Assembly (NCBI RefSeq): GCF_008017535.1 | Contig: NZ_VRUA01000002.1 | Location: 62,001 to 126,000, forward strand | Source: Ottowia flava | GTDB lineage: Bacteria; Pseudomonadota; Gammaproteobacteria; Burkholderiales; Burkholderiaceae_C | DNA: 64,000 nt | Reading direction: 5' to 3' | Shown: piece after piece, positions 1-64,000 of the stretch | Position numbering within the stretch: position 1 is the first letter of the stretch | How the letters are laid out: each line of letters starts with the position of its first letter | Position numbers and translations under genes: made by a program | Notes under the pieces: generated by a model | The model's database searches: none | The model's input: only the letters and a program-made list of their open reading frames with translations | Told to the model about the DNA's origin: nothing

Positions 1-970
1 CCAGGGTCTGCGCCGTGCAGAACACCGCGCTGCGCGTGGGCTCGGTGTTGTTGCAGGCCATGTCGGCGGTGTTTTCGATGCCGAAATCGCCCGGCTTGGC
101 CAGCACACGCGCCAGCGTGTCGGTCAGGTCGAGGTACTGCACGTCCGGCAGACCCTGGGTGCCCTCGGCCACGATGCGGTTGAAGCGCGTGGCCCAGTTC
201 GTCACCACCGCAGGCGCCTGGGGCACGGTGCAGGCGGCCAGGTCCAGCGGCTTCATGAAGGCCGCACCAAACGGCGTCACGGTGAAGTCGAACGCGCCGG
301 CCACCAACACGGGGCCGCCGCCCTGGTCCTTGATGCGCTTGACAGCGCTGACCAGCGCATTGGCGGCCTCGTCCACCGCCGCGTCGGCCGCCGCCTGGGT
401 CGGCGCCGCAGCGCCGCGCCCGTTGCTGTCGGTGCCCCAGCACAGGTCGGACAGCTGGGCGTACAGGTCGTTGCTGCCGCCGTCGATCACCACCAGCTGG
501 TCGGCGGCAAAGCGGCCGTGCTGGCTCAGGTAGCGCTCCACCTGCTGCGCCACCGGGGCGACCACGTCGTTGTTGCCCACGCCGCTCTGGCTGGGAAAAC
601 GGGCGACGCGCGCGCCGCCTTCGGCGTACCCGTTGCCGCCCAGCACCCTCGCCGTGCCGACGCCCGCGCTGGCGATGCCCGAGGCCGTGGCGTCCAAGGT
701 CAGCGCACGGTTGGGCGACAGCGTCAGCCCATAATGCGCAGCCACGCTTTCGACCCACACCGGCGTCGGGTTGACGGTGAACTTGCCCGGGTTGTCGGGG
801 CGCCCGGTCGCCGGTGCGTAGGTGCCGACGTCGCTCAGGCTGTCGCCAAAGACGGTGATCGATTTGACGCGCACCGCATCGTCATCGCTGCCGCCACCAC
901 AGCTGGCCAACACGGCCAGCGCCAGACTGGCGGACGCCACGCGGGCGAAGGTCTTGAAGCGAACAGGCAT
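1..970 (-). CDS. GDSL/SGNH-family esterase, lipoprotein (C-terminal end outside window)
   Basis: An open frame runs from an ATG at 970 to the left edge, giving at least 323 residues. Residues 1-24 form a lipoprotein signal peptide ending in the lipobox LASC, followed by GGGSDDD. Block I of the GDSL family is FGDSLSD with nucleophile Ser44; block III is GGSND near residue 165, supplying the oxyanion-hole Gly and Asn. The Asp-His block near the C terminus would lie beyond the window. The expected role is hydrolysis of esters or lipids at the cell envelope; the substrate cannot be told. It follows the FolM-FolB gene on the same strand after about 150 bp, with its own possible promoter. Confidence 0.85.
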   Translation of the reverse strand, partial: MPVRFKTFARVASASLALAVLASCGGGSDDDAVRVKSITVFGDSLSDVGTYAPATGRPDNPGKFTVNPTPVWVESVAAHYGLTLSPNRALTLDATASGIASAGVGTARVLGGNGYAEGGARVARFPSQSGVGNNDVVAPVAQQVERYLSQHGRFAADQLVVIDGGSNDLYAQLSDLCWGTDSNGRGAAAPTQAAADAAVDEAANALVSAVKRIKDQGGGPVLVAGAFDFTVTPFGAAFMKPLDLAACTVPQAPAVVTNWATRFNRIVAEGTQGLPDVQYLDLTDTLARVLAKPGDFGIENTADMACNNTEPTRSAVFCTAQTL

Positions 971-1067
971 GGCGCGATCCCCAAAGAAGTGAGTGAGCCA
1001 GCGCCCACCTTCCCGGGCCGACGCCACCACGGCCGCCGTGCCGGGGCCGTGCCGGGGCCGTGCCCGC

Positions 1068-1095
1068 GTTATACCGAAAAAACCGCAGCAGCCAA
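1068..1095 (-). promoter_or_regulatory. Possible sigma70 promoter for the GDSL esterase gene
   Basis: On the minus strand TTGGCT (1095-1090) and TATAAC (1073-1068) are 16 bp apart, about 100 bp upstream of the esterase start. Downstream, the unit GTGCCGGGGCC occurs twice in tandem around 1037-1060. This is a match by eye only; no other feature is seen in the 971-1121 interval. Confidence 0.35.
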
Positions 1096-1121
1096 GCCAG
1101 ACAAGGCGCCGCGCTGCGGCC

Positions 1122-2330
1122 CTACCAGCGGCCCGCCTCCATCCGTATCGCCACTTCGCAATCGTCAAAGATTTCCAGCTTGGCGATCTTCACGCGCACG
1201 CCCAGCACGCCGTGCAAGCCCAGCAGGCGCTCGCACAGCTTGCCGATCAGCGATTCAAGCAGGTTGACGTGCTCGTCCGTGCATTCGTCGATGATGATCT
1301 GGCGCACCTTGCGGTAGTCCAGCACGTGGGTGATGTCGTCGTCGCGCGGGCGAAGCGGCTGCGGGCCGAGGTTCAGCTCGGCGTCAACCTGGATCGGCTG
1401 CGGCGCGGTTTTTTCCTCGTCGAGGATGCCCAGGCTGGCGTCAAAGCGCAGGCCGTTCAGCGTCAGCGTCTGGCCGCCGGCGGTGGCGTCGGCAGCCGCG
1501 TTCGCTTCTTTTTCAATAGCTGGCTGCGCAATCGGCTGTAGGGCCGGCGCCGCATTCATCATGGAAAAATCGCGTTCAAAGCGCACCAGGTGCTGGCCGC
1601 CGTCGACCAGCAGCGTGGCGCCGGTGAGCGAGCGGTTGCCCAGCGCAAACACCACCGTGGCGGCCACGTCCTCAGGCGTGGACGAGCGGCCCAACGGGCT
1701 CATGCGGTGCAGCTCGGCAAAGCGCTCGTCGCTCAGCAGATGGCTGGTCAGCGTCAGCCCAGGCGCAACGCCAACCACCCGCACGCGCGGCGCCAGGGCC
1801 TGCGCCAGCAGCGTGGTGGCGCTTTGCAGCGCGGCCTTGCTGAGGGTATAGCTCAAGAAGTCCGGGTTGGGGTTGAACAGCTTCTGGTCCAGCAGGTTGA
1901 CCACGCAGCCGGTGGCGGGCGGCGCATCGCGCGCATCCAGGTGCGCGGCCAGGGCCTGCGCCAGCAGCACGGGTGCGGCGGTGTTGGCGTGCAGATGCGC
2001 GTCGAGCAAGCGGGTGCTGAAGCTGGTGGCGTTGTCGAACTCGAACAGCGCGGCGCTGTTGACCACCGCGTCGACCGGGCCGAGCGCGGCGACCACACGC
2101 GGCAGCAGCGCGCGGGCTTGCGCCTCGTCCGCCAGATCGGCATCAAATGCGGCGCCAGCCGGCCCCAACTCTGCGCAGGCAGCTACGGTATCCAGAGCAT
2201 CCTGGCGCGATCGGTGGTAGTGCACGGCGACGCGCCAGCCGGCCGCAGCGCAAGCCAGCGCGATGGCGCGGCCCAGGCGCCGGCCAGCGCCGGTGACGAG
2301 CACGGTGCGGGAAAGGGCAGCGGTGTTCAA
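1122..2330 (-). CDS. Fusion of pteridine-reductase-like SDR (FolM type) with dihydroneopterin aldolase (FolB type)
   Basis: This is a 402-residue two-domain protein. Residues 10-255 are a short-chain dehydrogenase with the pteridine-reductase style cofactor motif TGAGRRLG near residue 13 and the catalytic YTLSK near residue 160. Residues 285-402 match the FolB/FolX fold (LTLNGLRFDASLGI, then HVNLLESL). Likely activities are reduction of dihydrofolate or dihydromonapterin and aldol cleavage or epimerisation of dihydroneopterin, in the cytoplasm. The start is uncertain: TTG at 2330 is chosen because the frame upstream runs into the divergent methyltransferase gene. The linker (about residues 261-274) is encoded by a dispersed-repeat copy. 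Whether relatives also carry the fusion is not known to me. Confidence 0.82.
   Translation of the reverse strand: MNTAALSRTVLVTGAGRRLGRAIALACAAAGWRVAVHYHRSRQDALDTVAACAELGPAGAAFDADLADEAQARALLPRVVAALGPVDAVVNSAALFEFDNATSFSTRLLDAHLHANTAAPVLLAQALAAHLDARDAPPATGCVVNLLDQKLFNPNPDFLSYTLSKAALQSATTLLAQALAPRVRVVGVAPGLTLTSHLLSDERFAELHRMSPLGRSSTPEDVAATVVFALGNRSLTGATLLVDGGQHLVRFERDFSMMNAAPALQPIAQPAIEKEANAAADATAGGQTLTLNGLRFDASLGILDEEKTAPQPIQVDAELNLGPQPLRPRDDDITHVLDYRKVRQIIIDECTDEHVNLLESLIGKLCERLLGLHGVLGVRVKIAKLEIFDDCEVAIRMEAGRW
1507..1546 (+). repeat. Dispersed repeat, copy 1 (inside the FolM-FolB gene)
   Basis: Contains AATAGCTGGCTGCGCA and GGCTGTAGGGCC, the two core blocks of the family. It lies exactly at the joint between the two enzyme domains and is read through in frame as linker sequence. 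Confidence 0.7.
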
Positions 2331-2344
2331 GGACAATCGGGGGT

Positions 2345-3577
2345 GTGAAAAAGACGGAATCCAGTGTAACCAGCGGCGCTGCGGCGAACGGCCTGGCGCA
2401 GCCTGCTGACGCATCGGCGCAGGCCGAGCTGACGGCGCGCATCGCCGACGCCATCCGCGCCGCCGGCGGCTGGATCGGCTTTGACCGCTTCATGCACCTG
2501 GCGCTGTACGCGCCGGGGCTGGGCTACTACGCGCACGGCTCGCGCAAGTTCGGCGCGCTGCCGGGTTCTGGCAGCGACTTCGTGACGGCTCCCGAGCTGT
2601 CGCCGCTGTTCGGCCGCGCGCTGGCCGGGCAGGTGGCCGAAAGCCTGCGCGCCACCGGCACCGACGCGGTGTGGGAGTTCGGCGCCGGCAGCGGCGCGCT
2701 GGCCGAGCAGCTGATCACCGGCCTGGCCGCGCTGGGCCAGCCGCTGGCGCGCTACACCATCGTCGATGTGTCCGGCAGCCTGCGCGCGCGCCAGCAAGAG
2801 CGCCTGGCGCCACTGCTGGCCGCGCACCCGGGTTTGCAGATCGACTGGGCCGATCGCCTGCCCGAGGCGCTGCGCGGCGTGGTGGTCGGCAACGAAGTGT
2901 TGGACGCCATGCCGGTGCAGCTGCTGGCGCGTGTGGACGGGCAGTGGATGGAGCGCGGCGTGGCGCTTTCAGATGCTTTTGAGGCCACAGCCCTACAACC
3001 ACGAGCGCAAGCAGCTACCGATTCAGTAGCACCCTTCGTCTGGTCCGACCGCCCGACCGAGCTGCGCCCGCCCTTTGATGTGGAAGGCGAACACGACTTT
3101 CTCACCGAAATCCACCTTCAGGCGCGTGCCTTCATCACCACGCTGGCCGAGGCGCTGGTGCGCGGCGGCGCGGGCGCGGCGTTCTTCATCGACTACGGCT
3201 TTCCCGAGGCCGAGTACTACCACCCGCAGCGCCACATGGGCACGCTGGTCTGCCACCGCGCGCACCAGGTCGACGACGACCCGCTGAGCGCCGTGGGCGC
3301 CAAGGACATCACCGCGCACGTCAACTTCACCGACGTGGCACTGGCCGCGCAGGACGCGGGGCTCGACGTGCTGGGCTACACCAGCCAGGCGCGTTTTTTG
3401 CTGAACTGCGGCATCGCCCAGGCCATGGAAGCGGCCGACCTGCCGACCCGCGCCAACGCCATGAAGCTGCTGACCGAGCACGAGATGGGCGAGCTGTTCA
3501 AGGTGATCGGCTTCGCCACGCCAGGGCACCCGGCGGCGCTGGGCTTTGCCGCGGGCGACCGCGTGCACCGGCTCTGA
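2345..3577 (+). CDS. MidA/NDUFAF7-type SAM-dependent methyltransferase (DUF185)
   Basis: The 410-residue protein has the family N terminus (IGFDRFMHLALYAPGLGYY near residues 45-65), the block DFVTAPELSPLFG, and the SAM-binding glycine motif EFGAGSGALAE near residue 110. Mitochondrial relatives methylate an arginine of a respiratory complex I subunit; the bacterial target is unknown to me. Start is GTG at 2345, which overlaps the divergent FolM-FolB 5' region; the next in-frame ATG would remove conserved residues. Residues about 207-228 are a low-complexity insert encoded by a dispersed-repeat copy. A DUF2905 gene follows after 3 bp. Confidence 0.88.
   Translation: MKKTESSVTSGAAANGLAQPADASAQAELTARIADAIRAAGGWIGFDRFMHLALYAPGLGYYAHGSRKFGALPGSGSDFVTAPELSPLFGRALAGQVAESLRATGTDAVWEFGAGSGALAEQLITGLAALGQPLARYTIVDVSGSLRARQQERLAPLLAAHPGLQIDWADRLPEALRGVVVGNEVLDAMPVQLLARVDGQWMERGVALSDAFEATALQPRAQAATDSVAPFVWSDRPTELRPPFDVEGEHDFLTEIHLQARAFITTLAEALVRGGAGAAFFIDYGFPEAEYYHPQRHMGTLVCHRAHQVDDDPLSAVGAKDITAHVNFTDVALAAQDAGLDVLGYTSQARFLLNCGIAQAMEAADLPTRANAMKLLTEHEMGELFKVIGFATPGHPAALGFAAGDRVHRL
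2966..3030 (-). repeat. Dispersed repeat, copy 2 (in frame inside the MidA-type methyltransferase gene)
   Basis: On the minus strand this reads GGTAGCTGCTTGCGC, GTGGTTGTAGGGCT, then GGCCTCAAAAG. It is one of the best-preserved copies, keeps the host gene open and adds an Ala/Gln-rich peptide of about 22 residues. Confidence 0.85.
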
Positions 3578-3580
3578 CCC

Positions 3581-3775
3581 ATGATCCGCTGGGTCATCGT
3601 CATCTTCCTGGCGCTGATGCTGATCAGCTGGTTCACGCCGTTTTTGAACAAGCTGGGCTTCGGCCGGCTGCCGGGCGACTTCCGCTTCAGGCTGTTCGGG
3701 CGCGAGTGGTTCATCCCGCTGACGACGACGCTGATCCTGAGCGGTGTGGCCAGCCTGATTGCGCGGCTGCTGTAG
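3581..3775 (+). CDS. DUF2905 small membrane protein
   Basis: A 64-residue protein with an N-terminal transmembrane helix (residues 2-20), the short conserved segment LGRLPGD-type (here GFGRLPGDFRF) in the middle and a second helix (residues 43-62). This matches the DUF2905 family in length and pattern. It begins 3 bp after the methyltransferase stop and is probably co-transcribed. Function is unknown. Confidence 0.85.
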   Translation: MIRWVIVIFLALMLISWFTPFLNKLGFGRLPGDFRFRLFGREWFIPLTTTLILSGVASLIARLL

Positions 3776-3799
3776 GCCCAGGCGACTTCAGCGAACTCA

Positions 3800-3854
3800 C
3801 TTTTCGATAGCTTCTTGCGCAGTTTGGGCAAGGGCTACAAGCCGATTTTCCTCA
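3800..3854 (+). repeat. Dispersed repeat, copy 3
   Basis: Reads CGATAGCTTCTTGCGCAG, then AAGGGCTACAAGCCGATTTT. It fills the space between the convergent DUF2905 and phospholipase-D-like genes and touches the stop codon of the latter. Confidence 0.7.
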
Positions 3855-5564
3855 CAACATTTCGTCAGGCGCCAACGGCCCCAGCAGCTGCAGCACCATG
3901 CGCAGGCCCAGGCTGGCGTCGGGCTCGCTGCGCGCGTCTTCGAAGGGCGCGTCCGGCGGCGCGCGCCAGCGCAGCTGGTCTTCGGCGGTGAGCTCCATCT
4001 TCCAGGCGCTGTCGTCCAGCGTGTCGTCGATCTTGGCGGTGGCCTCGCGCGACAGGGCCACGCTGCGCACGACCAGCGCGACCTCGGTGTTCTGCAGCTT
4101 GGAGCGCAGGTCGAGGTTCATCGAGCCGATGCTGATCACGCGCCCGTCGATGATGAATATCTTGGAATGTAGGCTGGCCTTGGAGCCGCCCGCGCCCGAG
4201 CCGAACACCGTGCGGTCGAGCTTGGCGCCCTGCAGCGCGCGCATCTCGTACAGCTCGACCCCCAGGCGGATCAGGTCCTTGCGGTAGCGCGCATAGCCCA
4301 CGTGGGCCAGCGGCGCGTCGTTGGACGCCAGCGAATTGGTCAGCACCCGCACGCGCACGCCGCGCGCGCGCATGGCGGCAAACACCTTCATCATCTCGGG
4401 CCCCGGCACGAAGTATGGCGAGACGATGAGCGCGTCGCGCCGGGCGCTTTGCATCAGCGCCAGCATGCCGTCGACCACGGTGTCGTCGGTGTGCTCGTCG
4501 TTCAATTCCGGCACGAGCTTGGAGGGCTTGTCCACCAGCAACAGCGCCGGCGCCCAGGTCAGCTGTAGCGTGTCCAGATCCATGGCCGGGGGCAGCAAGG
4601 GCGGGCCGACAGCGTCCGAAGGCGCGGACGCGGCCGCCTCGGGGCCGTGGTGGCCGTTGGCCGAGGGCGCTGAAGCGGTCTCCGCACCGGCGGCCCCGGC
4701 GGTCTGTGCGCCCGCGGTGGCCGACGCCGCCGGCCGGGCGGGAGCGGTCGAGTGGTACAGCGCGCGCAGCTCGTCCGGCGTGATGAGCGACTGCACCGGG
4801 TAGGCGAGCGGATTGTTCCAGTAGTTGTCGAAGCTGAGCGACATGGCCCGCACCACCGGGCCGACGGCGAGCACGTCCATGTCGACGAAATTGCTGCCGT
4901 CGGCGGTGCCGAAGTAGGAATCGCCCAGGTTGCGCCCCCCGGTGATGCCCCAGGCGTTGTCGGCGATGTACAGCTTGTTGTGCATGCGGTGCTGGATGCG
5001 CTTGAAGTCGCCCAGCGAACCCAGCGCCCGCAGCGCCCCTGCGCCGCGCCCGCCCGGCAGCGGGTTGAACATGCGCATCTCCACGTTGGGCAGAAAGGCC
5101 ATGGCCATGACCAGCGCGTTGCGGCCGGTGGAATTGAAGTCGTCCAGCAGGATGCGCACGCGCACCCCGCGCGCGGCGGCCGCGCGCACCGCGGTGAGCA
5201 GCTCGCGCGTGCTGGCGTCGGCGTGGATGGCGTAGTACTGGATGTCGAGCGTGCGGGCCGCGCGCTCGGTCAGCGCGAGGCGGCTGCTGTAGGCCTCGTT
5301 GGGCGAGCCGATCAGGGCAAACCCCGAATCGCCGTCCTGCTCGGCGCGCGCCGACGCTGGCCGCCGCGCATCGGCCAGCGCGCCCAGCGGCGTGCCCTGC
5401 GGCTGCGCCAGGGCGTGCGATTCGGGCCGCGCCACATCGGTCGGCAGGCTGCCGCAACCCGGCAAAGGCAAGAGCGCGACCAACAACGACGCCGTGCAGC
5501 CCAACCGACGCAGGAGTCCGCGCGGCTTGAGGGCTTGAGGTATCGGCGGGGTGAATGTCGTCAT
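3852..5564 (-). CDS. Phospholipase D-like / cardiolipin-synthase-like lipoprotein
   Basis: The 570-residue protein has a lipoprotein signal (lipobox LPGC near residue 37) and two HKD motifs: HNKLYIAD followed by GGRN near residue 193, and HSKIFIIDG followed by GSMN near residue 466. Two HKD motifs per chain are typical of the PLD superfamily, which cleaves or transfers phosphodiester-linked head groups via a phosphohistidine intermediate. An Ala/Pro/Ser-rich low-complexity insert occupies about residues 275-335 between the catalytic halves. The predicted outer-envelope location distinguishes it from inner-membrane cardiolipin synthase, so the substrate is open. It is transcribed alone, convergent with the DUF2905 gene. 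Confidence 0.87.
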   Translation of the reverse strand: MTTFTPPIPQALKPRGLLRRLGCTASLLVALLPLPGCGSLPTDVARPESHALAQPQGTPLGALADARRPASARAEQDGDSGFALIGSPNEAYSSRLALTERAARTLDIQYYAIHADASTRELLTAVRAAAARGVRVRILLDDFNSTGRNALVMAMAFLPNVEMRMFNPLPGGRGAGALRALGSLGDFKRIQHRMHNKLYIADNAWGITGGRNLGDSYFGTADGSNFVDMDVLAVGPVVRAMSLSFDNYWNNPLAYPVQSLITPDELRALYHSTAPARPAASATAGAQTAGAAGAETASAPSANGHHGPEAAASAPSDAVGPPLLPPAMDLDTLQLTWAPALLLVDKPSKLVPELNDEHTDDTVVDGMLALMQSARRDALIVSPYFVPGPEMMKVFAAMRARGVRVRVLTNSLASNDAPLAHVGYARYRKDLIRLGVELYEMRALQGAKLDRTVFGSGAGGSKASLHSKIFIIDGRVISIGSMNLDLRSKLQNTEVALVVRSVALSREATAKIDDTLDDSAWKMELTAEDQLRWRAPPDAPFEDARSEPDASLGLRMVLQLLGPLAPDEML

Positions 5565-5675
5565 CGCACGTCCGGTGAATGGCAGGCAGAAATCATAGTC
5601 AGCGCCCTGCGCCGCAGCTGTCGGACGACGGCCTCACCTGCGCTGCGAAAGCGCGCCCGAGGTCGGCCAGACAGC

Positions 5676-5700
5676 AAAAAACCGCCCGAGGGCGGCCTTT
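5676..5700 (-). terminator. Rho-independent terminator of the yegP-like gene
   Basis: On the minus strand GGCCGCCC-TC-GGGCGG is followed by six T. It lies about 35 bp beyond the stop codon at 5734. Confidence 0.8.
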
Positions 5701-5733
5701 CGAGGTGAGTGCGCGCTTCGAACGCCCAGCTGA

Positions 5734-6069
5734 TCAGGCCGTCTGGTCGTCCACGCTGGCGGCGGGTGCGTTGGTCACGCACGACTGGATGCCGTTGTCG
5801 CGGGCCGATTCGCTGGAATACATCTGGCTCTGGCCGATGACCTGACCATTGCCGGCCTTGAGCGTGAAATACGGCGAGCCATCCTTGGCGACCAGCTTCT
5901 CGTAACGGGCTGCGTCGCCACCGTTCTTCTTGACCGATTCGATGCCGTTGACCGCGCTGGCCTTGGCTTCGTACATCTCGCTGGTGAGGATGGTCTGACC
6001 GTTGCCGGCCAGCAGGGAGAAATGGAACTTGTCGTTCTTGGACTTCTTCAGTTCAAACTTGCCTGCCAT
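5734..6069 (-). CDS. YegP-family DUF1508 protein
   Basis: A 111-residue soluble protein made of two copies of the DUF1508 unit: GKFELKKSKNDKFHFSL... and GSPYFTLKAGNGQVIGQSQ..., each with the pattern AGNGQ-I-S-MY and a later NGI. The start at 6069 is preferred over upstream frames because AAGGAG sits 5 bp before it. Members are small, abundant proteins of unknown function, sometimes linked to stress. A C-terminal Ala/Ser-rich tail ends the chain. It is monocistronic, with a clear terminator downstream. The 142 bp up to rodA show nothing else. Confidence 0.88.
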   Translation of the reverse strand: MAGKFELKKSKNDKFHFSLLAGNGQTILTSEMYEAKASAVNGIESVKKNGGDAARYEKLVAKDGSPYFTLKAGNGQVIGQSQMYSSESARDNGIQSCVTNAPAASVDDQTA

Positions 6070-6211
6070 GAAAACTCCTTCGTTGGCGCCAAAGCACGGT
6101 TGGCTGGCGCGCATTGTGGCCGCCTGGGCATGACATTTCAACCCGGCAAGCGCGCGGCGTGCGATACCGCACAGGCCTGTCGCGGATCGGCCAAAACCCG
6201 GGGGAGGATGG

Positions 6212-7366
6212 TCAGCTCTGGATCAGGCGCCGCGATTTCGATACCGACAGCAGCATGCCGAGCGCCAGGCCAAGCGTCACCATCGCCGTGCCGCCATAGC
6301 TGATGAAGGGCAGCGGCACGCCCACCACGGGCAGGATGCCGCTCACCATGCCCATGTTGACAAAGGCGTAGGTGAAGAAGATGGTCGTCAGCGCTGCGGC
6401 GAGGAGGCGCGCGAACAGCGTCGGGCCATCGGCCGCGATCATGAGGCCGCGCAGGATCAGGAAGGTGAAGCCCGCCAGCAGCGTCAGGTTGCCGATCAGC
6501 CCGAATTCCTCGGAATAGGCGGCAAAGATGAAGTCGGTCGTGCGCTCGGGGATGAACTCCAGGTGCGTCTGCGTGCCCTGCATGAAGCCCTTGCCGTGCA
6601 GCCCCCCCGAGCCGATGGCGATCATGCCCTGCAGGATGTGGAAGCCCTTGCCCAGCGGGTCGCGCGTAGGGTCCATCAGGGTGCACACGCGCTGACGCTG
6701 GTACTCGTGCAGCACCACCCAGTCGACGCCATCGGCGCACAGCTCGGTCTCGAAGCTCAGCAGCAGGACGATGCCGACGATGCCGATCAGCACAGGGGGC
6801 AGCACCAGCTTCCAGGGCAGGCCGGCGAAGAAGATCACGGCCAGGCCCGCCGCCATGACCAGCAGCGCGGTGCCAAGGTCGGGCTGCTTCATGATCAGGC
6901 CCACCGGCACCGCCAGCAACGCAAACGCGACGACGAAATCCACCGGGCGGGTCTGCCCTTCGCGCCGATGGAACCACCACGCCAGCATCAGCGGCATGGC
7001 GATCTTGAGCAGCTCGCTGGGCTGAATGACGATGCCCAGATTGATCCAGCGCGTGGCGCCCTTCTTGGTGATGCCAAAGAACTCGACGCCCAGCAACAGC
7101 ACCACGCCCACGACGTAGAGCGGCACCGCCATGCTCATCAGCCGCTGGGGCGACACCTGCGCCACCACGAACATGATGCTGGCTGCGATCAGCATGTTGC
7201 GGCCGTGGTCGATGAAGCGGGTGCCGTGATCGAACCCCGATGAGTACATCGCCGTCAGCCCCATGCCGGCCAGCGTCAGCACCGCCAGCAGCAGCCAGAA
7301 ATCGAACCCGCGCAGGAACGGCAGGACGCGCCGCCAGACCGAAGGACGTTCGAAAACCACTGCCAT
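6212..7366 (-). CDS. rodA: Peptidoglycan glycosyltransferase RodA (SEDS family)
   Basis: A 384-residue polytopic membrane protein with about ten helices and the SEDS signatures near the C terminus (LPFISYGGTAM) and in the long loop (KGFHILQGMIAIGSGG, with GTQTHLEFIPERTTDFIF). RodA polymerises glycan strands in the elongasome together with PBP2 (MrdA) and MreBCD. Only rodA is present here; it stands alone, and its 5' end faces a divergent esterase gene 93 bp away. The start at 7366 gives the usual length. Confidence 0.95.
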   Translation of the reverse strand: MAVVFERPSVWRRVLPFLRGFDFWLLLAVLTLAGMGLTAMYSSGFDHGTRFIDHGRNMLIAASIMFVVAQVSPQRLMSMAVPLYVVGVVLLLGVEFFGITKKGATRWINLGIVIQPSELLKIAMPLMLAWWFHRREGQTRPVDFVVAFALLAVPVGLIMKQPDLGTALLVMAAGLAVIFFAGLPWKLVLPPVLIGIVGIVLLLSFETELCADGVDWVVLHEYQRQRVCTLMDPTRDPLGKGFHILQGMIAIGSGGLHGKGFMQGTQTHLEFIPERTTDFIFAAYSEEFGLIGNLTLLAGFTFLILRGLMIAADGPTLFARLLAAALTTIFFTYAFVNMGMVSGILPVVGVPLPFISYGGTAMVTLGLALGMLLSVSKSRRLIQS

Positions 7367-7459
7367 GCCGAATTATCCCCCGGCGACACCCGCATGCAGG
7401 CTGCACGGCGACGCAAAAAGCCGCGAGAGGTGCCAAAGCCACCCGCTACCATCGCCCGC

Positions 7460-8050
7460 ATGGCCACCACGCACCTGCTCTACCTGCACGGCTTTCGCTC
7501 ATCCCCGCAATCGACCAAGGCGCGCAGGGTCGGCGAACGCGTGCAGGCCAAGCACCCGGGCGTCACCTGGTGGTGCCCGCAATTGCCGCCGTCGCCAAGC
7601 GAGGCCGCCGCGCTGATCCAGCAAGGCGTGGCCGACTGGCCGCGCGGGCAGATGGCGGTCTGCGGCTCGTCCCTGGGCGGGTTTTACGCCACCTGGCTGG
7701 CCGAGCAGGCCGGCTGCAAGGCGGTGCTGCTGAACCCGGCCATCGACCCGGCGCGCGACCTGGCCGGCTACATCGGCGAGCAGACCGCCTGGCACGACCC
7801 GGACGAGCGCTTCTTCTTCCGCCCCGAGTACATCGGCGAGTTGCGCGCCCTGCAAACCGGCCCCCTCACCCGCCCCGAGCGCTACTTCGCGGTGATCGCC
7901 AAGGGCGACGAGTTGCTCGACTGGCGCGAGATGACCGGCCGCTACCCCGGCGCGCAGATTCGCCTGCTGGAAGGCAGCGACCACGCCCTCAGCGATTTCG
8001 ACCAGCACATCGACGCCGTGTTCGACTTTCTGGAACTTGCGCCCGCCTGA
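7460..8050 (+). CDS. YqiA-type alpha/beta-hydrolase esterase
   Basis: The 196-residue protein starts at ATG 7460 with LLYLHGFRSSPQS, the YqiA/YcfP opening. Catalytic features visible are the nucleophile elbow GSSLGGF near residue 73, a C-terminal Asp in KGDELLDW and His in GSDHALSDF. E. coli YqiA hydrolyses acyl-CoA and short esters; the natural substrate is uncertain. The frame is open for 22 codons upstream, but that extension is not conserved-looking and would approach the rodA start. Confidence 0.88.
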   Translation: MATTHLLYLHGFRSSPQSTKARRVGERVQAKHPGVTWWCPQLPPSPSEAAALIQQGVADWPRGQMAVCGSSLGGFYATWLAEQAGCKAVLLNPAIDPARDLAGYIGEQTAWHDPDERFFFRPEYIGELRALQTGPLTRPERYFAVIAKGDELLDWREMTGRYPGAQIRLLEGSDHALSDFDQHIDAVFDFLELAPA

Positions 8051-8110
8051 GTGCTCTTTCTGAGAATGTGCCGCGCAAAAGCCCTCTCGCAGGGTCTGTT
8101 CAGCACATCT

Positions 8111-8167
8111 TTTTTGATAGCTGCCCGCGCGACACAGGCGCCGCTTTCAGCCACTTTTATTCAAATC
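8111..8167 (+). repeat. Dispersed repeat, copy 4
   Basis: Begins TTTTTGATAGCTGCCCGCGC and ends TTTTATTCAAATC; the middle is diverged. It lies in the 174-bp gap between the esterase and cytochrome b561 genes. Confidence 0.65.
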
Positions 8168-8224
8168 AACCCGGCAACGTGGTACCTGCGCGCCACCGAA
8201 GCCGTCTGCCTGCAAGGAACCTCA

Positions 8225-8770
8225 ATGACGCCCGACAACGCCGCCCGCTACGGCAGCTTCAGCCGCTTTCTGCACTGGACCATGGCCCTGGGCATCGGCT
8301 GGATGCTGGTCTCGGCCATCACCCATTCACTGGCCAAGGATTCGGGGCTTGACGCCTTCATGTGGCCCACGCACAAGCACGTGGGCAGCGCGCTGATGGT
8401 GCTGGTGGTGGTGCGCCTCCTGTGGGCCTTGGTCAACACCGCGCGGCGCCCGGCTTCGCTCAGCTTGGCGGCCAAGCTCGGGCATTGGGCGCTCTACGCG
8501 CTGATGTTCGCCATCCCGCTCATCGGGCTGCTGCGCCAGTACGGTTCGGCACGCGCCTTCTCGCCGCTCGGCCTGCCGGTCTTTCCTGGCCGCGACGAAA
8601 GCACCAAGATCCAGTGGATGACCGACCTCGGCGGCGCCCTGCACGGCGAGCTGGGCTGGGTGCTGCTGGCGGCCGTGCTGGGCCACATCGCCATGGCTTG
8701 GTGGCACCGCCGCAGCCCGACCGACAACGTGCTGCCGCGCATGATCGGAAGCAGCGCGAGCGCCCGCTGA
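8225..8770 (+). CDS. Cytochrome b561 family protein
   Basis: A 181-residue membrane protein with four predicted helices and conserved His residues in them (FLHWTMA near residue 18, THKHVGSALM near residue 50, LGHWALYALM, and LGHIAMAWWH near residue 160), the heme b ligands of the bacterial b561 (CybB/YodB) family. It probably transfers electrons from quinol in the inner membrane. ATG 8225 is supported by AAGGA 6 bp upstream; the open frame further upstream is repeat DNA. Confidence 0.9.
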   Translation: MTPDNAARYGSFSRFLHWTMALGIGWMLVSAITHSLAKDSGLDAFMWPTHKHVGSALMVLVVVRLLWALVNTARRPASLSLAAKLGHWALYALMFAIPLIGLLRQYGSARAFSPLGLPVFPGRDESTKIQWMTDLGGALHGELGWVLLAAVLGHIAMAWWHRRSPTDNVLPRMIGSSASAR

Positions 8771-8833
8771 GGCCCGCCGCCATGACCGGCTTTGGCCGGT
8801 GGGTACCTGAGGATGGGAAAATCCCCCTCCTCT

Positions 8834-10909
8834 ATGCATGTTCTCTTTGACGAAGCCGGGAAATTCCTCGCCGGCCGTATCCTTTCCGAGGCCGAGGCCT
8901 CGGCCCAGGTTGAACTCGATTCGGGCAAGCGCCTGAAGGTCAAGTCCGCCAACCAGTTGCTGCGTTTTGACAAACCGGCGCCGGCGGAATTGCTGGCGCG
9001 CGCCCAGCCGATGGCAGCCGAGGTCGAGCTGCCATTGGCCTGGGAATTCGCCCCCGAGGCCGAATTCGGCTTCGACGAACTGGCCGCCGATTATTTTGGC
9101 GATGCGCCCGACGTGGTGCAGCGCACCGCCATGCTGATGGCACTGCAGGATGCGCCGCACTACTTCCGCCGCGCCGGCAAGGGGCGCTTTCGCAAGGCGC
9201 CGGCCGACATCGTGGCGCAGGCCTTGGCCGCGATCGAGAAGAAAAAACAGATCGCCGCCCAAATCAACGAATGGGCAGGCGAGCTGGTGGCGGGCCAGAC
9301 GCCCCAACCGGTGCGCGATCAGCTCTACAAGATCCTGTTCAAGCCGGACAAGAACGCGCCCGAATACAAGGCCGTGGTCGAAGCCAGCCGCAACGCGCAG
9401 CTGGCGCCGCTCACGCTGCTGCAGCGCGCCGGCGCGATCGAATCGCCCTACCAGTTCCACTGGCAGCGCTTCTTGTTCGAGAACTTCCCCAAGGGCACGG
9501 GCTTTCCGCCGCTGGCGGCGGCGGCCATCACGGAAGAGCTGCCGCTGGCCAATGTGCAGGCGTTTTCCATCGACGATTCGCACACCACCGAGATCGACGA
9601 CGCGCTGTCGCTGCAGGGCCTGGGCACGGGCACCGTGGTGGTGGGCATCCACATCGCGGCGCCCGGCCTGGCGATACAGCCGGACGATGCGCTGGACCAG
9701 GTCGCGCGCGCCCGCCTGTCCACGGTGTACATGCCGGGCTACAAGATCACCATGCTGCCGGACGACGTGGTGCAGACCTACACGCTGAGCGAAGGGCGCG
9801 ACGTGCCCGCGGTGTCGCTGTACGTGACGATGAACGAGGCGACCTTCGATATCCAGCACAGCGAAACGCGACTGGAGCGTGTGCCCATCGCCGCCAACCT
9901 GCGCCACGACCAGCTGGACCACATCGTTACGCCCGAGTGGTTGTCCGGCAACAGCCATTCTGAAGAAAAAAGCGCTTTGCCCGCGCCAGTAGAGCGCAAG
10001 CAGCTATCCTTTTTATACCGACTGGCGCAACACCTGAAAGCCGGGCGCGAGCGCGTGCGCGGCAAGCCCGAGACCTTTTCCCGGCCCGACTACACCTTCC
10101 GTCTGGTGGGCCAGCAGGGCGACGTGCCAACCGGCAAGGAGCAGGTGCAGATCACCACGCGCCAGCGCGGCGCGCCGCTCGACCTGATCGTGGCCGAAGC
10201 GATGATCCTCGCCAACAGCACCTGGGGCCAGTGGCTGGGCACGCTGGGCGTGCCTGGCATCTACCGCAGCCAGGCCAGCCTGCTGCCGGGCATCAAGGTG
10301 CGCATGGGCGCCAAGGCGCTGCCGCACGCCGGCATCGGCGTACCGGCCTACGCCTGGAGTACTTCGCCTCTGCGGCGCTATGTTGACCTCGTCAACCAGT
10401 GGCAGATCATTGCCGCGGCGCGCCACGGCAAGACGGCGGCGCTGGCCGCGCCCTTCAAACCCAAGGACGCGCAGCTGTTCGCCGTGATCAGCGCGTTCGA
10501 TGCCGCCTACAGCGCCTACAACGCGCACCAAGCGAGCATGGAGCGCTTCTGGACGCTGCAGCACCTGCGCCAGCACGGCACAACCGAGGTGACCGCCCAG
10601 CTGATCAAGGAAATGGCTGGCGGCGCCTGGCTGGTGCGCGCGGAGGAACTGCCGCTGGTGTTCAGCGTGATGGGCACGCAGGCGCTGGTGCGCGGCATGC
10701 GCGTGCGCGTGAAGCTGGGGGCGATCGACGACATTTCGCTTGACGTGCACGGCACCGTGACCGAGGTGCTGGCGGCCAACGCGAACGTGAGCAGCCCCGC
10801 CGACGACAACAGCGATGAGGAAGATGACGCACCCGCCGCCGGGCCGTTGACGATTGCGGTGGACGTGAACGAGAGCGAGGCCGGAAGCCCTGATAATCCG
10901 GCCTCGTAA
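8834..10909 (+). CDS. RNB-domain 3'-5' exoribonuclease (RNase II/R family)
   Basis: The 691-residue protein has the RNB catalytic segment near residue 245 (FSIDDSHTTEIDDALS, with the Asp cluster that binds magnesium) and later RNB blocks (YSTSPLRRYVDLVNQ-like: AYAWSTSPLRRYVDL near residue 510). It should degrade RNA processively from the 3' end in the cytoplasm. ATG 8834 (MHVLFDEAGKFL) is chosen; TTG 8792 and ATG 8813 are alternatives. A dispersed-repeat copy is read in frame at about residues 376-394. The stop overlaps the tonB-like start by one base (TAATG), implying co-translation. Confidence 0.9.
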   Translation: MHVLFDEAGKFLAGRILSEAEASAQVELDSGKRLKVKSANQLLRFDKPAPAELLARAQPMAAEVELPLAWEFAPEAEFGFDELAADYFGDAPDVVQRTAMLMALQDAPHYFRRAGKGRFRKAPADIVAQALAAIEKKKQIAAQINEWAGELVAGQTPQPVRDQLYKILFKPDKNAPEYKAVVEASRNAQLAPLTLLQRAGAIESPYQFHWQRFLFENFPKGTGFPPLAAAAITEELPLANVQAFSIDDSHTTEIDDALSLQGLGTGTVVVGIHIAAPGLAIQPDDALDQVARARLSTVYMPGYKITMLPDDVVQTYTLSEGRDVPAVSLYVTMNEATFDIQHSETRLERVPIAANLRHDQLDHIVTPEWLSGNSHSEEKSALPAPVERKQLSFLYRLAQHLKAGRERVRGKPETFSRPDYTFRLVGQQGDVPTGKEQVQITTRQRGAPLDLIVAEAMILANSTWGQWLGTLGVPGIYRSQASLLPGIKVRMGAKALPHAGIGVPAYAWSTSPLRRYVDLVNQWQIIAAARHGKTAALAAPFKPKDAQLFAVISAFDAAYSAYNAHQASMERFWTLQHLRQHGTTEVTAQLIKEMAGGAWLVRAEELPLVFSVMGTQALVRGMRVRVKLGAIDDISLDVHGTVTEVLAANANVSSPADDNSDEEDDAPAAGPLTIAVDVNESEAGSPDNPAS
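9962..10016 (-). repeat. Dispersed repeat, copy 5 (in frame inside the RNB exonuclease gene)
   Basis: On the minus strand it reads GGATAGCTGCTTGCGCTC, a diverged middle, then a T-rich end. It encodes roughly residues 376-394, a Lys/Ala/Glu segment between two RNB-domain blocks. Confidence 0.8.
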
Positions 10910-11811
10910 TGCTGCGTTTTTTCAAGTCGCTGTCGACACTGCAATGGGCCCTGGGCCTGTCGGTGCTGTTCCACGCCGTGGTGCTGACGGCGCGCTTTGT
11001 CGACCCTGAAGGCTTTCAGCGCGTCTTCCAGGACACTACGCTGGACGTGATCCTGGTCAACGCCAAATCGGACGAAGCGCCGGAAAAGGCCCAGGCCATC
11101 GCACAGGCCAACCTGGCCGGTGGCGGCGAGGCCGAAGGCCGTCGCATCGCCAGCACGCCGTTGCCGCCCAGCCTGCAGCAGTCGACCGGCGACGCGCCTG
11201 TCAACGAAAACCAGCGCCGCATCGACAACATGCTGGAACAGCAGGAGATGCTGCTGGCCCAGGTGCGCCAGCAGCTCGCTGCCATGCCCAAGGTCGATCC
11301 GCGGAAACCGAGCGATGACCCCGAATCCCAGGCCCAGGAGGAGCGTCGCCAGCAACTGTCCAAGCTGCTGGCCGCCATCGAGCAGCGGGTGGACGAGGAA
11401 AACTCGCGCCCCCGCAAGCGCTTTTTGAGCCCGGCAACGCTGGGCACGACCTACGCGCAGTACTACGACGACATGCGCCGCAAGATCGAGGTCGAAGGCA
11501 CGACCAACTTCCCGCAGATGGCCGGCCGCAAGCTGTATGGCGAACTGCTGATGGCGCTGCTGATCAACCACGACGGCCGCATCCTGGATGCACGTGTGGT
11601 GCAGAGCTCGGGCAACCGCGCGCTGGACAAGCTGGCCGAGCTGATCGCCTCGCGAGCCGCACCGTTCGGACCTTTCACGGCGTCGATGCGCAAGGACACC
11701 GACCAGTTCGACGTGACCGCGCGCTTCAAGTTCACGCGCGACATGAAGCTTGAGACCACGCTGCAGGCCGATCCGCTGGACAGCACCGTTAAAAATGGAA
11801 CACCGCCGTGA
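10909..11811 (+). CDS. TonB-family energy-transducer-like protein
   Basis: The 300-residue protein has a single N-terminal transmembrane helix (about residues 12-30), a charged, Gln-rich and probably coiled-coil middle (residues 95-170), and a C-terminal TonB-like domain (YGELLMALLINHDGRILDARVVQSSGN near residue 220). Such proteins couple the proton-motive force to outer-membrane receptors, or act as periplasmic spanning adaptors. No ExbB/ExbD genes lie nearby. It overlaps the exonuclease by one base and the following small frame by four (GTGA). Confidence 0.85.
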   Translation: MLRFFKSLSTLQWALGLSVLFHAVVLTARFVDPEGFQRVFQDTTLDVILVNAKSDEAPEKAQAIAQANLAGGGEAEGRRIASTPLPPSLQQSTGDAPVNENQRRIDNMLEQQEMLLAQVRQQLAAMPKVDPRKPSDDPESQAQEERRQQLSKLLAAIEQRVDEENSRPRKRFLSPATLGTTYAQYYDDMRRKIEVEGTTNFPQMAGRKLYGELLMALLINHDGRILDARVVQSSGNRALDKLAELIASRAAPFGPFTASMRKDTDQFDVTARFKFTRDMKLETTLQADPLDSTVKNGTPP

Positions 11812-11993
11812 CGACGGCACCTTCTCCTGAGTCGCCTGCGGCGCTTCCCCGCTTCTTCCTCCGGGAAGCGCGGCAACTGGGGCGCCTGATTGCGCGGCCG
11901 CGGATGGCGGTCAGGCCATGCGGCGCGCCACTCGTCCGCTGTGGCCTTTTGAACTTGTTTGCAAGCTCTGCACTTTCCCTGCGGAGGGCCTGA
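11808..11993 (+). other. 61-codon open frame between tonB-like and mtgA, possible aroE remnant
   Basis: A GTG overlapping the tonB-like stop (GTGA) opens a 61-codon frame that ends one base before the mtgA ATG. Its product (Pro/Arg-rich, opening MTTAPSPESPAA) matches no family I recognise. In related genomes, as I recall, shikimate dehydrogenase (aroE) occupies this slot; here only 183 bp remain. It could be a deletion scar, or simply spacer. Confidence 0.3.
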
Positions 11994-11994
11994 C

Positions 11995-12723
11995 ATGCTG
12001 CGCACCTTCGGCCGCTGGATCTTGCTGTGCGTGCTCGCACTGCTGTTGCTGGAGGCGTTCTTCATCGGGCGCATCGCGCTGATGGCGGTGCTGGACCCGA
12101 AGTCGACGGCGTTTCAGCGCTCGGAAGCCTGGCGGCTGGCGTCGCAGGGCGAACTACGCTGGCGCCAGGACTGGCGCGATTACGACCAGATTTCCGACCA
12201 CCTGAAGCGGGCGGTGATCGCGTCGGAGGACGACAGCTTCGTCAACCACGAAGGCGTGGACTGGGACGCGATTGAAAAGGCCTGGGATCGCAACGCCAAG
12301 GCCGAAGCAGCCGCGGCCGCGCGCGCCGAGCAGAACCGCCCGGCGCGCCCGGTGCGCATCCGCGGTGGGTCGACCATCACCCAGCAGTTGGCCAAGAACC
12401 TGCTGCTTTCCGGTGAACGCAACTTGCCGCGCAAGGGCCAGGAGCTGGTGCTGACCTACGCGCTGGAAACGCTGCTGAGCAAGGAGCGCATCCTGGAGAT
12501 CTACCTCAACAACGTCGAGTGGGGTGAGGGCGTGTTCGGCGCCGAAGCGGCCGCGCAGCATTACTTCCGCAAGAGCGCGGCGCAGCTGAGCGCGCGCGAG
12601 GCCGCGCGCCTGGCCGTGATGCTGCCGCGCCCGCGCTACTTCGAGAAACTGCCCCGGTCGGCCTACCTGAACAACCGCAGCTCGATCATCATGGGGCGCA
12701 TGCGCTCGGCCGAACTGCCTTGA
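11995..12723 (+). CDS. mtgA: Monofunctional peptidoglycan glycosyltransferase MtgA
   Basis: The 242-residue protein has an N-terminal membrane anchor (residues 8-29) and a family 51 glycosyltransferase domain: VIASEDDSFVNHEG with the catalytic Glu near residue 75, then GGSTITQQLAKNL, and LLSKERILEIYLNNVEWGEG. It polymerises lipid II into glycan strands on the periplasmic face. ATG 11995 has GGAGG 8 bp upstream. It ends the rnb-tonB-mtgA run. Confidence 0.95.
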   Translation: MLRTFGRWILLCVLALLLLEAFFIGRIALMAVLDPKSTAFQRSEAWRLASQGELRWRQDWRDYDQISDHLKRAVIASEDDSFVNHEGVDWDAIEKAWDRNAKAEAAAAARAEQNRPARPVRIRGGSTITQQLAKNLLLSGERNLPRKGQELVLTYALETLLSKERILEIYLNNVEWGEGVFGAEAAAQHYFRKSAAQLSAREAARLAVMLPRPRYFEKLPRSAYLNNRSSIIMGRMRSAELP

Positions 12724-12743
12724 GCGCGTGGGGCTGCGCCTCC

Positions 12744-12813
12744 ATTGAATTTTCACAAAGAATCGCCCTCCAGCCCTAGCCCGAATTGCGCAGCCAGCTA
12801 TAATTTTTGCAGC
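12744..12813 (-). repeat. Dispersed repeat, copy 6
   Basis: On the minus strand: ATTATAGCTGGCTGCGCA, CTAGGGCTGGAGGGCGATT, then a tail ending GAAAATTCAA. It fills the mtgA-ruvC gap and reaches to the ruvC start codon. Confidence 0.75.
12799..12804 (+). promoter_or_regulatory. TATAAT -10 box for ruvC, inside repeat copy 6
   Basis: A perfect TATAAT lies 10 bp upstream of the ruvC ATG, formed by the edge of the repeat. No good -35 is visible at 16-18 bp, and a start so close would give a leaderless or near-leaderless mRNA. Confidence 0.35.
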
Positions 12814-12814
12814 A

Positions 12815-13354
12815 ATGAGAGTGCTCGGCATTGACCCCGGACTGCGCACGACGGGCTTTGGTGTGCTCGACGTGGACGGCCCGCGCCTGCGCTACGTGGC
12901 CAGCGGCGTGATCGAGACGCGCAGCGTCGACCAAGGCGATTTGCCCGCGCGGCTGAAGGTGCTCTTCGACGGCATTGCTGAACTGAAAGCGCGGTACCAG
13001 CCCGAAGTGGCGGCGGTGGAAATTGTCTTCGTCAACGTCAATCCGCAGGCCTCGTTGCTGTTGGGTCAGGCACGCGGTGCATGCGTCACCGCCCTGGTCG
13101 CTGGCAACCTGCCGGTGGCCGAATACACGGCACTCCAAATGAAGAAAGCCGTGGCCGGCCATGGCCGCGCTGCCAAGGCGCAGGTGCAGGCCATGGTGCA
13201 GCGCCTGTTGCAACTGCCCTCGGCGCCGCGCCCCGACGCCGCCGACGCGCTGGGCCTGGCCATCACGCACGCCCACGCCGGGGCGGCGCTGGCGCGGCTG
13301 GCGTCGGCGGGCCAGGCGCGACGCTCCAGCAGCATGTACCGGCAGTCGCGCTGA
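12815..13354 (+). CDS. ruvC: Holliday junction endonuclease RuvC
   Basis: The 179-residue protein opens [17 protein letters not shown] with the first catalytic Asp at residue 7; the others are Glu in [12 protein letters not shown] near residue 68 and the Asp pair in [12 protein letters not shown] near residue 140. RuvC cuts four-way junctions resolved with RuvAB, whose genes lie about 33 kb away in this window. ATG 12815 has no strong ribosome-binding site. Confidence 0.95.
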
Positions 13355-13361
13355 GCGAGAT

Positions 13362-13426
13362 TCTCAAGTCTTTTGAGCCACCAGCCCTACAACCATCTGC
13401 GCAGGCAGCTTCTATTTTTATAGCAC
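13362..13426 (-). repeat. Dispersed repeat, copy 7
   Basis: On the minus strand: GAAGCTGCCTGCGCAGATGG, TTGTAGGGCTGGTGGCTC, then AAAAGACTTGAGA. It is a well-preserved copy in the space between the convergent ruvC and lpxC-side genes. Confidence 0.85.
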
Positions 13427-13441
13427 ATCTGCGCGATGCAC

Positions 13442-13618
13442 CTACAACACGCGCTCGGCGATCAGCACCGCAAAGAAGCCCAGCGCGGCCAGCAGCGTCC
13501 ACTTCAGCACCACCCAGCCGATGGCGCGAAAGCGCGGCTGGCCCGTGGCGGCGTAGTAGGCAAAGCACACGCCCGACACCAGCAACAACAGCAGGATGAG
13601 CCAGCGAAACAGCAGCAC
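13442..13618 (-). CDS. Small hydrophobic membrane protein downstream of lpxC
   Basis: A 58-residue frame starting GTG at 13618, 21 bp after the lpxC stop, with a G-rich site upstream. It predicts two transmembrane helices (LFRWLILLLLLVSGVCFAYY and LKWTLLAALGFFAVLIAERV) separated by TGQPRFRAIG. Similar short proteins next to lpxC in relatives are uncharacterised, as far as I recall. Its place at the end of the division cluster suggests an envelope role, but this is inference only. Confidence 0.7.
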   Translation of the reverse strand: MLLFRWLILLLLLVSGVCFAYYAATGQPRFRAIGWVVLKWTLLAALGFFAVLIAERVL

Positions 13619-13639
13619 CGGTACCGGCCCCCGCTGCGC

Positions 13640-14563
13640 TTACCAGGCGCGCGCCAGTTGCGCGAAGCCCTGCGGGGCCTGGCGCTCGTCTTCGAAGGTG
13701 ACGAGTTCCCACGCGTCCTCGTGCGACAGCAACTCGCGCAGCAGGCGGTTGTTGAGCGCGTGGCCAGAGCGGAACGCGGTGTAGGCGGCCAGCATCGGCT
13801 TGCCGACGCAGTACAGGTCGCCGATGGCGTCGAGGATCTTGTGCTTGGCGAATTCCTCGGCGTAGCGCAGGCCGTCGGCGTTGAGCACCTTGGTGTCGTC
13901 CATGACGACGGCGTTGTCCAGGCCGCCGCCCAGCGCCAGGCCATTGGCGCGCATGGTTTCGACGTCCTTGCTGAAGGCGAAGGTGCGCGCGCGTGCAATG
14001 TCGCGGCTGTAGCGGCCCGAGCCCATGTCGAACTCGACGCGCTGGCCGGTGGCGTCGATGGCGGGGTGCTGGAAGTCGATCTCGAACGCCAGGGTGAAGC
14101 CGTGGTGCGGCGCCAGGCGCGCCCATTTGAGCTGGTCGCCCTCACCGTCGCGCACTTCAACCGCGCGCTTGACGCGCAGGAACTGCTTGGGTGCCTTTTG
14201 CTGTTCGATGCCGGCGCTTTGCAACAGATAGACGAACGAAGACGACGAGCCGTCGAGGATGGGCACCTCTTCGGCCGTGATGTCGATGTACAGGTTGTCC
14301 AGCCCCAGGCCCGCGCAGGCGGACATCAGATGCTCGACGGTGCGCACCTTGGCATCGCCCTGGGACAGCGTGGACGCCAGGCGCGTGTCGGTCACGGACA
14401 ACGCTGAGACCGGGATGTCGACCGGCTGCGGCAGGTCGATGCGACGAAACACGATGCCGGTGTTCGGCGGCGCGGGACGCAGCGTCAGCTCGACCCGTTC
14501 ACCACTGTGCAGGCCCACGCCAACCGCGCGGGTCAGGGATTTGAGGGTACGTTGCGCAAGCAT
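13640..14563 (-). CDS. lpxC: UDP-3-O-acyl-N-acetylglucosamine deacetylase LpxC
   Basis: The 307-residue enzyme starts [21 protein letters not shown], the standard LpxC N terminus; an in-frame extension to 14641 runs into repeat DNA and is rejected. The zinc ligands are visible as VEHLMSA (His near residue 79) and [11 protein letters not shown] (His and Asp near residues 235-240). It catalyses the committed step of lipid A synthesis in the cytoplasm. It follows ftsZ after about 214 bp that contain the ftsZ terminator and a repeat copy. Confidence 0.96.
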
Positions 14564-14629
14564 GGGGCCGATTTTACGGCTTTGCCTACCCGCCGTGCGC
14601 TTCAGAGGCCAGTGAGTCGGCATCCAGAA

Positions 14630-14693
14630 TTCATGCTTCAAATTGGCCGTGTGCGCATATGGGTAGTGCGCGAGCAGCTTCTCTATTCATAGC
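14630..14693 (-). repeat. Dispersed repeat, copy 8
   Basis: On the minus strand it opens GCTATGAATAGAGAAGCTGC and ends GGCCAATTTGAAGCATGAA; the centre is diverged. It lies between ftsZ and lpxC, directly after the ftsZ terminator. Confidence 0.65.
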
Positions 14694-14722
14694 AAAACGC
14701 TGCACGGGGTGACCGTGCAGCG
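14694..14722 (-). terminator. Rho-independent terminator of ftsZ
   Basis: On the minus strand CGCTGCACGG and CCGTGCAGCG form a 10-bp stem around a short loop, followed by TTTTG. It lies about 55 bp after the ftsZ stop, so lpxC probably depends partly on its own promoter. Confidence 0.8.
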
Positions 14723-14777
14723 TGCTTGCCGCCATGACCTGAACGCGCGACGCGCTGCGATCGATGACCTGCGGGAC

Positions 14778-15983
14778 TCAATCCGCCTGCTTGCGCAGGA
14801 AGGCCGGGATCTCGAAGTCGTCCATGCCGCCCGAGGACAGCGCGTCCACCTTGGCCGCAGCCTGGGTGCGGTTGGTGCGCCACACGCTGGGCACCGCCAT
14901 GTTGCCGTAGTCGGCCTGCGCCTGGCCGGCTTGCGGCTGGGTGGGCGTGACGAACATCGGCTGGTTGTCGGTGCCGGTGCGCAGACCGCCTTGCACCACG
15001 GTGATGGGTTGGCGACGCATCGCCTGGCGCGACAGGCCGGTGGCCAGCACGGTGACGCGCAGGTCTTCACCGAGTGTGTCGTCGTAGGCAGCGCCGAAGA
15101 TGACGTGCGCGTCCTGGGAGGCGTAGGCGCGGATGGTGTTCATCGCTTCCTTCGACTCGTTCAGCTTGAGCGAACCCTTGGACGCAGTGACCAACACCAG
15201 CACGCCCTTGGCGCCCGACAGATCAATGCCTTCCAGCAGCGGGCAGGCGATGGCCTGCTCGGCGGCAATGCGGGCGCGGTCAGGGCCGTTGGCCGTGGCC
15301 GTGCCCATCATGGCCTTACCGGGCTCGCCCATGATGGTGCGCACGTCTTCAAAGTCGACGTTGACGAAACCGTAGTCGTTGATGATCTCGGCGATGCCGC
15401 CGACGGCGTTTTTCAGCACGTCGTTGGCCTGCGCGAAGGCTTCTTCCTGGGTGATGTCGTCGCCCAGGACTTCCAGCAGCTTCTCGTTCAGCACCACCAC
15501 CAGCGAATCGACGTTGGCCTCCAGCTCGGTCAGACCGGCTTCGGCGTTGGTCATGCGGCGGCCGCCTTCCCAGTCGAAGGGCTTGGTCACCACACCCACC
15601 GTCAGGATGCCCATGTCCTTGGCAATGCGCGCGATCACGGGTGCAGCGCCCGTGCCCGTTCCGCCACCCATGCCGGCGGTGATGAACAACATGTGCGCGC
15701 CGCGGATCGCCTGGCGGATGTCGTCGGCTGCGGCTTCGGCCGCTTCGCGGCCCTTGTCGGGCTTGCTGCCGGCGCCCAGGCCGCTGTGGCCCAGCTGGAT
15801 GCTGGCATTGGCCAGCGTGCGGCCAAGCGCCTGCGCATCGGTGTTGGCGCAGATGAATTCCACGCCCTGCACATTGCGCGTGACCATGTGATCGACCGCG
15901 TTGCTGCCGCCGCCACCGACGCCGATGACCTTGATCTGGGTGCCGGCGTTGAAGCCTTCGGTTTCAATCATTTCGATGCTCAT
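14778..15983 (-). CDS. ftsZ: Cell division protein FtsZ
   Basis: The 401-residue tubulin homologue has the GTP-binding loop IGVGGGGSNAVDHM near residue 21, the tubulin signature GGGTGTGAAPVIA near residue 105, and the conserved C-terminal peptide DDFEIPAFLRKQAD that binds FtsA and ZipA. It forms the division ring. ATG 15983 has AAGGAG 8 bp upstream. The 171-bp gap to ftsA, larger than others in the cluster, may hold a dedicated promoter, but none is clear by eye. Confidence 0.98.
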   Translation of the reverse strand: MSIEMIETEGFNAGTQIKVIGVGGGGSNAVDHMVTRNVQGVEFICANTDAQALGRTLANASIQLGHSGLGAGSKPDKGREAAEAAADDIRQAIRGAHMLFITAGMGGGTGTGAAPVIARIAKDMGILTVGVVTKPFDWEGGRRMTNAEAGLTELEANVDSLVVVLNEKLLEVLGDDITQEEAFAQANDVLKNAVGGIAEIINDYGFVNVDFEDVRTIMGEPGKAMMGTATANGPDRARIAAEQAIACPLLEGIDLSGAKGVLVLVTASKGSLKLNESKEAMNTIRAYASQDAHVIFGAAYDDTLGEDLRVTVLATGLSRQAMRRQPITVVQGGLRTGTDNQPMFVTPTQPQAGQAQADYGNMAVPSVWRTNRTQAAAKVDALSSGGMDDFEIPAFLRKQAD

Positions 15984-16154
15984 GGTGTGTACTCCTTATC
16001 TGTCTGCAGTTGCCTGGGATGGTTTGATTTTGGGTTGCGCGCGGGAGAAAAACTGGAACTGGGGGTAAGGGGGTGTTTCATCACGGTGGCCCGGTGCTTT
16101 GCCACCCGGGGGACACCGATCGAATGCGTGCAAAGAGGCTGCGCGTGTTCATGC

Positions 16155-17384
16155 TCAGAAGTTCCCCACAATGAAGTCCTTGAACCGGCCGAACGCGGTT
16201 TTCACGCCGCTGGTTTTCTGGGCCACCTTGAAGCCACGCAGGCGCGCCTGCCTAGCTTCTTCCATCAAACCCATCACCGTGGCAGCGCGGGGTTGCGCCA
16301 CCATATCCGACAACGCCCGGGAGTATTTCGGCACGCCGCGGCGGACGGGTTTCAGGAAGATGTCTTCACCAAGCTCGACCATGCCCGGAATCACGGCGCT
16401 GCCGCCTGTCAGGACGACACCCGACGACAGCACCTCTTCATAGCCCGAGTCGCGGATGACCTGCTGCACCAGCGAGAAGATTTCTTCGACGCGCGGCTCG
16501 ATCACACCGGCCAGCGCCTGCTTGGACAGCATGCGCGGCGTGCGGTCTCCCAGGCCGGGCACTTCGACCTGGGTGTCGGCATCGGCCAGCAATTGCTTGG
16601 CGCAACCGTGGGCGACCTTGATGTCTTCGGCGTCCATGGTCGGCGTGCGCAGCGCCATCGCGATGTCGCTGGTGACAAGGTCGCCCGCGATCGGGATCAC
16701 CGCCGTGTGGCGGATGGAGCCGCCAGCAAAGATGGCCACGTCGGTCGTGCCTGCGCCGATATCGACGCAGGCGACGCCCAGGTCGCGCTCGTCGTCGGTC
16801 AGCACCGCCTGCGCGGAGGCCAGCGGGTTCAGCATGAGCTGATCTACTTCGAGGCCGCAGCGGCGGATGCACTTGATGATGTTCTCGGCAGCGCTCTGGG
16901 CCCCGGTCACGATGTGGACCTTGGCTTCCAGGCGCATGCCGCTCATGCCGACGGGTTCGCGCACGTCCTGACCGTCGATCACGAATTCCTGCGGCGCCAC
17001 CAGCAGCAGGCGCTGGTCGCTGGAAATGTTGATGGCCTTGGCCGTCTCGACCACGCGCGCGACGTCGATGGGCGTGACTTCCTTGTCCTTGACAGCCACC
17101 ATACCGCTGGAGTTGATGCCGCGGATGTGGCTGCCGGTGATGCCCGTATAGACCCGGCCGATCTTGCAGTCGGCCATCAGCTCGGCTTCTTTCAGCGCCT
17201 GCTGGATGCTGGCCACCGTAGCGTCGATGTTGACGACCACGCCGCGCTTGAGCCCATTGCTGGGCGCCACGCCCAGTCCGGCCAGCTTCAGATCGCCGCC
17301 AGGCAGGACTTCACCCACCACCACCATGATCTTGGCGGTGCCGATGTCGAGTCCGACGATCAGATCCTTGTACTCTTTTGCCAT
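16155..17384 (-). CDS. ftsA: Cell division protein FtsA
   Basis: The 409-residue actin-like ATPase has the phosphate-1 motif VGLDIGTAKI near residue 10, VDIGAGTTDVAIF (phosphate 2) near residue 205, and ends in a C-terminal amphipathic helix (FGRFKDFIVGNF) that tethers FtsZ filaments to the membrane. It follows ftsQ by 31 bp in the dcw cluster. Confidence 0.97.
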   Translation of the reverse strand: MAKEYKDLIVGLDIGTAKIMVVVGEVLPGGDLKLAGLGVAPSNGLKRGVVVNIDATVASIQQALKEAELMADCKIGRVYTGITGSHIRGINSSGMVAVKDKEVTPIDVARVVETAKAINISSDQRLLLVAPQEFVIDGQDVREPVGMSGMRLEAKVHIVTGAQSAAENIIKCIRRCGLEVDQLMLNPLASAQAVLTDDERDLGVACVDIGAGTTDVAIFAGGSIRHTAVIPIAGDLVTSDIAMALRTPTMDAEDIKVAHGCAKQLLADADTQVEVPGLGDRTPRMLSKQALAGVIEPRVEEIFSLVQQVIRDSGYEEVLSSGVVLTGGSAVIPGMVELGEDIFLKPVRRGVPKYSRALSDMVAQPRAATVMGLMEEARQARLRGFKVAQKTSGVKTAFGRFKDFIVGNF

Positions 17385-17415
17385 GTTCTAGTCAGTCGAT
17401 CCTGTGTCCTGGCCT

Positions 17416-18231
17416 TCAGCGTCGCACCGGCGCGGCGGCGGGCGCGGGCGTACCCGGGGTCGCGTCGCCGCGCACGGTCGTCACACCGCGCATACGCAAG
17501 GCATAGCCACCCACGTGGCGCAGGTCCGCCGTCTCAACGGCATCCAGCGTGCGCTGATGGCGCGCCGCCACTTCCTTCACTGTTCCCACGAATTGGTTCA
17601 GCCGCGCAGCCAGCTCCTGGGGCGAACCCTGCCCCAGTTCGATCACGGCGCCGCGGTCCAACTCAGCCACCCAGTTGCCCCGCGCCTGCAGGGTCAGCCC
17701 GGCCAGGCGGGCACCGAGGGGCTCAAGCAGGGGACTCAACTGGCGCAGCATGCTCAACACCACCGGCGCCTGGCCTTCGGGGCCTTGCAGGCGAGGGATG
17801 CGCCCTTCCTCGGCTTCAGAATCGCCCACTTCGAAGACTTCGCCCTGCTGGTTGACGAGTTCGGTATCGCCATCACCCCAGTGCGCCACTGGCACGTGTT
17901 CCTGCAGGGTGATGTGCAACTGGTTCGGAAATTCGCGCTGGACCATGGCCCTGCGCACCCACGGGGCCGACTGGAACGCGGCCCGCGCAGCCGAGAGGTC
18001 GAGCGTGAAAAAGTTGCCGGACAGCTTGGGCGCCACTGCGGCGCGCAGGCTGGTTGCGCTGTTGTGGGTGGTATCGCCACCCACGGTGATCCTGTCAATG
18101 GCGAACGCCGGGTTGCGCAGTGCCCACCAGAGGCCGGCAGCCACGCACGCCAGCACCAGGCTCGTGACGAGCAGCGAGGTCGTCACGTTCATCAACCTGA
18201 CGTCCAGCGGCATGGGCACCGACGAAGTCAC
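17416..18231 (-). CDS. ftsQ: Cell division protein FtsQ
   Basis: A 271-residue bitopic membrane protein: short cytoplasmic tail, one helix (about residues 18-38), then a POTRA-type segment ([11 protein letters not shown], near residue 45) and beta domain ([19 protein letters not shown]). It links the early and late divisome via FtsL/FtsB. Start GTG 18231 overlaps the ddlB stop as GTGA and has AAGGAGG about 8 bp upstream; ATG 18213 is an alternative. Confidence 0.93.
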
Positions 18232-19205
18232 GCAGCCCCCTCCTTGTTCGCGCCATAGTCCAGCGATGCATCGGCCAGCAACTGCACGCAAAGGTCCTCA
18301 TAGCTCACGCCATCCGCCTTGGCCGCCATCGGCACCAGCGAGTGACCGGTCATTCCGGGTGACGTGTTGATCTCCAGCAGGTAGGGCTGGCGCGTGGCGG
18401 CATCGATCATCACATCCACGCGACCCCAGCCGCGGCAGCCAAGCACGCGATAGGCCTTGACGACCAACGCCTGAATGGCGGCTTCCTCGCCGGCTGGCAG
18501 ATTGCAAGGAACGCGGTATTCCGTGACGTCGGTGAAATATTTGTTCTGGTAGTCGTACTGGCCCTCGGGCGCGACGATGTGAATGACCGGAAGGGCGCGC
18601 GCGTCCGAGCCAGCGCCCAGCACCGGGCACGTCACTTCGTCGCCCGCGATGAACTGTTCGCACAGCACATCGGTGTCCAGAGCGACGGCGGCCGCCACCG
18701 CGTCCTGCATCTGGCTTGCTGTCGTCACCTTGGTCACGCCAAGCGACGAGCCCTCGCGCGCCGGTTTCACGATCAGGGGCAAACCCAACTGCGCCGGAAT
18801 GTCGCACACCTGCGCTGCCGTGAAATGGCCTCGCTGCAGCAGCACATGGCGCGGGGTGGGCAGCCCCTCGGCTTGCCAAACGCGCTTGGTCATGACCTTG
18901 TCGATCGACATGCTAGACGCCATGACGCCGGCGCCTGTGTAGGGGATGCCAAGCAGTTCCAGCGCGCCCTGCACCGTACCGTCTTCACCGAAGCGGCCGT
19001 GCAGCGCGATGAAGCAGCGCGCGAAGCCCTGACGCTGCAATTCGTCCATCGGTTGCTGGGCGGGATCGAAGGCGTGTGCGTCCACACCCCGGGCGCGCAA
19101 GGCCTGGAGAACGCCCTGGCCGGACATCAGGGAGACCTCGCGTTCAGCCGAACGCCCCCCCATCAGCACCGCCACTTTTCCGAATTGAACGCCGTCTTGC
19201 ACCAT
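18228..19205 (-). CDS. ddlB: D-alanine-D-alanine ligase
   Basis: The 325-residue ATP-grasp enzyme has the N-terminal block [17 protein letters not shown], the loop [14 protein letters not shown], and the C-terminal [25 protein letters not shown]. It makes the D-Ala-D-Ala dipeptide for the MurF step. ATG 19205 is 10 bp beyond the murC stop; an upstream extension to 19364 lies within murC and is rejected. Confidence 0.95.
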
Positions 19206-19215
19206 GATCCCAAAG

Positions 19216-20634
19216 TTAGCGCGGATTATGCTCAGTTTTTTGTAGCAAATCAACGATTTTTGCCGGAACGGCGCCAATCGAACCCGCTCCCATGCACAAC
19301 ACCACGTCACCTGCCCGTGCGCGCTCGGCGATCTGCTGTGGCATGTCCGCCACGTCGTCGACAAAAACCGGCTCGACCCTGCCTGCTACGCGCAGCGCGC
19401 GGGCGAGCGAACGGCCGTCTGCGGCCACGATCGGCTCTTCGCCGGCGGCGTAAACCTCGGCCAGCACGACCTGGTCGGCGCTGCCCAGCACCTTGACGAA
19501 ATCCTCGAAGCAATCGCGCGTTCGGGTGTAGCGGTGTGGCTGGAACGCCAGCACCAACCGGCGTCCGACGAACGCACCTCGCGCCGCCGCCAGCGTGGCC
19601 GCCATCTCCACCGGGTGGTGACCGTAGTCGTCGATCAGCGTGAACGTGCCGCCGTCGCCTGTCGGCAATTCGCCATAGCGCTGGAAGCGCCGGCCAACGC
19701 CCTTGAACTCGGCCAGTGCTTTCTGCACGGCGGCATCAGGGATGTTCAACTCCACGGCCACCGCAATCGCCGACAAGGCATTGAGCACGTTGTGTTCGCC
19801 CGCCAGGTTCAGCACCACCGGCAGGTCCGGCAAATGCACGCCGTTGCGGCGCTGCACGGTGAAGTGCATCTGACCGTGCTCCGCGCGCACGTCGACCGCG
19901 CGGACTTGCGCGCCTTCGCGGAACCCGTAGGTCGTCACCGGGCAGGCGACATCACCCAGGATGTCGCGCACCGCCGGGCTTTCGATGCAGAGCACCGCCG
20001 TGCCATAGAAAGGCATGCGGTGCAGGAAATCGACGAAGGCTTTCTTGAGCTTGCCGAAGTCGTGCCCGTAGGTCTCCATGTGGTCGGCGTCGATGTTGGT
20101 CACCACCGCCATGACCGGCAGGAGGTTCAGGAAAGACGCGTCGGATTCGTCCGCCTCGACCACGATGTAGTCGCCCGAACCGAGGCGGGCATTGGCCCCC
20201 GCGCTGTTCAAGCGGCCTCCGATCACGAAGGTGGGGTCCAGCCCCGCCTCGGCCAGCACACTGGCCACCAGGCTGGTGGTGGTGGTCTTGCCGTGCGTCC
20301 CGGCGATGGCGATGCCCTGCTTGAGGCGCATCAACTCGGCCAGCATCATGGCGCGCGGCACCACCGGGATGCGCTTGTCACGCGCGACGATCACCTCGGG
20401 GTTGTCGGGCGTCACGGCGGTGGACGTCACCACGGCGTCCGCGCCCTCCATGTTGGCCGCCGCGTGCCCAATGTGGGTGCGGATGCCCAAGCCCTGCAGG
20501 CGGCGCAGCGTGGCGCTGTCGGACAGGTCCGAGCCGGAGATCGTGTAGCCCAGGTTGTGCAGGACTTCGGCAATGCCGCTCATGCCCGAGCCGCCGATGC
20601 CGACGAAGTGAATATGCTGGATGGCGTGTTTCAT
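19216..20634 (-). CDS. murC: UDP-N-acetylmuramate-L-alanine ligase MurC
   Basis: The 472-residue Mur ligase starts [19 protein letters not shown], has the P-loop [16 protein letters not shown] near residue 115, and [11 protein letters not shown] in the C-terminal domain. It adds L-Ala to UDP-MurNAc. Its start overlaps the murG stop as ATGA. The last residues (DLLQKTE) match a segment of MurG and are encoded by a fragment of the dispersed repeat. Confidence 0.96.
19231..19260 (-). repeat. Dispersed repeat, partial copy 9 (3' end of murC)
   Basis: A short fragment containing TTTTTTGTAGCAAATC (plus strand), identical to the edge of the murG copy. It encodes the DLLQKTE tail of MurC. Confidence 0.5.
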
Positions 20635-21704
20635 GCGGCCAACTCCTCGCACGCCGCCACGATGGCCTGTGTGGCTTCTGTTTTTTGCAACGTTTTGGCC
20701 TTCAGCCCTACTTGGATCAGCGCTGAGCGCTCTGTTTTTTGTAGCAAATCTGCCAAACCTTCGGCCGTCAGCTCGCGTTGCTGAATCAGCCAGCCGGCGC
20801 CCTGGTCGACCAGGAAACGGGCGTTGGTCGTCTGGTGGTCGTCCACCGCATGCGGAAACGGCACGAACAGCGCAGCAACGCCGATGGCCGCAATCTCCGT
20901 GACCGTGGTGGCGCCCGATCGGCAAATCACCAGATCGGCCTCCGCGTAGGCACGGGCCATATCGTCGATGAACGGCACCAGTTCGGCCTGAACCCCGGCG
21001 GCCTCGTAGTTGGCGCGCAGCGCATCGATCTGCTTGGCGCCGCTCTGGTGCACGACGTGCGGGCGGCTGGTTTCCGGCAGCAGCGCCAGAGCGCGCGGCA
21101 CCACCTCGTTGAGCGCTTGCGCGCCGAGACTGCCGCCGACCACCAGCACGCGCAGCGGGCCGGTGCGCCCGGCAAAGCGCTCCTGGGGCCCCGGGTATTG
21201 CGTGAACGCCGCACGCAGCGGGTTGCCGACCCATTGCACTTTTCGCGCCTTGGGCAGCACGCCCGGGAACGCCGTGAAGACCTGATCGGCGACCCCCGCC
21301 AACACCTTGTTGGCCATGCCCGCGATCGAATTCTGCTCGTGCAGCACCAGGGGCTTGCCCGCCGCCACGCCCATCATGCCGCCCGGGAAGGTGATGTACC
21401 CGCCCAGCCCCACCAGGACGTCCGGCTTGACGCGGCGCACCACCTGCAGCGCCTGACCAAAGGCCTTGAGCAGGCGCAGCGGCAGCAGGAACAAGGTCTT
21501 GAGGCTCTTACCACGGACGCCGCCGAATTCGATCGGCTCGAAGGCAAAGCCACGCGGCGGCACCAGTTGCTGCTCCATGCTGGCTGGCGCGCCCAGCCAG
21601 TGCACGCGCCAGCCGCGCTCGCGCAGGCTTTCGGCCACCGCAAGCCCGGGGAAGATGTGACCACCCGTTCCGCCAGCCATCACCAGAGCGCACTTCTGCG
21701 TCAT
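20631..21704 (-). CDS. murG: Undecaprenyl-PP-MurNAc-pentapeptide GlcNAc transferase MurG
   Basis: The 357-residue GT-B glycosyltransferase has [15 protein letters not shown] near residue 12, [14 protein letters not shown] near residue 125 and [16 protein letters not shown] near residue 285. It converts lipid I to lipid II on the inner face of the membrane. The last 35 or so residues include two LQKTE segments encoded by a dispersed-repeat copy. ATGA overlaps join it to ftsW and murC. Confidence 0.96.
20679..20750 (-). repeat. Dispersed repeat, copy 10 (in frame at the 3' end of murG)
   Basis: On the minus strand: ATTTGCTACAAAAAACAG, GCGCTCAGCGCTGATCC, AAGTAGGGCTGAAGGCC. It encodes much of the C-terminal tail of MurG. 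Confidence 0.7.
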
Positions 21705-22966
21705 GCGCGGCCCCCTCGCATCAACTGGCGGTTTTCCATGTCAATGCGCAGCACGATGGCGATCGCCACCATGTTGGCCATGATGGCGGAGCCGCCGTAG
21801 CTCATGAAGGGCAGCGTCAGACCCTTGGTGGGCAGAGCACCCAGGTTCACACCGATGTTGATGAAGGCCTGAAAACCCAGCCATAGACCAATGCCCTGCG
21901 CCACCAGCCCGGAGAACACGCGGTCCAGGGCGATCGACTGACGGCCGATGTACATGATGCGGCGGGTGAGCCACAGAAACAGGAAGATCACGCACACCAG
22001 CCCGATCAGGCCGAACTCCTCGCCGATCACCGCCAGCAGGAAGTCGGTGTGCGCCTCTGGCAACCAATGCAGCTTCTCGATGCTGCCGCCCAGGCCCACG
22101 CCGAACACTTCACCACGCCCGATGGCGATCAAGGCGTGCGACAGCTGATAACCCTTGCCAAGCGCGTGCTCCTCGCTCCACGGATCGAGATAGGCAAAGA
22201 TGCGCTCGCGCCGCCACGGCGAGGCCCAGATCATGGCGGCGAACGCCACCACCAGCACGGCGGCGATCAGGAAGAACATGCGCGCATTGACGCCGCCCAG
22301 GAAAAGAATGCCCATGGCGATCACCGCGATCACCATGAAGGCGCCCATGTCCGGCTGCGCCAGCAGCAGCAACCCCACGACAGCCACGGCGATGCCCATG
22401 GGCAGCACGGCCCGGAAGAAGCGTTCCTTCACGTCCATCTTGCGGACCATGTAGTCAGCCGCATACATCAGCACGGCGATCTTGGCCAACTCTGACGGCT
22501 GGAAATTCATGGGGCCGAGCGAAACCCAGCGCCGTGCACCGTTGACCACGGTGCCCACGTGCGGGATCAGCACGGCAATCAGCAGGGCCAACGACACGAC
22601 GAAAAGCCAGGGCGCCGACTTTTCCCACCAATCCATGCGGATCTGGAAGGCCACCAGCGCCGCCATCAAGGACAGGAAGATCCACATCGCATGCCGCAGT
22701 GCAAAGTGGCCGGGCGCGTAACGCGCGAAGCGCGGGTTGTCCGGCAGCGCGATGCTGGCCGAATACACCATGATCAGGCCCCAGGCCAGCAAGGCAACGC
22801 AGACCCAGATCAAGGACTGGTCAAAGCCCAGCACGCGCGACGGCGTGCTTGCGGTGCGTGCGTACTCCATGCCGCCGATGCGCACCGGCAGCTCGTCGGC
22901 GCGCGCGCGCTGGCGGCGCTTCTTGGCGCGGGGCTGCTGGCCCATCGCGTCACTTGCTGCGCTCAT
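21701..22966 (-). CDS. ftsW: Septal peptidoglycan polymerase FtsW (SEDS family)
   Basis: The 421-residue polytopic protein has a basic cytoplasmic N terminus (residues 12-25, rich in Lys/Arg), about ten helices, and SEDS motifs [35 protein letters not shown] and [11 protein letters not shown]. With FtsI it makes septal peptidoglycan. It is a paralogue of the RodA encoded at 6.2 kb. Four-base overlaps join it to murD and murG. Confidence 0.96.
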
Positions 22967-24486
22967 GCCAGCACCTCCAACTCGACACCCTCGGCCAGCG
23001 CCAGATCGCGCACCGCAGCGCAGAACGCCTCGGCGCGCTCACCATAGTTCCGGTACATGTCCAGGCTGGCGCAAGCCGGCGACAGCAGCACGGCATCGCC
23101 CGGTTGCGCGTGCTCGCGCGCCGCCGCCACCGCACCGACCATGTCGTGCGCCTCGAGCAGCGTCGCGCCGGTGGCGGCCAGCGCGGCGCGGACCTGCGGT
23201 GCATCCCGACCGATCAGCACAGCGGCGCGAGCGTACCGCGCGACGGGGTCCGCGAGCGGCGAAAAATCCTGCCCTTTGCCATCGCCACCCAGGATGACCA
23301 CCAGCTTGCGCTCGGCGCCCAGGCCGTGCAGCGCCGCCACCGTGGCGCCCACGTTCGTGCCCTTGCTGTCGTCAAAGTATTCGACTTCCCCCAGACGCCC
23401 GATCGACTCGACGCGATGCGGCTCGCCACGGTATTCGCGCAAGCCATACAGCATCGGCGCGAGCGGACAACCTGCGCTCGTCGCGAGGGCGAGCGCGGCC
23501 AGTGCGTTGACAGCGTTGTGCCTGCCACGAATTCGCAAGGCGTCGGCGGGCATCAGGCGCTGGAAGTGCAGCTCCTCCTCGGTGTCCTTACGGCGGCGCT
23601 GCGTTTCGTCGGCTTCAAGCGCGCGAACCAGCCATGCCATGCCCGCGACCACTTCCAGCCCGAAGTCGCCGGGCGCAGCCGGCATGTCGCCGCCGAAGGT
23701 GACGACTTGGCGCGGCGTCGGCTTGGGGCCTTTGACACCCTTTGCCGGCACGACCGGTTGCATCGCCATGACGAGCGGATCGTCGCGGTTGAGCACCATG
23801 ACAGCGCGGCTGCCGAAGATGCGCGCCTTGGCCGCCGCGTAGGCAGCCAGATCGCCGTGCCAGTCCAGATGGTCCTGGGTGACGTTAAGGACGGCCGCCG
23901 CCGTGGGCTCGAAACCCTCGACTTCGTCGAGCTGGAAGCTCGAGAGTTCCAGCACCCACACCTCCGGCAAATCGTCTGCATCGAGCCGAGCCTGCAGCGT
24001 GTCGAGCAACGTCGGCCCAATGTTGCCGGCGACGACCACCGATTTGCCCGCGCGCTCCACCAGCTGACCAGCGAGCGCGGTCACCGTGGTCTTGCCGTTC
24101 GTACCCGTGACGGCCAACACGGCCGGCGCGTAACCGCGCTCCTCGCGCAGCGCGTCTAGCGCCTGGGCAAACAGGCCGAGTTCGCCATGCACCGGCAGAC
24201 CGCGCAAGCGCGCTTCGGCCACGACGTCTGCAATGGCCTTCGGCGCGAGACCGGGGCTGCGGTAGACCGCGCGCAGGCTGGCTTCGTCCACGAGACCGGC
24301 CGCGAGGGGGCCGGCAACGAAGCGCGCCTCGGGCACCGAGTCTCTCAAGGCATGCAGTTGAGGTGGCTCCTCACGCGTGTCGGCCACCGTCACCGTGGCG
24401 CCGTGGCGCGCGCACCAGCGCGCGATGGCCAAGCCTGACAGCCCCAAGCCCAGCACCAACACGTGACGATCGTTCATGGTCTGCAC
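22963..24486 (-). CDS. murD: UDP-N-acetylmuramoyl-L-alanine-D-glutamate ligase MurD
   Basis: The 507-residue Mur ligase has a Rossmann opening [15 protein letters not shown], the P-loop [15 protein letters not shown] near residue 125, [12 protein letters not shown] near residue 200 and [20 protein letters not shown] at the C terminus. It adds D-Glu. GTG 24486 is preferred because GAGG sits 6 bp upstream; ATG 24477 is possible. The region near residue 300 (Lys/Glu/Arg-rich) looks like a short insert compared with the usual length of about 450-470. Confidence 0.95.
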
Positions 24487-24489
24487 GGT

Positions 24490-25668
24490 CTACCTCAGCT
24501 TCAGGGAAGACAGGCCGATCAGGCACAGCAGCATGGTGATGATCCAGAAACGGACCACGACCTGGGTTTCAGCCCAGCCGCTTTTCTCGAAGTGGTGGTG
24601 CAGTGGCGCCATCTTGAGCAGGCGGCGCCCTTCGCCATAGCGGCGCTTGGTGTACTTGAACCATGTGACCTGCAGCATCACCGACAGCGCTTCGACCACG
24701 AAGATGCCGCCCATGATGGCCAGCACGATCTCCTGCCGTGCGATCACCGCGATTGTGCCCAGCGCGCCACCCAGCGCCAGCGCACCGACGTCGCCCATGA
24801 AGACCTGCGCCGGATGGGCGTTGAACCACAGGAAGGCCAGGCCCGCGCCCGCCATGGCCGCGCAGAAGATCAGCAGTTCGGCCGTACCGGGAATGTGGGG
24901 GAACAGCAGATAGCGCGCGTACGCCGAACTGCCCGTGACGTAGGCGAACACGCCCAGTGCCGACCCCACCATGATCACCGGCATGATGGCCAGGCCGTCG
25001 AGACCGTCGGTCAGGTTGACCGCGTTGCTGGCGCCCACGATGACCAGGTAGCTCAGGATCACGAAACCGATCACACCTAGCGGATAGCTCACCTCCTTGA
25101 AGAAGGGCACCGTCAGGCCAGCGGCTGCGGGCAGGTCGATCGTGAAGCCGGACGACACCCAGTTCACAAACAGCTCCCACACCTTGGCGTTGGAGCCTTC
25201 CGAAATGCTGAACACGAGGTAGAACGCCGCAGCCAGACCAATCAGCGACTGCCAGAAGTATTTCTCGCGCGAGCGCATGCCTTCCGGATCCTTGTTGACC
25301 ACTTTGCGCCAGTCGTCCACCCAGCCAATGGCGCCAAAACCAAAAGTGACGATCAGCACGATCCAGACGAAACGGTTGGACCAGTCGAACCACAGCAAGG
25401 TGGAAATGGCGATCGACAACAGGATGAGCACGCCGCCCATCGTGGGCGTGCCGCTCTTAGACAGGTGCGTTTCCATGGCGTAGCCGCGCACCGGCTGACC
25501 GATCTTCAATTCGGTCAGCTTGCGGATCACCCACGGGCCCGCCACGATGCCGATCACCAGCGCCGTCATCGCCGCCATCACGGCGCGAAAGGTGATGTAC
25601 TGGAAGACGCGGAAGAAGCCGAATTCGGGCGTCAGCGTCTGCAGCCAGGCAGCCAGACTAAGCAGCAT
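24490..25668 (-). CDS. mraY: Phospho-MurNAc-pentapeptide translocase MraY
   Basis: The 392-residue polytopic transferase has [10 protein letters not shown] near residue 70, [10 protein letters not shown] near residue 217 and the HHHFE motif ([11 protein letters not shown]) near residue 355. It transfers phospho-MurNAc-pentapeptide to undecaprenyl phosphate, forming lipid I. Its start overlaps the end of murF by 11 bp. Confidence 0.97.
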
Positions 25669-27070
25669 GGGCGCCCTCCGGGGTGACTCCGTCGGCGGCC
25701 GACAGCGCCTCGACCACCCGCTCCATCCGCATGAAACGGGACCCCTTGACCCCCACGCTCGCCGACTGCGCCAGCAGCGTGCGCACAGCGTCGTTCAGCG
25801 CTTCGATGGTCTCGAAATGAAGGCCACCGCCAAAAGCCATGGCCGCGTGGATCGCCATGGGGCCATGCGCAAGCAGCCGCTCGACACCGCGCTCGCGCGC
25901 GTAGGCGCCGACCTCGGCGTGGAACTCGGGGCCTTGGCCGCCCACCTCGCCCATGTCTCCCAGCACCAGCAGGCGCGGACCGGGCAGCTCGGCCAGGACA
26001 TCGACAATGGCGCGCACCGAGTCGGGGTTGGCGTTGTACGTGTCGTCGATCAGCGTGATGCTGCGGCCACGATGCCGGATGATCGCCGTGCGCGAGCGGC
26101 CCTTCACCGGCACAAAAGTCGTGAGACCTTGCGCCATGGCATCGACAGGCACGCCCGCTGCCGTGCAACACGCGAGCGCAGCCAGCGCGTTGCGCAAATT
26201 ATGACGCCCCGCCACATACAGATCGAATGCCACATCACCGGCCGGCGTGGCGGCCACGGCCTGCCAGCGGTCTCCTTGCCAAGCGCTGGCGCGCAAGCTC
26301 ACGCTCCCAGAATGCTCTCCAAACAATAGCTGCAAGCGCCCTTCTGACATGGATTTCCAAACGTTTTCATACTCATCTTCGGCCGGGAAGATCGCGCAGC
26401 CATCGGCATGAAGCGCACGAAATACCGACCCGTTCTCGCGCGCTACCGCCTCCACCGTGGCCATGAACTCCTGGTGCTCACGCTGCGCGTTGTTGACCAA
26501 ACCCACCGTCGGCTCGGCGACCGACGCCAGATAGGCGATCTCGCCCGGGTGGTTCATGCCCAGCTCGACCACCGCCACGCGGTGGTGCGCACGCAGCCGC
26601 AAAAGCGTCAGGGGCAGGCCGATATCGTTGTTGAAGTTGCCCTGCGTGGCCAGCGCATCGTCGCCACGCCAGGCATGAAGGATCGACGCAATCATCTGCG
26701 TCACCGTGGTCTTGCCGTTGCTCCCCGTCACGGCAATCAGCGGCCCTTCAAAGCGCCGGCGCCATTGCCGGGCCAAATCGCCCAACGCGAGGCGCGCATC
26801 GGCAACCAGCACCCCTGGCAGCCCGCTGGCCAGCAGCCTGTCGGCCGCGGCTTCCGCACACAGCACGGCCGTCGCCCCCTGGGCCACCGCCTCGGCCATG
26901 AAGTCGGCGGCATCGAAGCGCTCGCCCTTCAGCGCCACGAACAGATCGCCCGCCTGCAAGCTGCGCGTATCCGTGTGCACACGCTGCACCAGCGCGGCTC
27001 CGCTGCCCACCACACGGGCGCCCGGCAGCCATGCGGCAACCTGCTCCAGAGAAAGCGCCATGCCGCTCAT
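25658..27070 (-). CDS. murF: UDP-MurNAc-tripeptide-D-Ala-D-Ala ligase MurF
   Basis: The 470-residue Mur ligase has [16 protein letters not shown] near residue 115, [12 protein letters not shown] near residue 165 and [18 protein letters not shown] near residue 340. It adds the terminal dipeptide. ATG 27070 overlaps the murE stop as ATGA; a long upstream extension lies within murE and is rejected. A diverged dispersed-repeat copy is read in frame around residues 236-252. Confidence 0.95.
26316..26363 (+). repeat. Dispersed repeat, copy 11 (inside murF)
   Basis: Contains AACAATAGCTGCAAGCGC and a diverged second half ending GATTTCCAAACG. It is antisense to murF and read through in frame. Confidence 0.5.
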
Positions 27071-28572
27071 GCGCCTGCGCCTTTCCCAGCGGCGCGCGCG
27101 GTGAAGGCGCGCTGCACCTGATCGACGTCCGAGAACGGCAGGCGCTGGCCGCGCACTTCCTGGTAGGTCTCGTGGCCTTTTCCTGCCACCAGCACCACAT
27201 CCTGCGCATTCGCGGCACACATGGTTGAGAGGATGGCCTGGGCTCGGTCCAGCTCGACCTGCACCGCGCCTGGCGCGCTCAGTCCCACCAGCATCTGTTC
27301 GACGATGGTCTCCGGCGCTTCGTCGCGCGGATTGTCGCTGGTGATCACCAGGCGGTCGGCAGCGCCTTCAGCCGCTGCGGCCATCAGCGGGCGCTTGCCG
27401 GCGTCGCGGTTGCCCCCGCAGCCGAACACGCACCACAGCCTGCCGCCACGCGCCAGCGCGAGTGGGCGCAAGGCAGCAAGCGCCTTGGCCAGCGCGTCAG
27501 GCGTGTGCGCGTAATCGACCACCGCCATGGGCGCTCCGGGCGCATCCAGGCGCTCCAGGCGACCCGGCACCGGCAGCAAGACCTGACAGGCGGCCGCCGC
27601 GTCCGCCAGGGGCACGTCCAAAGCACGCAGCACCCCCAGCACGCCCATCAGGTTGCTGGCGTTGTAGTCCCCGATCAGGGGCGTCGTGACCGTGACGGTT
27701 TGCTCACCTTCACGCACCCGCCACTGCAAGCCCTCAGGCCCGTACCGCAGGTCAAGCGCCTGCAGCCGCGCCGCCTGACGCAGCGAAACTGTCCAGACGT
27801 CCAACCCGCGCTGTTCGGCCAACTCGACCAGTTCTGGGCCCCGCGGATCGTCGATGTTGATCACGGCCGCGCGCAGACCGGGCCAGCGGAACAGGTCTGC
27901 CTTGGACTCCCAATAGGCCTGCATGCTGCCGTGGTAATCCAGATGGTCCTGCGTGAAATTGGTGAACACCGCCACGCGGATCGCCATGCCATCCAGACGG
28001 TGCTCGGCGATGCCGATCGAGGACGCTTCGATGGCGCAGCTGCGCACGCCCGCATCGACAAAGTCGCGCAGGCGGCGCTGCAGCAACACGGGGTCCGGCG
28101 TGGTCATGCCGGTGGCTTCCACGACTGGCGCCACACCAATACCCAAAGTGCCCACCAGCGCGCATGGGGAAAGCGCCGGCAGCTCCAATTTCGAGAGCAG
28201 ATTGGACAACCACCACGCAGTCGATGTCTTGCCATTGGTGCCCGTAACAGCCACCATGTTCAGCGCGCGCGACGGGTGCTCGTAGTAAGCGTCGGCCACC
28301 AGGCCGGTGGCGGTCTTGAGTTGGGGGTACACAGCGATGGCCGGGTCGTCAAAGCCAAACGCGCCTGCGCCCTCGCGCTCCACCAGACAGGCCTGCGCGC
28401 CCTGAGCCAGCGCCGCGCCGACAAAGTGGCGACCATCGGTCGCCGCACCCGGCCAGGCTATAAAGCCATCGCCCGCACGCACCTGGCGGCTGTCGGCGTG
28501 CAACTGCCCCGTGACGCGCGAGCGCAGCCAGCGGGCCGCTTCCTGCGGGGTATCAAGCGTGGGCAGCGTCAT
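27067..28572 (-). CDS. murE: UDP-MurNAc-L-Ala-D-Glu-diaminopimelate ligase MurE
   Basis: The 501-residue Mur ligase has [16 protein letters not shown] near residue 108, NFTQDHLDYHGSM near residue 200 and the diaminopimelate-recognising motif SDNPRDEAPE near residue 412. It adds meso-diaminopimelate, made from the product of DapF (encoded at 40.4 kb). It starts one base after the ftsI stop. Confidence 0.96.
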   Translation of the reverse strand: MTLPTLDTPQEAARWLRSRVTGQLHADSRQVRAGDGFIAWPGAATDGRHFVGAALAQGAQACLVEREGAGAFGFDDPAIAVYPQLKTATGLVADAYYEHPSRALNMVAVTGTNGKTSTAWWLSNLLSKLELPALSPCALVGTLGIGVAPVVEATGMTTPDPVLLQRRLRDFVDAGVRSCAIEASSIGIAEHRLDGMAIRVAVFTNFTQDHLDYHGSMQAYWESKADLFRWPGLRAAVINIDDPRGPELVELAEQRGLDVWTVSLRQAARLQALDLRYGPEGLQWRVREGEQTVTVTTPLIGDYNASNLMGVLGVLRALDVPLADAAAACQVLLPVPGRLERLDAPGAPMAVVDYAHTPDALAKALAALRPLALARGGRLWCVFGCGGNRDAGKRPLMAAAAEGAADRLVITSDNPRDEAPETIVEQMLVGLSAPGAVQVELDRAQAILSTMCAANAQDVVLVAGKGHETYQEVRGQRLPFSDVDQVQRAFTARAAGKGAGA

Positions 28573-28573
28573 G

Positions 28574-30310
28574 TCAGAACGACTCCTGCACCTGCTCGGC
28601 GACGATGGCAGGCTTGACCGCCACGTCCGGCTGCACGCCCATGATGCGCAGCGTCTGCTGCACGACTTCGCTGAACACCGGCGCCGCCACCGTGCCGCCG
28701 TAGTAGGTGCCGTTGCTGGGCTCGTCGATCATGACGCCGACGATCAGGCGTGGCGACTCGATGGGCGCCATGCCGGTGAACCAGGCACGGTACCTGTTGG
28801 ACGCATAACCCTTGCCGACCTGCTTGCGTGCCGTGCCGGACTTGCCGCCCACCGAATACCCCACCGTCTGGGCACGCTGGCCCGTGCCGCCAGGACCGGC
28901 CGCCATGGCCAGCATCTTGCGGATGGCGCGAGCATTCTTGTCGGAAAACACCTTGACGCCCTGGATCGGCGTGTTGGAATCCAGCTTGAGCAGCGTGGCC
29001 GGGATGACCTCGCCACCATGCGAGAACGCGGTGTAGGAATGGACCATCTGGAACAGCGATGCCGACAGGCCATAGCCGTACGACATCGTGGCCTGCTCCA
29101 CCGGCTTCCAGTTCTTCCAGTAGCGCACCCGGCCGGTGGCCGCGCCCGGGAAGGCCAAGTCCGGCTTGCGCCCGTAACCCAGCGCCGAATAGGTTTCCCA
29201 CATTTCCTGCGGACGCAGCTTCTGCGCGATCTTCAGCGCGCCGACGTTGCTGGACTTCTGGATCACGCCCTCGACCGTCAGGTTGCCGTAGTTGTGCGTG
29301 TCCCGGATCGTGAAGCGGTCCAGCTGGTAGCTGCCGGGCGAGGTGTTGACCATGGTCTGCGGTGTGACGCGCCCCGCCTCCAGCGCAATGCCCACGGTGA
29401 TGGGCTTCATGGTGGAGCCCGGCTCGAACGTGTCCGTCAAGGCGATGTTGCGCAACTGCGCGCCGCTCAGGTTCTTGCGGTTGTCCGGCGAATAGCTCGG
29501 GTAGTTGGCCAGGGCCAGCACCTCGCCCGTCTGCGCATCCAGCACGACCACGCTGCCCGATTTGGCTTTGTGCGCCAGCACGGAGTCGCGTAGCTTCTGG
29601 TAGGCGAAAAACTGCACCTTGGAGTCGATTGACAGCTGAATGTCTTTGCCATCCACCGGTGGCACTTCATCACCCACCGCTTCCACCGCACGCCCCAGCC
29701 GGTCCTTGATGACGCGGCGCGAACCCGGCTTGCCCGCCAATTCCTTGTCGAACGACAGCTCAGCACCTTCCTGACCATGGTTTTCGACGTTGGCGAAGCC
29801 GACCACGTGCGCGGCGGCCTCACCTTCGGGGTACTTGCGCTTGTATTCGCGGCGCTGGTGAATGCCGGGGATCTTCAGCTCGGCGATCTGCTTGGCGATG
29901 GGCTCGTCCACCTGGCGCTTGATCCAGACGAAGGTCTTGTCCTCGTCGGCCAGTTTCTTGTTCAAATCGGCCATCGGCATGCCCAGCAGCTTGGCCAGTT
30001 GCTGCAGCTTGGCAGGGTCGCGCTCCACGTCTTCCGGAATGGCCCAGATGCTGGGCGCCACGACGCTGGAGGCCAACAACAAGCCATTGCGATCAAAGAT
30101 ACGGCCGCGGCTGGCTGGCATGTCCAGCGTGCGGGCAAAACGCACCTCGCCCTGGCGCTGGAAGAAGGCGTTGCCGAACACCTGAACGTAAGCGGCGCGG
30201 CCAATCAGCACGATGAAGGCCAGCGCCAGCATCGCCACGATGAACTTGCTGCGCCAGACCGGCGTCTTGGACGCCAGCAGCGGACTGGAGGTATAGCGGA
30301 TGTCCCTCAC
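28574..30310 (-). CDS. ftsI: Septal transpeptidase FtsI (PBP3)
   Basis: The 578-residue class B penicillin-binding protein has one N-terminal helix (about residues 22-42), the dimerisation domain opening ASRGRIFDRNG, and transpeptidase motifs SxxK in EPGSTMKPI near residue 300, SSN in QKSSNVGAL near residue 350 and KSGTA near residue 490. It cross-links septal peptidoglycan with FtsW. GTG 30310 overlaps the ftsL stop as GTGA; the much longer upstream frame is an artefact crossing ftsL. Confidence 0.96.
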   Translation of the reverse strand: MRDIRYTSSPLLASKTPVWRSKFIVAMLALAFIVLIGRAAYVQVFGNAFFQRQGEVRFARTLDMPASRGRIFDRNGLLLASSVVAPSIWAIPEDVERDPAKLQQLAKLLGMPMADLNKKLADEDKTFVWIKRQVDEPIAKQIAELKIPGIHQRREYKRKYPEGEAAAHVVGFANVENHGQEGAELSFDKELAGKPGSRRVIKDRLGRAVEAVGDEVPPVDGKDIQLSIDSKVQFFAYQKLRDSVLAHKAKSGSVVVLDAQTGEVLALANYPSYSPDNRKNLSGAQLRNIALTDTFEPGSTMKPITVGIALEAGRVTPQTMVNTSPGSYQLDRFTIRDTHNYGNLTVEGVIQKSSNVGALKIAQKLRPQEMWETYSALGYGRKPDLAFPGAATGRVRYWKNWKPVEQATMSYGYGLSASLFQMVHSYTAFSHGGEVIPATLLKLDSNTPIQGVKVFSDKNARAIRKMLAMAAGPGGTGQRAQTVGYSVGGKSGTARKQVGKGYASNRYRAWFTGMAPIESPRLIVGVMIDEPSNGTYYGGTVAAPVFSEVVQQTLRIMGVQPDVAVKPAIVAEQVQESF

Positions 30311-30621
30311 GGCGTCCGTCCTTGCGCCGGGGGCGCCGAAGCCACTGGCGACACCGCGCTCGCCGAAGTCACGTATTCGGTGACGGCCGGCGTCACCGTG
30401 CGCATGGCCAACTTGTCCTTGGCCAAGGTTTCGACGCGCAGCGACGTTGCCGCGGCGCGCTTTTCCACTTCCAGGCGCCCATGCTCGGTTTCGAGGCGAT
30501 GCGCCTCGGCAACGGCGCGATCCAGTTCCGTGAACAGGCGGCGCGAGTCGTACTGCACCCGAACCAGGTACATCGCCGACACCATCAAGGCGGCCAGCAG
30601 AACGATCGCAAGCCGGGTCAT
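30307..30621 (-). CDS. ftsL: Cell division protein FtsL
   Basis: A 104-residue bitopic protein: transmembrane helix at residues 3-22, then a heptad-like coiled coil ([20 protein letters not shown], residues 27-46) and a short Ala/Pro-rich tail. It forms the FtsQLB complex that activates FtsWI. It overlaps rsmH and ftsI by four bases each. Confidence 0.92.
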
Positions 30622-31559
30622 GCGCGCCCCCCGCGATGGTTCGCAGGCAGCGGTGCCTGGGTGCGTTCGGCCACGCGCATGATGGCGCTGCGCGCACGCG
30701 GGTTGGCAGCGACTTCGGCTTCGCCCGGGCGCACGCGCGCCAGTGCGCGCAGCAAGGTCGGCGCCGGCTCGGCGAAGGGCGCGCGGCGGTCCACCACGGC
30801 ACGCGAGTGCCGCGCAATGAACTGCTTGACGATGCGGTCTTCCAGCGAATGGAAGCTGATCACCACGAGCCGACCTCCGGGTTGAAGCACATGCAGGCTG
30901 CCTTCTAGCGCCTGCTGGAGCTCTTCAAGCTCCCCGTTGACGAAAATCCGAACAGCCTGAAATGTGCGCGTTGCAGGGTTCTGGCCCGGCTCGCGGGTTT
31001 TGACCGCGCCAGCCACGAGTTCGGCCAATTCAGCGGTGGATGCAAGAGGGCCCCGTTCCTGTCGGCGCGCGACAATCGCCTTTGCAATGGGGACAGCAAA
31101 CCGTTCTTCGCCGTAGTCACGAATCACCTCTGCAATCTGCCGTTGATCGGCCACCGCCAGCCACTCCGCAGCACTTTGGCCCCGCGTGGGGTCCATGCGC
31201 ATGTCGAGTGGACCGTCGGCACGAAAAGAAAAACCCCGCTCGGGGTTGTCGATCTGCGGCGAGCTGATGCCCAGGTCCATCAACACCCCGGTCACGCTGG
31301 CCGGCGGCAACTCGCCCAGCGCCGCAAAGCCCTGGTGCCTGATCGAGAAACGCTCGTCGCGGATTTGCGCGGCCTCGGCCAGCGCCTCCGGGTCCTTGTC
31401 GAAAGCCAGCAGACGCCCCGCCGCCCCCAGTTGGGCCAGCAGCGCGCGCGAATGGCCCCCGCGCCCGAAGGTGGCGTCCACGTAGAGGCCATCTGCACGG
31501 GTGATCAGTGCGTCGATCGCCTCGTTCAGCAAGACGGTGGTGTGCGTCCATGTGTTCAC
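30618..31559 (-). CDS. rsmH: 16S rRNA m4C1402 methyltransferase RsmH (MraW)
   Basis: The 313-residue enzyme opens [18 protein letters not shown], then [14 protein letters not shown] (SAM binding) near residue 29, [19 protein letters not shown] near residue 95 and [15 protein letters not shown] near residue 243. It methylates N4 of C1402 in 16S rRNA. Start GTG 31559 gives the usual length and leaves 16 bp to mraZ; a longer frame overlaps mraZ and is rejected. Confidence 0.94.
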
Positions 31560-31575
31560 CGCGCAAGGCCTGCCG

Positions 31576-32004
31576 TTAGAAAACGAATTCCTTGAAGGAA
31601 TCGGGCATGCCTTCTTCCAGCGCCTTGGCCTCCTCGGCTTCGTAACTCGCCTTGTCCCACAGCTCGAAGTGGGCCCCCATACCGAGCAACATGACTTCGC
31701 GCGTGATGTTGGCAGCGGCGCGCAATTCCGGCGCCACCAGCACGCGGCCGGTGGCATCCATCTCCACATCCATGGCGTTGCCCATGAAGATGCGTTTCCA
31801 GCGCTGCGCGCTCATGGGCAGTTGCACGATGCGGTCGCGGAATTTTTCCCATTCGGGACGCGGAAAGACCATCAGACAGCCGTCGGGGTGGCGCGTGATG
31901 GTCAACTGGCCGGCGGCCGTCGCCACCAGGACGTCACGATGCCGGGTCGGCACGGAAAGCCTCCCCTTTGCATCCAGACTCAGCGATGACGGCCCTTGAA
32001 ACAC
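31576..32004 (-). CDS. mraZ: Transcriptional regulator MraZ
   Basis: A 142-residue double SpoVT-AbrB-like (MraZ) protein with DxxGR-type motifs [15 protein letters not shown] near residue 11 and [14 protein letters not shown] near residue 86. MraZ binds direct repeats upstream of its own gene and controls the dcw cluster. GTG 32004 is preferred over GTG 32055 because it gives the family N terminus [15 protein letters not shown], usual length, and has GGGAAG 4 bp upstream. Confidence 0.93.
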
Positions 32005-32041
32005 CTGACTTCCCTGCTTTGTGCCCAACAAGACGGGAAAG

Positions 32042-32076
32042 GCACTTTCCCCCACTTAATTGCACTTTTTTGCACT
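32042..32076 (-). promoter_or_regulatory. MraZ operator: four boxes with 10-bp spacing
   Basis: On the minus strand the pentamers AGTGC (32076-32072), AGTGC (32066-32062), AGTGG (32056-32052) and AGTGC (32046-32042) are exactly 10 bp apart, centred about 55 bp upstream of the mraZ start. MraZ is known to bind GTG-type boxes repeated at 10-bp intervals. The box base composition (GTGC rather than GTGGG) differs from the E. coli form. Confidence 0.75.
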
Positions 32077-32381
32077 GTAGCAGGAAAACGTCAAGCGGCA
32101 AGGACGCCACACAAATTATTTCAATGAAATCAAGACCTTAGCTGGGTTTTCGACCAGTTCGAAAAATAAAATCGCTTTGAAATTAGGCACTTAGCCTCGA
32201 CAGTCAAAGTAGCGCCTGCACTAACCGAATCCGCGCAGCCGCGCAACACTTAGCGCGACAAACGCACACTCGCGTGGCGCGGCGCGCTACGCTGAACCGC
32301 TGCATAGGCTGCCCGGCGGTGGCGACTTGCACCTGATTCCCTGGCGGCGGCACACACCCTTCGCCCAACTGGCCCAGTCAC
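32077..32381. other. AT-rich intergenic region upstream of the dcw cluster
   Basis: About 305 bp between the MraZ boxes and the hslU terminator contain no supported gene. The part from about 32105 to 32205 is clearly more AT-rich than its surroundings and is the likely place of the main dcw promoter, but I could not pick a convincing -35/-10 pair. TTGACG occurs at 32094-32089 on the minus strand. Confidence 0.5.
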
Positions 32382-32404
32382 AAAAAAGGGCCCCGAAGGG
32401 CCCT
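32382..32404 (-). terminator. Rho-independent terminator of hslU
   Basis: On the minus strand AGGGCCC-TTCG-GGGCCCT is followed by a run of T. It lies 20 bp after the hslU stop and separates the dksA-hslU operon from the dcw cluster. Confidence 0.88.
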
Positions 32405-32423
32405 GGTGATCTCGCACACGCCG

Positions 32424-33758
32424 TCAGAGGATGTAGCGCGACAAATCTTCGTCCTTGCTCAGCGCCGACAGGCGCTGATCGACGTACGCGGCGTCGATGC
32501 GCACCGTCTGGCCCTCATGCCGCGTGGCGGCGAAGCTCAGTTCTTCCAGCAGTCGCTCCATGATGGTCGACAGGCGACGCGCGCCGATGTTCTCGGTGGA
32601 CTCGTTCACGGCGAAGGCGATTTCGGCCAGCCGCGCGATGCCTTCTGCCGCGAAATCCAGCGTGACCCCCTCGGTCGCCATCAGCGCCTGGTACTGGCGC
32701 ACCAGCGATGCGTCGGTCTGCGTCAGGATGGCCTCGAAGTCCTTGACCGACAACGATTGCAGCTCCACCCGGATCGGCAGCCGCCCCTGCAACTCGGGAA
32801 TCAGGTCGCTGGGCCGCGACAGGTGGAACGCGCCCGACGCGATGAACAGGATGTGGTCGGTGCGCACGATGCCGTACTTGGTGGTCACCGTCGTGCCCTC
32901 GACCAGCGGAAGCAGGTCGCGCTGCACGCCCTGGCGCGACACCTCGGCGGTGCTGCCACCTTCCATGCTGCGCGACGCCACCTTGTCGATCTCGTCGATG
33001 AAGACGATGCCGTTCTGCTCCAGGTTGTGCAGCGCCTGCACTCGGATTTCATCTTCGTTGACCAGCTTGCCGGCTTCTTCGTCGACCAGCAGCTTCATGG
33101 CCTCGGCGATCTTCACGCGGCGCAGCTTGCGGCGCCCGGCGCCCAAGTTGCCCAGCACACCCTTGAGCTGCTCGGCCATGTCTTCCATGCCCGGCGGGCT
33201 CATGATTTCCATGGTGGGCGCGGGCTGGGCGAGTTCCAGCTCGATTTCCTTGTCGTCCAGTTGGCCTTCGCGCAGCTTCTTGCGGAAGGACTGGCGCGCC
33301 GAGCTGTCGCCCGCCGGCGCATTGCTGCCGTCGGCATTGCGGGCAGGCGGCAGCAGCACGTCCAGCACGCGGTCTTCGGCCAGGTCTTCGGCGCGCGAGC
33401 GGTGCTGCTTCATGGCCTGCTCGCGCTGCTGCTTGACCGCCATCTCGGCCAGGTCACGGATGATCGAATCGACGTCCTTGCCAACGTAGCCGACTTCGGT
33501 GAACTTGGTCGCCTCCACCTTGATAAAGGGCGCATTGGCCAGCTTGGCCAGGCGGCGCGCAATCTCGGTCTTGCCCACGCCGGTGGGGCCGATCATCAGA
33601 ATGTTCTTGGGCGTGATCTCGGGGCGCAGCTTTTCGTCGACCTGCTGGCGGCGCCAGCGGTTGCGCAGTGCGATGGCCACGGCGCGCTTGGCGTCCTGCT
33701 GACCCACGATGTGGCGGTCGAGTTCGGAGACGATTTCCTGCGGCGTCATGGAAGACAT
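32424..33758 (-). CDS. hslU: HslU, ATPase subunit of the HslVU protease
   Basis: The 444-residue AAA+ unfoldase has [22 protein letters not shown] near the N terminus, Walker [10 protein letters not shown] near residue 58, the pore loop motif [12 protein letters not shown] near residue 85, Walker [11 protein letters not shown] near residue 250 and the C-terminal YIL that docks into HslV. It feeds unfolded substrates into HslV. An 89-bp gap carrying a dispersed repeat separates it from hslV, yet both remain in the same direction. Confidence 0.96.
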
Positions 33759-33777
33759 GAAGTATTTATGCCAAATA

Positions 33778-33826
33778 GGGCTGCAGCGCTACAACCATCT
33801 GCGCGAGCAGCTATGTTAAAAATAGC
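33778..33826 (-). repeat. Dispersed repeat, copy 12 (between hslV and hslU)
   Basis: On the minus strand: ACATAGCTGCTCGCGCAG, ATGGTTGTAGCGCTGCAGCCC. It lies inside an operon, in the space between two genes whose products form one complex. Confidence 0.8.
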
Positions 33827-33847
33827 AACCTGAGCGACCGCTCGAGG

Positions 33848-34393
33848 TCAGAGCGTCTCGATCGTGTGGTGCATGTTGGTGTAGATGCACAGCTCGCCCG
33901 CGATTTCCAGCGCTTTCTTGACCACCTGGTCGGCCGGCAGATCGGTGTGGTCCAGCAAGGCCTTGGCGGCCGATTGGGCGTAGGCGCCGCCCGAACCGAT
34001 GGCCACCAGCCCGTGCTCCGGCTCCAGCACGTCGCCGTTGCCGGTGATGATGAGCGACGCTTCGCGGTCGGCCACCGCCAGCATGGCTTCCAGCCGGCGC
34101 AATACGCGGTCGGTGCGCCAGTCCTTGGTGAGCTCGATCGCTGCACGGGTCAGGTGGCCCTGGTGCTTTTCCAGCTTGGCTTCAAAGCGCTCGAACAGGG
34201 TGAACGCGTCGGCCGTGGCGCCCGCAAAGCCGGCCAGCACCTTGCCGTGGAACAGCTTGCGCACCTTGCGCGCCGAGCCCTTGACGACGATGTTGCCCAG
34301 CGTCACCTGGCCATCGCCACCGATCGCCACCTGCCAGCCTTCGGGCGTCTGGCGCCGCACGCTGATGATTGTTGTGCCGTGAAAGGGTTCCAT
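33848..34393 (-). CDS. hslV: HslV, peptidase subunit of the HslVU protease
   Basis: A 181-residue proteasome-type threonine peptidase: [39 protein letters not shown] and [15 protein letters not shown] are all family blocks. The catalytic Thr is not residue 2 but follows a short leader MEPFHG, so an N-terminal cleavage of six residues is implied. It forms hexameric rings capped by HslU. Confidence 0.96.
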
Positions 34394-34453
34394 CGCGTCC
34401 AGATGGGGGCGATGCGGCGCGGCGCAAGTCCTGCGCCACGCAAAAATTGGGGC

Positions 34454-36241
34454 TTAGTCGCTGCGCGGCAGCACGCGTGCGGCGTCCTGGATGCCGATGA
34501 CGCCGAAAAACGCCGCCACCAGGCGGTTGACCTGCTTGAAGGTCACCGGTCGGCCTTCGCTCTTTTGCTGCATGGCCCAGTTCAGCAGGTCGCCCGCGGC
34601 GCCAAAGTCGACGCGCAACAGTTTGCGGCAGTTGAGTTCGAACATGCCGATGCCGCGACCGTCAGCAAAGGGCGCCAGCGCCTGGTCGGCCGCGCCGACG
34701 AGTTCGCCTTCGAGTGTGCCGCGAAACACCCCAGCCTCATCGACCGAGGGCGCGCCGGTCGATGGCGGCGCCGAATCAAGCTGCGACTCACCCGTGGCAT
34801 CGGGGCCGAAATCGCTTGGCACCACCGTCTGCCCCTCTTCAGTCATGCGATTGAAGCTGCCCGCCGGCTCTTCCCACGCCGGCGGCGAGACCTCGTAGGT
34901 CACGCAGTAGTTCAGCGCGACCAGCTCGAACTCGTCCATCTCCCGCTGCAGGCGCAACAAGGCCAGGCGCGCGTCCCACCATTGCGGATCGGCCTCCCGG
35001 TCGTCGGTAGGCGAACGCTCGGCCAGCACTGCCAACAGCCGGTCGTCGCCCAGAAACTTCAGGCCGCCGGGCTGGTTGCCCCAACGCTTGAGCACGTCGA
35101 TCAGCCCCGGCAGGGCCGTGGGCTCGATGGTCTTGAGATGGCGCCAGTCGACGCGCCACGGCGGTGGGTTGCGCTGCAGGCTGGCCTTGAGCGCGGCCAC
35201 CGACTGCGTGCCGATGGTCGAAGGGCTGACCCAGTGGAACAGGCCCGACACCACGGCTGCCGGCGGCGTGATCGGGGCCGGCGCGGACACAGCGCCCGCT
35301 TCGGTGACCAGCGCCCATTGCGGCGCCGAGCGCCCGAACAGGTCGGCAAAATCGATCGCGGCGTCGTCGAATTTGTCCTGCTGGAGGCTGGCACGGTAGA
35401 GATCGAACAACGTCAGCCAGGTGTCCATGTCCCGGTGACGGCTCCCGCCATCGCGCAGCAATTCCATCAGCCCGGCCTCGGCACCAGCGACGTCGCCATT
35501 GGCGAAGCGGATCGCCGCTTCCTCGATCTCAGGGTCCTGCTTGGCCTCGACGACCACTTCCACATTGAAATCTGCGTGTCCGCCGAAAAGCACCACGCCT
35601 GAGCGCGAATCTGCCGACGTGTCCACCGTGGCACCCAGCGCCGCGGGCATCGGCGCCGCGGCCAGATCCGGCATCGTTGGCGCAGGCGGCCGGTTCAGCA
35701 GCTCCTCGCCCATCGTCTCGGTAGGGACGAAGGCACGCACCTGAGGCGGGCCACCTGCACCCACCGGCCGTACTTCCGGCTCCGCGGCGGCAGACTGCAT
35801 GGGCAGGGGTTGCGGCTGTGCTGTTACCGCACCCGGCGTCACCTCGGCAGCCGCGCCGGGCGCCGCCGCTGCCCCCGCCTTGTGCTTGAACCAGGCGGTG
35901 GACATCTGCGCTTCGATCTCGTCGATCTTCTTGAGTGTGCGGGCGCGCTCGCCGGTGTTGGCCGGCTGACTGCTGGGATAGAAGGATGGACTGGCCTGCA
36001 CCTCGCGCCCATCGGCATCGCCACGTCGGCGCAGCTTGCGCAGCATGTCGAATTCGCGGTTGCGCACGAAATCGTTGCGCCGCTTGCGCACGATCATTTC
36101 CTTGAGCGCCAGCCGGGATTCGGCATCACCGCTGTCCGTGTCCGGTCGATCCAGGTCCGACCAGTGCGTGGTCGGGCTGGTGACGAACTTCACCATCTTG
36201 GACAGCAGTCCGCCTGGGCGTGTTCCGGAATCCTTGCTCAT
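34454..36241 (-). CDS. Large STAS-domain protein between dksA and hslV
   Basis: A 595-residue cytoplasmic protein with a charged N terminus (residues 1-110, rich in Arg/Lys/Asp), a Pro/Ala-rich disordered region (110-220), a helical repeat-like region with acidic stretches (225-330), and a C-terminal STAS-like domain (about 500-590: TLEGELVGAADQALAPFADG, then RVDFGAAGDLLNWAMQQ). STAS domains usually act as switch partners of kinases; the partner is not evident. Relatives sit at the same place beside dksA in other Burkholderiales, as I recall. ATG 36241 is chosen; the upstream extension overlaps dksA. Confidence 0.75.
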   Translation of the reverse strand: MSKDSGTRPGGLLSKMVKFVTSPTTHWSDLDRPDTDSGDAESRLALKEMIVRKRRNDFVRNREFDMLRKLRRRGDADGREVQASPSFYPSSQPANTGERARTLKKIDEIEAQMSTAWFKHKAGAAAAPGAAAEVTPGAVTAQPQPLPMQSAAAEPEVRPVGAGGPPQVRAFVPTETMGEELLNRPPAPTMPDLAAAPMPAALGATVDTSADSRSGVVLFGGHADFNVEVVVEAKQDPEIEEAAIRFANGDVAGAEAGLMELLRDGGSRHRDMDTWLTLFDLYRASLQQDKFDDAAIDFADLFGRSAPQWALVTEAGAVSAPAPITPPAAVVSGLFHWVSPSTIGTQSVAALKASLQRNPPPWRVDWRHLKTIEPTALPGLIDVLKRWGNQPGGLKFLGDDRLLAVLAERSPTDDREADPQWWDARLALLRLQREMDEFELVALNYCVTYEVSPPAWEEPAGSFNRMTEEGQTVVPSDFGPDATGESQLDSAPPSTGAPSVDEAGVFRGTLEGELVGAADQALAPFADGRGIGMFELNCRKLLRVDFGAAGDLLNWAMQQKSEGRPVTFKQVNRLVAAFFGVIGIQDAARVLPRSD

Positions 36242-36275
36242 GGACGGTGAAAAGGCCGCGTGGGGGTGCTTTCGC

Positions 36276-36920
36276 TCAGTCGCCGAACATCTTTTGCTTG
36301 AGCTCGCGCCGCTGCTGCGCCTCAAGCGACAGCGTGGCGGTGGGGCGGGCCAGCAGGCGCGGCACGCCGATCGGCTCGCCGGTCTCATCGCAGTAGCCGT
36401 AATCCCCTGCGTCGATGCGGCCGATCGACTGCTCGATCTTCTTGAGCAGCTTGCGCTCGCGGTCGCGCGTGCGCAACTCCAGCGCGTGCTCTTCCTCGAT
36501 CGTGGCACGGTCGGCCGGATCGGGCACCACTACCGTGTCGTCGCGCAGGTTTTCAGCCGTCTGGCCGGCGTTGGCGAGGATGTCGTCCTTGAGCTGCACC
36601 AGCTTCATGCGGAAGTAGGCCAGCTGTTTGTCGTTCATGTACTCCGTGTCGGGCATGGCCACGACTTCGGCATCGGACAACTCCTCGATGCTCTTGGTTT
36701 TCCAGTTGTTGGCCAGCTTCGGGTCTTTCTTGACCGGAATGGCCACGGGTGGCGTAGCAACAGTGGACATAGGGACGGGTAACACTTTCAACGTGGCCGG
36801 CGCTGCGGTCGCAACGGAACGGGGGGTTGTCGCGGGCGCTGACGCCTTGGCCGGCCGCGCAGCCGCCTTGGATTTGGCGGGCGTGGCCTTGACAGGGCCT
36901 TTAGGAGCTGTGGATTTCAC
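36276..36920 (-). CDS. dksA: RNA polymerase-binding factor DksA (Cys-poor, N-terminally extended)
   Basis: The 214-residue protein has a Lys/Ala/Pro-rich tail (residues 1-70), the coiled-coil region with YMNDKQLAYFRMKL and the tip segment DPADRATIEEEHALELRTRDRERK, and a C-terminal zinc-finger region. Only one of the four classical zinc cysteines is present (YGYCDETGEP; the others are Thr, Ser and Ala), as in Cys-poor DksA types. It works with ppGpp at the RNA polymerase secondary channel. Start GTG 36920 has AGGAGA 8 bp upstream. It heads the dksA-STAS-hslV-hslU run. Confidence 0.92.
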   Translation of the reverse strand: MKSTAPKGPVKATPAKSKAAARPAKASAPATTPRSVATAAPATLKVLPVPMSTVATPPVAIPVKKDPKLANNWKTKSIEELSDAEVVAMPDTEYMNDKQLAYFRMKLVQLKDDILANAGQTAENLRDDTVVVPDPADRATIEEEHALELRTRDRERKLLKKIEQSIGRIDAGDYGYCDETGEPIGVPRLLARPTATLSLEAQQRRELKQKMFGD

Positions 36921-37086
36921 GTCAACTGTCTCCTGTGAAGCGCGGCGCCAGATGCGACGGCTACAACCTTGGTATCCAGCGAATGAAGCAGTACCCTTTT
37001 CATCCGCGCCAAGCCCTGTTTTTGGCTTTCTTGGGCAATCTGATCAGGGCATTCGTTCTTGGCCGATGCCCTGCTCAAAGGCGGCG

Positions 37087-37092
37087 ATTGTA
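37087..37092 (-). promoter_or_regulatory. Possible -10 box of the dksA promoter
   Basis: On the minus strand GGCTACAATCG contains TACAAT, about 165 bp upstream of the dksA start; the -35 position (TTCGCG, 17 bp away) is weak. The rest of the 295-bp gap 36921-37215 shows no gene I can support. Confidence 0.4.
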
Positions 37093-37215
37093 GCCACGTC
37101 CAGGGTTGCCGCGAAATCACCCTACCTCGGTGCAAACCCGGAAACGGCCATTTTCGTCGGATCGTGTGACGGATGTGCAAGCTGACCGCCGTGCTTCCCG
37201 ACCAACACAGCACCC

Positions 37216-38295
37216 TCAGACCAGGCACTGCTCCAAACCCTGCAGCAGGATGTCCTGCGGCAGGTCGATGCCGATGAACACCATCTTAGACACACGCGCC
37301 TCGCCCTCGGCCCAGGCCGGGCCCAAGTCGCTGCCCATCAACTGGTGCACGCCCTGGAAGATGACCTTGCGCTCGGTGCCCTTCATCCACAGCACGCCCT
37401 TGTAGCGCAGCATGCGCGGGCCGTAGATGTTGACGATGGCGCCCAGGAAGTCCTCCAGCTTGGCCGGGTCCAGCTCCCGATCGGTGCGAAAGACGAAGCT
37501 CTTGACGTCGTCGTCCACATGGTGGTGGTGCGCGTGGCCATCGCTGTGGCCGTGCTGGTGCGACGGGTGATCGCAGTGCTCGCCATGTTCGTGGTCATGA
37601 CCGTGGTGGTGGTCATGGTCATGGTCGTGCGCATCTTCTTCCTTCAGAAAGTCGGGGTCGATGTCCAGCTTGGCGTTCAGGTTGAAGCCGCGCAGATCGA
37701 ATACGTCCTTGATCGGCACCTCGCCAAAATGCACCACGCGCTGCGGCGCACGCGGGTTCATGTGTTTCAGGCGGTGCTGCAGCGCGTCCAGCGACTCGGC
37801 GTCCACCAGGTCGGCCTTGCTGATGAAGATCTGGTCGGCAAAACCTACCTGGCGCTGCGCTTCCACGCGGTGGTTCAGCTGTTCGGCCGCGTGCTTGGCG
37901 TCGACCAGGGTGACGATGGCGTCCAGCAGGTAGGCCTCGGCGATCTCGTCGTCCATGAAGAAGGTCTGCGCCACCGGGCCGGGGTCGGCCACGCCGGTGG
38001 TTTCGATCACCACGCGCTCGAAGTCCAGCTCGCCCTTGCGCTTCTTGGCGGCCAGGTCGGCCAGCGTGGCGCGCAGGTCTTCGCGGATGGTGCAGCAGAT
38101 GCAGCCGTTGCTCATCTGGATGATCTGCTCCTCGCGGTCGTTGACGAGGATGTCGTTGTCGATGTTTTCTTCACCGAATTCGTTCTCGATGACGGCGATC
38201 TTCTGGCCGTGCGCTTCGGTCAGCACGCGCTTGAGCAGCGTGGTTTTGCCGGCGCCAAGAAAGCCGGTGAGGATGGTGACGGGGATGAGGGCCAT
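37216..38295 (-). CDS. CobW/COG0523 G3E-family GTPase with His-rich loop
   Basis: The 359-residue protein has Walker A TGFLGAGKTTLL near residue 8, ENEFGEENIDND near residue 38, the metal-binding motif GCICCT near residue 66, SKADLVD (guanine recognition) near residue 165 and a long His/Asp/Gly-rich loop at about 215-250, followed by a CobW C-terminal domain. These are GTP-driven metal chaperones, often for zinc. ATG 38295 fits the family; a 26-codon upstream extension is not supported. A TACACT -10-like box lies near 38355-38360. The metal target is not shown by the context. Confidence 0.9.
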   Translation of the reverse strand: MALIPVTILTGFLGAGKTTLLKRVLTEAHGQKIAVIENEFGEENIDNDILVNDREEQIIQMSNGCICCTIREDLRATLADLAAKKRKGELDFERVVIETTGVADPGPVAQTFFMDDEIAEAYLLDAIVTLVDAKHAAEQLNHRVEAQRQVGFADQIFISKADLVDAESLDALQHRLKHMNPRAPQRVVHFGEVPIKDVFDLRGFNLNAKLDIDPDFLKEEDAHDHDHDHHHGHDHEHGEHCDHPSHQHGHSDGHAHHHHVDDDVKSFVFRTDRELDPAKLEDFLGAIVNIYGPRMLRYKGVLWMKGTERKVIFQGVHQLMGSDLGPAWAEGEARVSKMVFIGIDLPQDILLQGLEQCLV

Positions 38296-38429
38296 GGGCG
38301 GGTCTGCGCGCCGCCAGCCGTGCGGCCGGGCGCGCCAAAGGCATTGAAAACACACAGTGTAGCCATTGGGCATGACCGCAGCAGGCGGGTGCAGCGATGG
38401 CCTTATCGGCTTACCCGCACCGGCCCATC

Positions 38430-38496
38430 GCTATGCTTTTTCTAGCTGTCAGCGCAATCTGCTATAGGGCCAGATGTCGATTTCTCTTGAAATTTT
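38430..38496 (+). repeat. Dispersed repeat, copy 13
   Basis: Reads TTTTTCTAGCTGTCAGCGCA, CTATAGGGCCAGATGTCGA, then TTTCTCTTGAAATTTT. It is a full-length copy in the 233-bp gap between the CobW gene and the end of xerC. Confidence 0.85.
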
Positions 38497-38528
38497 GGTG
38501 GGGACACGGTCCGCCGTGCGCATGCGCC

Positions 38529-39500
38529 TCAGCGCTTGCGCGCCCGCGGATGCGCCGCGTCGTAGGCCTTGGCCAGGTGCTGGAAGTCCAGCCGCGTGTA
38601 GACCTGCGTGGTGCCGATGTTGGCGTGGCCCAGCAATTCCTGCACCGCACGCAAATCGCCGCTGGACTGCAGCACGTGGCTGGCGAACGAATGGCGCAGC
38701 ATGTGCGGGTGCACCGGTGTGGCCAGACCCGCGCGCAGGCTGCGCCGGCGCAGGCGCTGCCAGACCGATTGCGCGGTCAGCCGTGTACCGCGCTGGCCGA
38801 TGAAGAGCGCGTGCGCCGCGTCGGCCGCCGCCACGCTGACCTGATCGCGCACCGCCAGCCAGCGCGCCAGCGCCTCGGCCGCGGCGCGACCCAGCGGCAC
38901 GGCGCGGCGCTTGCTGCCCTTGCCCTGCACGTGGATGTCGCCCGCCTGCGCGTCAACCCAGCCGCGGCCCGCCCGCGCGGCGGCGTCGCTGGCGGCCACG
39001 TCCAGGCCCACCAATTCGCCCACGCGCAGACCGGCGCCGTACAGCAGCTCAACCATGGCCGCGTCGCGTGCTTCCAGCCAGGGGCTGTCCTCTTCGTCGC
39101 TGTGGTCGGCCAGGTGCATGGCTTCGTCCACGCCCAAGGCCTTGGGCAGCGGCCGCGCCTGCTTGGGCGCACGCACGTCCTGCACCGGGTTGGCGCTGAT
39201 CAGCCCTTCGCGCCCCAGCCAAGCGTAGAAGCCGCGCCAGCCCGACAGAATCAGCCCGATGCCGCGCCCGCTGCGCCCGCCCGCGTGCATCTGCGCGACC
39301 CAGCGGCGCACGTGGTGGTTCTGCACCGCTGCCAGCGCCACCCCGGCCTGTGCGGCCGATGCGCCCAGCTTTTCCAGGTCCAGCGTGTAGAGCGCCACCG
39401 TGCGCTCGGCCAGCCGCTTTTCGACCTGTACGTGTTGCAGGTAGCGCGCGATCAGGGCCTGATCGGCGGGGGACAAAAGGGGCGTGGCATCGGCAGACAT
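38529..39500 (-). CDS. xerC: Tyrosine recombinase XerC
   Basis: The 323-residue recombinase has an N-terminal SAM-like DNA-binding domain (about residues 10-100) and a catalytic domain with Arg in GAGLRVGELVG, Lys in GKGSKRRAVPLG, HMLRHSFASH (HxxR), LGHANIGTTQ and the nucleophile Tyr in VYTRLDF. With XerD it resolves chromosome dimers at dif. ATG 39500 is taken; TTG 39509 is within repeat DNA. It lies downstream of dapF and the DUF484 gene, the same association as in E. coli. Confidence 0.94.
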   Translation of the reverse strand: MSADATPLLSPADQALIARYLQHVQVEKRLAERTVALYTLDLEKLGASAAQAGVALAAVQNHHVRRWVAQMHAGGRSGRGIGLILSGWRGFYAWLGREGLISANPVQDVRAPKQARPLPKALGVDEAMHLADHSDEEDSPWLEARDAAMVELLYGAGLRVGELVGLDVAASDAAARAGRGWVDAQAGDIHVQGKGSKRRAVPLGRAAAEALARWLAVRDQVSVAAADAAHALFIGQRGTRLTAQSVWQRLRRRSLRAGLATPVHPHMLRHSFASHVLQSSGDLRAVQELLGHANIGTTQVYTRLDFQHLAKAYDAAHPRARKR

Positions 39501-39547
39501 GCTAGCCAAATAATAGCTGCTCGCGCAGATTCCGCCTAGGCTAGGGT
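39501..39547 (+). repeat. Dispersed repeat, copy 14 (immediately upstream of xerC)
   Basis: Contains AATAATAGCTGCTCGCGCAG and CTAGGCTAGGG. It abuts the xerC start codon and occupies its ribosome-binding region; nothing else is seen in the remaining 140 bp up to the DUF484 gene. Confidence 0.7.
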
Positions 39548-39687
39548 GAAAAAACGCCTCGAATTACTTACGAAGCTACGCCGCGCATGCTTTGGGCATG
39601 GACGCGATCGGCACGCATTGCAAGTTGACAATGGCGACCACCTGCACGGGCCAGAGCGCCCATGGCGAGCCGCGCCACAGCGCCAGC

Positions 39688-40368
39688 TCAGACGTCCCGC
39701 ACGCGAGACAGCGCCGCGCTGGCCAGCTCGGCGATCCGTTCCAGGAAATCGGTCGCCATGCCGGCCTGGTAGCGCTGGCTGTCGGGCGAGGCCAGCACCA
39801 GCAAACCGAAAGCGGGCGCGGTGGCGCTGGCGCGCAGCGGGATCAGCGAGATCGACGCGGCGGCTTCCGGGTCGTCCAGCCACTGCACGGCATCAAAGCC
39901 GGAATTCACGCCGCAGTACGGCGTGGTCAGCGATGAGGCCAGGCTTTGGATGTCCTCGCTCGCGCCTTTGGCAAAGGGCTCGTCGGCGTAGACCTCGGCC
40001 ACGTCCCACAGCTTCAGCGCGGCCTGCGGCACGCTGAACTGGCTCTTGATCTCGCTGATCAGCACCGCCGGCAAATCGACCGGGCGCGCCACCAGAAACA
40101 GCTGACGCGACCAGCGCTGCAGCTTGTCGCCGATCAGCATGTTCTCGTTGCCGTGGCGCATCATCTCCATCAGGCGGTGCTCGAGGATCTTGATCTTCTC
40201 GCGCAGCATTTCGGCCTGGCGCTCTTGCAGGCTGACGGCACGGCCGCCGTGCGGACTGGTCAGCTGCACGGCGCCCAGCAGGTCGGCGTTGCGCTCGAAG
40301 AAATCGGGCGTGTGCACCAGGAACTGGGCGATGTCGGCTTCGGTGATGGGGGTAACGGGCTCAGTCAT
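39688..40368 (-). CDS. DUF484 family protein
   Basis: A 226-residue protein with the DUF484 opening [21 protein letters not shown], a coiled-coil segment ([20 protein letters not shown], about residues 47-66) and a GAF-like C-terminal domain ending [21 protein letters not shown]. It overlaps dapF by four bases (ATGA). The family is conserved between dapF and xerC in many proteobacteria; its function is unknown. Confidence 0.9.
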
Positions 40369-41282
40369 TTCAAGTCAGGTACTTCTGTTTCGCCTTCGAA
40401 CACGGTGACGGCGGGGCCGCTCATGCGCACCGGGTCGTGCTCGCCGCCGGCCCATTCGATGGTCAGCAGGCCGCCACGCGTGTGCACGCCGACCTTGGTA
40501 TCGAGCAGGCCCAGGCGGATTCCCGCGACCACCGCAGCGCAGGCGCCGGTGCCGCAGGCCAGGGTTTCGCCGGCCGCGCGCTCATACACGCGCAGACGGA
40601 TCTGCCCGCGATCAACGATCTGCATAAAGCCGGCGTTCACCCGTTCGGGAAACGCCGGGTGCGATTCGATCAGCGGGCCCTGTTGCGCGACGGGCGCCGT
40701 GTCGACATCCGCCACCACCTGCACCGCGTGCGGGTTGCCCATGGACAGCACTGCTACGTTAACCATAGCTGACTGCGCAGTGTTGACCAAGGCAAACGCC
40801 TGGTTTTCCACCAAATTTTGTTCCAACGGCAGCGGCCAGACCTGCCAGCCGCCTTCCGGCACCGGCGACAGGCCGTGGGTGTTGAACGGCACGCGCGCTA
40901 GGTCGAACATGGGCGCGCCCATGTCCACGGTGACGCGGCCGTCCGCGCCTTCGGTCAGCTCCAGCACGCCGTGCTGCACCTTCACGCGCACGGTGGATTG
41001 GTCGGTCAGCCCTTGCTGGCGCACGTAGCGCACGAAGCAGCGCGCGCCATTGCCGCAGTGCTGCACCTCGCCGCCGTCCGCGCCGTTGTGGATGACGTAT
41101 TCAAAGTCCACGTCCGGCGTAGGCGCCGGGCGCACGGTCAGGATCTGGTCGGCGCCAATGCCGAAGTGCCGGTCGCCCAGCCAGCGGTACTGGGCCGGCG
41201 TCAGGCCCAGCCGCCCACGCGTCTCGTCGAGCACGACGAAGTCGTTGCCCGCGCCCTGCATCTTGGTGAAGCGGATGTGCAT
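40365..41282 (-). CDS. dapF: Diaminopimelate epimerase DapF
   Basis: The 305-residue enzyme starts [19 protein letters not shown] and has the two catalytic cysteines in [10 protein letters not shown] near residue 76 and ACGTGACAA near residue 241. It makes meso-diaminopimelate for lysine and for MurE. Around residues 158-176 ([12 protein letters not shown]) a dispersed-repeat copy is read in frame, next to the usual conserved segment [10 protein letters not shown]. Confidence 0.95.
40753..40810 (+). repeat. Dispersed repeat, copy 15 (inside dapF)
   Basis: Contains ACCATAGCTGACTGCGCAG followed by a diverged second half. It is antisense to dapF and adds an in-frame segment before the conserved SMGNPH block. 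Confidence 0.65.
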
Positions 41283-41342
41283 GGCGGAATTATCCCTATA
41301 TCCTCACCGGGATCGTTCCCCGACATTTGAAAGGCCCGCCGC

Positions 41343-41897
41343 ATGCGCATTCCCGACTGGACGCCCGAAGCCCATCCGCAACCCGCTGAACTCGTCAACG
41401 CCATCCGGGCGCGCCGAGGTGGCGAGCTGATCAACCTGGACAAGGCGCTGCTTTGGAGCGAACCGCTGGCGCGCGGCTGGAACGTGTACCTCAAGGCCGT
41501 GCGCTCCGAACTGCCGACCAGCCTGCGCCTGCGCGAGCTGGCCATCTGCACCGTGGCGCTGCTGACCGGCGCGCAGTACGAATACCACCACCACGCGCCC
41601 GATTTTCTGAAAGCCGGCGGCACCCAGGCCGAGCTGGATGCGCTGCAATGCGTGGTGAAGGGCGATGCCCGCCGCTGCACCGACGACCCGGCGCTGGGCG
41701 AGCTGGAACAGCTGGTGGTGCGCTACGCCGCCCAGATGACGCTGGACGTGAAGGTGGAAGACGCCGTGTTCGACGCGCTGCGCCGGCACTTTGACACCAC
41801 GCAACTGGTCGAGCTGACCAGCTCGATCGCCACCTACAACATGGTCGCGCGCTTTCTGGTGGCGCTGGGGGTCACGCCGGAAGGCGAGGCGGCTTGA
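41343..41897 (+). CDS. Carboxymuconolactone decarboxylase (AhpD-fold) family protein
   Basis: A 184-residue all-helical protein with the family pattern LRLRELAICTVALLTGAQYEYHHH near residues 60-83. The redox CxxC of AhpD peroxidases is absent; the region reads QYEYHHHAPDF, as in the decarboxylase-like branch. Substrate unknown. ATG 41343 lies 60 bp from the divergent dapF start. Confidence 0.85.
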   Translation: MRIPDWTPEAHPQPAELVNAIRARRGGELINLDKALLWSEPLARGWNVYLKAVRSELPTSLRLRELAICTVALLTGAQYEYHHHAPDFLKAGGTQAELDALQCVVKGDARRCTDDPALGELEQLVVRYAAQMTLDVKVEDAVFDALRRHFDTTQLVELTSSIATYNMVARFLVALGVTPEGEAA

Positions 41898-41930
41898 GCC
41901 ACCGGCCAAGCCGCTCACTGGCTCAAGTCA

Positions 41931-41996
41931 GTTGCTCTGCATTTGATAGCTGTTTGCGCTGACGCACCAAGGGCTGAATGGCAGTTTTCAACCCAA
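41931..41996 (+). repeat. Dispersed repeat, copy 16
   Basis: Reads ATTTGATAGCTGTTTGCGCT, CAAGGGCTGAATGGC, then AGTTTTCAACCC. It lies between the convergent AhpD-fold and AadA-like genes. Confidence 0.8.
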
Positions 41997-42038
41997 CGCT
42001 GAAGCCTTCAACGCACGGCAGCGCCCCAAGGCACGACG

Positions 42039-42875
42039 CTACTCGCCGAGGGGCGCGACATGCGCCTTCACGGTGCGCACGACCGCCGCAACCGCCTCGG
42101 CCGGCCATGGCGCACTGCCTGGCTGCGTTTCGCCCAGGTACTCGGCGCGTGCCTGTGCCAACACGGGCCGCTGCGCCTGCGGCAGGCGCGCCAGAGCCCA
42201 GTCGGCGGCGGCGTCCTTGCTGGCCACCTGCCCGGTGTGCGCGCTGTACCAGATGCGCGCCAGCGTCAGCAGCACGTTGCGTTCATCGCCGCGCCAATCG
42301 GGCTCGGTGTGCCACAGCGCCAGCGCGGCCGCCATCGCGCCCCGCACATCGTCGGCCGGCACGGCGTCGAACAGGGTGACCGCCGCCGCTCCGTGCAGCG
42401 CCACGCTGTGCGCACGCAGTTGGGTAAGCAGGAGCGCGAGATCGGGGTCAGCCATGGGCGGCTCGAACCGACCGGCGATCAGGTCGTCCCGCAGCCATTC
42501 GCCAAACTGCAACTCGCGCCGCGGCGCGCTGCGCCACGGCTTCACTTCGGGCAGGCTGACCACGGTGAGCTCCAGCGCGCGCAGCGCGGCATCGCTGCCC
42601 GGCGGGGCCGATACGGCCAGCAGCGCCTGCATCAGCGCGCGTCGTGTGGCCTCGGGCAGCGGGCCGCTCACCGCAGCCATCAGATCGATGTCGCTGAGCG
42701 GGTGCAGGCCGCCCGGCTCGACCGCCGATCCGTACAGGTGCAGCGCGACCAGCGTGTCGCCCAACTGCTGCCGGATCACGCCGGTGGCGGTCTGCACCTG
42801 AGCGGCGACGGCGGCAGGGATGGGTGCCGTCACCGCCACGCCTTCGACCCGAAGTGGCCCATGATCGCTATCCAT
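42039..42875 (-). CDS. AadA-like aminoglycoside nucleotidyltransferase homologue
   Basis: The 278-residue protein has the nucleotidyltransferase motif YGSAVEPGG at residues 48-56 followed by SDIDL (Asp62 and Asp64), and the C-terminal ANT(3'')-type block NVLLTLARIWYSAHTG then SKDAAADWALARLP. This matches the AadA family, which adenylylates streptomycin and spectinomycin. No integron, attC or transposase is visible, so it looks like a resident chromosomal gene and its drug activity is unproven. Its ATG lies inside dispersed-repeat copy 17. Confidence 0.85.
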   Translation of the reverse strand: MDSDHGPLRVEGVAVTAPIPAAVAAQVQTATGVIRQQLGDTLVALHLYGSAVEPGGLHPLSDIDLMAAVSGPLPEATRRALMQALLAVSAPPGSDAALRALELTVVSLPEVKPWRSAPRRELQFGEWLRDDLIAGRFEPPMADPDLALLLTQLRAHSVALHGAAAVTLFDAVPADDVRGAMAAALALWHTEPDWRGDERNVLLTLARIWYSAHTGQVASKDAAADWALARLPQAQRPVLAQARAEYLGETQPGSAPWPAEAVAAVVRTVKAHVAPLGE

Positions 42876-42926
42876 ACGATAGCTGTCTGCGCAGATGGGC
42901 GTAGCGTTAGCGGGCGATTCTTACCC
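42863..42926 (+). repeat. Dispersed repeat, copy 17 (covers the AadA-like start codon)
   Basis: Contains ACGATAGCTGTCTGCGCAG, ATGGGCGTAGCG, and ends CGATTCTTACC. It spans the start codon and upstream region of the AadA-like gene and ends just before the aqpZ stop. Confidence 0.75.
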
Positions 42927-42940
42927 AAGCCGCGGACCCA

Positions 42941-43633
42941 TCAGGTGCGCGGCGGCTCGCCCGCCACCAGCTTGTAGACCACGCCACCGATCACGCCACC
43001 AACGATCGGCGCGACCCAGAACAGCCACAGCTGGCTCAGGGCAGCGGTTTGTGCGAACAGCGACACACCGGTCGATCGCGCGGGGTTTACCGAGGTGTTG
43101 GACACCGGGATGCTGATCAGGTGGATCAGCGTCAGGCACAGGCCAATTGCGATCGGCGCAAAGCCCGCCGGCGCGCGCGCGTCCGTCGCGCCCATGATGA
43201 CGAACAAGAACATCGCCGTCATCACGATCTCGCACACCAGCACCGCACCCATCGAGTACTTGCCCGGCGACAGCTCGCCAAAGCCGTTGCTGGCAAAACC
43301 GCCCGGCTGCCAGCCGGCCTGGCCGCTGGCGATCACGTACAGCACGGCCGCAGCGGCGATCGCGCCGATCACCTGCATCACGATGTACGGCACCACCTTG
43401 ATGCCCGCAAAGCGACCGCCAGCCCACAGGCCCACGGTCACGGCTGGGTTCAAATGGCAGCCGGAGATATGGCCGATGGCGAAGGCCATGGTCAGCACGG
43501 TCAGACCGAAGGCCAGCGCCACGCCGGCGAAGCCGATACCCAGTTGCGGGAACCCCGCAGCCAGCACCGCCGCACCGCAGCCGCCCAACACCAGCCAGAA
43601 CGTACCGATCAATTCGGCCACATACTTGTTCAT
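42941..43633 (-). CDS. aqpZ: Aquaporin Z
   Basis: A 230-residue six-helix channel with both NPA boxes ([14 protein letters not shown] near residue 60 and [12 protein letters not shown] near residue 180), family opening [21 protein letters not shown] and Arg in NPARS of the selectivity filter. It conducts water across the inner membrane. ATG 43633 is chosen; an upstream 13-codon extension is unlikely. Confidence 0.95.
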
Positions 43634-43791
43634 GATGAAGCTCCTCGAATCCCAGGGAAAAGACGCCACCATCCTACGCCGCGCATCCGGCAGGCTTGTG
43701 ACCGCGCCAGCGCGCTGTGCGGAATGTCAGGTGGCTGTCGCCACCCCACGACGCGAAGGGCCGCGCGCTGCGGCGGCGCACCGCTGAGAAG

Positions 43792-44475
43792 ATGGCGTGG
43801 CAGAGATCGCCCAAGCTGCCGCTGGCCGACAGCCAGCGGCACGGCGCCGGCTGCGAGCTGTTCCTGGTCGAAGGCGAATCCGCCGCGGGGGCGGTCGCTG
43901 CCGTGCGGTCGGCGGCGACCCAGGCGGTGCTGCCGCTGCAGGGCAAGCCGCTCAACGCCTGGCGCGCATCGCCCGCGCGCGTGGCCGCCTTCCCTTGGTA
44001 CGCCCAGTTGGCCGACGCGCTCGGCCTACCCTCGCCCACCGTGGGCGATGCGCTGGCCCCCGGCGCGCTGCGTTTCGAGCGCCTGGTGCTGCTGTTCGAC
44101 CCCGACGCCGACGGCATCCACATCGGCGCCTTGGTGCTCTTGTATTTGCAGCGCTTCGCGCCCGCGTTGATGGCGCAAGAGCGCGTCTGGATGGTGCGCG
44201 CGCCGATGGCCGGCCTGCGCGTGGCCGCGCGCGACACCGGTGAAACCGAAGACGTCTGGGCCTATACGCCCGAACAGGCGCACCAGCTGCGCCAACGCGC
44301 CGCCGCGCAAACCGAGCGCTGGGCCGTGCTGCGCGACTGGGCCTTCCGCGGCCTGGCCAGCCTGCCGCCGGACGTGCTGCGCACCACCTGCGTCGAGCCC
44401 GCCACGCGCCACGCGGCGGTGGTCACGCCAGCGCAGGTGCAGGCGGTGATCGATGTGTTTGGCGGGGCGGGCTGA
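43792..44475 (+). CDS. Free-standing GyrB/ParE-type TOPRIM protein
   Basis: A 227-residue protein that matches only the C-terminal half of type IIA topoisomerase B subunits. Visible are CELFLVEGESAAG with the catalytic Glu28, AVLPLQGKPLNA, the DxDxD motif DPDADGIHIG (Asp103, 105, 107) and the tail block RGLASLPPDVLRTTCVEPATRH, which corresponds to the GyrB segment usually reading KGLGEMNPEQLWETTMDP. The GHKL ATPase and transducer domains are missing, and 158 bp upstream hold no remnant of them. ATG 43792 has GAGAAG before it. Metal-binding residues are intact, so it could be active; it cannot be an ATP-driven topoisomerase by itself. Partner unknown. Confidence 0.8.
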   Translation: MAWQRSPKLPLADSQRHGAGCELFLVEGESAAGAVAAVRSAATQAVLPLQGKPLNAWRASPARVAAFPWYAQLADALGLPSPTVGDALAPGALRFERLVLLFDPDADGIHIGALVLLYLQRFAPALMAQERVWMVRAPMAGLRVAARDTGETEDVWAYTPEQAHQLRQRAAAQTERWAVLRDWAFRGLASLPPDVLRTTCVEPATRHAAVVTPAQVQAVIDVFGGAG

Positions 44476-44561
44476 CATGCGTGGTAGGTGCCGCACGCGC
44501 ATACGCGTCCCGCAGACACGCACGCGTTCGATCTTGTCTTGAACGCTTGCACCGAACCATT

Positions 44562-44629
44562 CAGCTATTCAATCGATAGCTTCATGCGTGCGCCAATGAA
44601 GCGCCTGCGAATGATTTCTCTTTGAATTC
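44562..44629 (+). repeat. Dispersed repeat, copy 18
   Basis: Contains AATCGATAGCTTCATGCGTG and ends GATTTCTCTTTGAATTC; the centre is diverged. It lies downstream of the TOPRIM gene; the 247-bp gap shows no other feature. Confidence 0.65.
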
Positions 44630-44716
44630 GGACGCAGTAGGCTCATGACAATTGAATGCCGAGCGAGAGGCACGTGCCACCGCCGCACGTCTCATGGACG
44701 TTTCAAAGCCCCTCTT

Positions 44717-44765
44717 AGCCAGCTATCGGCTTGCGCGCGCGTTCACTTCACAAGGGCGCTTTGGG
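44717..44765 (+). repeat. Dispersed repeat, degenerate copy 19
   Basis: CCAGCTATCGGCTTGCGCGC followed by AAGGGCGCTTTGG. The stop codon of the frameshifted lipoprotein gene lies in it. Confidence 0.4.
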
Positions 44766-45269
44766 TCCCATGGGCGGACGCCCACCACAGACACACGCTG
44801 CACATTGCCTCGCCCTGCCTTCAACTCCCGCATTGGGGCTGAACACGTTTCGCTGCGCTCTGACATGGCGTACTCCACTTCATAGTCTCGCCCAGGCTCC
44901 GGCGTGAACTGCACCCGAACGTAGCAACTGAATCCCTGCCGACCCACGCTCGTGCTGGTGGAAAAGACAAACGCCAAGGGCCGACCGGCCGGCAGCGCAA
45001 ACTCTGAATGGAGCTTGCCCGCTGCAGGCGGCGATGGCATTCCCAGGGTCTGCGCGTTCTGAACCGAGATGTCATCCGTTTGCGTCACTCTGGCTGGCCT
45101 GCCGGGACAGGTCGACAGGTCTTGCACGTACAGCCGACTCGACCAGATCGTGCCGCTGGCTGATGGCGACGCCGGTGACCACTCGCAGCCGAGCCTGCGG
45201 CTCACCGGGCGCCGGCGTATGGCTCGTTGCACAACCCGCCAGCAAGGTCGCCCCAGCCAGCAACATCAT
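44723..45269 (-). pseudogene. Frameshifted lipoprotein gene, function unknown
   Basis: From ATG 45269 (AAAGGA just upstream) the frame gives MMLLAGATLLAGCATSHTP, a clear lipobox LAGC, then PQARLRVV, and ends prematurely at 45072. The other frame continues to 44723 with a plausible secreted domain (TIWSSRLYVQDLSTCPG, later GFSCYVRVQFTPEPG, YEVEYAMSERSETCSAPM). The switch would be around 45160-45185. It is either a pseudogene with one indel or a base-call error. The product resembles no named family I can place. Confidence 0.55.
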
Positions 45270-45349
45270 TCCTTTCGTTGACCGTAGCCGTCCCACTCTG
45301 CTTCCCTCGGTCCGCAGCGCCAGTCTCAGCGGGCCTGCCTTCCTTATTC

Positions 45350-46420
<1,071 letters not shown>

Positions 46421-46545
46421 GGGTGCGCGGGCCAAATACTGGACGAATAGCCAGTTCACCGCATTATCGACGCTGAGCGCAGGGCAGCGCCGCGCCAGCG
46501 TTCTCGCATTGGCAACGCCCGCTGGATCAGTTCAATCAGCGCAGG

Positions 46546-46602
46546 CAAAAAACAAGGCGCCAGTGGCACGACCCGCCCATCAAGGTCGTACCACAGGCGC
46601 CA
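46546..46602 (-). terminator. Large hairpin terminator after the serine protease gene
   Basis: On the minus strand GGCGCCTGTGG and CCACTGGCGCC, extended by ACGACC/GGTCGT pairing, form a long near-perfect stem followed by TTGTTTTTTG. It lies about 30-80 bp after the stop and isolates ruvB from upstream transcription. Confidence 0.85.
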
Positions 46603-46628
46603 AGCGCAACTACTTCAGTGAGCCAGCG

Positions 46629-48149
46629 TCAGGGCGCAAGCCATTTGTTGATGCCAGCCGCGAAAGACCGGCCGAAGCGGCCATAGTGGTCGCTCCCGTT
46701 AGGGTTCTGGCAGCTTGAGCTTCCGCCCATCAGGTTTCCGACCACGTAGCGCTTACCGGCTTCGCTCTGTGCAAAGATGGCGGAACCACTGCTGCCGCCT
46801 TCCGTAATGCCGCGCTGCCAACCCACTATGAACATGTTGCCGCCGGCAGCATTCGCCGTGTCGCAATCGATGGCGCCGTTCCCGCCCATCGTGCAGCTAC
46901 TGTAGCCCTTCACTGCGCCAACACTGAATTTCTGCAGATCACCACGCGGGTTGTGAATCCCGAGCACCGACGTTCCGCTGCCCACCCCGTCTCCATAGTA
47001 GGAGCCAGCGTACACGACGCTGGCTGGTGCGGCTCTGTTCAGCTGCAACAGGGTCGAGTCCGTCGGAGCATGCGTGAAGCGCAACACCGTGCCACCCAGC
47101 ACCCGCGTTGTCGCTTCATCCACCTTGGGCGAGCCGTTGCAGGAGGCCGCCCGGAAGAACCAATACGTGATCACGGTGGAAGCTACCTCCTGGGTCGACA
47201 CGCAGTGGTGGCCGCTCAGGAAATACGGCGTCTGGCTGTTGCGGGTATCGTTCATCAACGTACCCGTGCACATGTAGGTGCCGCTGTCTTTCTGGTAGGT
47301 CATGTGGGCCACAGACCGGCTTTGCGGGTCCAGGCTGGGCTCGCACATCACGTCCAGATTGCAACTGCCAGCCCATCCGATCTGGTCGAATGCCTTGGTC
47401 GGCGTTTCAATGGCTTCCGAAACGGTTTTCATCCAATGCGACAGCTGGGGCACCGCCAGCTGCAGCTGTGCCGGAGCGATGCCCGGGGGCAGTTGCACTT
47501 CGAGCGTGCTGATGTCGCCCGCCGTGTCCGGACCCCAGTACATGCGCGCGGCGTTCCCCAGCACCCCGCTGGATTCGTTGAGCTGACGCAGGCTGTTCAA
47601 TTCCGCAGAGGTCACTTCGACCACCTCGGTGCCGGGTGCGCCGTAGAAGCGCAGCACAGCCCCTGCAGGCACGTGCTGCGCAAGCACGCCGAGACGGATG
47701 GCCTTGGCGCCTTCGGCCGTGAAGGACACGGCGGCGACTTGAGAGCCATCGGCCAGCGTTGCCCAACGCCACGCCCGCGCGAGGTCGTCAGGACTGGCGG
47801 TGGCCGCGACGTCGCGGCCTTCACCGATCTTGAGCGCCACGCCCTTCTCGGCCAGCGGCGCGGCCTTGACCACGGACAGCGGCCCGAGCGCCACGTTCGG
47901 CACGCTCGCCTGGGCGGGCAGGCGGCTGACCGCCGCAGCTTGGACCTTGGCAGCAGACCGGGACATCCCTCGGGTGTCCAGTTGTTCGATGAAACCAGCG
48001 CTGGGAGCGGGTGATGGCCCGGGTGACGGTGTCGGCGCAGGTGTCGGGGCCGGCGCAGGCGTGTCGTCATCGCCGCCACCGCAGGCGCTCAGGGTCAAGG
48101 TGGTTGCCGCGCAGGCGGCCCACAGCAGATGCAGTCGGTGTTTGTTCAT
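46629..48149 (-). CDS. Secreted S1-like serine protease, lipoprotein
   Basis: The 506-residue protein has a lipoprotein signal (lipobox LSAC, Cys23) then GGGDDD and a Pro/Ala/Thr-rich tether (residues 30-50). A beta-rich pro-region (about 60-250) precedes a chymotrypsin-fold domain related to lysyl-endopeptidase-type enzymes: Cys-rich start near residue 262, SGHHC (catalytic His) near residue 315, APTDSTLLQL (Asp) near residue 368, and GGSSGSAIF (Ser) near residue 467. ATG 48149 has GGGAGG 9 bp upstream. The I78-type inhibitor gene lies 109 bp upstream in the same direction. Confidence 0.85.
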   Translation of the reverse strand: MNKHRLHLLWAACAATTLTLSACGGGDDDTPAPAPTPAPTPSPGPSPAPSAGFIEQLDTRGMSRSAAKVQAAAVSRLPAQASVPNVALGPLSVVKAAPLAEKGVALKIGEGRDVAATASPDDLARAWRWATLADGSQVAAVSFTAEGAKAIRLGVLAQHVPAGAVLRFYGAPGTEVVEVTSAELNSLRQLNESSGVLGNAARMYWGPDTAGDISTLEVQLPPGIAPAQLQLAVPQLSHWMKTVSEAIETPTKAFDQIGWAGSCNLDVMCEPSLDPQSRSVAHMTYQKDSGTYMCTGTLMNDTRNSQTPYFLSGHHCVSTQEVASTVITYWFFRAASCNGSPKVDEATTRVLGGTVLRFTHAPTDSTLLQLNRAAPASVVYAGSYYGDGVGSGTSVLGIHNPRGDLQKFSVGAVKGYSSCTMGGNGAIDCDTANAAGGNMFIVGWQRGITEGGSSGSAIFAQSEAGKRYVVGNLMGGSSSCQNPNGSDHYGRFGRSFAAGINKWLAP

Positions 48150-48258
48150 GGGTACTTTCCTCCCGGGGAAAAAACGGTGTGTTGGAACGGGCTCAGGATC
48201 GCGGCCATAGGCTGCCAAGGCCGCACGGATTGATTCGGAGCATCGAGAAAATCAGAGA

Positions 48259-48582
48259 TCAGCCGCAGTACACGCGGACCACGCGCTGGCTGGCGTCCAC
48301 GACGACGTTGACGCGGCCCAGCTTGAATTCCTTGGTGATCATGCTGTCGGGGCGCAACTGGCGCACCTCTTGTGCGCCAGTGGCCGCGCGCACGCGGCCC
48401 AGCGTATCGCTGGTGACTGCCTGCCCGACAAACGATTGCGCCGCCTGCGCATCGCATCGCGCCTCGGCCGGCGGCGCGGCAGCCATGGGTGCACTGCCGT
48501 CCCCAGTCGCGCCGCCAGCACAGGCCGCCAGCATGAACAGCGAGGCCGCGCCCCCCAGCCATGGAAAAACCAAACTCTGCAT
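48259..48582 (-). CDS. I78-family peptidase inhibitor, lipoprotein
   Basis: A 107-residue protein: lipoprotein signal with lipobox LAAC (Cys21), a short Ala/Gly/Pro tether, then the I78 domain, CDAQAAQSFVGQAVT near residue 43 through the inhibitory region VRQLRPDSMITKEFKLGRVN and VVRVYCG at the end; the two Cys residues probably pair. Such inhibitors act on serine peptidases of the chymotrypsin and subtilisin types. ATG 48582 has GAGGAG/AGGGAG upstream. It sits directly before the S1-like protease gene, suggesting it protects the cell from that enzyme. Confidence 0.85.
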   Translation of the reverse strand: MQSLVFPWLGGAASLFMLAACAGGATGDGSAPMAAAPPAEARCDAQAAQSFVGQAVTSDTLGRVRAATGAQEVRQLRPDSMITKEFKLGRVNVVVDASQRVVRVYCG

Positions 48583-48605
48583 AACGCTCCCTCTCCTCGG
48601 CGTGG

Positions 48606-48627
48606 AAAAAGGCGCACGCCGTGCGCC
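48606..48627 (-). terminator. Terminator hairpin in the leader of the I78 inhibitor gene
   Basis: On the minus strand GGCGCAC-GGC-GTGCGCC is followed directly by five T, 24 bp before the inhibitor ATG. It either ends ruvA transcription or acts as an attenuator for the inhibitor-protease pair. The rest of the 302-bp gap 48583-48884 has no gene; a second stem without a T-run lies at 48852-48877. Confidence 0.7.
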
Positions 48628-48884
48628 GCTTCTGCGCCAAAGCATAGCCGCAGGATGCGTCGTTTCGTGCCTGCGCAGCGACAAGTTGCGCACCAGCATG
48701 CTTCTGGTTGTTACATCAAGGCTGCGCTTGTCTCGGGCACCGCAGCCGCTCACCCATCGGCCGTAGCGTTGCGCGAATGCGACGAGCTCGCCTCGCAACC
48801 CATTTGGCTTTTTGAACCAGGCGGCTGATCCCAACCGGTCGATCGCTAAGCCCTCTGGCGCACGAATCAGTGCCAGAGCGCGCG

Positions 48885-49457
48885 TCAGCGCGTCAGCGAT
48901 TTCAGCGCGAGCTTGATACCTTCGCTGACCCCCACGTCGGCGGGCAAGGCTTTCAATGCCGCAGCGGCTTCCTTGTCGTTGTAGCCCAGCGCGATCAGCG
49001 CCTGCTGGATGTCGGCATGGCCATCGCTGGCGGGCGCGGTGGGTGCGCCGAGGTCGGCGCCAAGCTTGCCCTTGAGTTCCAGCAACAGGCGCTCAGCCGT
49101 CTTTTTGCCAATGCCCGGCACCTTGACGAGGCGCCCGCTTTCCTGCGCAGTGACCGCCTGCGCCAGATCGGCCACGCTCATGCCTGACAGCACCGCCAGC
49201 GCCGTGCGCGGGCCGACGCCGCTGATCTTGACCAGTTCGCGAAAGGCGTCGCGCTCGGTCGGTGTGGCAAAGCCGTAGAGGATCTGGGCGTCCTCGCGCA
49301 CCACGAAGTGCGTCAGCAACGTGACCTGCTCGCCCAAGGCGGGCAGTTGGTAGAACGTGCTCATGGGCACATCGACTTCGTAGCCGACGCCGTGACAGTC
49401 GACCAGCAGATGCGGCGGCGATTTTTCGGCCAACTGGCCCACAAGGCGTCCGATCAC
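48885..49457 (-). CDS. ruvA: Holliday junction-binding protein RuvA
   Basis: The 190-residue protein has the OB-fold domain [28 protein letters not shown], two helix-hairpin-helix motifs ([18 protein letters not shown] near residue 72, [19 protein letters not shown] near residue 107) and the C-terminal RuvB-binding domain ([19 protein letters not shown]). It targets RuvB to junctions. Confidence 0.96.
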
Positions 49458-49511
49458 AAGGGCTCTTTCCAGAATGGATGGCGGGCGGCCCCTCTGGCCG
49501 CAGATTGCAAG

Positions 49512-49576
49512 CCTTCAATGATAAATCATGCGCCAGCCCGCCATGGATATGCGCGGATAGCTATCAAACTGAAAGC
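49512..49576 (-). repeat. Dispersed repeat, copy 20
   Basis: On the minus strand: CAGTTTGATAGCTATCCGCG, GGCGGGCTGGCGCATGATTT, ATCATTGAA. It lies in the gap between ruvA and the regulator gene, upstream of ruvA. Confidence 0.65.
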
Positions 49577-49654
49577 GATGTACATATTGAACACGGTCTC
49601 AATGGCGGCTGCGCCCGCACAACCAGTGAAGTTGGGCCGCGCGGCGGCGCACCG

Positions 49655-50311
49655 CTACGGCCGCACCAGCCCGCGCCGCGCCGCCTCCAGCGCGGCTTCG
49701 GCACGCGAAGACACGTTGAGCTTGCGGTAGATCTGCTTGACATAGTCTGCGACGGTGTGGCGCGACAGGCCGAGCTGCCCGGCGATTTCGGGCAGCGTGA
49801 AGCCCTTGGCCACGCGCTGCAGGATTTCGCTTTCGCGCGCATTCAGCGCGACGTCGTCCGGGCTGGGCGATGGCAGCAGCGCCGCCCCCGCATCCTCGGC
49901 GAAAAAACGCAGCACGCGCCGAGCCACCGATGGTGACAGCGGCGGCTCGCCCTGCACCATGCCCTGCAACGCGGCAACCAGGTCATCCACCGGTTGATCC
50001 CGCAGCAGGTAGCCGAAGGCACCCGCCCGCAGCGCGGGGAACAGGTACTCGTCTTCGTCGGTGCCCGTCACGATCACCGCCACAGCGCCGGGCGGCAGCG
50101 CCTGGATGACCTGTGCCACGCCCTGCCCACCTTCGTCCAGGCCGTGGGGGTCGATGAGCGCCAGCTCAACGCGCTGCTCGCCCAGCAGCCGTACCGCTTC
50201 GGCTGCGGCCTGCGCATGGCGCAGTTGGGCCACCGGAAAAGCCTGATCGGCAACCAACGAGAGCCCCGCCTCCGCTTCAGCCTCCGCTTCGACGATTAAT
50301 ACGCACTTCAT
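49655..50311 (-). CDS. LuxR/NarL-type response regulator (orphan)
   Basis: The 218-residue protein has a receiver domain (about 1-120; candidate phosphoacceptor Asp in LALIDPHGLDEGG, switch Thr in VTGTDEDEYLF, and LLRD where most members have LLKD) and a C-terminal LuxR helix-turn-helix (LNARESEILQRVAKGFTLPEIAGQLGLSRHTV split across residues 155-185, HTVADYVKQIYRKL). The acidic pocket is unusual: VLIVEAEAEAEAG instead of a VEDD-type motif. No histidine kinase is adjacent. The start is uncertain (ATG 50311, 50320 or 50323). Confidence 0.85.
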   Translation of the reverse strand: MKCVLIVEAEAEAEAGLSLVADQAFPVAQLRHAQAAAEAVRLLGEQRVELALIDPHGLDEGGQGVAQVIQALPPGAVAVIVTGTDEDEYLFPALRAGAFGYLLRDQPVDDLVAALQGMVQGEPPLSPSVARRVLRFFAEDAGAALLPSPSPDDVALNARESEILQRVAKGFTLPEIAGQLGLSRHTVADYVKQIYRKLNVSSRAEAALEAARRGLVRP

Positions 50312-50532
50312 AGTCGCCATCATGCTAGTGGCCCGGCCAAGGGAGCCGGTTACCACAGCCCGCCGATGTGACTTTGTTCTCAACTATGTCGCGCCAAGTT
50401 GACCAAAAGCGCATGATCGGGCCCTCGCACACACGCGATCCTGGCTTGACCGCATCAAGCTCAACCCAGCTCGGTATCGACGAATGGCGTTTTGCGCGGC
50501 GTTCAGGCGCCGAACTGCCGCACAATGGCCGA

Positions 50533-51492
50533 GTGATTCTTCGCCATACCTTTACCCCCCTCAACAACACCCGCCTGCAACACCTGTGCGGCCCGATGGA
50601 CGAACACCTGCGCACCATCGAAGCGGGCCTGCAGGTGGCCATCGCACACCGGCATGAACAGTTCAAGGTCGACGGCCCCAAGAAGCAGGCCGAGCGCGCC
50701 ATCACACTGCTGCAGGCGCTTTACGAATTGGCCGACCGCCCGATCCGCCCCGAAACCGTGCAACTCATGCTGGCCGGTGACGGCACGCCCGTAGGCGAAG
50801 GTGCCGACGGCAGCGCTGTACTCGCCACGCGCCGCAGCGACTTGAAAGCGCGCACGCCCAACCAGGGCGCGTACCTGGAGAACATTGCCAGCCACGACAT
50901 CACCTTCGGCATCGGCCCGGCCGGCACCGGCAAGACCTACCTCGCCGTGGCCTGCGCCGTCGACGCGCTGGAGCGCCAGTCGGTGCAGCGCATCGTGCTG
51001 ACGCGCCCGGCCGTCGAAGCGGGCGAGCGCCTCGGCTTCCTGCCTGGCGACCTCACGCAGAAGGTCGACCCTTATCTGCGCCCGCTGTACGACGCGCTGT
51101 ACGACCTGATGGGTTTCGACCGCGTCGCCAAGGCGTTCGAGCGCAACCAGCTCGAAATTGCCCCGCTGGCCTTCATGCGCGGACGCACGCTGAACAACGC
51201 GTTCGTCATCCTCGACGAAGCGCAGAACACCACGCCAGAGCAGATGAAGATGTTCCTCACCCGCATCGGCTTCGGCGCCAAGGCCGTGGTCACCGGCGAC
51301 GTCAGCCAGATCGACTTGCCCAAAGGCGCCACCAGCGGCCTGATCGACGCCGAGCGCGTGCTCAAGCGCGTCAAGGGCCTGGCCTTCACCCGCTTCACCA
51401 CCGCCGACGTCGTGCGCCACCCGCTGGTCGCGCGCATCGTGGACGCGTACGACGCGGCACCGCGGCGCACGTCGGATGCGCGGGGCGGTTGA
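50533..51492 (+). CDS. PhoH family ATPase
   Basis: The 319-residue protein has Walker A FGIGPAGTGKTYLAVA near residue 136, RPAVEAGERLGFLPGDLTQKVDPY near residue 160 and Walker B AFVILDEAQNTTPEQMKMFLTRIG near residue 222. PhoH-type (YbeZ) ATPases work with YbeY in rRNA and ribosome handling. GTG 50533 (then ILRHTF) matches the family start; the frame is open upstream to 50368 without conserved sequence. ybeY lies 2 kb downstream, with two lipoprotein genes between. Confidence 0.92.
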   Translation: MILRHTFTPLNNTRLQHLCGPMDEHLRTIEAGLQVAIAHRHEQFKVDGPKKQAERAITLLQALYELADRPIRPETVQLMLAGDGTPVGEGADGSAVLATRRSDLKARTPNQGAYLENIASHDITFGIGPAGTGKTYLAVACAVDALERQSVQRIVLTRPAVEAGERLGFLPGDLTQKVDPYLRPLYDALYDLMGFDRVAKAFERNQLEIAPLAFMRGRTLNNAFVILDEAQNTTPEQMKMFLTRIGFGAKAVVTGDVSQIDLPKGATSGLIDAERVLKRVKGLAFTRFTTADVVRHPLVARIVDAYDAAPRRTSDARGG

Positions 51493-51493
51493 T

Positions 51494-51560
51494 GACTATG
51501 ATTTAGGTAGCTGATGGCGCAGGTGGTTGTAGGGCCGCAGATCGATTTCCCTGCAAATTC
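51494..51560 (+). repeat. Dispersed repeat, copy 21
   Basis: Reads TTTAGGTAGCTGATGGCGCA, GGTGGTTGTAGGGCCGCAG, ATCGATTTCCCTGCAAATTC. A full-length, well-conserved copy directly after phoH; the remainder of the 249-bp gap shows no gene. Confidence 0.88.
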
Positions 51561-51741
51561 ACGTGCATGACCACCCTGCGCAACTGGTCCTTCCGTTGCG
51601 CCACCAGGCACCGCGGTGCACCCTCAGACTCACGCTCAACCGTCTGTCAGCGAACACTCCGGTACCGCACCATCAACTAGACCCGGGCGCCCTGGCTCGC
51701 GTACGGTGAACCCAACGCCTTTGGTGTTGAGGAGTCCTGCA

Positions 51742-52515
51742 ATGCCCATTTTGTACCGTTCGCTCCCCTGGCTGCTTGTCCTGATGGGCACCGGCGCCCT
51801 GGTCGCGTGCGGCGGCGGCGATGACGACCCGACCCCCGTGGACCCGTCGACGACGGTCACCAACCTGGCCTACTGCCACAACCCCAGTATGTACACGCTG
51901 GGCAGCCACTGGTCGATCACGTGGGCCGCCAATGCCGACCACGCGGAAAGCCGAACCACGGGCGTGGTCCTCGCACCGCCTGCCGATTGGGACATGCCAA
52001 TAGGCACCGTCGTCTGGGCCCCGTGGGAGGTCCATCGCGCTACGGGCGAGTTGGCGCCGATCGGGACGGTTGGGCGGATCAGCACCTTTGTCCGGCTGGC
52101 CGGCGACCACGAGCAGACCCTGCTGTACGCGTCCTGGCAGCATTTCGCATCGGGCAATGCCGTCGCCTACACCGGGTCGGTTCCTGCGGAAAGCCTGCCC
52201 ATTGCCCTCGCCGACGGTCAGACCCACCAAGGCGCGCCCCACAAGAATTTCAGCGTTCTGGCCTACCCGCCCATCGATGCCAATGGGGTACTAACTTACG
52301 TCGGCCGCGAATCCATGACCCTGCCCGCAGGCACCGTTAGCACTTGTCACACGATTTCGCGGCGGTTGGCGGATGGCGTCGCTGCGGCGGGCGAGATGCA
52401 CGCCTGGATGGTGGCCGAGGGCCCTTACAAAGGCCTTCAGGTGAAGACGACCTACATCGATCCGGCCAAGACCATCACCATCGAAGCCAAAGCGCTGAGC
52501 GCCCACTGGAAATAG
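51742..52515 (+). CDS. Lipoprotein of unknown function, paralogue A
   Basis: A 257-residue protein with a lipobox VAC (Cys23) followed by GGGDDDPTP. The exported part begins NLAYCHNPSMYTLGSHWSITWA and near the C terminus has LPAGTVSTCHTISRR; the two Cys residues may form a disulfide. ATG 51742 has GAGGAG 8 bp upstream. It is a clear paralogue of the next gene (same CHNPSMY and PAGT-TCH blocks). I recognise no family; an outer-envelope location is inferred. Confidence 0.75.
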   Translation: MPILYRSLPWLLVLMGTGALVACGGGDDDPTPVDPSTTVTNLAYCHNPSMYTLGSHWSITWAANADHAESRTTGVVLAPPADWDMPIGTVVWAPWEVHRATGELAPIGTVGRISTFVRLAGDHEQTLLYASWQHFASGNAVAYTGSVPAESLPIALADGQTHQGAPHKNFSVLAYPPIDANGVLTYVGRESMTLPAGTVSTCHTISRRLADGVAAAGEMHAWMVAEGPYKGLQVKTTYIDPAKTITIEAKALSAHWK

Positions 52516-52567
52516 CGCGCGGGTGAAGCAATCGCAGCCCGATTCGGACCATTGACCGGATGTCATT

Positions 52568-52617
52568 CGCTACTTCATCGATAGCTGCTCGCGCGGGCAC
52601 CGTATGCTTCATCAACG
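52568..52617 (+). repeat. Dispersed repeat, copy 22 (between the two lipoprotein paralogues)
   Basis: Reads GCTACTTCATCGATAGCTGC, TCGCGCGGGCACC and a tail CTTCATCAACG. It fills most of the 131-bp spacer. Confidence 0.6.
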
Positions 52618-52646
52618 CAAAGTTCAGTTTTTCAAAGGAGGCACCC

Positions 52647-53510
52647 ATGAAGCGACCCCGTACAACGCCAGCGTCCACGCTTGCACGGCTCAGCGCCTTG
52701 GCGCTCCTGACCGCACTGTCCGCTTGCGGCGGGGGCGATGACGATGCCACGCCCGTCGAGCCGCCAGCGCCGCAACCCACGTCCAACCTGGCCGACTGCC
52801 ACAACCCGAGCATGTACAAGGTGGGCAGTGGTTGGTCGGTGACCTGGGACGTGACAGACACCCGTGCAGTGACAAGTGACGGCGTGATTCCCGTGCGCGA
52901 ATCCATCACCCACACCGACGTGCTAGCGCCGCCACCTGAGTGGGGCATGCCCGCTGACGCGGTCCGATGGCGAGATGCGCCCAACAGCATCAACGGTTGG
53001 GACAGGCTTCCTGATTGGCAGGGTCGCTATGTGCGTTTGCACGACGGGGTGGTCGACACGCTGCTGACCGCGCGCTGGGAGTGGCCCACCCGCGCCTTCC
53101 CAAACATCGCTTACCACGGCTATTTGCCGGGACTGACCGAGCCCATTGGCTTGGCTGCGGGGGAAACCTACGCAAGTCCGGCCGTCACCCAGTACGTCGC
53201 TGGTCATTACATTTTTATTGACACTAACAACGTGTCGCACGTTCCTGCTCCGCCGCTGGACGGCGGCACTGGCGTTCTTCCTGACAAAGCCACACTGGAA
53301 ACCACCTACCTCGGCCGCGTGGACGTGACCGTGCCCGCCGGAACATTCGCCACCTGCCACGTTCGGCAAACATCCGCGCCGGGCGTGGTACAGGAAAGCT
53401 GGCGCGTGGCGGAAGGCCAGTGGCGCGGCATCACGGTGCAAAGCCGTGAAAGCGGTGACGGCTTCCGCCTTGACCAGCAGGCCCGCGAAATCAGTGCCAA
53501 CTGGAACTAA
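52647..53510 (+). CDS. Lipoprotein of unknown function, paralogue B
   Basis: A 287-residue protein: lipobox LSAC (Cys27) then [31 protein letters not shown], a longer middle than paralogue A, and [14 protein letters not shown] near residue 238. ATG 52647 has AAAGGAGG 5 bp upstream. It and its neighbour look like a tandem duplication with divergence and length change. It ends 10 bp before ybeY, so the three may be co-transcribed. Confidence 0.75.
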
Positions 53511-53520
53511 CCCTCCCGTC

Positions 53521-53982
53521 ATGCCACCCCTGTCCCTGAGCCTCCAGTTCGCCCGCTTCCCCGCTGCGGCCGAGCACCGCGCCGCGCTGCCCCGCCACAG
53601 GGTCGCGCGGTACGTACGCTCAGCGCTCGGCGAGGACGTGCAGGCAGCCGAAATCACCGTACGCATCGTCGATACAGACGAGGGGCAGCAGCTCAACCGC
53701 GACTTTCGCGGCAAGGACTACGCCACCAACGTGCTGACCTTCGACTACAGCGGCGCTCCGGTGGTGGCGGCCGATCTGGTGTTGTGCGCGCCGGTGGTGG
53801 CGCGCGAAGCGGCCGAGTTGGGCAAGCCACTGGCCGAACATTACGCACACCTGCTGGTGCACGGCGCGTTGCACGCCCAAGGGTGGGACCACGAAACGGG
53901 CGATGAAGACGCCGAGGCCATGGAAGCGCGCGAAACCGAGATCCTGGCGGCGCTGGGCATCGCTGGCCCCTACGCGAAGTGA
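53521..53982 (+). CDS. ybeY: Endoribonuclease YbeY
   Basis: The 153-residue enzyme has [17 protein letters not shown] near residue 60 and the zinc motif [21 protein letters not shown] near residue 115 (three His ligands). YbeY takes part in 16S rRNA 3' processing and 70S quality control. ATG 53521 is chosen; a 25-codon extension overlaps the upstream lipoprotein gene. Confidence 0.94.
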
Positions 53983-54027
53983 GCATTTCACGGGCATCGC
54001 TCGTGGGCCCAGGTCAGCCTTGAAGTC

Positions 54028-54085
54028 CTGAATGCATAGCTGCCCGCGCCCGTCCCGTGGGGCTTGCAGCCGGATTTCGCCCCTC
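54028..54085 (+). repeat. Dispersed repeat, copy 23
   Basis: Contains ATGCATAGCTGCCCGCGCC, GTGGGGCTTGCAGCCGGATTT. It is the first of two copies in the 254-bp gap between ybeY and dbpA. Confidence 0.7.
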
Positions 54086-54148
54086 AGCGATCAGCCAGTC
54101 TGGCGCATCGCGACGAAGCGCTGCGCCCGACGGGCTGCCCGCAACGAA

Positions 54149-54212
54149 CTATGGATTCGATAGCTGGCCGCGCCCGCCCCGCGCGGCCAGGCGGCCAATT
54201 CGGCTCAAATTC
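54149..54212 (+). repeat. Dispersed repeat, copy 24
   Basis: Contains ATTCGATAGCTGGCCGCGCC, GGCCAGGCGGCC, and ends AATTCGGCTCAAATTC. It follows copy 23 in the same orientation, 63 bp later. Confidence 0.7.
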
Positions 54213-54236
54213 TGCCGAAGGCCCCTTGGCCGAGCC

Positions 54237-55637
54237 TCAGAGCAGCCGCGCCCTGACGCTCTTGCCCTTGACCCGGCCCGCATTCAACCGGGCGCAGGCT
54301 TCGCTGGCGATGGCGCGGTCCACGGCGACGTAGGTTGAAAAATCGTTGACGCTGATCTTGCCGACCTGCTCGCGGGCGTAGCCGAAGTCGGCACACATGG
54401 CGCCCATCACGTCGCCGGCGCGGATCTTCTCCTTGCGTCCGCCCACGATCTGGATGGTGGACATGGGCGGCACCAGTTCGCCGCCGGGCGCAGGCTTCAG
54501 CTCGGCCAGCGGGTGAAACGTGGACGCCCGCCCCTGCAGCTGCTCGATGCGGCCGACGCTGCCCATCTCGTCCATGCTGACGAGGTTGAGCGCCAGGCCT
54601 TCGGCGTCGCCGCGGCCGGTGCGGCCGATGCGGTGGATGTGCACCTCGGCATCGGGCGTCACGTCCACGTTGATGACGGCGGGCAGATCGGCGATGTCCA
54701 GCCCGCGCGCGGCGACGTCGGTGGCGACCAGCACGCTGCAGGAGCGGTTGGCGAACTGCACGAGCACTTCGTCACGCTCGCGTTGCTCCAGCTCGCCATA
54801 CAGCGCCAGTGCGCTGAAGCCCTGCGCCTGCAGCGCGCTGGCGATGGCGCGCACCTGCTGCTTGGTATTGGCGAAGATCAGCGTCGATTCGGGCCGGAAG
54901 TGCAGGAGCAATTGGGCGACGGCGGCGGCTTTCTGGCCCGATTCGACCTCGTACCAGCGCTGCTCGATCTTGCCGGCGCTGTGCTGGGCGGCCACCTTCA
55001 CCATCTCGGGCTGGCGCATGAAGCGCGCTGCCAGCTTGGCGATGCCGTCCGGGTAGGTGGCCGAAAACAGCAGCGTCTGCCGGTCGGCCGGGCACTGCCG
55101 CACCACGGTTTCGATGTCGGCCAGAAAGCCCATGTCGAGCATGCGATCGGCCTCGTCGAGCACCAGCGTCTTGAGCTGGCCGATGTCGAGCGCGCCGCGC
55201 TCCATCAGGTCCATCACGCGGCCGGGCGTGCCAACCACGACGTGGGCACCGTTTTCCAGCGTGGCGATCTGGTTGCGCGAGGGCACACCGCCGTAGACGG
55301 TGACGACCTTGATGTTGTCCTGCGCGCGCGCCAGGCGGCGGATCTCGGTGGCGACCTGGTCGGCCAGTTCGCGCGTGGGGCACAGCACGAGCGCCTGGAT
55401 GCCAAACCAGCGCGGGTTGAGCTTGTCCAGCAAGGGCAGACCGAACGCCACCGTCTTGCCGCTGCCGGTGCTGGCCTGGGCGATCAGGTCCTTGCCCTGC
55501 AGGGTGAGCGGCAGGCTGGCGGCCTGGATGGGCGTCATCTGCAGGTAGCCGAGCTGCTGCAGGTTGTCCTGCATGGCCGGCTGCAAGGGCAGCACGCTGA
55601 ACGTCGCGGCTGCGCCGGTAGGAGCGGTTGAATTCAT
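54237..55637 (-). CDS. dbpA: DEAD-box RNA helicase DbpA
   Basis: The 466-residue helicase has the Q motif (QLGYLQMTPIQAASLP), motif I ASTGSGKTVAFGLPLL near residue 55, DEAD in VLDEADRML near residue 162, motif III SAT and motif VI HRIGRTGRG, plus the C-terminal DbpA RNA-binding domain (IQIVGGRKEKIRAGDVMGAM near residue 395) that targets helix 92 of 23S rRNA. It assists 50S assembly. ATG 55637 is taken. Confidence 0.94.
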   Translation of the reverse strand: MNSTAPTGAAATFSVLPLQPAMQDNLQQLGYLQMTPIQAASLPLTLQGKDLIAQASTGSGKTVAFGLPLLDKLNPRWFGIQALVLCPTRELADQVATEIRRLARAQDNIKVVTVYGGVPSRNQIATLENGAHVVVGTPGRVMDLMERGALDIGQLKTLVLDEADRMLDMGFLADIETVVRQCPADRQTLLFSATYPDGIAKLAARFMRQPEMVKVAAQHSAGKIEQRWYEVESGQKAAAVAQLLLHFRPESTLIFANTKQQVRAIASALQAQGFSALALYGELEQRERDEVLVQFANRSCSVLVATDVAARGLDIADLPAVINVDVTPDAEVHIHRIGRTGRGDAEGLALNLVSMDEMGSVGRIEQLQGRASTFHPLAELKPAPGGELVPPMSTIQIVGGRKEKIRAGDVMGAMCADFGYAREQVGKISVNDFSTYVAVDRAIASEACARLNAGRVKGKSVRARLL

Positions 55638-55674
55638 GGGGCGCGATTATCCGGGCGGCGCCCCAGCCGGGCGC

Positions 55675-56124
55675 TCAGGGTGCGGGCGGCAGCCGCATCG
55701 GGATCGTGACCGGCCCGTCGTTGACCAGCGCGACCTGCATGTCGGCGCCGAACTCGCCGGTGGCCACGATCGGGTGCGCGGCGCGCGCCTGCTGCACGAA
55801 ATACGCGTACAGCTGGCGCCCCAACTCGGGCGGCGCCGCAGCGGTGAAGCTGGGCCGGTTGCCGCCAGACGTGTCGGCCGCCAGCGTGAACTGGCTGACG
55901 ATCAGCAGGCCGCCACGCACGTCCTGCACGCTGCGGTTCATCTTGCCGGCCTCGTCGCTGAAGATGCGCAGCTTCAGTACCTTGGCCAGCAGCTTGTCGG
56001 CGATGGCTTCGGTGTCACCGTGCTCGGCGCAGAGGAGCAACAACAGGCCCTGGTCGATCTGGCCGGATATGCGCCCTGCGATGGTGACGCTGGCCTGGGA
56101 AACACGCTGGATGAGGGCCTGCAT
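55675..56124 (-). CDS. dtd: D-aminoacyl-tRNA deacylase
   Basis: A 149-residue DTD-fold protein: [18 protein letters not shown], the catalytic-cleft motif [21 protein letters not shown] near residues 75-95, and the C-terminal [15 protein letters not shown] (Gly-cisPro region replaced by the family's usual NDGPVT block). It removes D-amino acids from tRNA. It is followed by dbpA after 37 bp. Confidence 0.95.
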
Positions 56125-56168
56125 TTTCGGCTATCGTGCGCTCGTCAAAAATGAATTCAGGAGTATGC

Positions 56169-56702
56169 ATGAGCTTGAAGAACCAACTGCTGCGGGCCTT
56201 GGCCGCGCTGGCCGTGGCGCACGCCGCCCTGTGGGCGACCAGCGCGGCGCAGGCGCAAAACAATTCGCGCGAGGCAGCCGAAGCCGTGCGCAAGCACCGT
56301 GCCGAACAAGGCGCCTCGGCGCGACAGGCCAAGCCCGCGCCCGAGCCTGCCCGGAAGTCCTGGCGCGGTGACGCGTACCGCTCCGGCGCCAATCCCAATG
56401 CCGACCCGCGCGCCAGCCTCAAGAGCTGCATGGACCACTCGGGCATGAACATGGCCGCGCGCGACCGCTGCATGCGCCAACACTGCGAAGGCCGCTGGGG
56501 CCAGGGCGATTGCCCGAACCAGGGCGGTGACCTGCTTGACCGCTCGGGCGCCAACGACCGCACCCCGCTGGGCCGCTGCCTGAAGGAAGCCGGCGCCAAC
56601 CCGTTCAAGCGCGACGGCTGCGGCTGGCGCCACTGCAACAACAAGTGGGACACGCCCGAATGCGCCGCGATCAAACCGCGCGGCACCCCTTCGGCCCAGT
56701 GA
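56169..56702 (+). CDS. Periplasmic protein with two copies of a cysteine motif
   Basis: A 177-residue secreted protein with a signal peptide (about residues 1-30, ending SAAQAQ) and a basic linker. The C-terminal half holds two 30-residue units of identical spacing, C-x4-G-x-N-x3-RD-x-C-x3-HC-x3-W-x4-C (one starting at SCMDHSGMN, one at RCLKEAGAN), eight Cys in all. ATG 56169 has AGGAG 5 bp upstream. I do not recognise the family; paired Cys and His suggest disulfides or metal binding. Confidence 0.75.
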   Translation: MSLKNQLLRALAALAVAHAALWATSAAQAQNNSREAAEAVRKHRAEQGASARQAKPAPEPARKSWRGDAYRSGANPNADPRASLKSCMDHSGMNMAARDRCMRQHCEGRWGQGDCPNQGGDLLDRSGANDRTPLGRCLKEAGANPFKRDGCGWRHCNNKWDTPECAAIKPRGTPSAQ

Positions 56703-56728
56703 CGCAGGCGGGGCGCCAAGCCCCGCGC

Positions 56729-57766
56729 TCAGTGCCGATGGGCGTGGCCCAGCCCCATCGGCACCGTGCCTTCGTCGGTGGGCGCCGCTTCGCCCAGCTC
56801 GGTCAGCGGCTCCACCCCCAGCGGCAGCAGCTGAATGCTGACCTGCAGGCCAGGCACCGCGTCCAGCAAGGCCTGCTCGACGCGCGCACGCATCGCCGCG
56901 GCACGGCCCAGGCTCCAGTCGGCCGGCAGGTGGAGGTGCATGCTCAGGAAATGGCGCTGGCCGGCGCGGCGCGACAGCACATGGTCGATGCGCACCGGGT
57001 TGGCGTGGCCGGGCGCCGTGACGCCCCCTGCCCCGGTGGCGCGCGCGACATTGCCAGGGCTGTCACCTGACGGTTGCAAAAAGCCCGCCAGCACCGCATC
57101 GACCTTGGCCTGCACCTGCGGCTCGGCCGCGGCGTCCATCAGGCCTTGCGACGAGCGCCAGATCAGCCGCCCGCCCTCGCGCAGGATGTTGAGCGCCACG
57201 CCGATCGCCACCAGCGGGTCCAGCCACAACCAGCCAGTCAGCCCCGCCAGCACCAGGCCGATGACGACACCGGCCGAGGTCCAGACATCGGTCAGCAGGT
57301 GCTTGGCATCGGCTTCCAGCGCGATGGAGCGGTGCGTGCGCGATGCGCGCAGCATGATCCAGGCGAGCACGCCGTTCAGCACCGAACTGGCGACCGACAG
57401 CGCCATGCCCCAACCCAGTTGCTCCAGCGGCTGCGGGTGCCAGAAGCGCGGCAGTGCCGCCCAGACGATGGCGGCGGCCGCACCGAGGATCAGGATGCCC
57501 TCGAAGCCGGACGAAAAATACTCCGCCTTGCTGTGGCCGAACGGGTGGTCCTCGTCGGCCGGGCGCGCGGCCACAGTGACCATCCACAGCCCGAACACGG
57601 CGGCCGCCAGGTTGACGAAGGACTCCAGCGCGTCGGACAGCAGGCCGACCGAGCCGGTCAGCCACCAGGCCAGCGTCTTGAGCGCGATGGTCAGCAGCGC
57701 GACCACCACGGACACGCCCATCAGGCGGGCGGGTGTGATCCAGCGACGAAGCGATTCGATGGGCAT
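56729..57766 (-). CDS. Cation diffusion facilitator metal exporter
   Basis: The 345-residue CDF protein has six helices with the zinc-site pairs in LLSDALESFVN (helix 2, HxxxD replaced by SDALE-S) and EADAKHLLTDVWTS (helix 5: His and Asp), and the motif DEDHPFGHSKAEYF in the loop. The cytoplasmic domain carries an insert (about residues 240-262) rich in Gly/Ala, and the C terminus ends GLGHAHRH, a possible metal-binding tail. It should export Zn, Fe or similar ions. Confidence 0.88.
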   Translation of the reverse strand: MPIESLRRWITPARLMGVSVVVALLTIALKTLAWWLTGSVGLLSDALESFVNLAAAVFGLWMVTVAARPADEDHPFGHSKAEYFSSGFEGILILGAAAAIVWAALPRFWHPQPLEQLGWGMALSVASSVLNGVLAWIMLRASRTHRSIALEADAKHLLTDVWTSAGVVIGLVLAGLTGWLWLDPLVAIGVALNILREGGRLIWRSSQGLMDAAAEPQVQAKVDAVLAGFLQPSGDSPGNVARATGAGGVTAPGHANPVRIDHVLSRRAGQRHFLSMHLHLPADWSLGRAAAMRARVEQALLDAVPGLQVSIQLLPLGVEPLTELGEAAPTDEGTVPMGLGHAHRH

Positions 57767-57816
57767 GGGCCGATTGTCGGGCGGGCGCGCACGCCAACCC
57801 TTGCGCCAGGCTTAGC

Positions 57817-57880
57817 AAGTTCCTTACAAGCCGCTAACCCTTGACAGATCTGCGCAAGCAGCTCCTGATACCAGAGCAAA
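57817..57880 (-). repeat. Dispersed repeat, copy 25
   Basis: On the minus strand: CAGGAGCTGCTTGCGCAGAT, AAGGGTTAGCGGC, tail TTGTAAGGAACTT. It lies upstream of the CDF gene in a 241-bp gap with no other feature. Confidence 0.7.
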
Positions 57881-58007
57881 TACCCGCACAGCAGCGCTCT
57901 GAACGCGCCTGAGTCGCATTCCCCAGGCGGCTGTGCGCGGGCCGACTGAGACTGCGCCCGGCGCGCGGCGGCAGGTGCGCCACCTCGCGGGCACCGCCGA
58001 CGGCGTC

Positions 58008-58919
58008 TCAGGCACCGGTCAACGCGTACAGGCCATCGGCCTCTAGCCGCACCTCGCCAGCGTCGACCAGGCCGTCCAGGTGCTGCGCGATGGTGCGCCG
58101 CTCGGCCGGAAAGACCCAGGGCACGGCCGCGCCGGGCGGGTACAGCACGCCGCGCCGCGCCAAATCGTCCAGCGTGTGCGGGCGCTCGCGCAGGTAGCCG
58201 ATCAGCTGATCGTCGTGTTCGGCGATGCGGGTGGCAAAACGGTCCAGCGCGCGCACGAATTCGGCGCGGTCGGTCAGCACGCCCTTGTGGTGCGAGGTGA
58301 CCCACACGCGCGCGTCCAGCTCGCGCACGCGCTGGAGGCTTTGCTGAAACAGCACCAGGCTGGACGTGGCGTCGCCGTAGTACGGGCCAAAGCCGGTCAA
58401 ATCGATGTCGCCGATGAAGGCGACGCCTTCGCTTTCTTCCACCAGTGCGCAGTGGCCAGACGTGTGGCCAGGCAGGTGGTGCGCGCGCACGCGCACGCCG
58501 CCGCCCAGCTCCCACACGGCACCGTCGGCGTAGGCGGTGGCGTCGGGCCGCGGCACCCAGTGGTGGCTGCGTTCGATGAAGGGGCGCAGCTCGGTCATCA
58601 CCTCGGGCGTGTAGCCGTAGTGCGCGCACAGGCCTTCCCACGATTGAGCCGCCGCCAGATCGGCCGCGTGCACCTGCACCGGCGTATGCGGGACGCGGTG
58701 CAGGCCGGCGGTGTGGTCTTCGTGCACGTGGCCGAGGATGACCAGGTCGGCCTCGTCGAACTCGGGCCCGATGCGGTTGGCGACCAGCGGCGTGTCGAAC
58801 GCCACGCGCATGTCCGCGCCCTGGACGATGACCTGGTTGCCGTCCGGGTGCTTGCCCGACTTGTCGCCAAAGTGTACGGCCACCGGGCCGAAGCGCTGAA
58901 CAGGAGGTGCCGTCTGCAT
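58008..58919 (-). CDS. MBL-fold metallo-hydrolase
   Basis: The 303-residue protein has the metallo-beta-lactamase signature LGHVHEDHTAG near residue 77 (HxHxDH), HHLPGHTSGHCAL near residue 165 and GDIDLTGFG near residue 187, with a helical C-terminal winged domain (LDDLARRGVL). The fold is common to glyoxalase II-like and thioester hydrolases; the substrate is unknown. ATG 58919 is two bases from the open frame of the divergent kinase gene and fits the family; a longer frame overlaps that gene. Confidence 0.88.
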   Translation of the reverse strand: MQTAPPVQRFGPVAVHFGDKSGKHPDGNQVIVQGADMRVAFDTPLVANRIGPEFDEADLVILGHVHEDHTAGLHRVPHTPVQVHAADLAAAQSWEGLCAHYGYTPEVMTELRPFIERSHHWVPRPDATAYADGAVWELGGGVRVRAHHLPGHTSGHCALVEESEGVAFIGDIDLTGFGPYYGDATSSLVLFQQSLQRVRELDARVWVTSHHKGVLTDRAEFVRALDRFATRIAEHDDQLIGYLRERPHTLDDLARRGVLYPPGAAVPWVFPAERRTIAQHLDGLVDAGEVRLEADGLYALTGA

Positions 58920-59004
58920 CTTGGGTATCGTAGCGGCGGTGCCGCGCAGCGCGCACCGCCTGCGCGACACCGCTGCCCTCACGCCCCCCATCCCCCTACC
59001 CGCC

Positions 59005-60006
59005 ATGACGCTCGACATCGCCCAATCCACCCCCACCGCCGCCGCGATGGCGCGCTGGGTGGAGCGCGCCTGGGACCTGGGGCCGGTGGTCGGGGGCGAA
59101 TTCCTGCGGCGCAGCTTCAACCAGGTCTACCGGATCGACTTCGCCAGCGGCCAGCGCGCGGTGGCGCGCCTGTCGTCCGAACGGCCGCGCGGGCCAGCCA
59201 ACACCGCGTTTGAAGCCGCGCTGCACCAACACCTGGCGGCGCAAGGCTGCCCGGTGGTGCGCTGCCTGCCGGCGCGCGGCGGCGCCCACGCGGTCGACGT
59301 GCCGCTGCCCGAAGGCCCGCGTCCGCTGATGCTGTTCGACTATGTGGAAGGCGACTTCACCGGCGAAGCTCCTGAAGACATCGCCGCTTTCGCGCGCGGG
59401 CTGGCGGCACTGCACGCGGCCGGCGCGTCGTACGCCGGGCCGCCCAGCCGCTACGCGCTGGAGTTGCCCGACCTGCTGGACCGCCCGCTGCAAGACCTGC
59501 TGCGCGCGCCGACGATGCTGCCCGAACTGCGCCCTGGCTTCGAGGCCGCGGCCGAGCGCCTGCGCGCACGCCTATCGGCGTTGGAGCCCCTGACCCGGGT
59601 GATGGGCCACGGCGACGCGCACGGTGAAAACAACTTCATGCGCACCAACGCGCAAGGTGAGCCCGAGGCGGTGTTCTTCGACTTCGACGAAGCCGGCCCC
59701 GGCTGCCTGGCGTACGAGCTGGCCATCTACCCCTGGTCCATGTTCCCGCGCATGCCCGACACCGCGCCGAGCGAACGGGTGCTGGCGCGCTGGCGCAGCT
59801 TCATCGACGCGTACCGCGCAGTGCGCCCTTTGAGCGCGGCCGACCAGGCCGCCATCGCCCCCTTCATGGCCGTGCGCCAGTTCTGGCTGCTGGGCGAATA
59901 CGCCGGCCGCGTGCCGGTCTGGGGGTCGCAAGCCATGCCGACCATGTACCTGCGCAAGCAGCTGGGCCTGCTGGCGCAGTGGGAGGCGCTGGAACTGCCG
60001 TTCTGA
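59005..60006 (+). CDS. APH-fold phosphotransferase
   Basis: The 333-residue protein has an aminoglycoside phosphotransferase/choline kinase fold: the nucleotide loop GGEFLRRSFNQVYRID near residue 28, the catalytic loop VMGHGDAHGENNFM near residue 203 (HGDxxxxN) and the metal motif FFDFDEAGPG near residue 227. Members phosphorylate small hydroxyl compounds or stress-linked Ser/Thr targets. Substrate unknown; ATG 59005 chosen, upstream extension to 58921 not conserved. Confidence 0.87.
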   Translation: MTLDIAQSTPTAAAMARWVERAWDLGPVVGGEFLRRSFNQVYRIDFASGQRAVARLSSERPRGPANTAFEAALHQHLAAQGCPVVRCLPARGGAHAVDVPLPEGPRPLMLFDYVEGDFTGEAPEDIAAFARGLAALHAAGASYAGPPSRYALELPDLLDRPLQDLLRAPTMLPELRPGFEAAAERLRARLSALEPLTRVMGHGDAHGENNFMRTNAQGEPEAVFFDFDEAGPGCLAYELAIYPWSMFPRMPDTAPSERVLARWRSFIDAYRAVRPLSAADQAAIAPFMAVRQFWLLGEYAGRVPVWGSQAMPTMYLRKQLGLLAQWEALELPF

Positions 60007-60072
60007 GGCGCACGGCGCGGGCGTCAACAACGTTCGGCGTTCGCTTGGATGGTGCGTGTGGCCGCTTCAATC

Positions 60073-60137
60073 GCTACTGATTTCGCAGCTGTCCGCACAG
60101 ATCACTGTAGGGCCAACGGCCGATTTTGCTTGAAACT
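60073..60137 (+). repeat. Dispersed repeat, copy 26
   Basis: Reads GCTACTGATTTCGCAGCTG, CCGCACAGATCACTGTAGGG, CCAACGGCCGATTTTGCTTG, then AAACT. With copy 27 it is the best-preserved; the two share an identical GTAGGGCCAACGGCCGATTT block. Confidence 0.9.
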
Positions 60138-60158
60138 CCGAGAACGCTTTGCTCTGCC

Positions 60159-60710
60159 TCAACCCAGCACATCGCCTGGCGCAAAGCTCGCCTCGGGCGC
60201 CAGACCGAACGCCGTGGGGTAGCGCAGCGCGCCGCGCGCCGCCTGGTCGCCGAACGCCAGCGCCTGCACGTGGTCCGCGTACGCCGCCGGCAGGCCCGGC
60301 AAGCCAAGGTCGGGCGACGCGGCGAAGCCAAAGCGCGCGTAGTAGGCCGGGTCGCCCAGCAGCACCGCGCCCGCCGCGCCCTGCGCCCGCAACGCCGCCA
60401 GCGCGGCCTGCACCAGCGCCTGTCCCACGCCCTGGCGCTGCCAGCGCGGATCGACCGCCAGCGGGCCCAGCCCGAACCAGCGGCCGGGCGAGCCCGACAG
60501 CCGCACCGGCGATGCGGCGACGTAGCCAACGCAAGCGCCCGCGCGCACGGCCAGCAGGGACAGGGTGAGCGCGCCGTCCCGCCGCAGCGCACGCACGGTG
60601 CGGGCTTCGCTCTGGTCGCTGTGGGGCACACCAGCGAAGGCGGCGCCGAGCACGTCGTCGATCGCGGGCGCGTCACCGCGCGCTTCGGGGCGGATCTCGG
60701 TTGCTATCAA
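60159..60710 (-). CDS. GNAT N-acetyltransferase
   Basis: A 183-residue GCN5-related acetyltransferase: EIRPEARGDAPAIDDVL, LGPLAVDPRWQRQGVGQALV (acetyl-CoA motif A, R-Q-G-V-G) near residue 85 and LLGDPAYYARFGF near residue 117. Substrate unknown. The start is uncertain: TTG 60710 lies at the edge of repeat copy 27, and the frame stays open through the repeat to 60746. Confidence 0.85.
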   Translation of the reverse strand: MIATEIRPEARGDAPAIDDVLGAAFAGVPHSDQSEARTVRALRRDGALTLSLLAVRAGACVGYVAASPVRLSGSPGRWFGLGPLAVDPRWQRQGVGQALVQAALAALRAQGAAGAVLLGDPAYYARFGFAASPDLGLPGLPAAYADHVQALAFGDQAARGALRYPTAFGLAPEASFAPGDVLG

Positions 60711-60767
60711 CGCCGTAGCTGCTTGCGCAGGTGGTTGTAGGGCCAACGGCCGATTTGGCTTGAAACT
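60700..60767 (+). repeat. Dispersed repeat, copy 27 (overlaps the GNAT gene start)
   Basis: Reads GCCGTAGCTGCTTGCGCAGG, TGGTTGTAGGGCCAACGGCC, GATTTGGCTTGAAACT. It supplies the N-terminal coding or leader region of the acetyltransferase gene. Confidence 0.9.
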
Positions 60768-60815
60768 ACCGAAGCCGACACCGCCCCGGCGTCTGGGGCC
60801 ACGCGGCGCTTGGGC

Positions 60816-62057
60816 TCAAGCCAGGGTGACGCGCGCGAACTTGCGCTTGCCGACCTGCACCACGTAGGTGCCGGCGGCCAGCTTCAGGCCTTTGTCGCTG
60901 ACCACGCTGGAATCCACCCGCACGCCGCCGCCGTCGACCAGGCGGTTGGCTTCGCTGCTGGACGGCGCCAGGCCCGCTTGCTTGAGCAACTGGCCAATGC
61001 CCAAAGCGCCGCCCTCGCCCAGCGGCAGGCTGAGCTCCGGAATCTCGTCCGGCACGCCGCCCTTGGCGCGGTTGATGAAGTCCTGCTCGGCCGCCTCGGC
61101 CGCCGCCGCGCTGTGAAAGCGCGCGGTGATCTCCTTGGCCAGCAGCACCTTGGCGTCCTTGGGGTTGCGCCCGCCCTCGATCTCCAGCTTGAGCGCAGCG
61201 ATTTCCGGCAGGCTCATGAAGGACAGCAGGGTGAACCAGTCCCACATGAGGTCGTCGGAAATCGACAGGATCTTGGCGAACATGGTGTTCGCGTCTTCGG
61301 TGATGCCGACGTAGTTGTTCTTGGACTTCGACATCTTGTACACGCCGTCCAGGCCGACCAAGAGCGGCATGGTGAGCACACACTGCGGCTCTTGGCCATG
61401 CTCCTGCTGCAGGTGGCGCCCCATCAGCAGGTTGAACTTCTGGTCGGTTCCGCCCAATTCGAGGTCGGACTTGAGTGCGACCGAGTCGTAACCCTGCAGC
61501 AGCGGGTACAGGAATTCGTGCAGGCTGATCGAATTGCCTTCATGGAAGCGCTTGTGGAAGTCGTCGCGCTCCATCATGCGGGCCACGGTGTACTTGGCGG
61601 CCAGCTGGATCAGGCCGCGCGCGCCCAGGGCGTCGGACCATTCGCTGTTGTAACGGACCTCGGTCTTGGACGGGTCCAACACCTTGGCGGCCTGGGTGTA
61701 ATACGTCTCGGCATTGGCCTTGATCTGCTCGGGCGTCAGCGGCGGGCGCGTGCTGTTGCGGCCCGACGGGTCGCCAATCAAGGTGGTGAAGTCGCCGATC
61801 AGGAAGATCACCTGGTGGCCCAGATCCTGCAGCTGGCGCATCTTGTTGAGCACCACCGTGTGGCCCAGGTGGATGTCGGGCGCCGTGGGGTCGAGCCCCA
61901 GCTTGATGCGCAGCGGCTGGCCGGTCTGAGCCGATCGCGTCAGTTTCTTGAGCCAGTCGTCCTGCGGCAGCAGTTCGTCACAGCCGCGTAGCGAAATCGC
62001 CATGGCGGCGCGGATATCGTCGGAAATCGGGTCTTTTGTCAGCTGGGTGTCAGACAT
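60816..62057 (-). CDS. tyrS: Tyrosyl-tRNA synthetase
   Basis: The 413-residue class I synthetase has [16 protein letters not shown] (HIGH-type) near residue 60, the tyrosine-site block [16 protein letters not shown] near residue 205, [12 protein letters not shown] (KMSKS) near residue 243 and a C-terminal S4 RNA-binding domain (residues 350-410, [20 protein letters not shown]). It charges tRNA-Tyr. It is divergent from the M23 endopeptidase gene. Confidence 0.96.
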
Positions 62058-62070
62058 GGTGTCAGTCGCG

Positions 62071-62099
62071 TTGTAGGAACCTACCTACGCCGTTATACT
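62071..62099 (+). promoter_or_regulatory. Sigma70-type promoter for the M23 endopeptidase gene
   Basis: TTGTAG (62071-62076) and TATACT (62094-62099) are separated by 17 bp, giving a transcript start near 62106. It lies just upstream of the tyrS start on the other strand. Confidence 0.6.
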
Positions 62100-62220
62100 C
62101 ATTTGCTTAGGCCGCATTCTAAGAGGCCGTGCTCTGCCCGCAGAGCGCTTTGCCGGGCGGTTCGTGAACCCGTGGGACGAACCGCTCTGTCGTGACCTGT
62201 TTTCCGGAACATCCCCGCGC

Positions 62221-63579
62221 GTGAAGCAAGAACTGATTTCCACTGGCCTGGCTCTGGCCGATTTCGTACACCGTCACCCGAAACGCATCACCGCTGTCAT
62301 CGCGGCGTTGCTGCTGGGCGGCGGCGGCGGTGCCTTCGCCGTGGCGTCCTTGGCGCCCACTGCGCCCTCTGAACCCCTGCGGCTGGTGTCCGAATCGGTG
62401 CAGAGCCTGCAACTGGGCGGCCAGGTCGACATGCTCGACACGCACCGCTTCACGCTGTACCGCAGTGAGCAGACACGCACGTCCGACACCCCTGAAGCAC
62501 TGCTCAAGCGCCTGGGCCTGGCCGATCCGGCCGCTGCCGCCTTCCTGCGCAAGGACACGATCGCCCAGCAGGCGCTGTTTGGGCGCGGCACCGCGGGCCG
62601 CACGGTCACCGCCGAAGCCACCGACCGGCTGGAACTGCAAACGCTGCGGACCCATTGGGTCGAAAACGACAACGACAACAATTTCAAGCGCCTGGTGGTC
62701 GACAAGACCGCCGATGGCTTCAGCGTTCGGGTCGAGACTGCGCCGCTGGTGGCTACCCAGCGCCTGACCAGCGGCGTGATCCGAGGCACGCTGTACGCTG
62801 CCACCGATGAAGCCAACCTGCCCGACAGCGTCACCAAGCAGCTGACCCAGATTTTCGAATCCAGCGTGGATTTCCACCGTGGACTGCGCCGTGGCGATCG
62901 CTTTTCGATCGTCTACGAGTCGCTGGAGGCCGATGGTGAAACCATCCGCTCCGGCCGCATCCTGAGCGCCGAGATGGTGAACCGCGGCAAGACCTTCCAG
63001 GCCATCTGGTTCACCGAGCCCGGCGCCAACAAGGGTGCCTACTACGGATTTGACGGCCAGAGCCTGCGCAAGGCCTACTTGGCGGCACCGATGGAAACCA
63101 CGCGCATGACCAGCGGCTTCGGCATGCGCGACCATCCGGTGCTGGGCTACCGGCGCGAGCACCGTGGCGTCGACTACGCGGCCCCTACTGGCAGCCCGGT
63201 ACGGACCATTGGTGACGGGCGCGTGGAATTTGCCGGCGTTCAGAGCGGCTATGGCAACGTCATTTACGTCAAGCACCGCAACGCCAAGGACACGACGGTC
63301 TACGCGCATCTCTCGCGCATCGACGTCAAGACCGGCGACAACGTCATGCAGGGAGAGCGCATTGGCGCCGTCGGTCAAACCGGCATCGCCACCGGCCCCC
63401 ACCTGCACTTTGAGTTCCGCGTCAACAACGAGCCTCAGGACCCGACCGAGATTCTGGCCGAGCAACGCGAGAACGTCCCCGTGTCCCCGGGTGGGCGTGC
63501 CGCGTTTGCCAAGCTGTCTGCAGGCATGAAGCTGCAGCTCTCTGCGGCAAGCAACATTTCGAGCAGCACGTTTGAGTGA
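62221..63579 (+). CDS. M23-family peptidoglycan endopeptidase
   Basis: The 452-residue protein has one N-terminal helix (about residues 20-40), a coiled/OapA-like stalk region (60-270) and a C-terminal LytM domain: GMRDHPVLGYRREHRGVDYAAPTG split near residues 301-324 (His and Asp zinc ligands in HPVLG-HRGVDY), and TGPHLHFEFR near residue 392. Zinc ligands appear intact, so it is a likely active DD-endopeptidase rather than a degenerate activator. GTG 62221 is chosen; GTG 62164 would add 19 residues. Confidence 0.9.
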   Translation: MKQELISTGLALADFVHRHPKRITAVIAALLLGGGGGAFAVASLAPTAPSEPLRLVSESVQSLQLGGQVDMLDTHRFTLYRSEQTRTSDTPEALLKRLGLADPAAAAFLRKDTIAQQALFGRGTAGRTVTAEATDRLELQTLRTHWVENDNDNNFKRLVVDKTADGFSVRVETAPLVATQRLTSGVIRGTLYAATDEANLPDSVTKQLTQIFESSVDFHRGLRRGDRFSIVYESLEADGETIRSGRILSAEMVNRGKTFQAIWFTEPGANKGAYYGFDGQSLRKAYLAAPMETTRMTSGFGMRDHPVLGYRREHRGVDYAAPTGSPVRTIGDGRVEFAGVQSGYGNVIYVKHRNAKDTTVYAHLSRIDVKTGDNVMQGERIGAVGQTGIATGPHLHFEFRVNNEPQDPTEILAEQRENVPVSPGGRAAFAKLSAGMKLQLSAASNISSSTFE

Positions 63580-63609
63580 ATTGAGCGGTCGGGCGCAGAT
63601 GCGCCCAGC

Positions 63610-63637
63610 AAAAAGGGCGCCCAAGGCGCCCTTTTTT
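63610..63637. terminator. Bidirectional terminator between the M23 and erpA genes
   Basis: AAAAAGGGCGCC-CAA-GGCGCCCTTTTTT is a perfect stem with an A-run before and a T-run after, so it can stop transcripts from both convergent genes. Confidence 0.92.
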
Positions 63638-63672
63638 GTGGCCAGACCCGCTGGGCCAGCCTGGCAGATGGC

Positions 63673-64000
63673 TTATTCAGGCACCGAGAACGACGAGCCG
63701 CAGCCGCAGGTCGTCTGGGCATTCGGGTTCTTGATGACGAACTGTGCGCCCTGCAGATCTTCCTTGTAGTCGATCTCGGCGCCGACCAGGTACTGGTAGC
63801 TCATCGCGTCGATCAACAAGGACACGCCGTTCTTGGTCATCGTCGTATCGTCTTCATTGGCGATTTCATCGAAGGTGAAACCGTACTGGAAGCCAGAACA
63901 GCCACCGCCCTGCACGAACACGCGCAGCTTCAAGTCAGGGTTGCCTTCTTCGGCAATCAGGTCTGCCACCTTGGCGGCAGCGCTGTCGGTGAACACGATG
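63673..64000 (-). CDS. erpA: Iron-sulfur cluster insertion protein ErpA (N terminus outside window)
   Basis: The A-type carrier protein is nearly complete, reading [18 protein letters not shown], then [15 protein letters not shown] with the first ligand Cys, and TTCGCGSSF with the other two. It carries and delivers Fe-S clusters to apoproteins. GTG 63996 is an internal codon; relatives have about a dozen further residues, which must lie beyond the right edge. It is convergent with the M23 gene across a shared terminator. Confidence 0.94.

What the first reader, a model, noticed from the sequence alone, without database searches (positions are those of the whole stretch)
1507..60767. A dispersed 50-70 bp repeat with about 27 copies in 64 kb
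The same element recurs in both orientations: a T-rich edge, TAGCTGCTTGCGCAG, GGTTGTAGGGC, GGCCGATTT and an A-rich edge. The best copies are 2, 7, 12, 13, 21, 26 and 27. It is not a transposon end pair: no tpase is nearby, copies stand singly and are diverged. The density (about one per 2.4 kb) makes it the dominant non-coding signal here. It could be a non-autonomous mobile element, an mRNA-processing or termination signal, or a binding site for a nucleoid protein. I do not know a published name for it.
Basis: partly seen in the sequence, partly recalled or inferred. Interest (0 to 1): 0.75.

Follow-up and report, generated by a model that had tools for sequence, protein, structure and literature searches.

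The report
Genome-wide DNA tag resembling uptake signals
This bacterium's chromosome carries a 66-letter DNA tag about every three thousand letters; related species hold the tag at many of the same places but in their own spelling, as if it marked DNA as "self", and it may be the unknown signal that lets these bacteria take up DNA of their own kind.

Summary
The repeat is real: 28 window copies (26 above 25 bits), about 0.33 per kb, extrapolating to about 1,400 in the 4.12-Mb genome. A matrix trained elsewhere finds 67 sites in 200 held-out kb against 0 in 1 Mb of random sequence. It is an ungapped 66-bp double-stranded motif: CT, A/T tract, ATAGCTG, GCGC, variable centre, GSGC, RGCC, A/T tract, AAA.

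It does not look like an inserted element. No two of 154 copies exceed 85% identity. Window sites are occupied in three congeners at 20/20, 13/15 and 13/15 testable places (chance 0.11-0.12), including inside murE, without element-sized insertions. Nor does it look like an RNA hairpin or terminator. Species spell the interior differently, also at shared sites. Coding copies favour two of six frames.

These are hallmarks of DNA uptake signals. Selective transformation is reported in this family (Acidovorax temperans, Verminephrobacter), with no signal named in the passages I saw. My leading reading is an uptake-signal-like self tag (0.5), function untested; the main rival is a chromosome-organising protein site. 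Competence-gene presence did not discriminate. Pieces in the same register were published in 2017 as unexplained motif pairs in Acidovorax ebreus and Polaromonas naphthalenivorans; I found no account joining them or giving a function.

The parts
1503..1568 (+). copy, 59 bits; inside a minus-strand CDS
2134..2199 (-). copy, 46 bits; in CDS
2966..3031 (-). copy, 55 bits; in CDS
3794..3859 (+). copy, 54 bits; between convergent genes
8104..8169 (+). weak copy, 16 bits
9955..10020 (-). copy, 38 bits; in CDS
12749..12814 (-). copy, 66 bits
13360..13425 (-). copy, 70 bits; between convergent genes
14629..14694 (-). copy, 46 bits
20681..20746 (-). copy, 54 bits; in the 3' part of a CDS of the cell-wall gene cluster (murG-like, name recalled from its position, not searched)
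26313..26378 (+). copy, 31 bits; in a CDS of the cell-wall cluster (murF-like, name recalled from its position, not searched)
28134..28199 (-). copy, 26 bits; in murE, over a conserved stretch
33762..33827 (-). best window copy, 76 bits; between the gene upstream of hslU (hslV-like, recalled from position) and hslU
38429..38494 (+). copy, 61 bits
39500..39565 (+). copy, 47 bits
40752..40817 (+). copy, 50 bits; in a CDS (dapF-like, name recalled from its peptide, not searched)
41933..41998 (+). copy, 49 bits
42866..42931 (+). copy, 56 bits
44135..44200 (+). weak copy, 10 bits; in CDS
44563..44628 (+). copy, 42 bits
49512..49577 (-). copy, 49 bits
51494..51559 (+). copy, 61 bits
52568..52633 (+). 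copy, 26 bits
54023..54088 (+). copy, 29 bits
54147..54212 (+). copy, 41 bits
57813..57878 (-). copy, 48 bits
60072..60137 (+). copy, 64 bits
60702..60767 (+). copy, 68 bits

Best explanation
A genome-wide self-recognition tag on double-stranded DNA that works like the DNA uptake sequences of Neisseriaceae (DUS) and Pasteurellaceae (USS). Proposed mechanism: a surface DNA receptor of the type IV pilus uptake machinery recognises the 66-bp site (constant skeleton RCT / A-T tract / ATAGCT, species-specific interior, A-T tracts that help bending). DNA carrying the resident spelling is taken up and recombined preferentially, so better-matching alleles spread at existing places by base substitution, and a change of receptor specificity re-spells the sites in place. 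Shown here: many copies, dsDNA-type motif, in-place evolution without element-sized insertion at the sites tested, occupancy at orthologous sites, dialects, strong core consensus, preferred coding frames. Inferred: binding protein, uptake function and the drive.
For: (1) Not insertions: window sites are occupied in three congeners at 20/20, 13/15 and 13/15 places testable by both flanks, where random stretches of the same length would be occupied at 0.11-0.12. At 7 of 8 coding sites compared as proteins there is no element-sized insertion; the eighth is a length-variable linker. This is the kind of test by which USS were shown to arise by mutation (PMC1626085, abstract and passages). (2) No two of 154 copies above 85% identity; column conservation very uneven, chi2 1845 on 65 df. 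(3) Perfect TAGCT-n4-GCGC cores 116 (4 in random), one-mismatch cores 267 (232): the excess is larger for perfect cores, a USS hallmark; for an 11-base core the two excesses are about equal, 74 (1) and 96 (20). (4) Of 36 strong copies wholly inside CDS, 28 use two of six frames. (5) No strand bias: 84/72 on C1, 31/30 in tandem gaps. Spacing more even than placement into the same gaps (CV 0.78 against 0.92; 2.3% of 1000 simulations as low). (6) Species-specific interiors under a constant skeleton in congeners (own GCGCAG..TAGSGC; G013 GCGCTTG-n5-CAAGCGC; G262 CAGGAT..GCCGGC) and in other genera, also at the shared hslU site; compare DUS dialects (PMC3630211, passages). (7) A/T tracts swap AAA and TTT as blocks, as expected of a dsDNA property; USS have AT segments. 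(8) In this family Acidovorax temperans was transformed only by same-species DNA, and Verminephrobacter eiseniae takes up DNA selectively and needs type IV pili; no signal is named in the passages seen (PMC4212676).
Against: No uptake or binding data. Much longer than known signals: 66 bp and about 55 bits, where 12.6 would locate the sites (copies ascertained with the same matrix). The outer parts are relaxed (64% mean match). Strongly intergenic, above all between convergent genes (2.56 per kb against 0.11 in CDS). ComEC (26 of 29 congeners) and GspH-type pilins (27 of 29) are present with or without the element; ComEA matches (25 of 29) all stayed under the family's cut-off. No receptor found. 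Congener G268 has longer dyads, one at a place empty in the window. In other congeners fewer own sites are shared: same-strand copies at 3 of 4 (G262), 2 of 6 (G254), 1 of 3 (G251), 1 of 4 (G265), 1 of 4 (G268), 0 of 7 (G274), 0 of 4 (G272). Copy-poor stretches hold accessory-looking but also housekeeping genes. Three Comamonadaceae plasmid pieces (131 kb) show no clear copy, but the spelling of those hosts' chromosomes is unknown.
Confidence: 0.5

Rival explanations
1. Binding site of an unknown nucleoid or chromosome-organising protein (dimer or tetramer) that packages or spaces the chromosome.
For: Dyad-symmetric consensus with little covariation fits a symmetric protein complex: register i+j=74 pairs best (0.373 own, 0.474 relatives) but equals the independence expectation (0.374, 0.484). 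A/T tracts; even spacing; lowest intergenic density in divergent (promoter) gaps.
Against: Interior spelling changes between congeners while many sites stay, unexpected for a housekeeping binder; information far above what location needs; no strand pattern on contig C1.
Confidence: 0.22
2. Relic of an ancient palindromic mobile element (MITE or REP-like, perhaps once served by the RAYT-like transposase) that spread early and whose copies were later kept for some DNA-level role.
For: High information content suggests common descent; palindromic dialects; long dyads and a copy at a place empty in the window in G268; dialect-specific amplification would also give species spellings. A copy lies directly downstream of the RAYT-like gene in all 4 genomes examined, and in the own genome a second one, in inverted orientation, about 0.7 kb on its other side.
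Against: Orthologous occupancy with changed spelling; in-place sites in murE and other CDS; no near-identical copies. Immediately around the transposase domain lies a different inverted repeat (GGGGTCAGA/TCTGACCCC); 107 of 252 gaps of at least 66 bp hold a copy, so a neighbouring copy is unremarkable; congener G253 has 481 core matches but no Y1_Tnp hit, while element-poor G274 has one.
Confidence: 0.15
3. RNA-level signal: bidirectional terminator, 3'-end stabiliser or processing site.
For: 36 of 50 convergent gaps of at least 66 bp hold a copy; some dialects give stronger stems (G013, 40 copies, mean fold z -1.07).
Against: The best 60 of 154 own copies fold no better than shuffles (mean z -0.15; other strand -0.36) or control intergenic DNA (-0.51); no convincing long-range covariation (weak exceptions 26-48 in own, 30-44 and 31-43 in relatives); tandem-gap copies 31 against 30 by strand and 41 of 154 centres in CDS; TTTT in columns 56-63 in only 37 of 154; one copy sits between the hslV-like gene and hslU.
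Confidence: 0.07

Closest known systems
Motif pairs ATAGCT(N)22CAAAAG (Polaromonas naphthalenivorans, 125 copies) and GCTTAT(N)5AAGCG (Acidovorax ebreus, 114 copies), Tong et al. 2017, PMC5217627 (abstract, passages and sections 13 and 14 read)
   Same: By spacing they fall exactly in register: columns 18-23 and 46-51, and columns 30-35 and 41-45 (arithmetic; their genomes were not searched). Mostly intergenic, often convergent, no function given. Rhodoferax ferrireducens had the most motif pairs of their genomes (140).
   Different: Reported as two separate pairs; the whole 66-bp element, dialects, shared sites and an uptake reading are not in the sections read. Their supplementary tables were not available.
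Pasteurellaceae uptake signal sequence (USS), PMC1626085 (abstract, passages) and PMC7811141 (passages)
   Same: Core plus A/T tracts, thousand-scale copies, arises by mutation not insertion, strong core, type-specific variants.
   Different: 9-bp core, about 31 bp in all, about one per kb, uptake proven; here 66 bp, about one per 3 kb, uptake untested.
Neisseriaceae DUS dialects, PMC3630211 (abstract and passages)
   Same: Species dialects around an invariant short core, high copy number, dyad forms in some genomes.
   Different: 10-12 bp, receptor ComP known, no flanking motifs; no evident sequence resemblance.
BRE, Betaproteobacterial repeat (Hot et al. 2011, PMC3110155, abstract and passages)
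   Same: Dispersed repeat in Bordetella and Comamonadaceae, mostly intergenic, some in CDS.
   Different: About 90 bp, 69% GC, at most 29 per genome, tandem arrays at some loci; here 66 bp, 52% GC, about 1,400 copies by extrapolation, mostly single. BRE letters were not available, so no direct alignment.
REP/RAYT elements (features recalled)
   Same: Dispersed intergenic palindromes; a RAYT-like gene is present and has element copies nearby.
   Different: Another inverted repeat lies closest to the transposase domain; the element evolves in place in coding genes.

Membership tests
DNA uptake sequence (DUS/USS) | Hundreds to thousands of dispersed copies in both orientations | tested here: met
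   154 strong copies in 464 kb; 620 against 47 genome-wide for the core word
DNA uptake sequence (DUS/USS) | Copies arise by base substitution, not insertion | tested here: met
   one of 8 coding sites (1503-1568) is length-variable and undecided
DNA uptake sequence (DUS/USS) | Perfect cores outnumber singly mismatched ones | tested here: met
   above random: 9-base core +112 perfect, +35 one-mismatch; 11-base core +73 and +76, about equal
DNA uptake sequence (DUS/USS) | Taxon-specific dialects | tested here: met
DNA uptake sequence (DUS/USS) | Concentrated in core genes, absent from recently acquired DNA | tested here: inconclusive
   20 proteins from the six largest C1 deserts: TctC receptors, Wadjet-like SMC genes, a DDE transposase, a glycosyltransferase, but also sigma-70, FeoB and argininosuccinate-lyase types; no matched comparison
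DNA uptake sequence (DUS/USS) | Short signal (10-12 bp, or about 31 bp with A/T tracts) | tested here: not met
   about 66 conserved columns
DNA uptake sequence (DUS/USS) | Fragments carrying it are taken up preferentially; cognate receptor | not testable with these tools
   ComEC and GspH presence does not discriminate
REP/RAYT element | Repeat flanks the RAYT transposase gene | tested here: inconclusive
   element copies lie downstream (4 of 4 genomes) and, in the own genome, about 0.7 kb upstream in inverted orientation, but another inverted repeat is closer and neighbouring copies are common anywhere
REP/RAYT element | Hairpin kept by covarying stem | tested here: not met
MITE / Correia-like element | Insertion with empty sites; near-identical copies | tested here: not met
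   target duplications not tested
Intrinsic terminator | Stable hairpin plus T-run, oriented with transcription | tested here: not met
Any Rfam 15 family | Match above gathering score | tested here: not met
   0 matches in the window
BRE | About 90 bp, GC-rich, few copies, tandem arrays | tested here: not met
   sequences not compared

The most novel reading that the evidence does not exclude
A third, independently evolved DNA uptake signal system, in Comamonadaceae and some relatives: a 66-bp dyad signal with a constant skeleton and fast-changing interiors, so that each species spells its own self tag and re-spells more than a thousand sites in place when its receptor changes. It would be the unknown determinant of species-limited transformation in Acidovorax and Verminephrobacter.
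Probability: 0.45. Interest if true: 0.88.

Novelty: new variant of a known kind. Interest (0 to 1): 0.75.

Why it matters
In the papers seen, genome-wide uptake signals are described only for Neisseriaceae and Pasteurellaceae. A candidate in a large environmental family, with a ready set of dialects among congeners, makes a reported but unexplained observation (species-limited transformation in Acidovorax and Verminephrobacter) directly testable, and would show what a long, partly symmetric uptake signal looks like. If it is a chromosome-organising site instead, a thousand-copy site that changes its spelling between congeners is just as unexplained. It also joins two orphan motif pairs from 2017 into one element.

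Tried and rejected
RNA structure: mutual information and Watson-Crick excess over all column pairs and a register scan found symmetry with little covariation; folding found nothing in own copies. Rfam: nothing. REP/RAYT: a RAYT-like gene exists with element copies nearby but has another repeat closer to it; weakened, not excluded. Competence genes as a discriminator: ComEC, ComEA, GspH give no contrast. 'Element-poor' congeners judged by the core word TAGCTGnnnGCGC were partly mis-scored: G262 and G265 turned out to use other spellings, so presence should be judged by RCT-n9-ATAGCT. A first family survey with TAGCTGnnnGCGCA was patchy for the same reason. With the skeleton pattern 38 of 126 genera (first sampled genome each; at least 50 matches and twice the control; 23 of 126 at 100 and four times) are positive (counted). 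Outside the family 3 of 138 genomes of the class pass, the strongest 131 against 48 (hand count, not followed up). Blastn of one copy against plasmids gave 19 weak matches. Word counting in copy-poor congeners showed little by itself. Literature: the sequence word found nothing; Comamonadaceae with 'intergenic repeat' or 'DNA uptake sequence' found nothing; a REP query led to BRE; led to the Verminephrobacter paper; a general repeat query listed nothing relevant among 20 of 413; ATAGCTGC with Acidovorax gave one listing, not opened; led to the 2017 motif-pair paper. Dropped before counts: copies at or under 25 bits (30 of 184) (matrix); lower-scoring copies in the folding test (60 of 154 used). 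Mended on re-check: the RAYT-like gene does have element copies on both sides in the own genome, so the relic rival was raised from 0.13 to 0.15.

Full report
WHERE IT IS. The window is G000:C12:62001-126000 of a 4.12-Mb genome in 53 contigs, 66.7% GC. hslU in the window is closest, among the 80 loci kept from a capped scan, to a MAG (86%), then Comamonas and Variovorax (78-79%). The MAG of locus L009 has the same counts as congener G265, so it appears to be the same genome; no genus name was obtained. I call the group Comamonadaceae-like by those matches.

THE OBSERVATION. An iterated ungapped matrix finds 184 copies in 464 kb, 28 in the window, at a threshold leaving about 2 in random sequence. 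Held-out validation: 67 sites above 10 bits in 200 kb, none in 1 Mb of random sequence. At 154 strong copies per 464 kb the genome should hold about 1,400 (extrapolated). Copies mostly stand singly, on both strands.

ANATOMY. Columns 5-70 of the alignment: TGCT, an A/T tract (13-15), ATAGCTG (18-24), GCGC (28-31), a variable centre, GSGC (43-46), RGCC (51-54), A/T tract (56-59), AAA (67-69). Conservation is very uneven (0.30 to 1.00), not the even decay expected of dead repeat copies. In congeners G131, G210 and G013 the right half mirrors the left, giving a 66-bp dyad often found on both strands at one place. The two arms pair hardly better within a copy than between copies, so the symmetry looks like that of a double-stranded site. 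Weak exceptions were pair 26-48 in the own genome (z 2.7) and pairs 30-44 and 31-43 in relatives (z 3.8, 2.5). The strongest column correlations are between neighbours or near neighbours; in the A/T tracts AAA and TTT replace each other as blocks.

CONTEXT. With a simple codon-usage gene caller of mine (approximate starts) the centres of 154 strong copies fall 40 in convergent gaps, 61 in tandem gaps, 12 in divergent gaps, 41 in CDS; per kb 2.56, 1.35, 0.57 and 0.11. Of gaps of at least 66 bp, 36 of 50 convergent, 59 of 145 tandem and 12 of 57 divergent hold a copy. Tandem-gap copies show no strand preference (31 against 30). Thirty-six strong copies lie entirely within CDS; 28 of them use two of six frames, with peptides such as AQAA and RADGSRAEG. 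Spacing is more even than random placement into the same gaps. One copy sits between the gene before hslU and hslU itself.

NOT AN INSERTED ELEMENT. Of 26 strong window copies, both flanks could be placed in G131 for 20, in G210 for 15 and in G013 for 15; a copy is present at 20, 13 and 13 of these, against a chance occupancy of 0.11-0.12 for stretches of the same length (two own copies share one G131 copy, and some matches are weak or reported on the other strand because of the dyad). Eight coding sites were compared as proteins. None but the length-variable linker at 1503-1568 shows anything like a 22-residue insertion; gaps of one to five residues occur at some. At murE the site lies over a conserved stretch. 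Genomes without the element there (G268, G272, G274) encode the same stretch in ordinary codons (read by eye), and own and foreign gap lengths differ by 2 to 6 bases, not 66. The two solved MurE-type chains shown align there with gaps of about four residues. No two copies of 154 exceed 85% identity.

DIALECTS. The skeleton RCT-n9-ATAGCT is shared but the interior is species-specific: own GCGCAGrTGGTTGTAGSGC, G013 GCGCTTG-n5-CAAGCGC, G262 CAGGAT..GCCGGC, G188 GCGCA..TGCCGGC, G057 CCGCGATATTCTATTGG, and others. At the hslU site the spelling is that of the resident genome in own, G131, G210, G013 and G262; G268 has a CAGGA-type copy there rather than its own long dyad; G265, G251, G254, G272 and G274 show none by my pattern (G251 a degenerate trace). 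Own sites testable in these seven further congeners carry a same-strand copy at 3 of 4 (G262), 2 of 6 (G254), 1 of 3 (G251), 1 of 4 (G265), 1 of 4 (G268), 0 of 7 (G274) and 0 of 4 (G272). Counts in 29 congeners are bimodal with the core word, partly because of spelling.

DISTRIBUTION. With the skeleton pattern 38 of 126 genera of the family sample pass my threshold and 3 of 138 genomes from other families of the class (hand count). Among 17 named genomes: a MAG of the own genus (530 against 8), a betaproteobacterial MAG (216 against 26) and a Rhodoferax MAG (101 against 20) are positive; an uncultured Comamonas (72 against 40) and Comamonas sp. NoAH (60 against 49) are weak; the other 12, among them Variovorax, Ramlibacter, Pseudorhodoferax, Ideonella, Roseateles and Paraburkholderia, stay under 50.

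WHAT IT MOST LIKELY IS. A thousand-copy, double-stranded, in-place-evolving, species-spelled tag is what uptake sequences look like. For USS the no-insertion test was decisive, and strong cores, A/T tracts and type-specific spellings are described; for DUS, dialects. For the nine-base core the excess of perfect copies exceeds that of one-mismatch copies. Family members A. temperans and V. eiseniae show selective transformation with no signal named in the passages I saw. Against: length, intergenic bias, no receptor, no contrast in competence genes. I therefore call it uptake-signal-like, not a DUS, at 0.5. The strongest rival is a chromosome-organising protein site. A mobile relic is next: a RAYT-like gene has element copies nearby, though another inverted repeat is closer to it. 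An RNA signal is least likely.

PRIOR ART. Tong et al. 2017 (sections 13 and 14 read) list two unexplained motif pairs in Polaromonas and Acidovorax that fall in exact register with this element, with the same convergent-gap bias. BRE differs in length, GC and copy number. My searches listed no paper that I could see describing the whole element or assigning a function; most subscription papers and all preprints were not searchable, and listings beyond the rows shown were not seen.

Noticed in passing
L189-L192 (congener G268): About 100-bp AT-rich dyads built on ATAGCTAT..TTGCCAAT..TATGTGTTT half-sites, a much longer form of the same skeleton; one lies just downstream of hslU where the window has no copy.
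   Followed up: partly
L208:3890-4684 (own genome C23): RAYT-like Y1 transposase whose domain is flanked by inverted GGGGTCAGA/TCTGACCCC repeats; Y1_Tnp matches in 21 of 29 congeners.
   Followed up: partly
L097:6310-12018 (own contig C1): Wadjet-like JetA/SMC defence genes inside a 12-kb stretch without strong element copies.
   Followed up: no
G013 genome: 20 Y1_Tnp matches, several with identical scores (IS200-like), against 0 to 5 in the other congeners.
   Followed up: no
L189-L192 (G268): Another abundant repeat around GTCATTCCCGCG (9-mers 13-18 times in 80 kb, about 1 or fewer expected).
   Followed up: no
L197-L199 (G254): Overrepresented TCGGGCTTC/GGGCTTCGG words, a possible repeat of its own.
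   Followed up: no
G276 (uncultured Comamonas): Some facing pairs of TAGCTGnnnGCGC at a fixed 65-bp offset, i.e. near-symmetric dyads.
   Followed up: no
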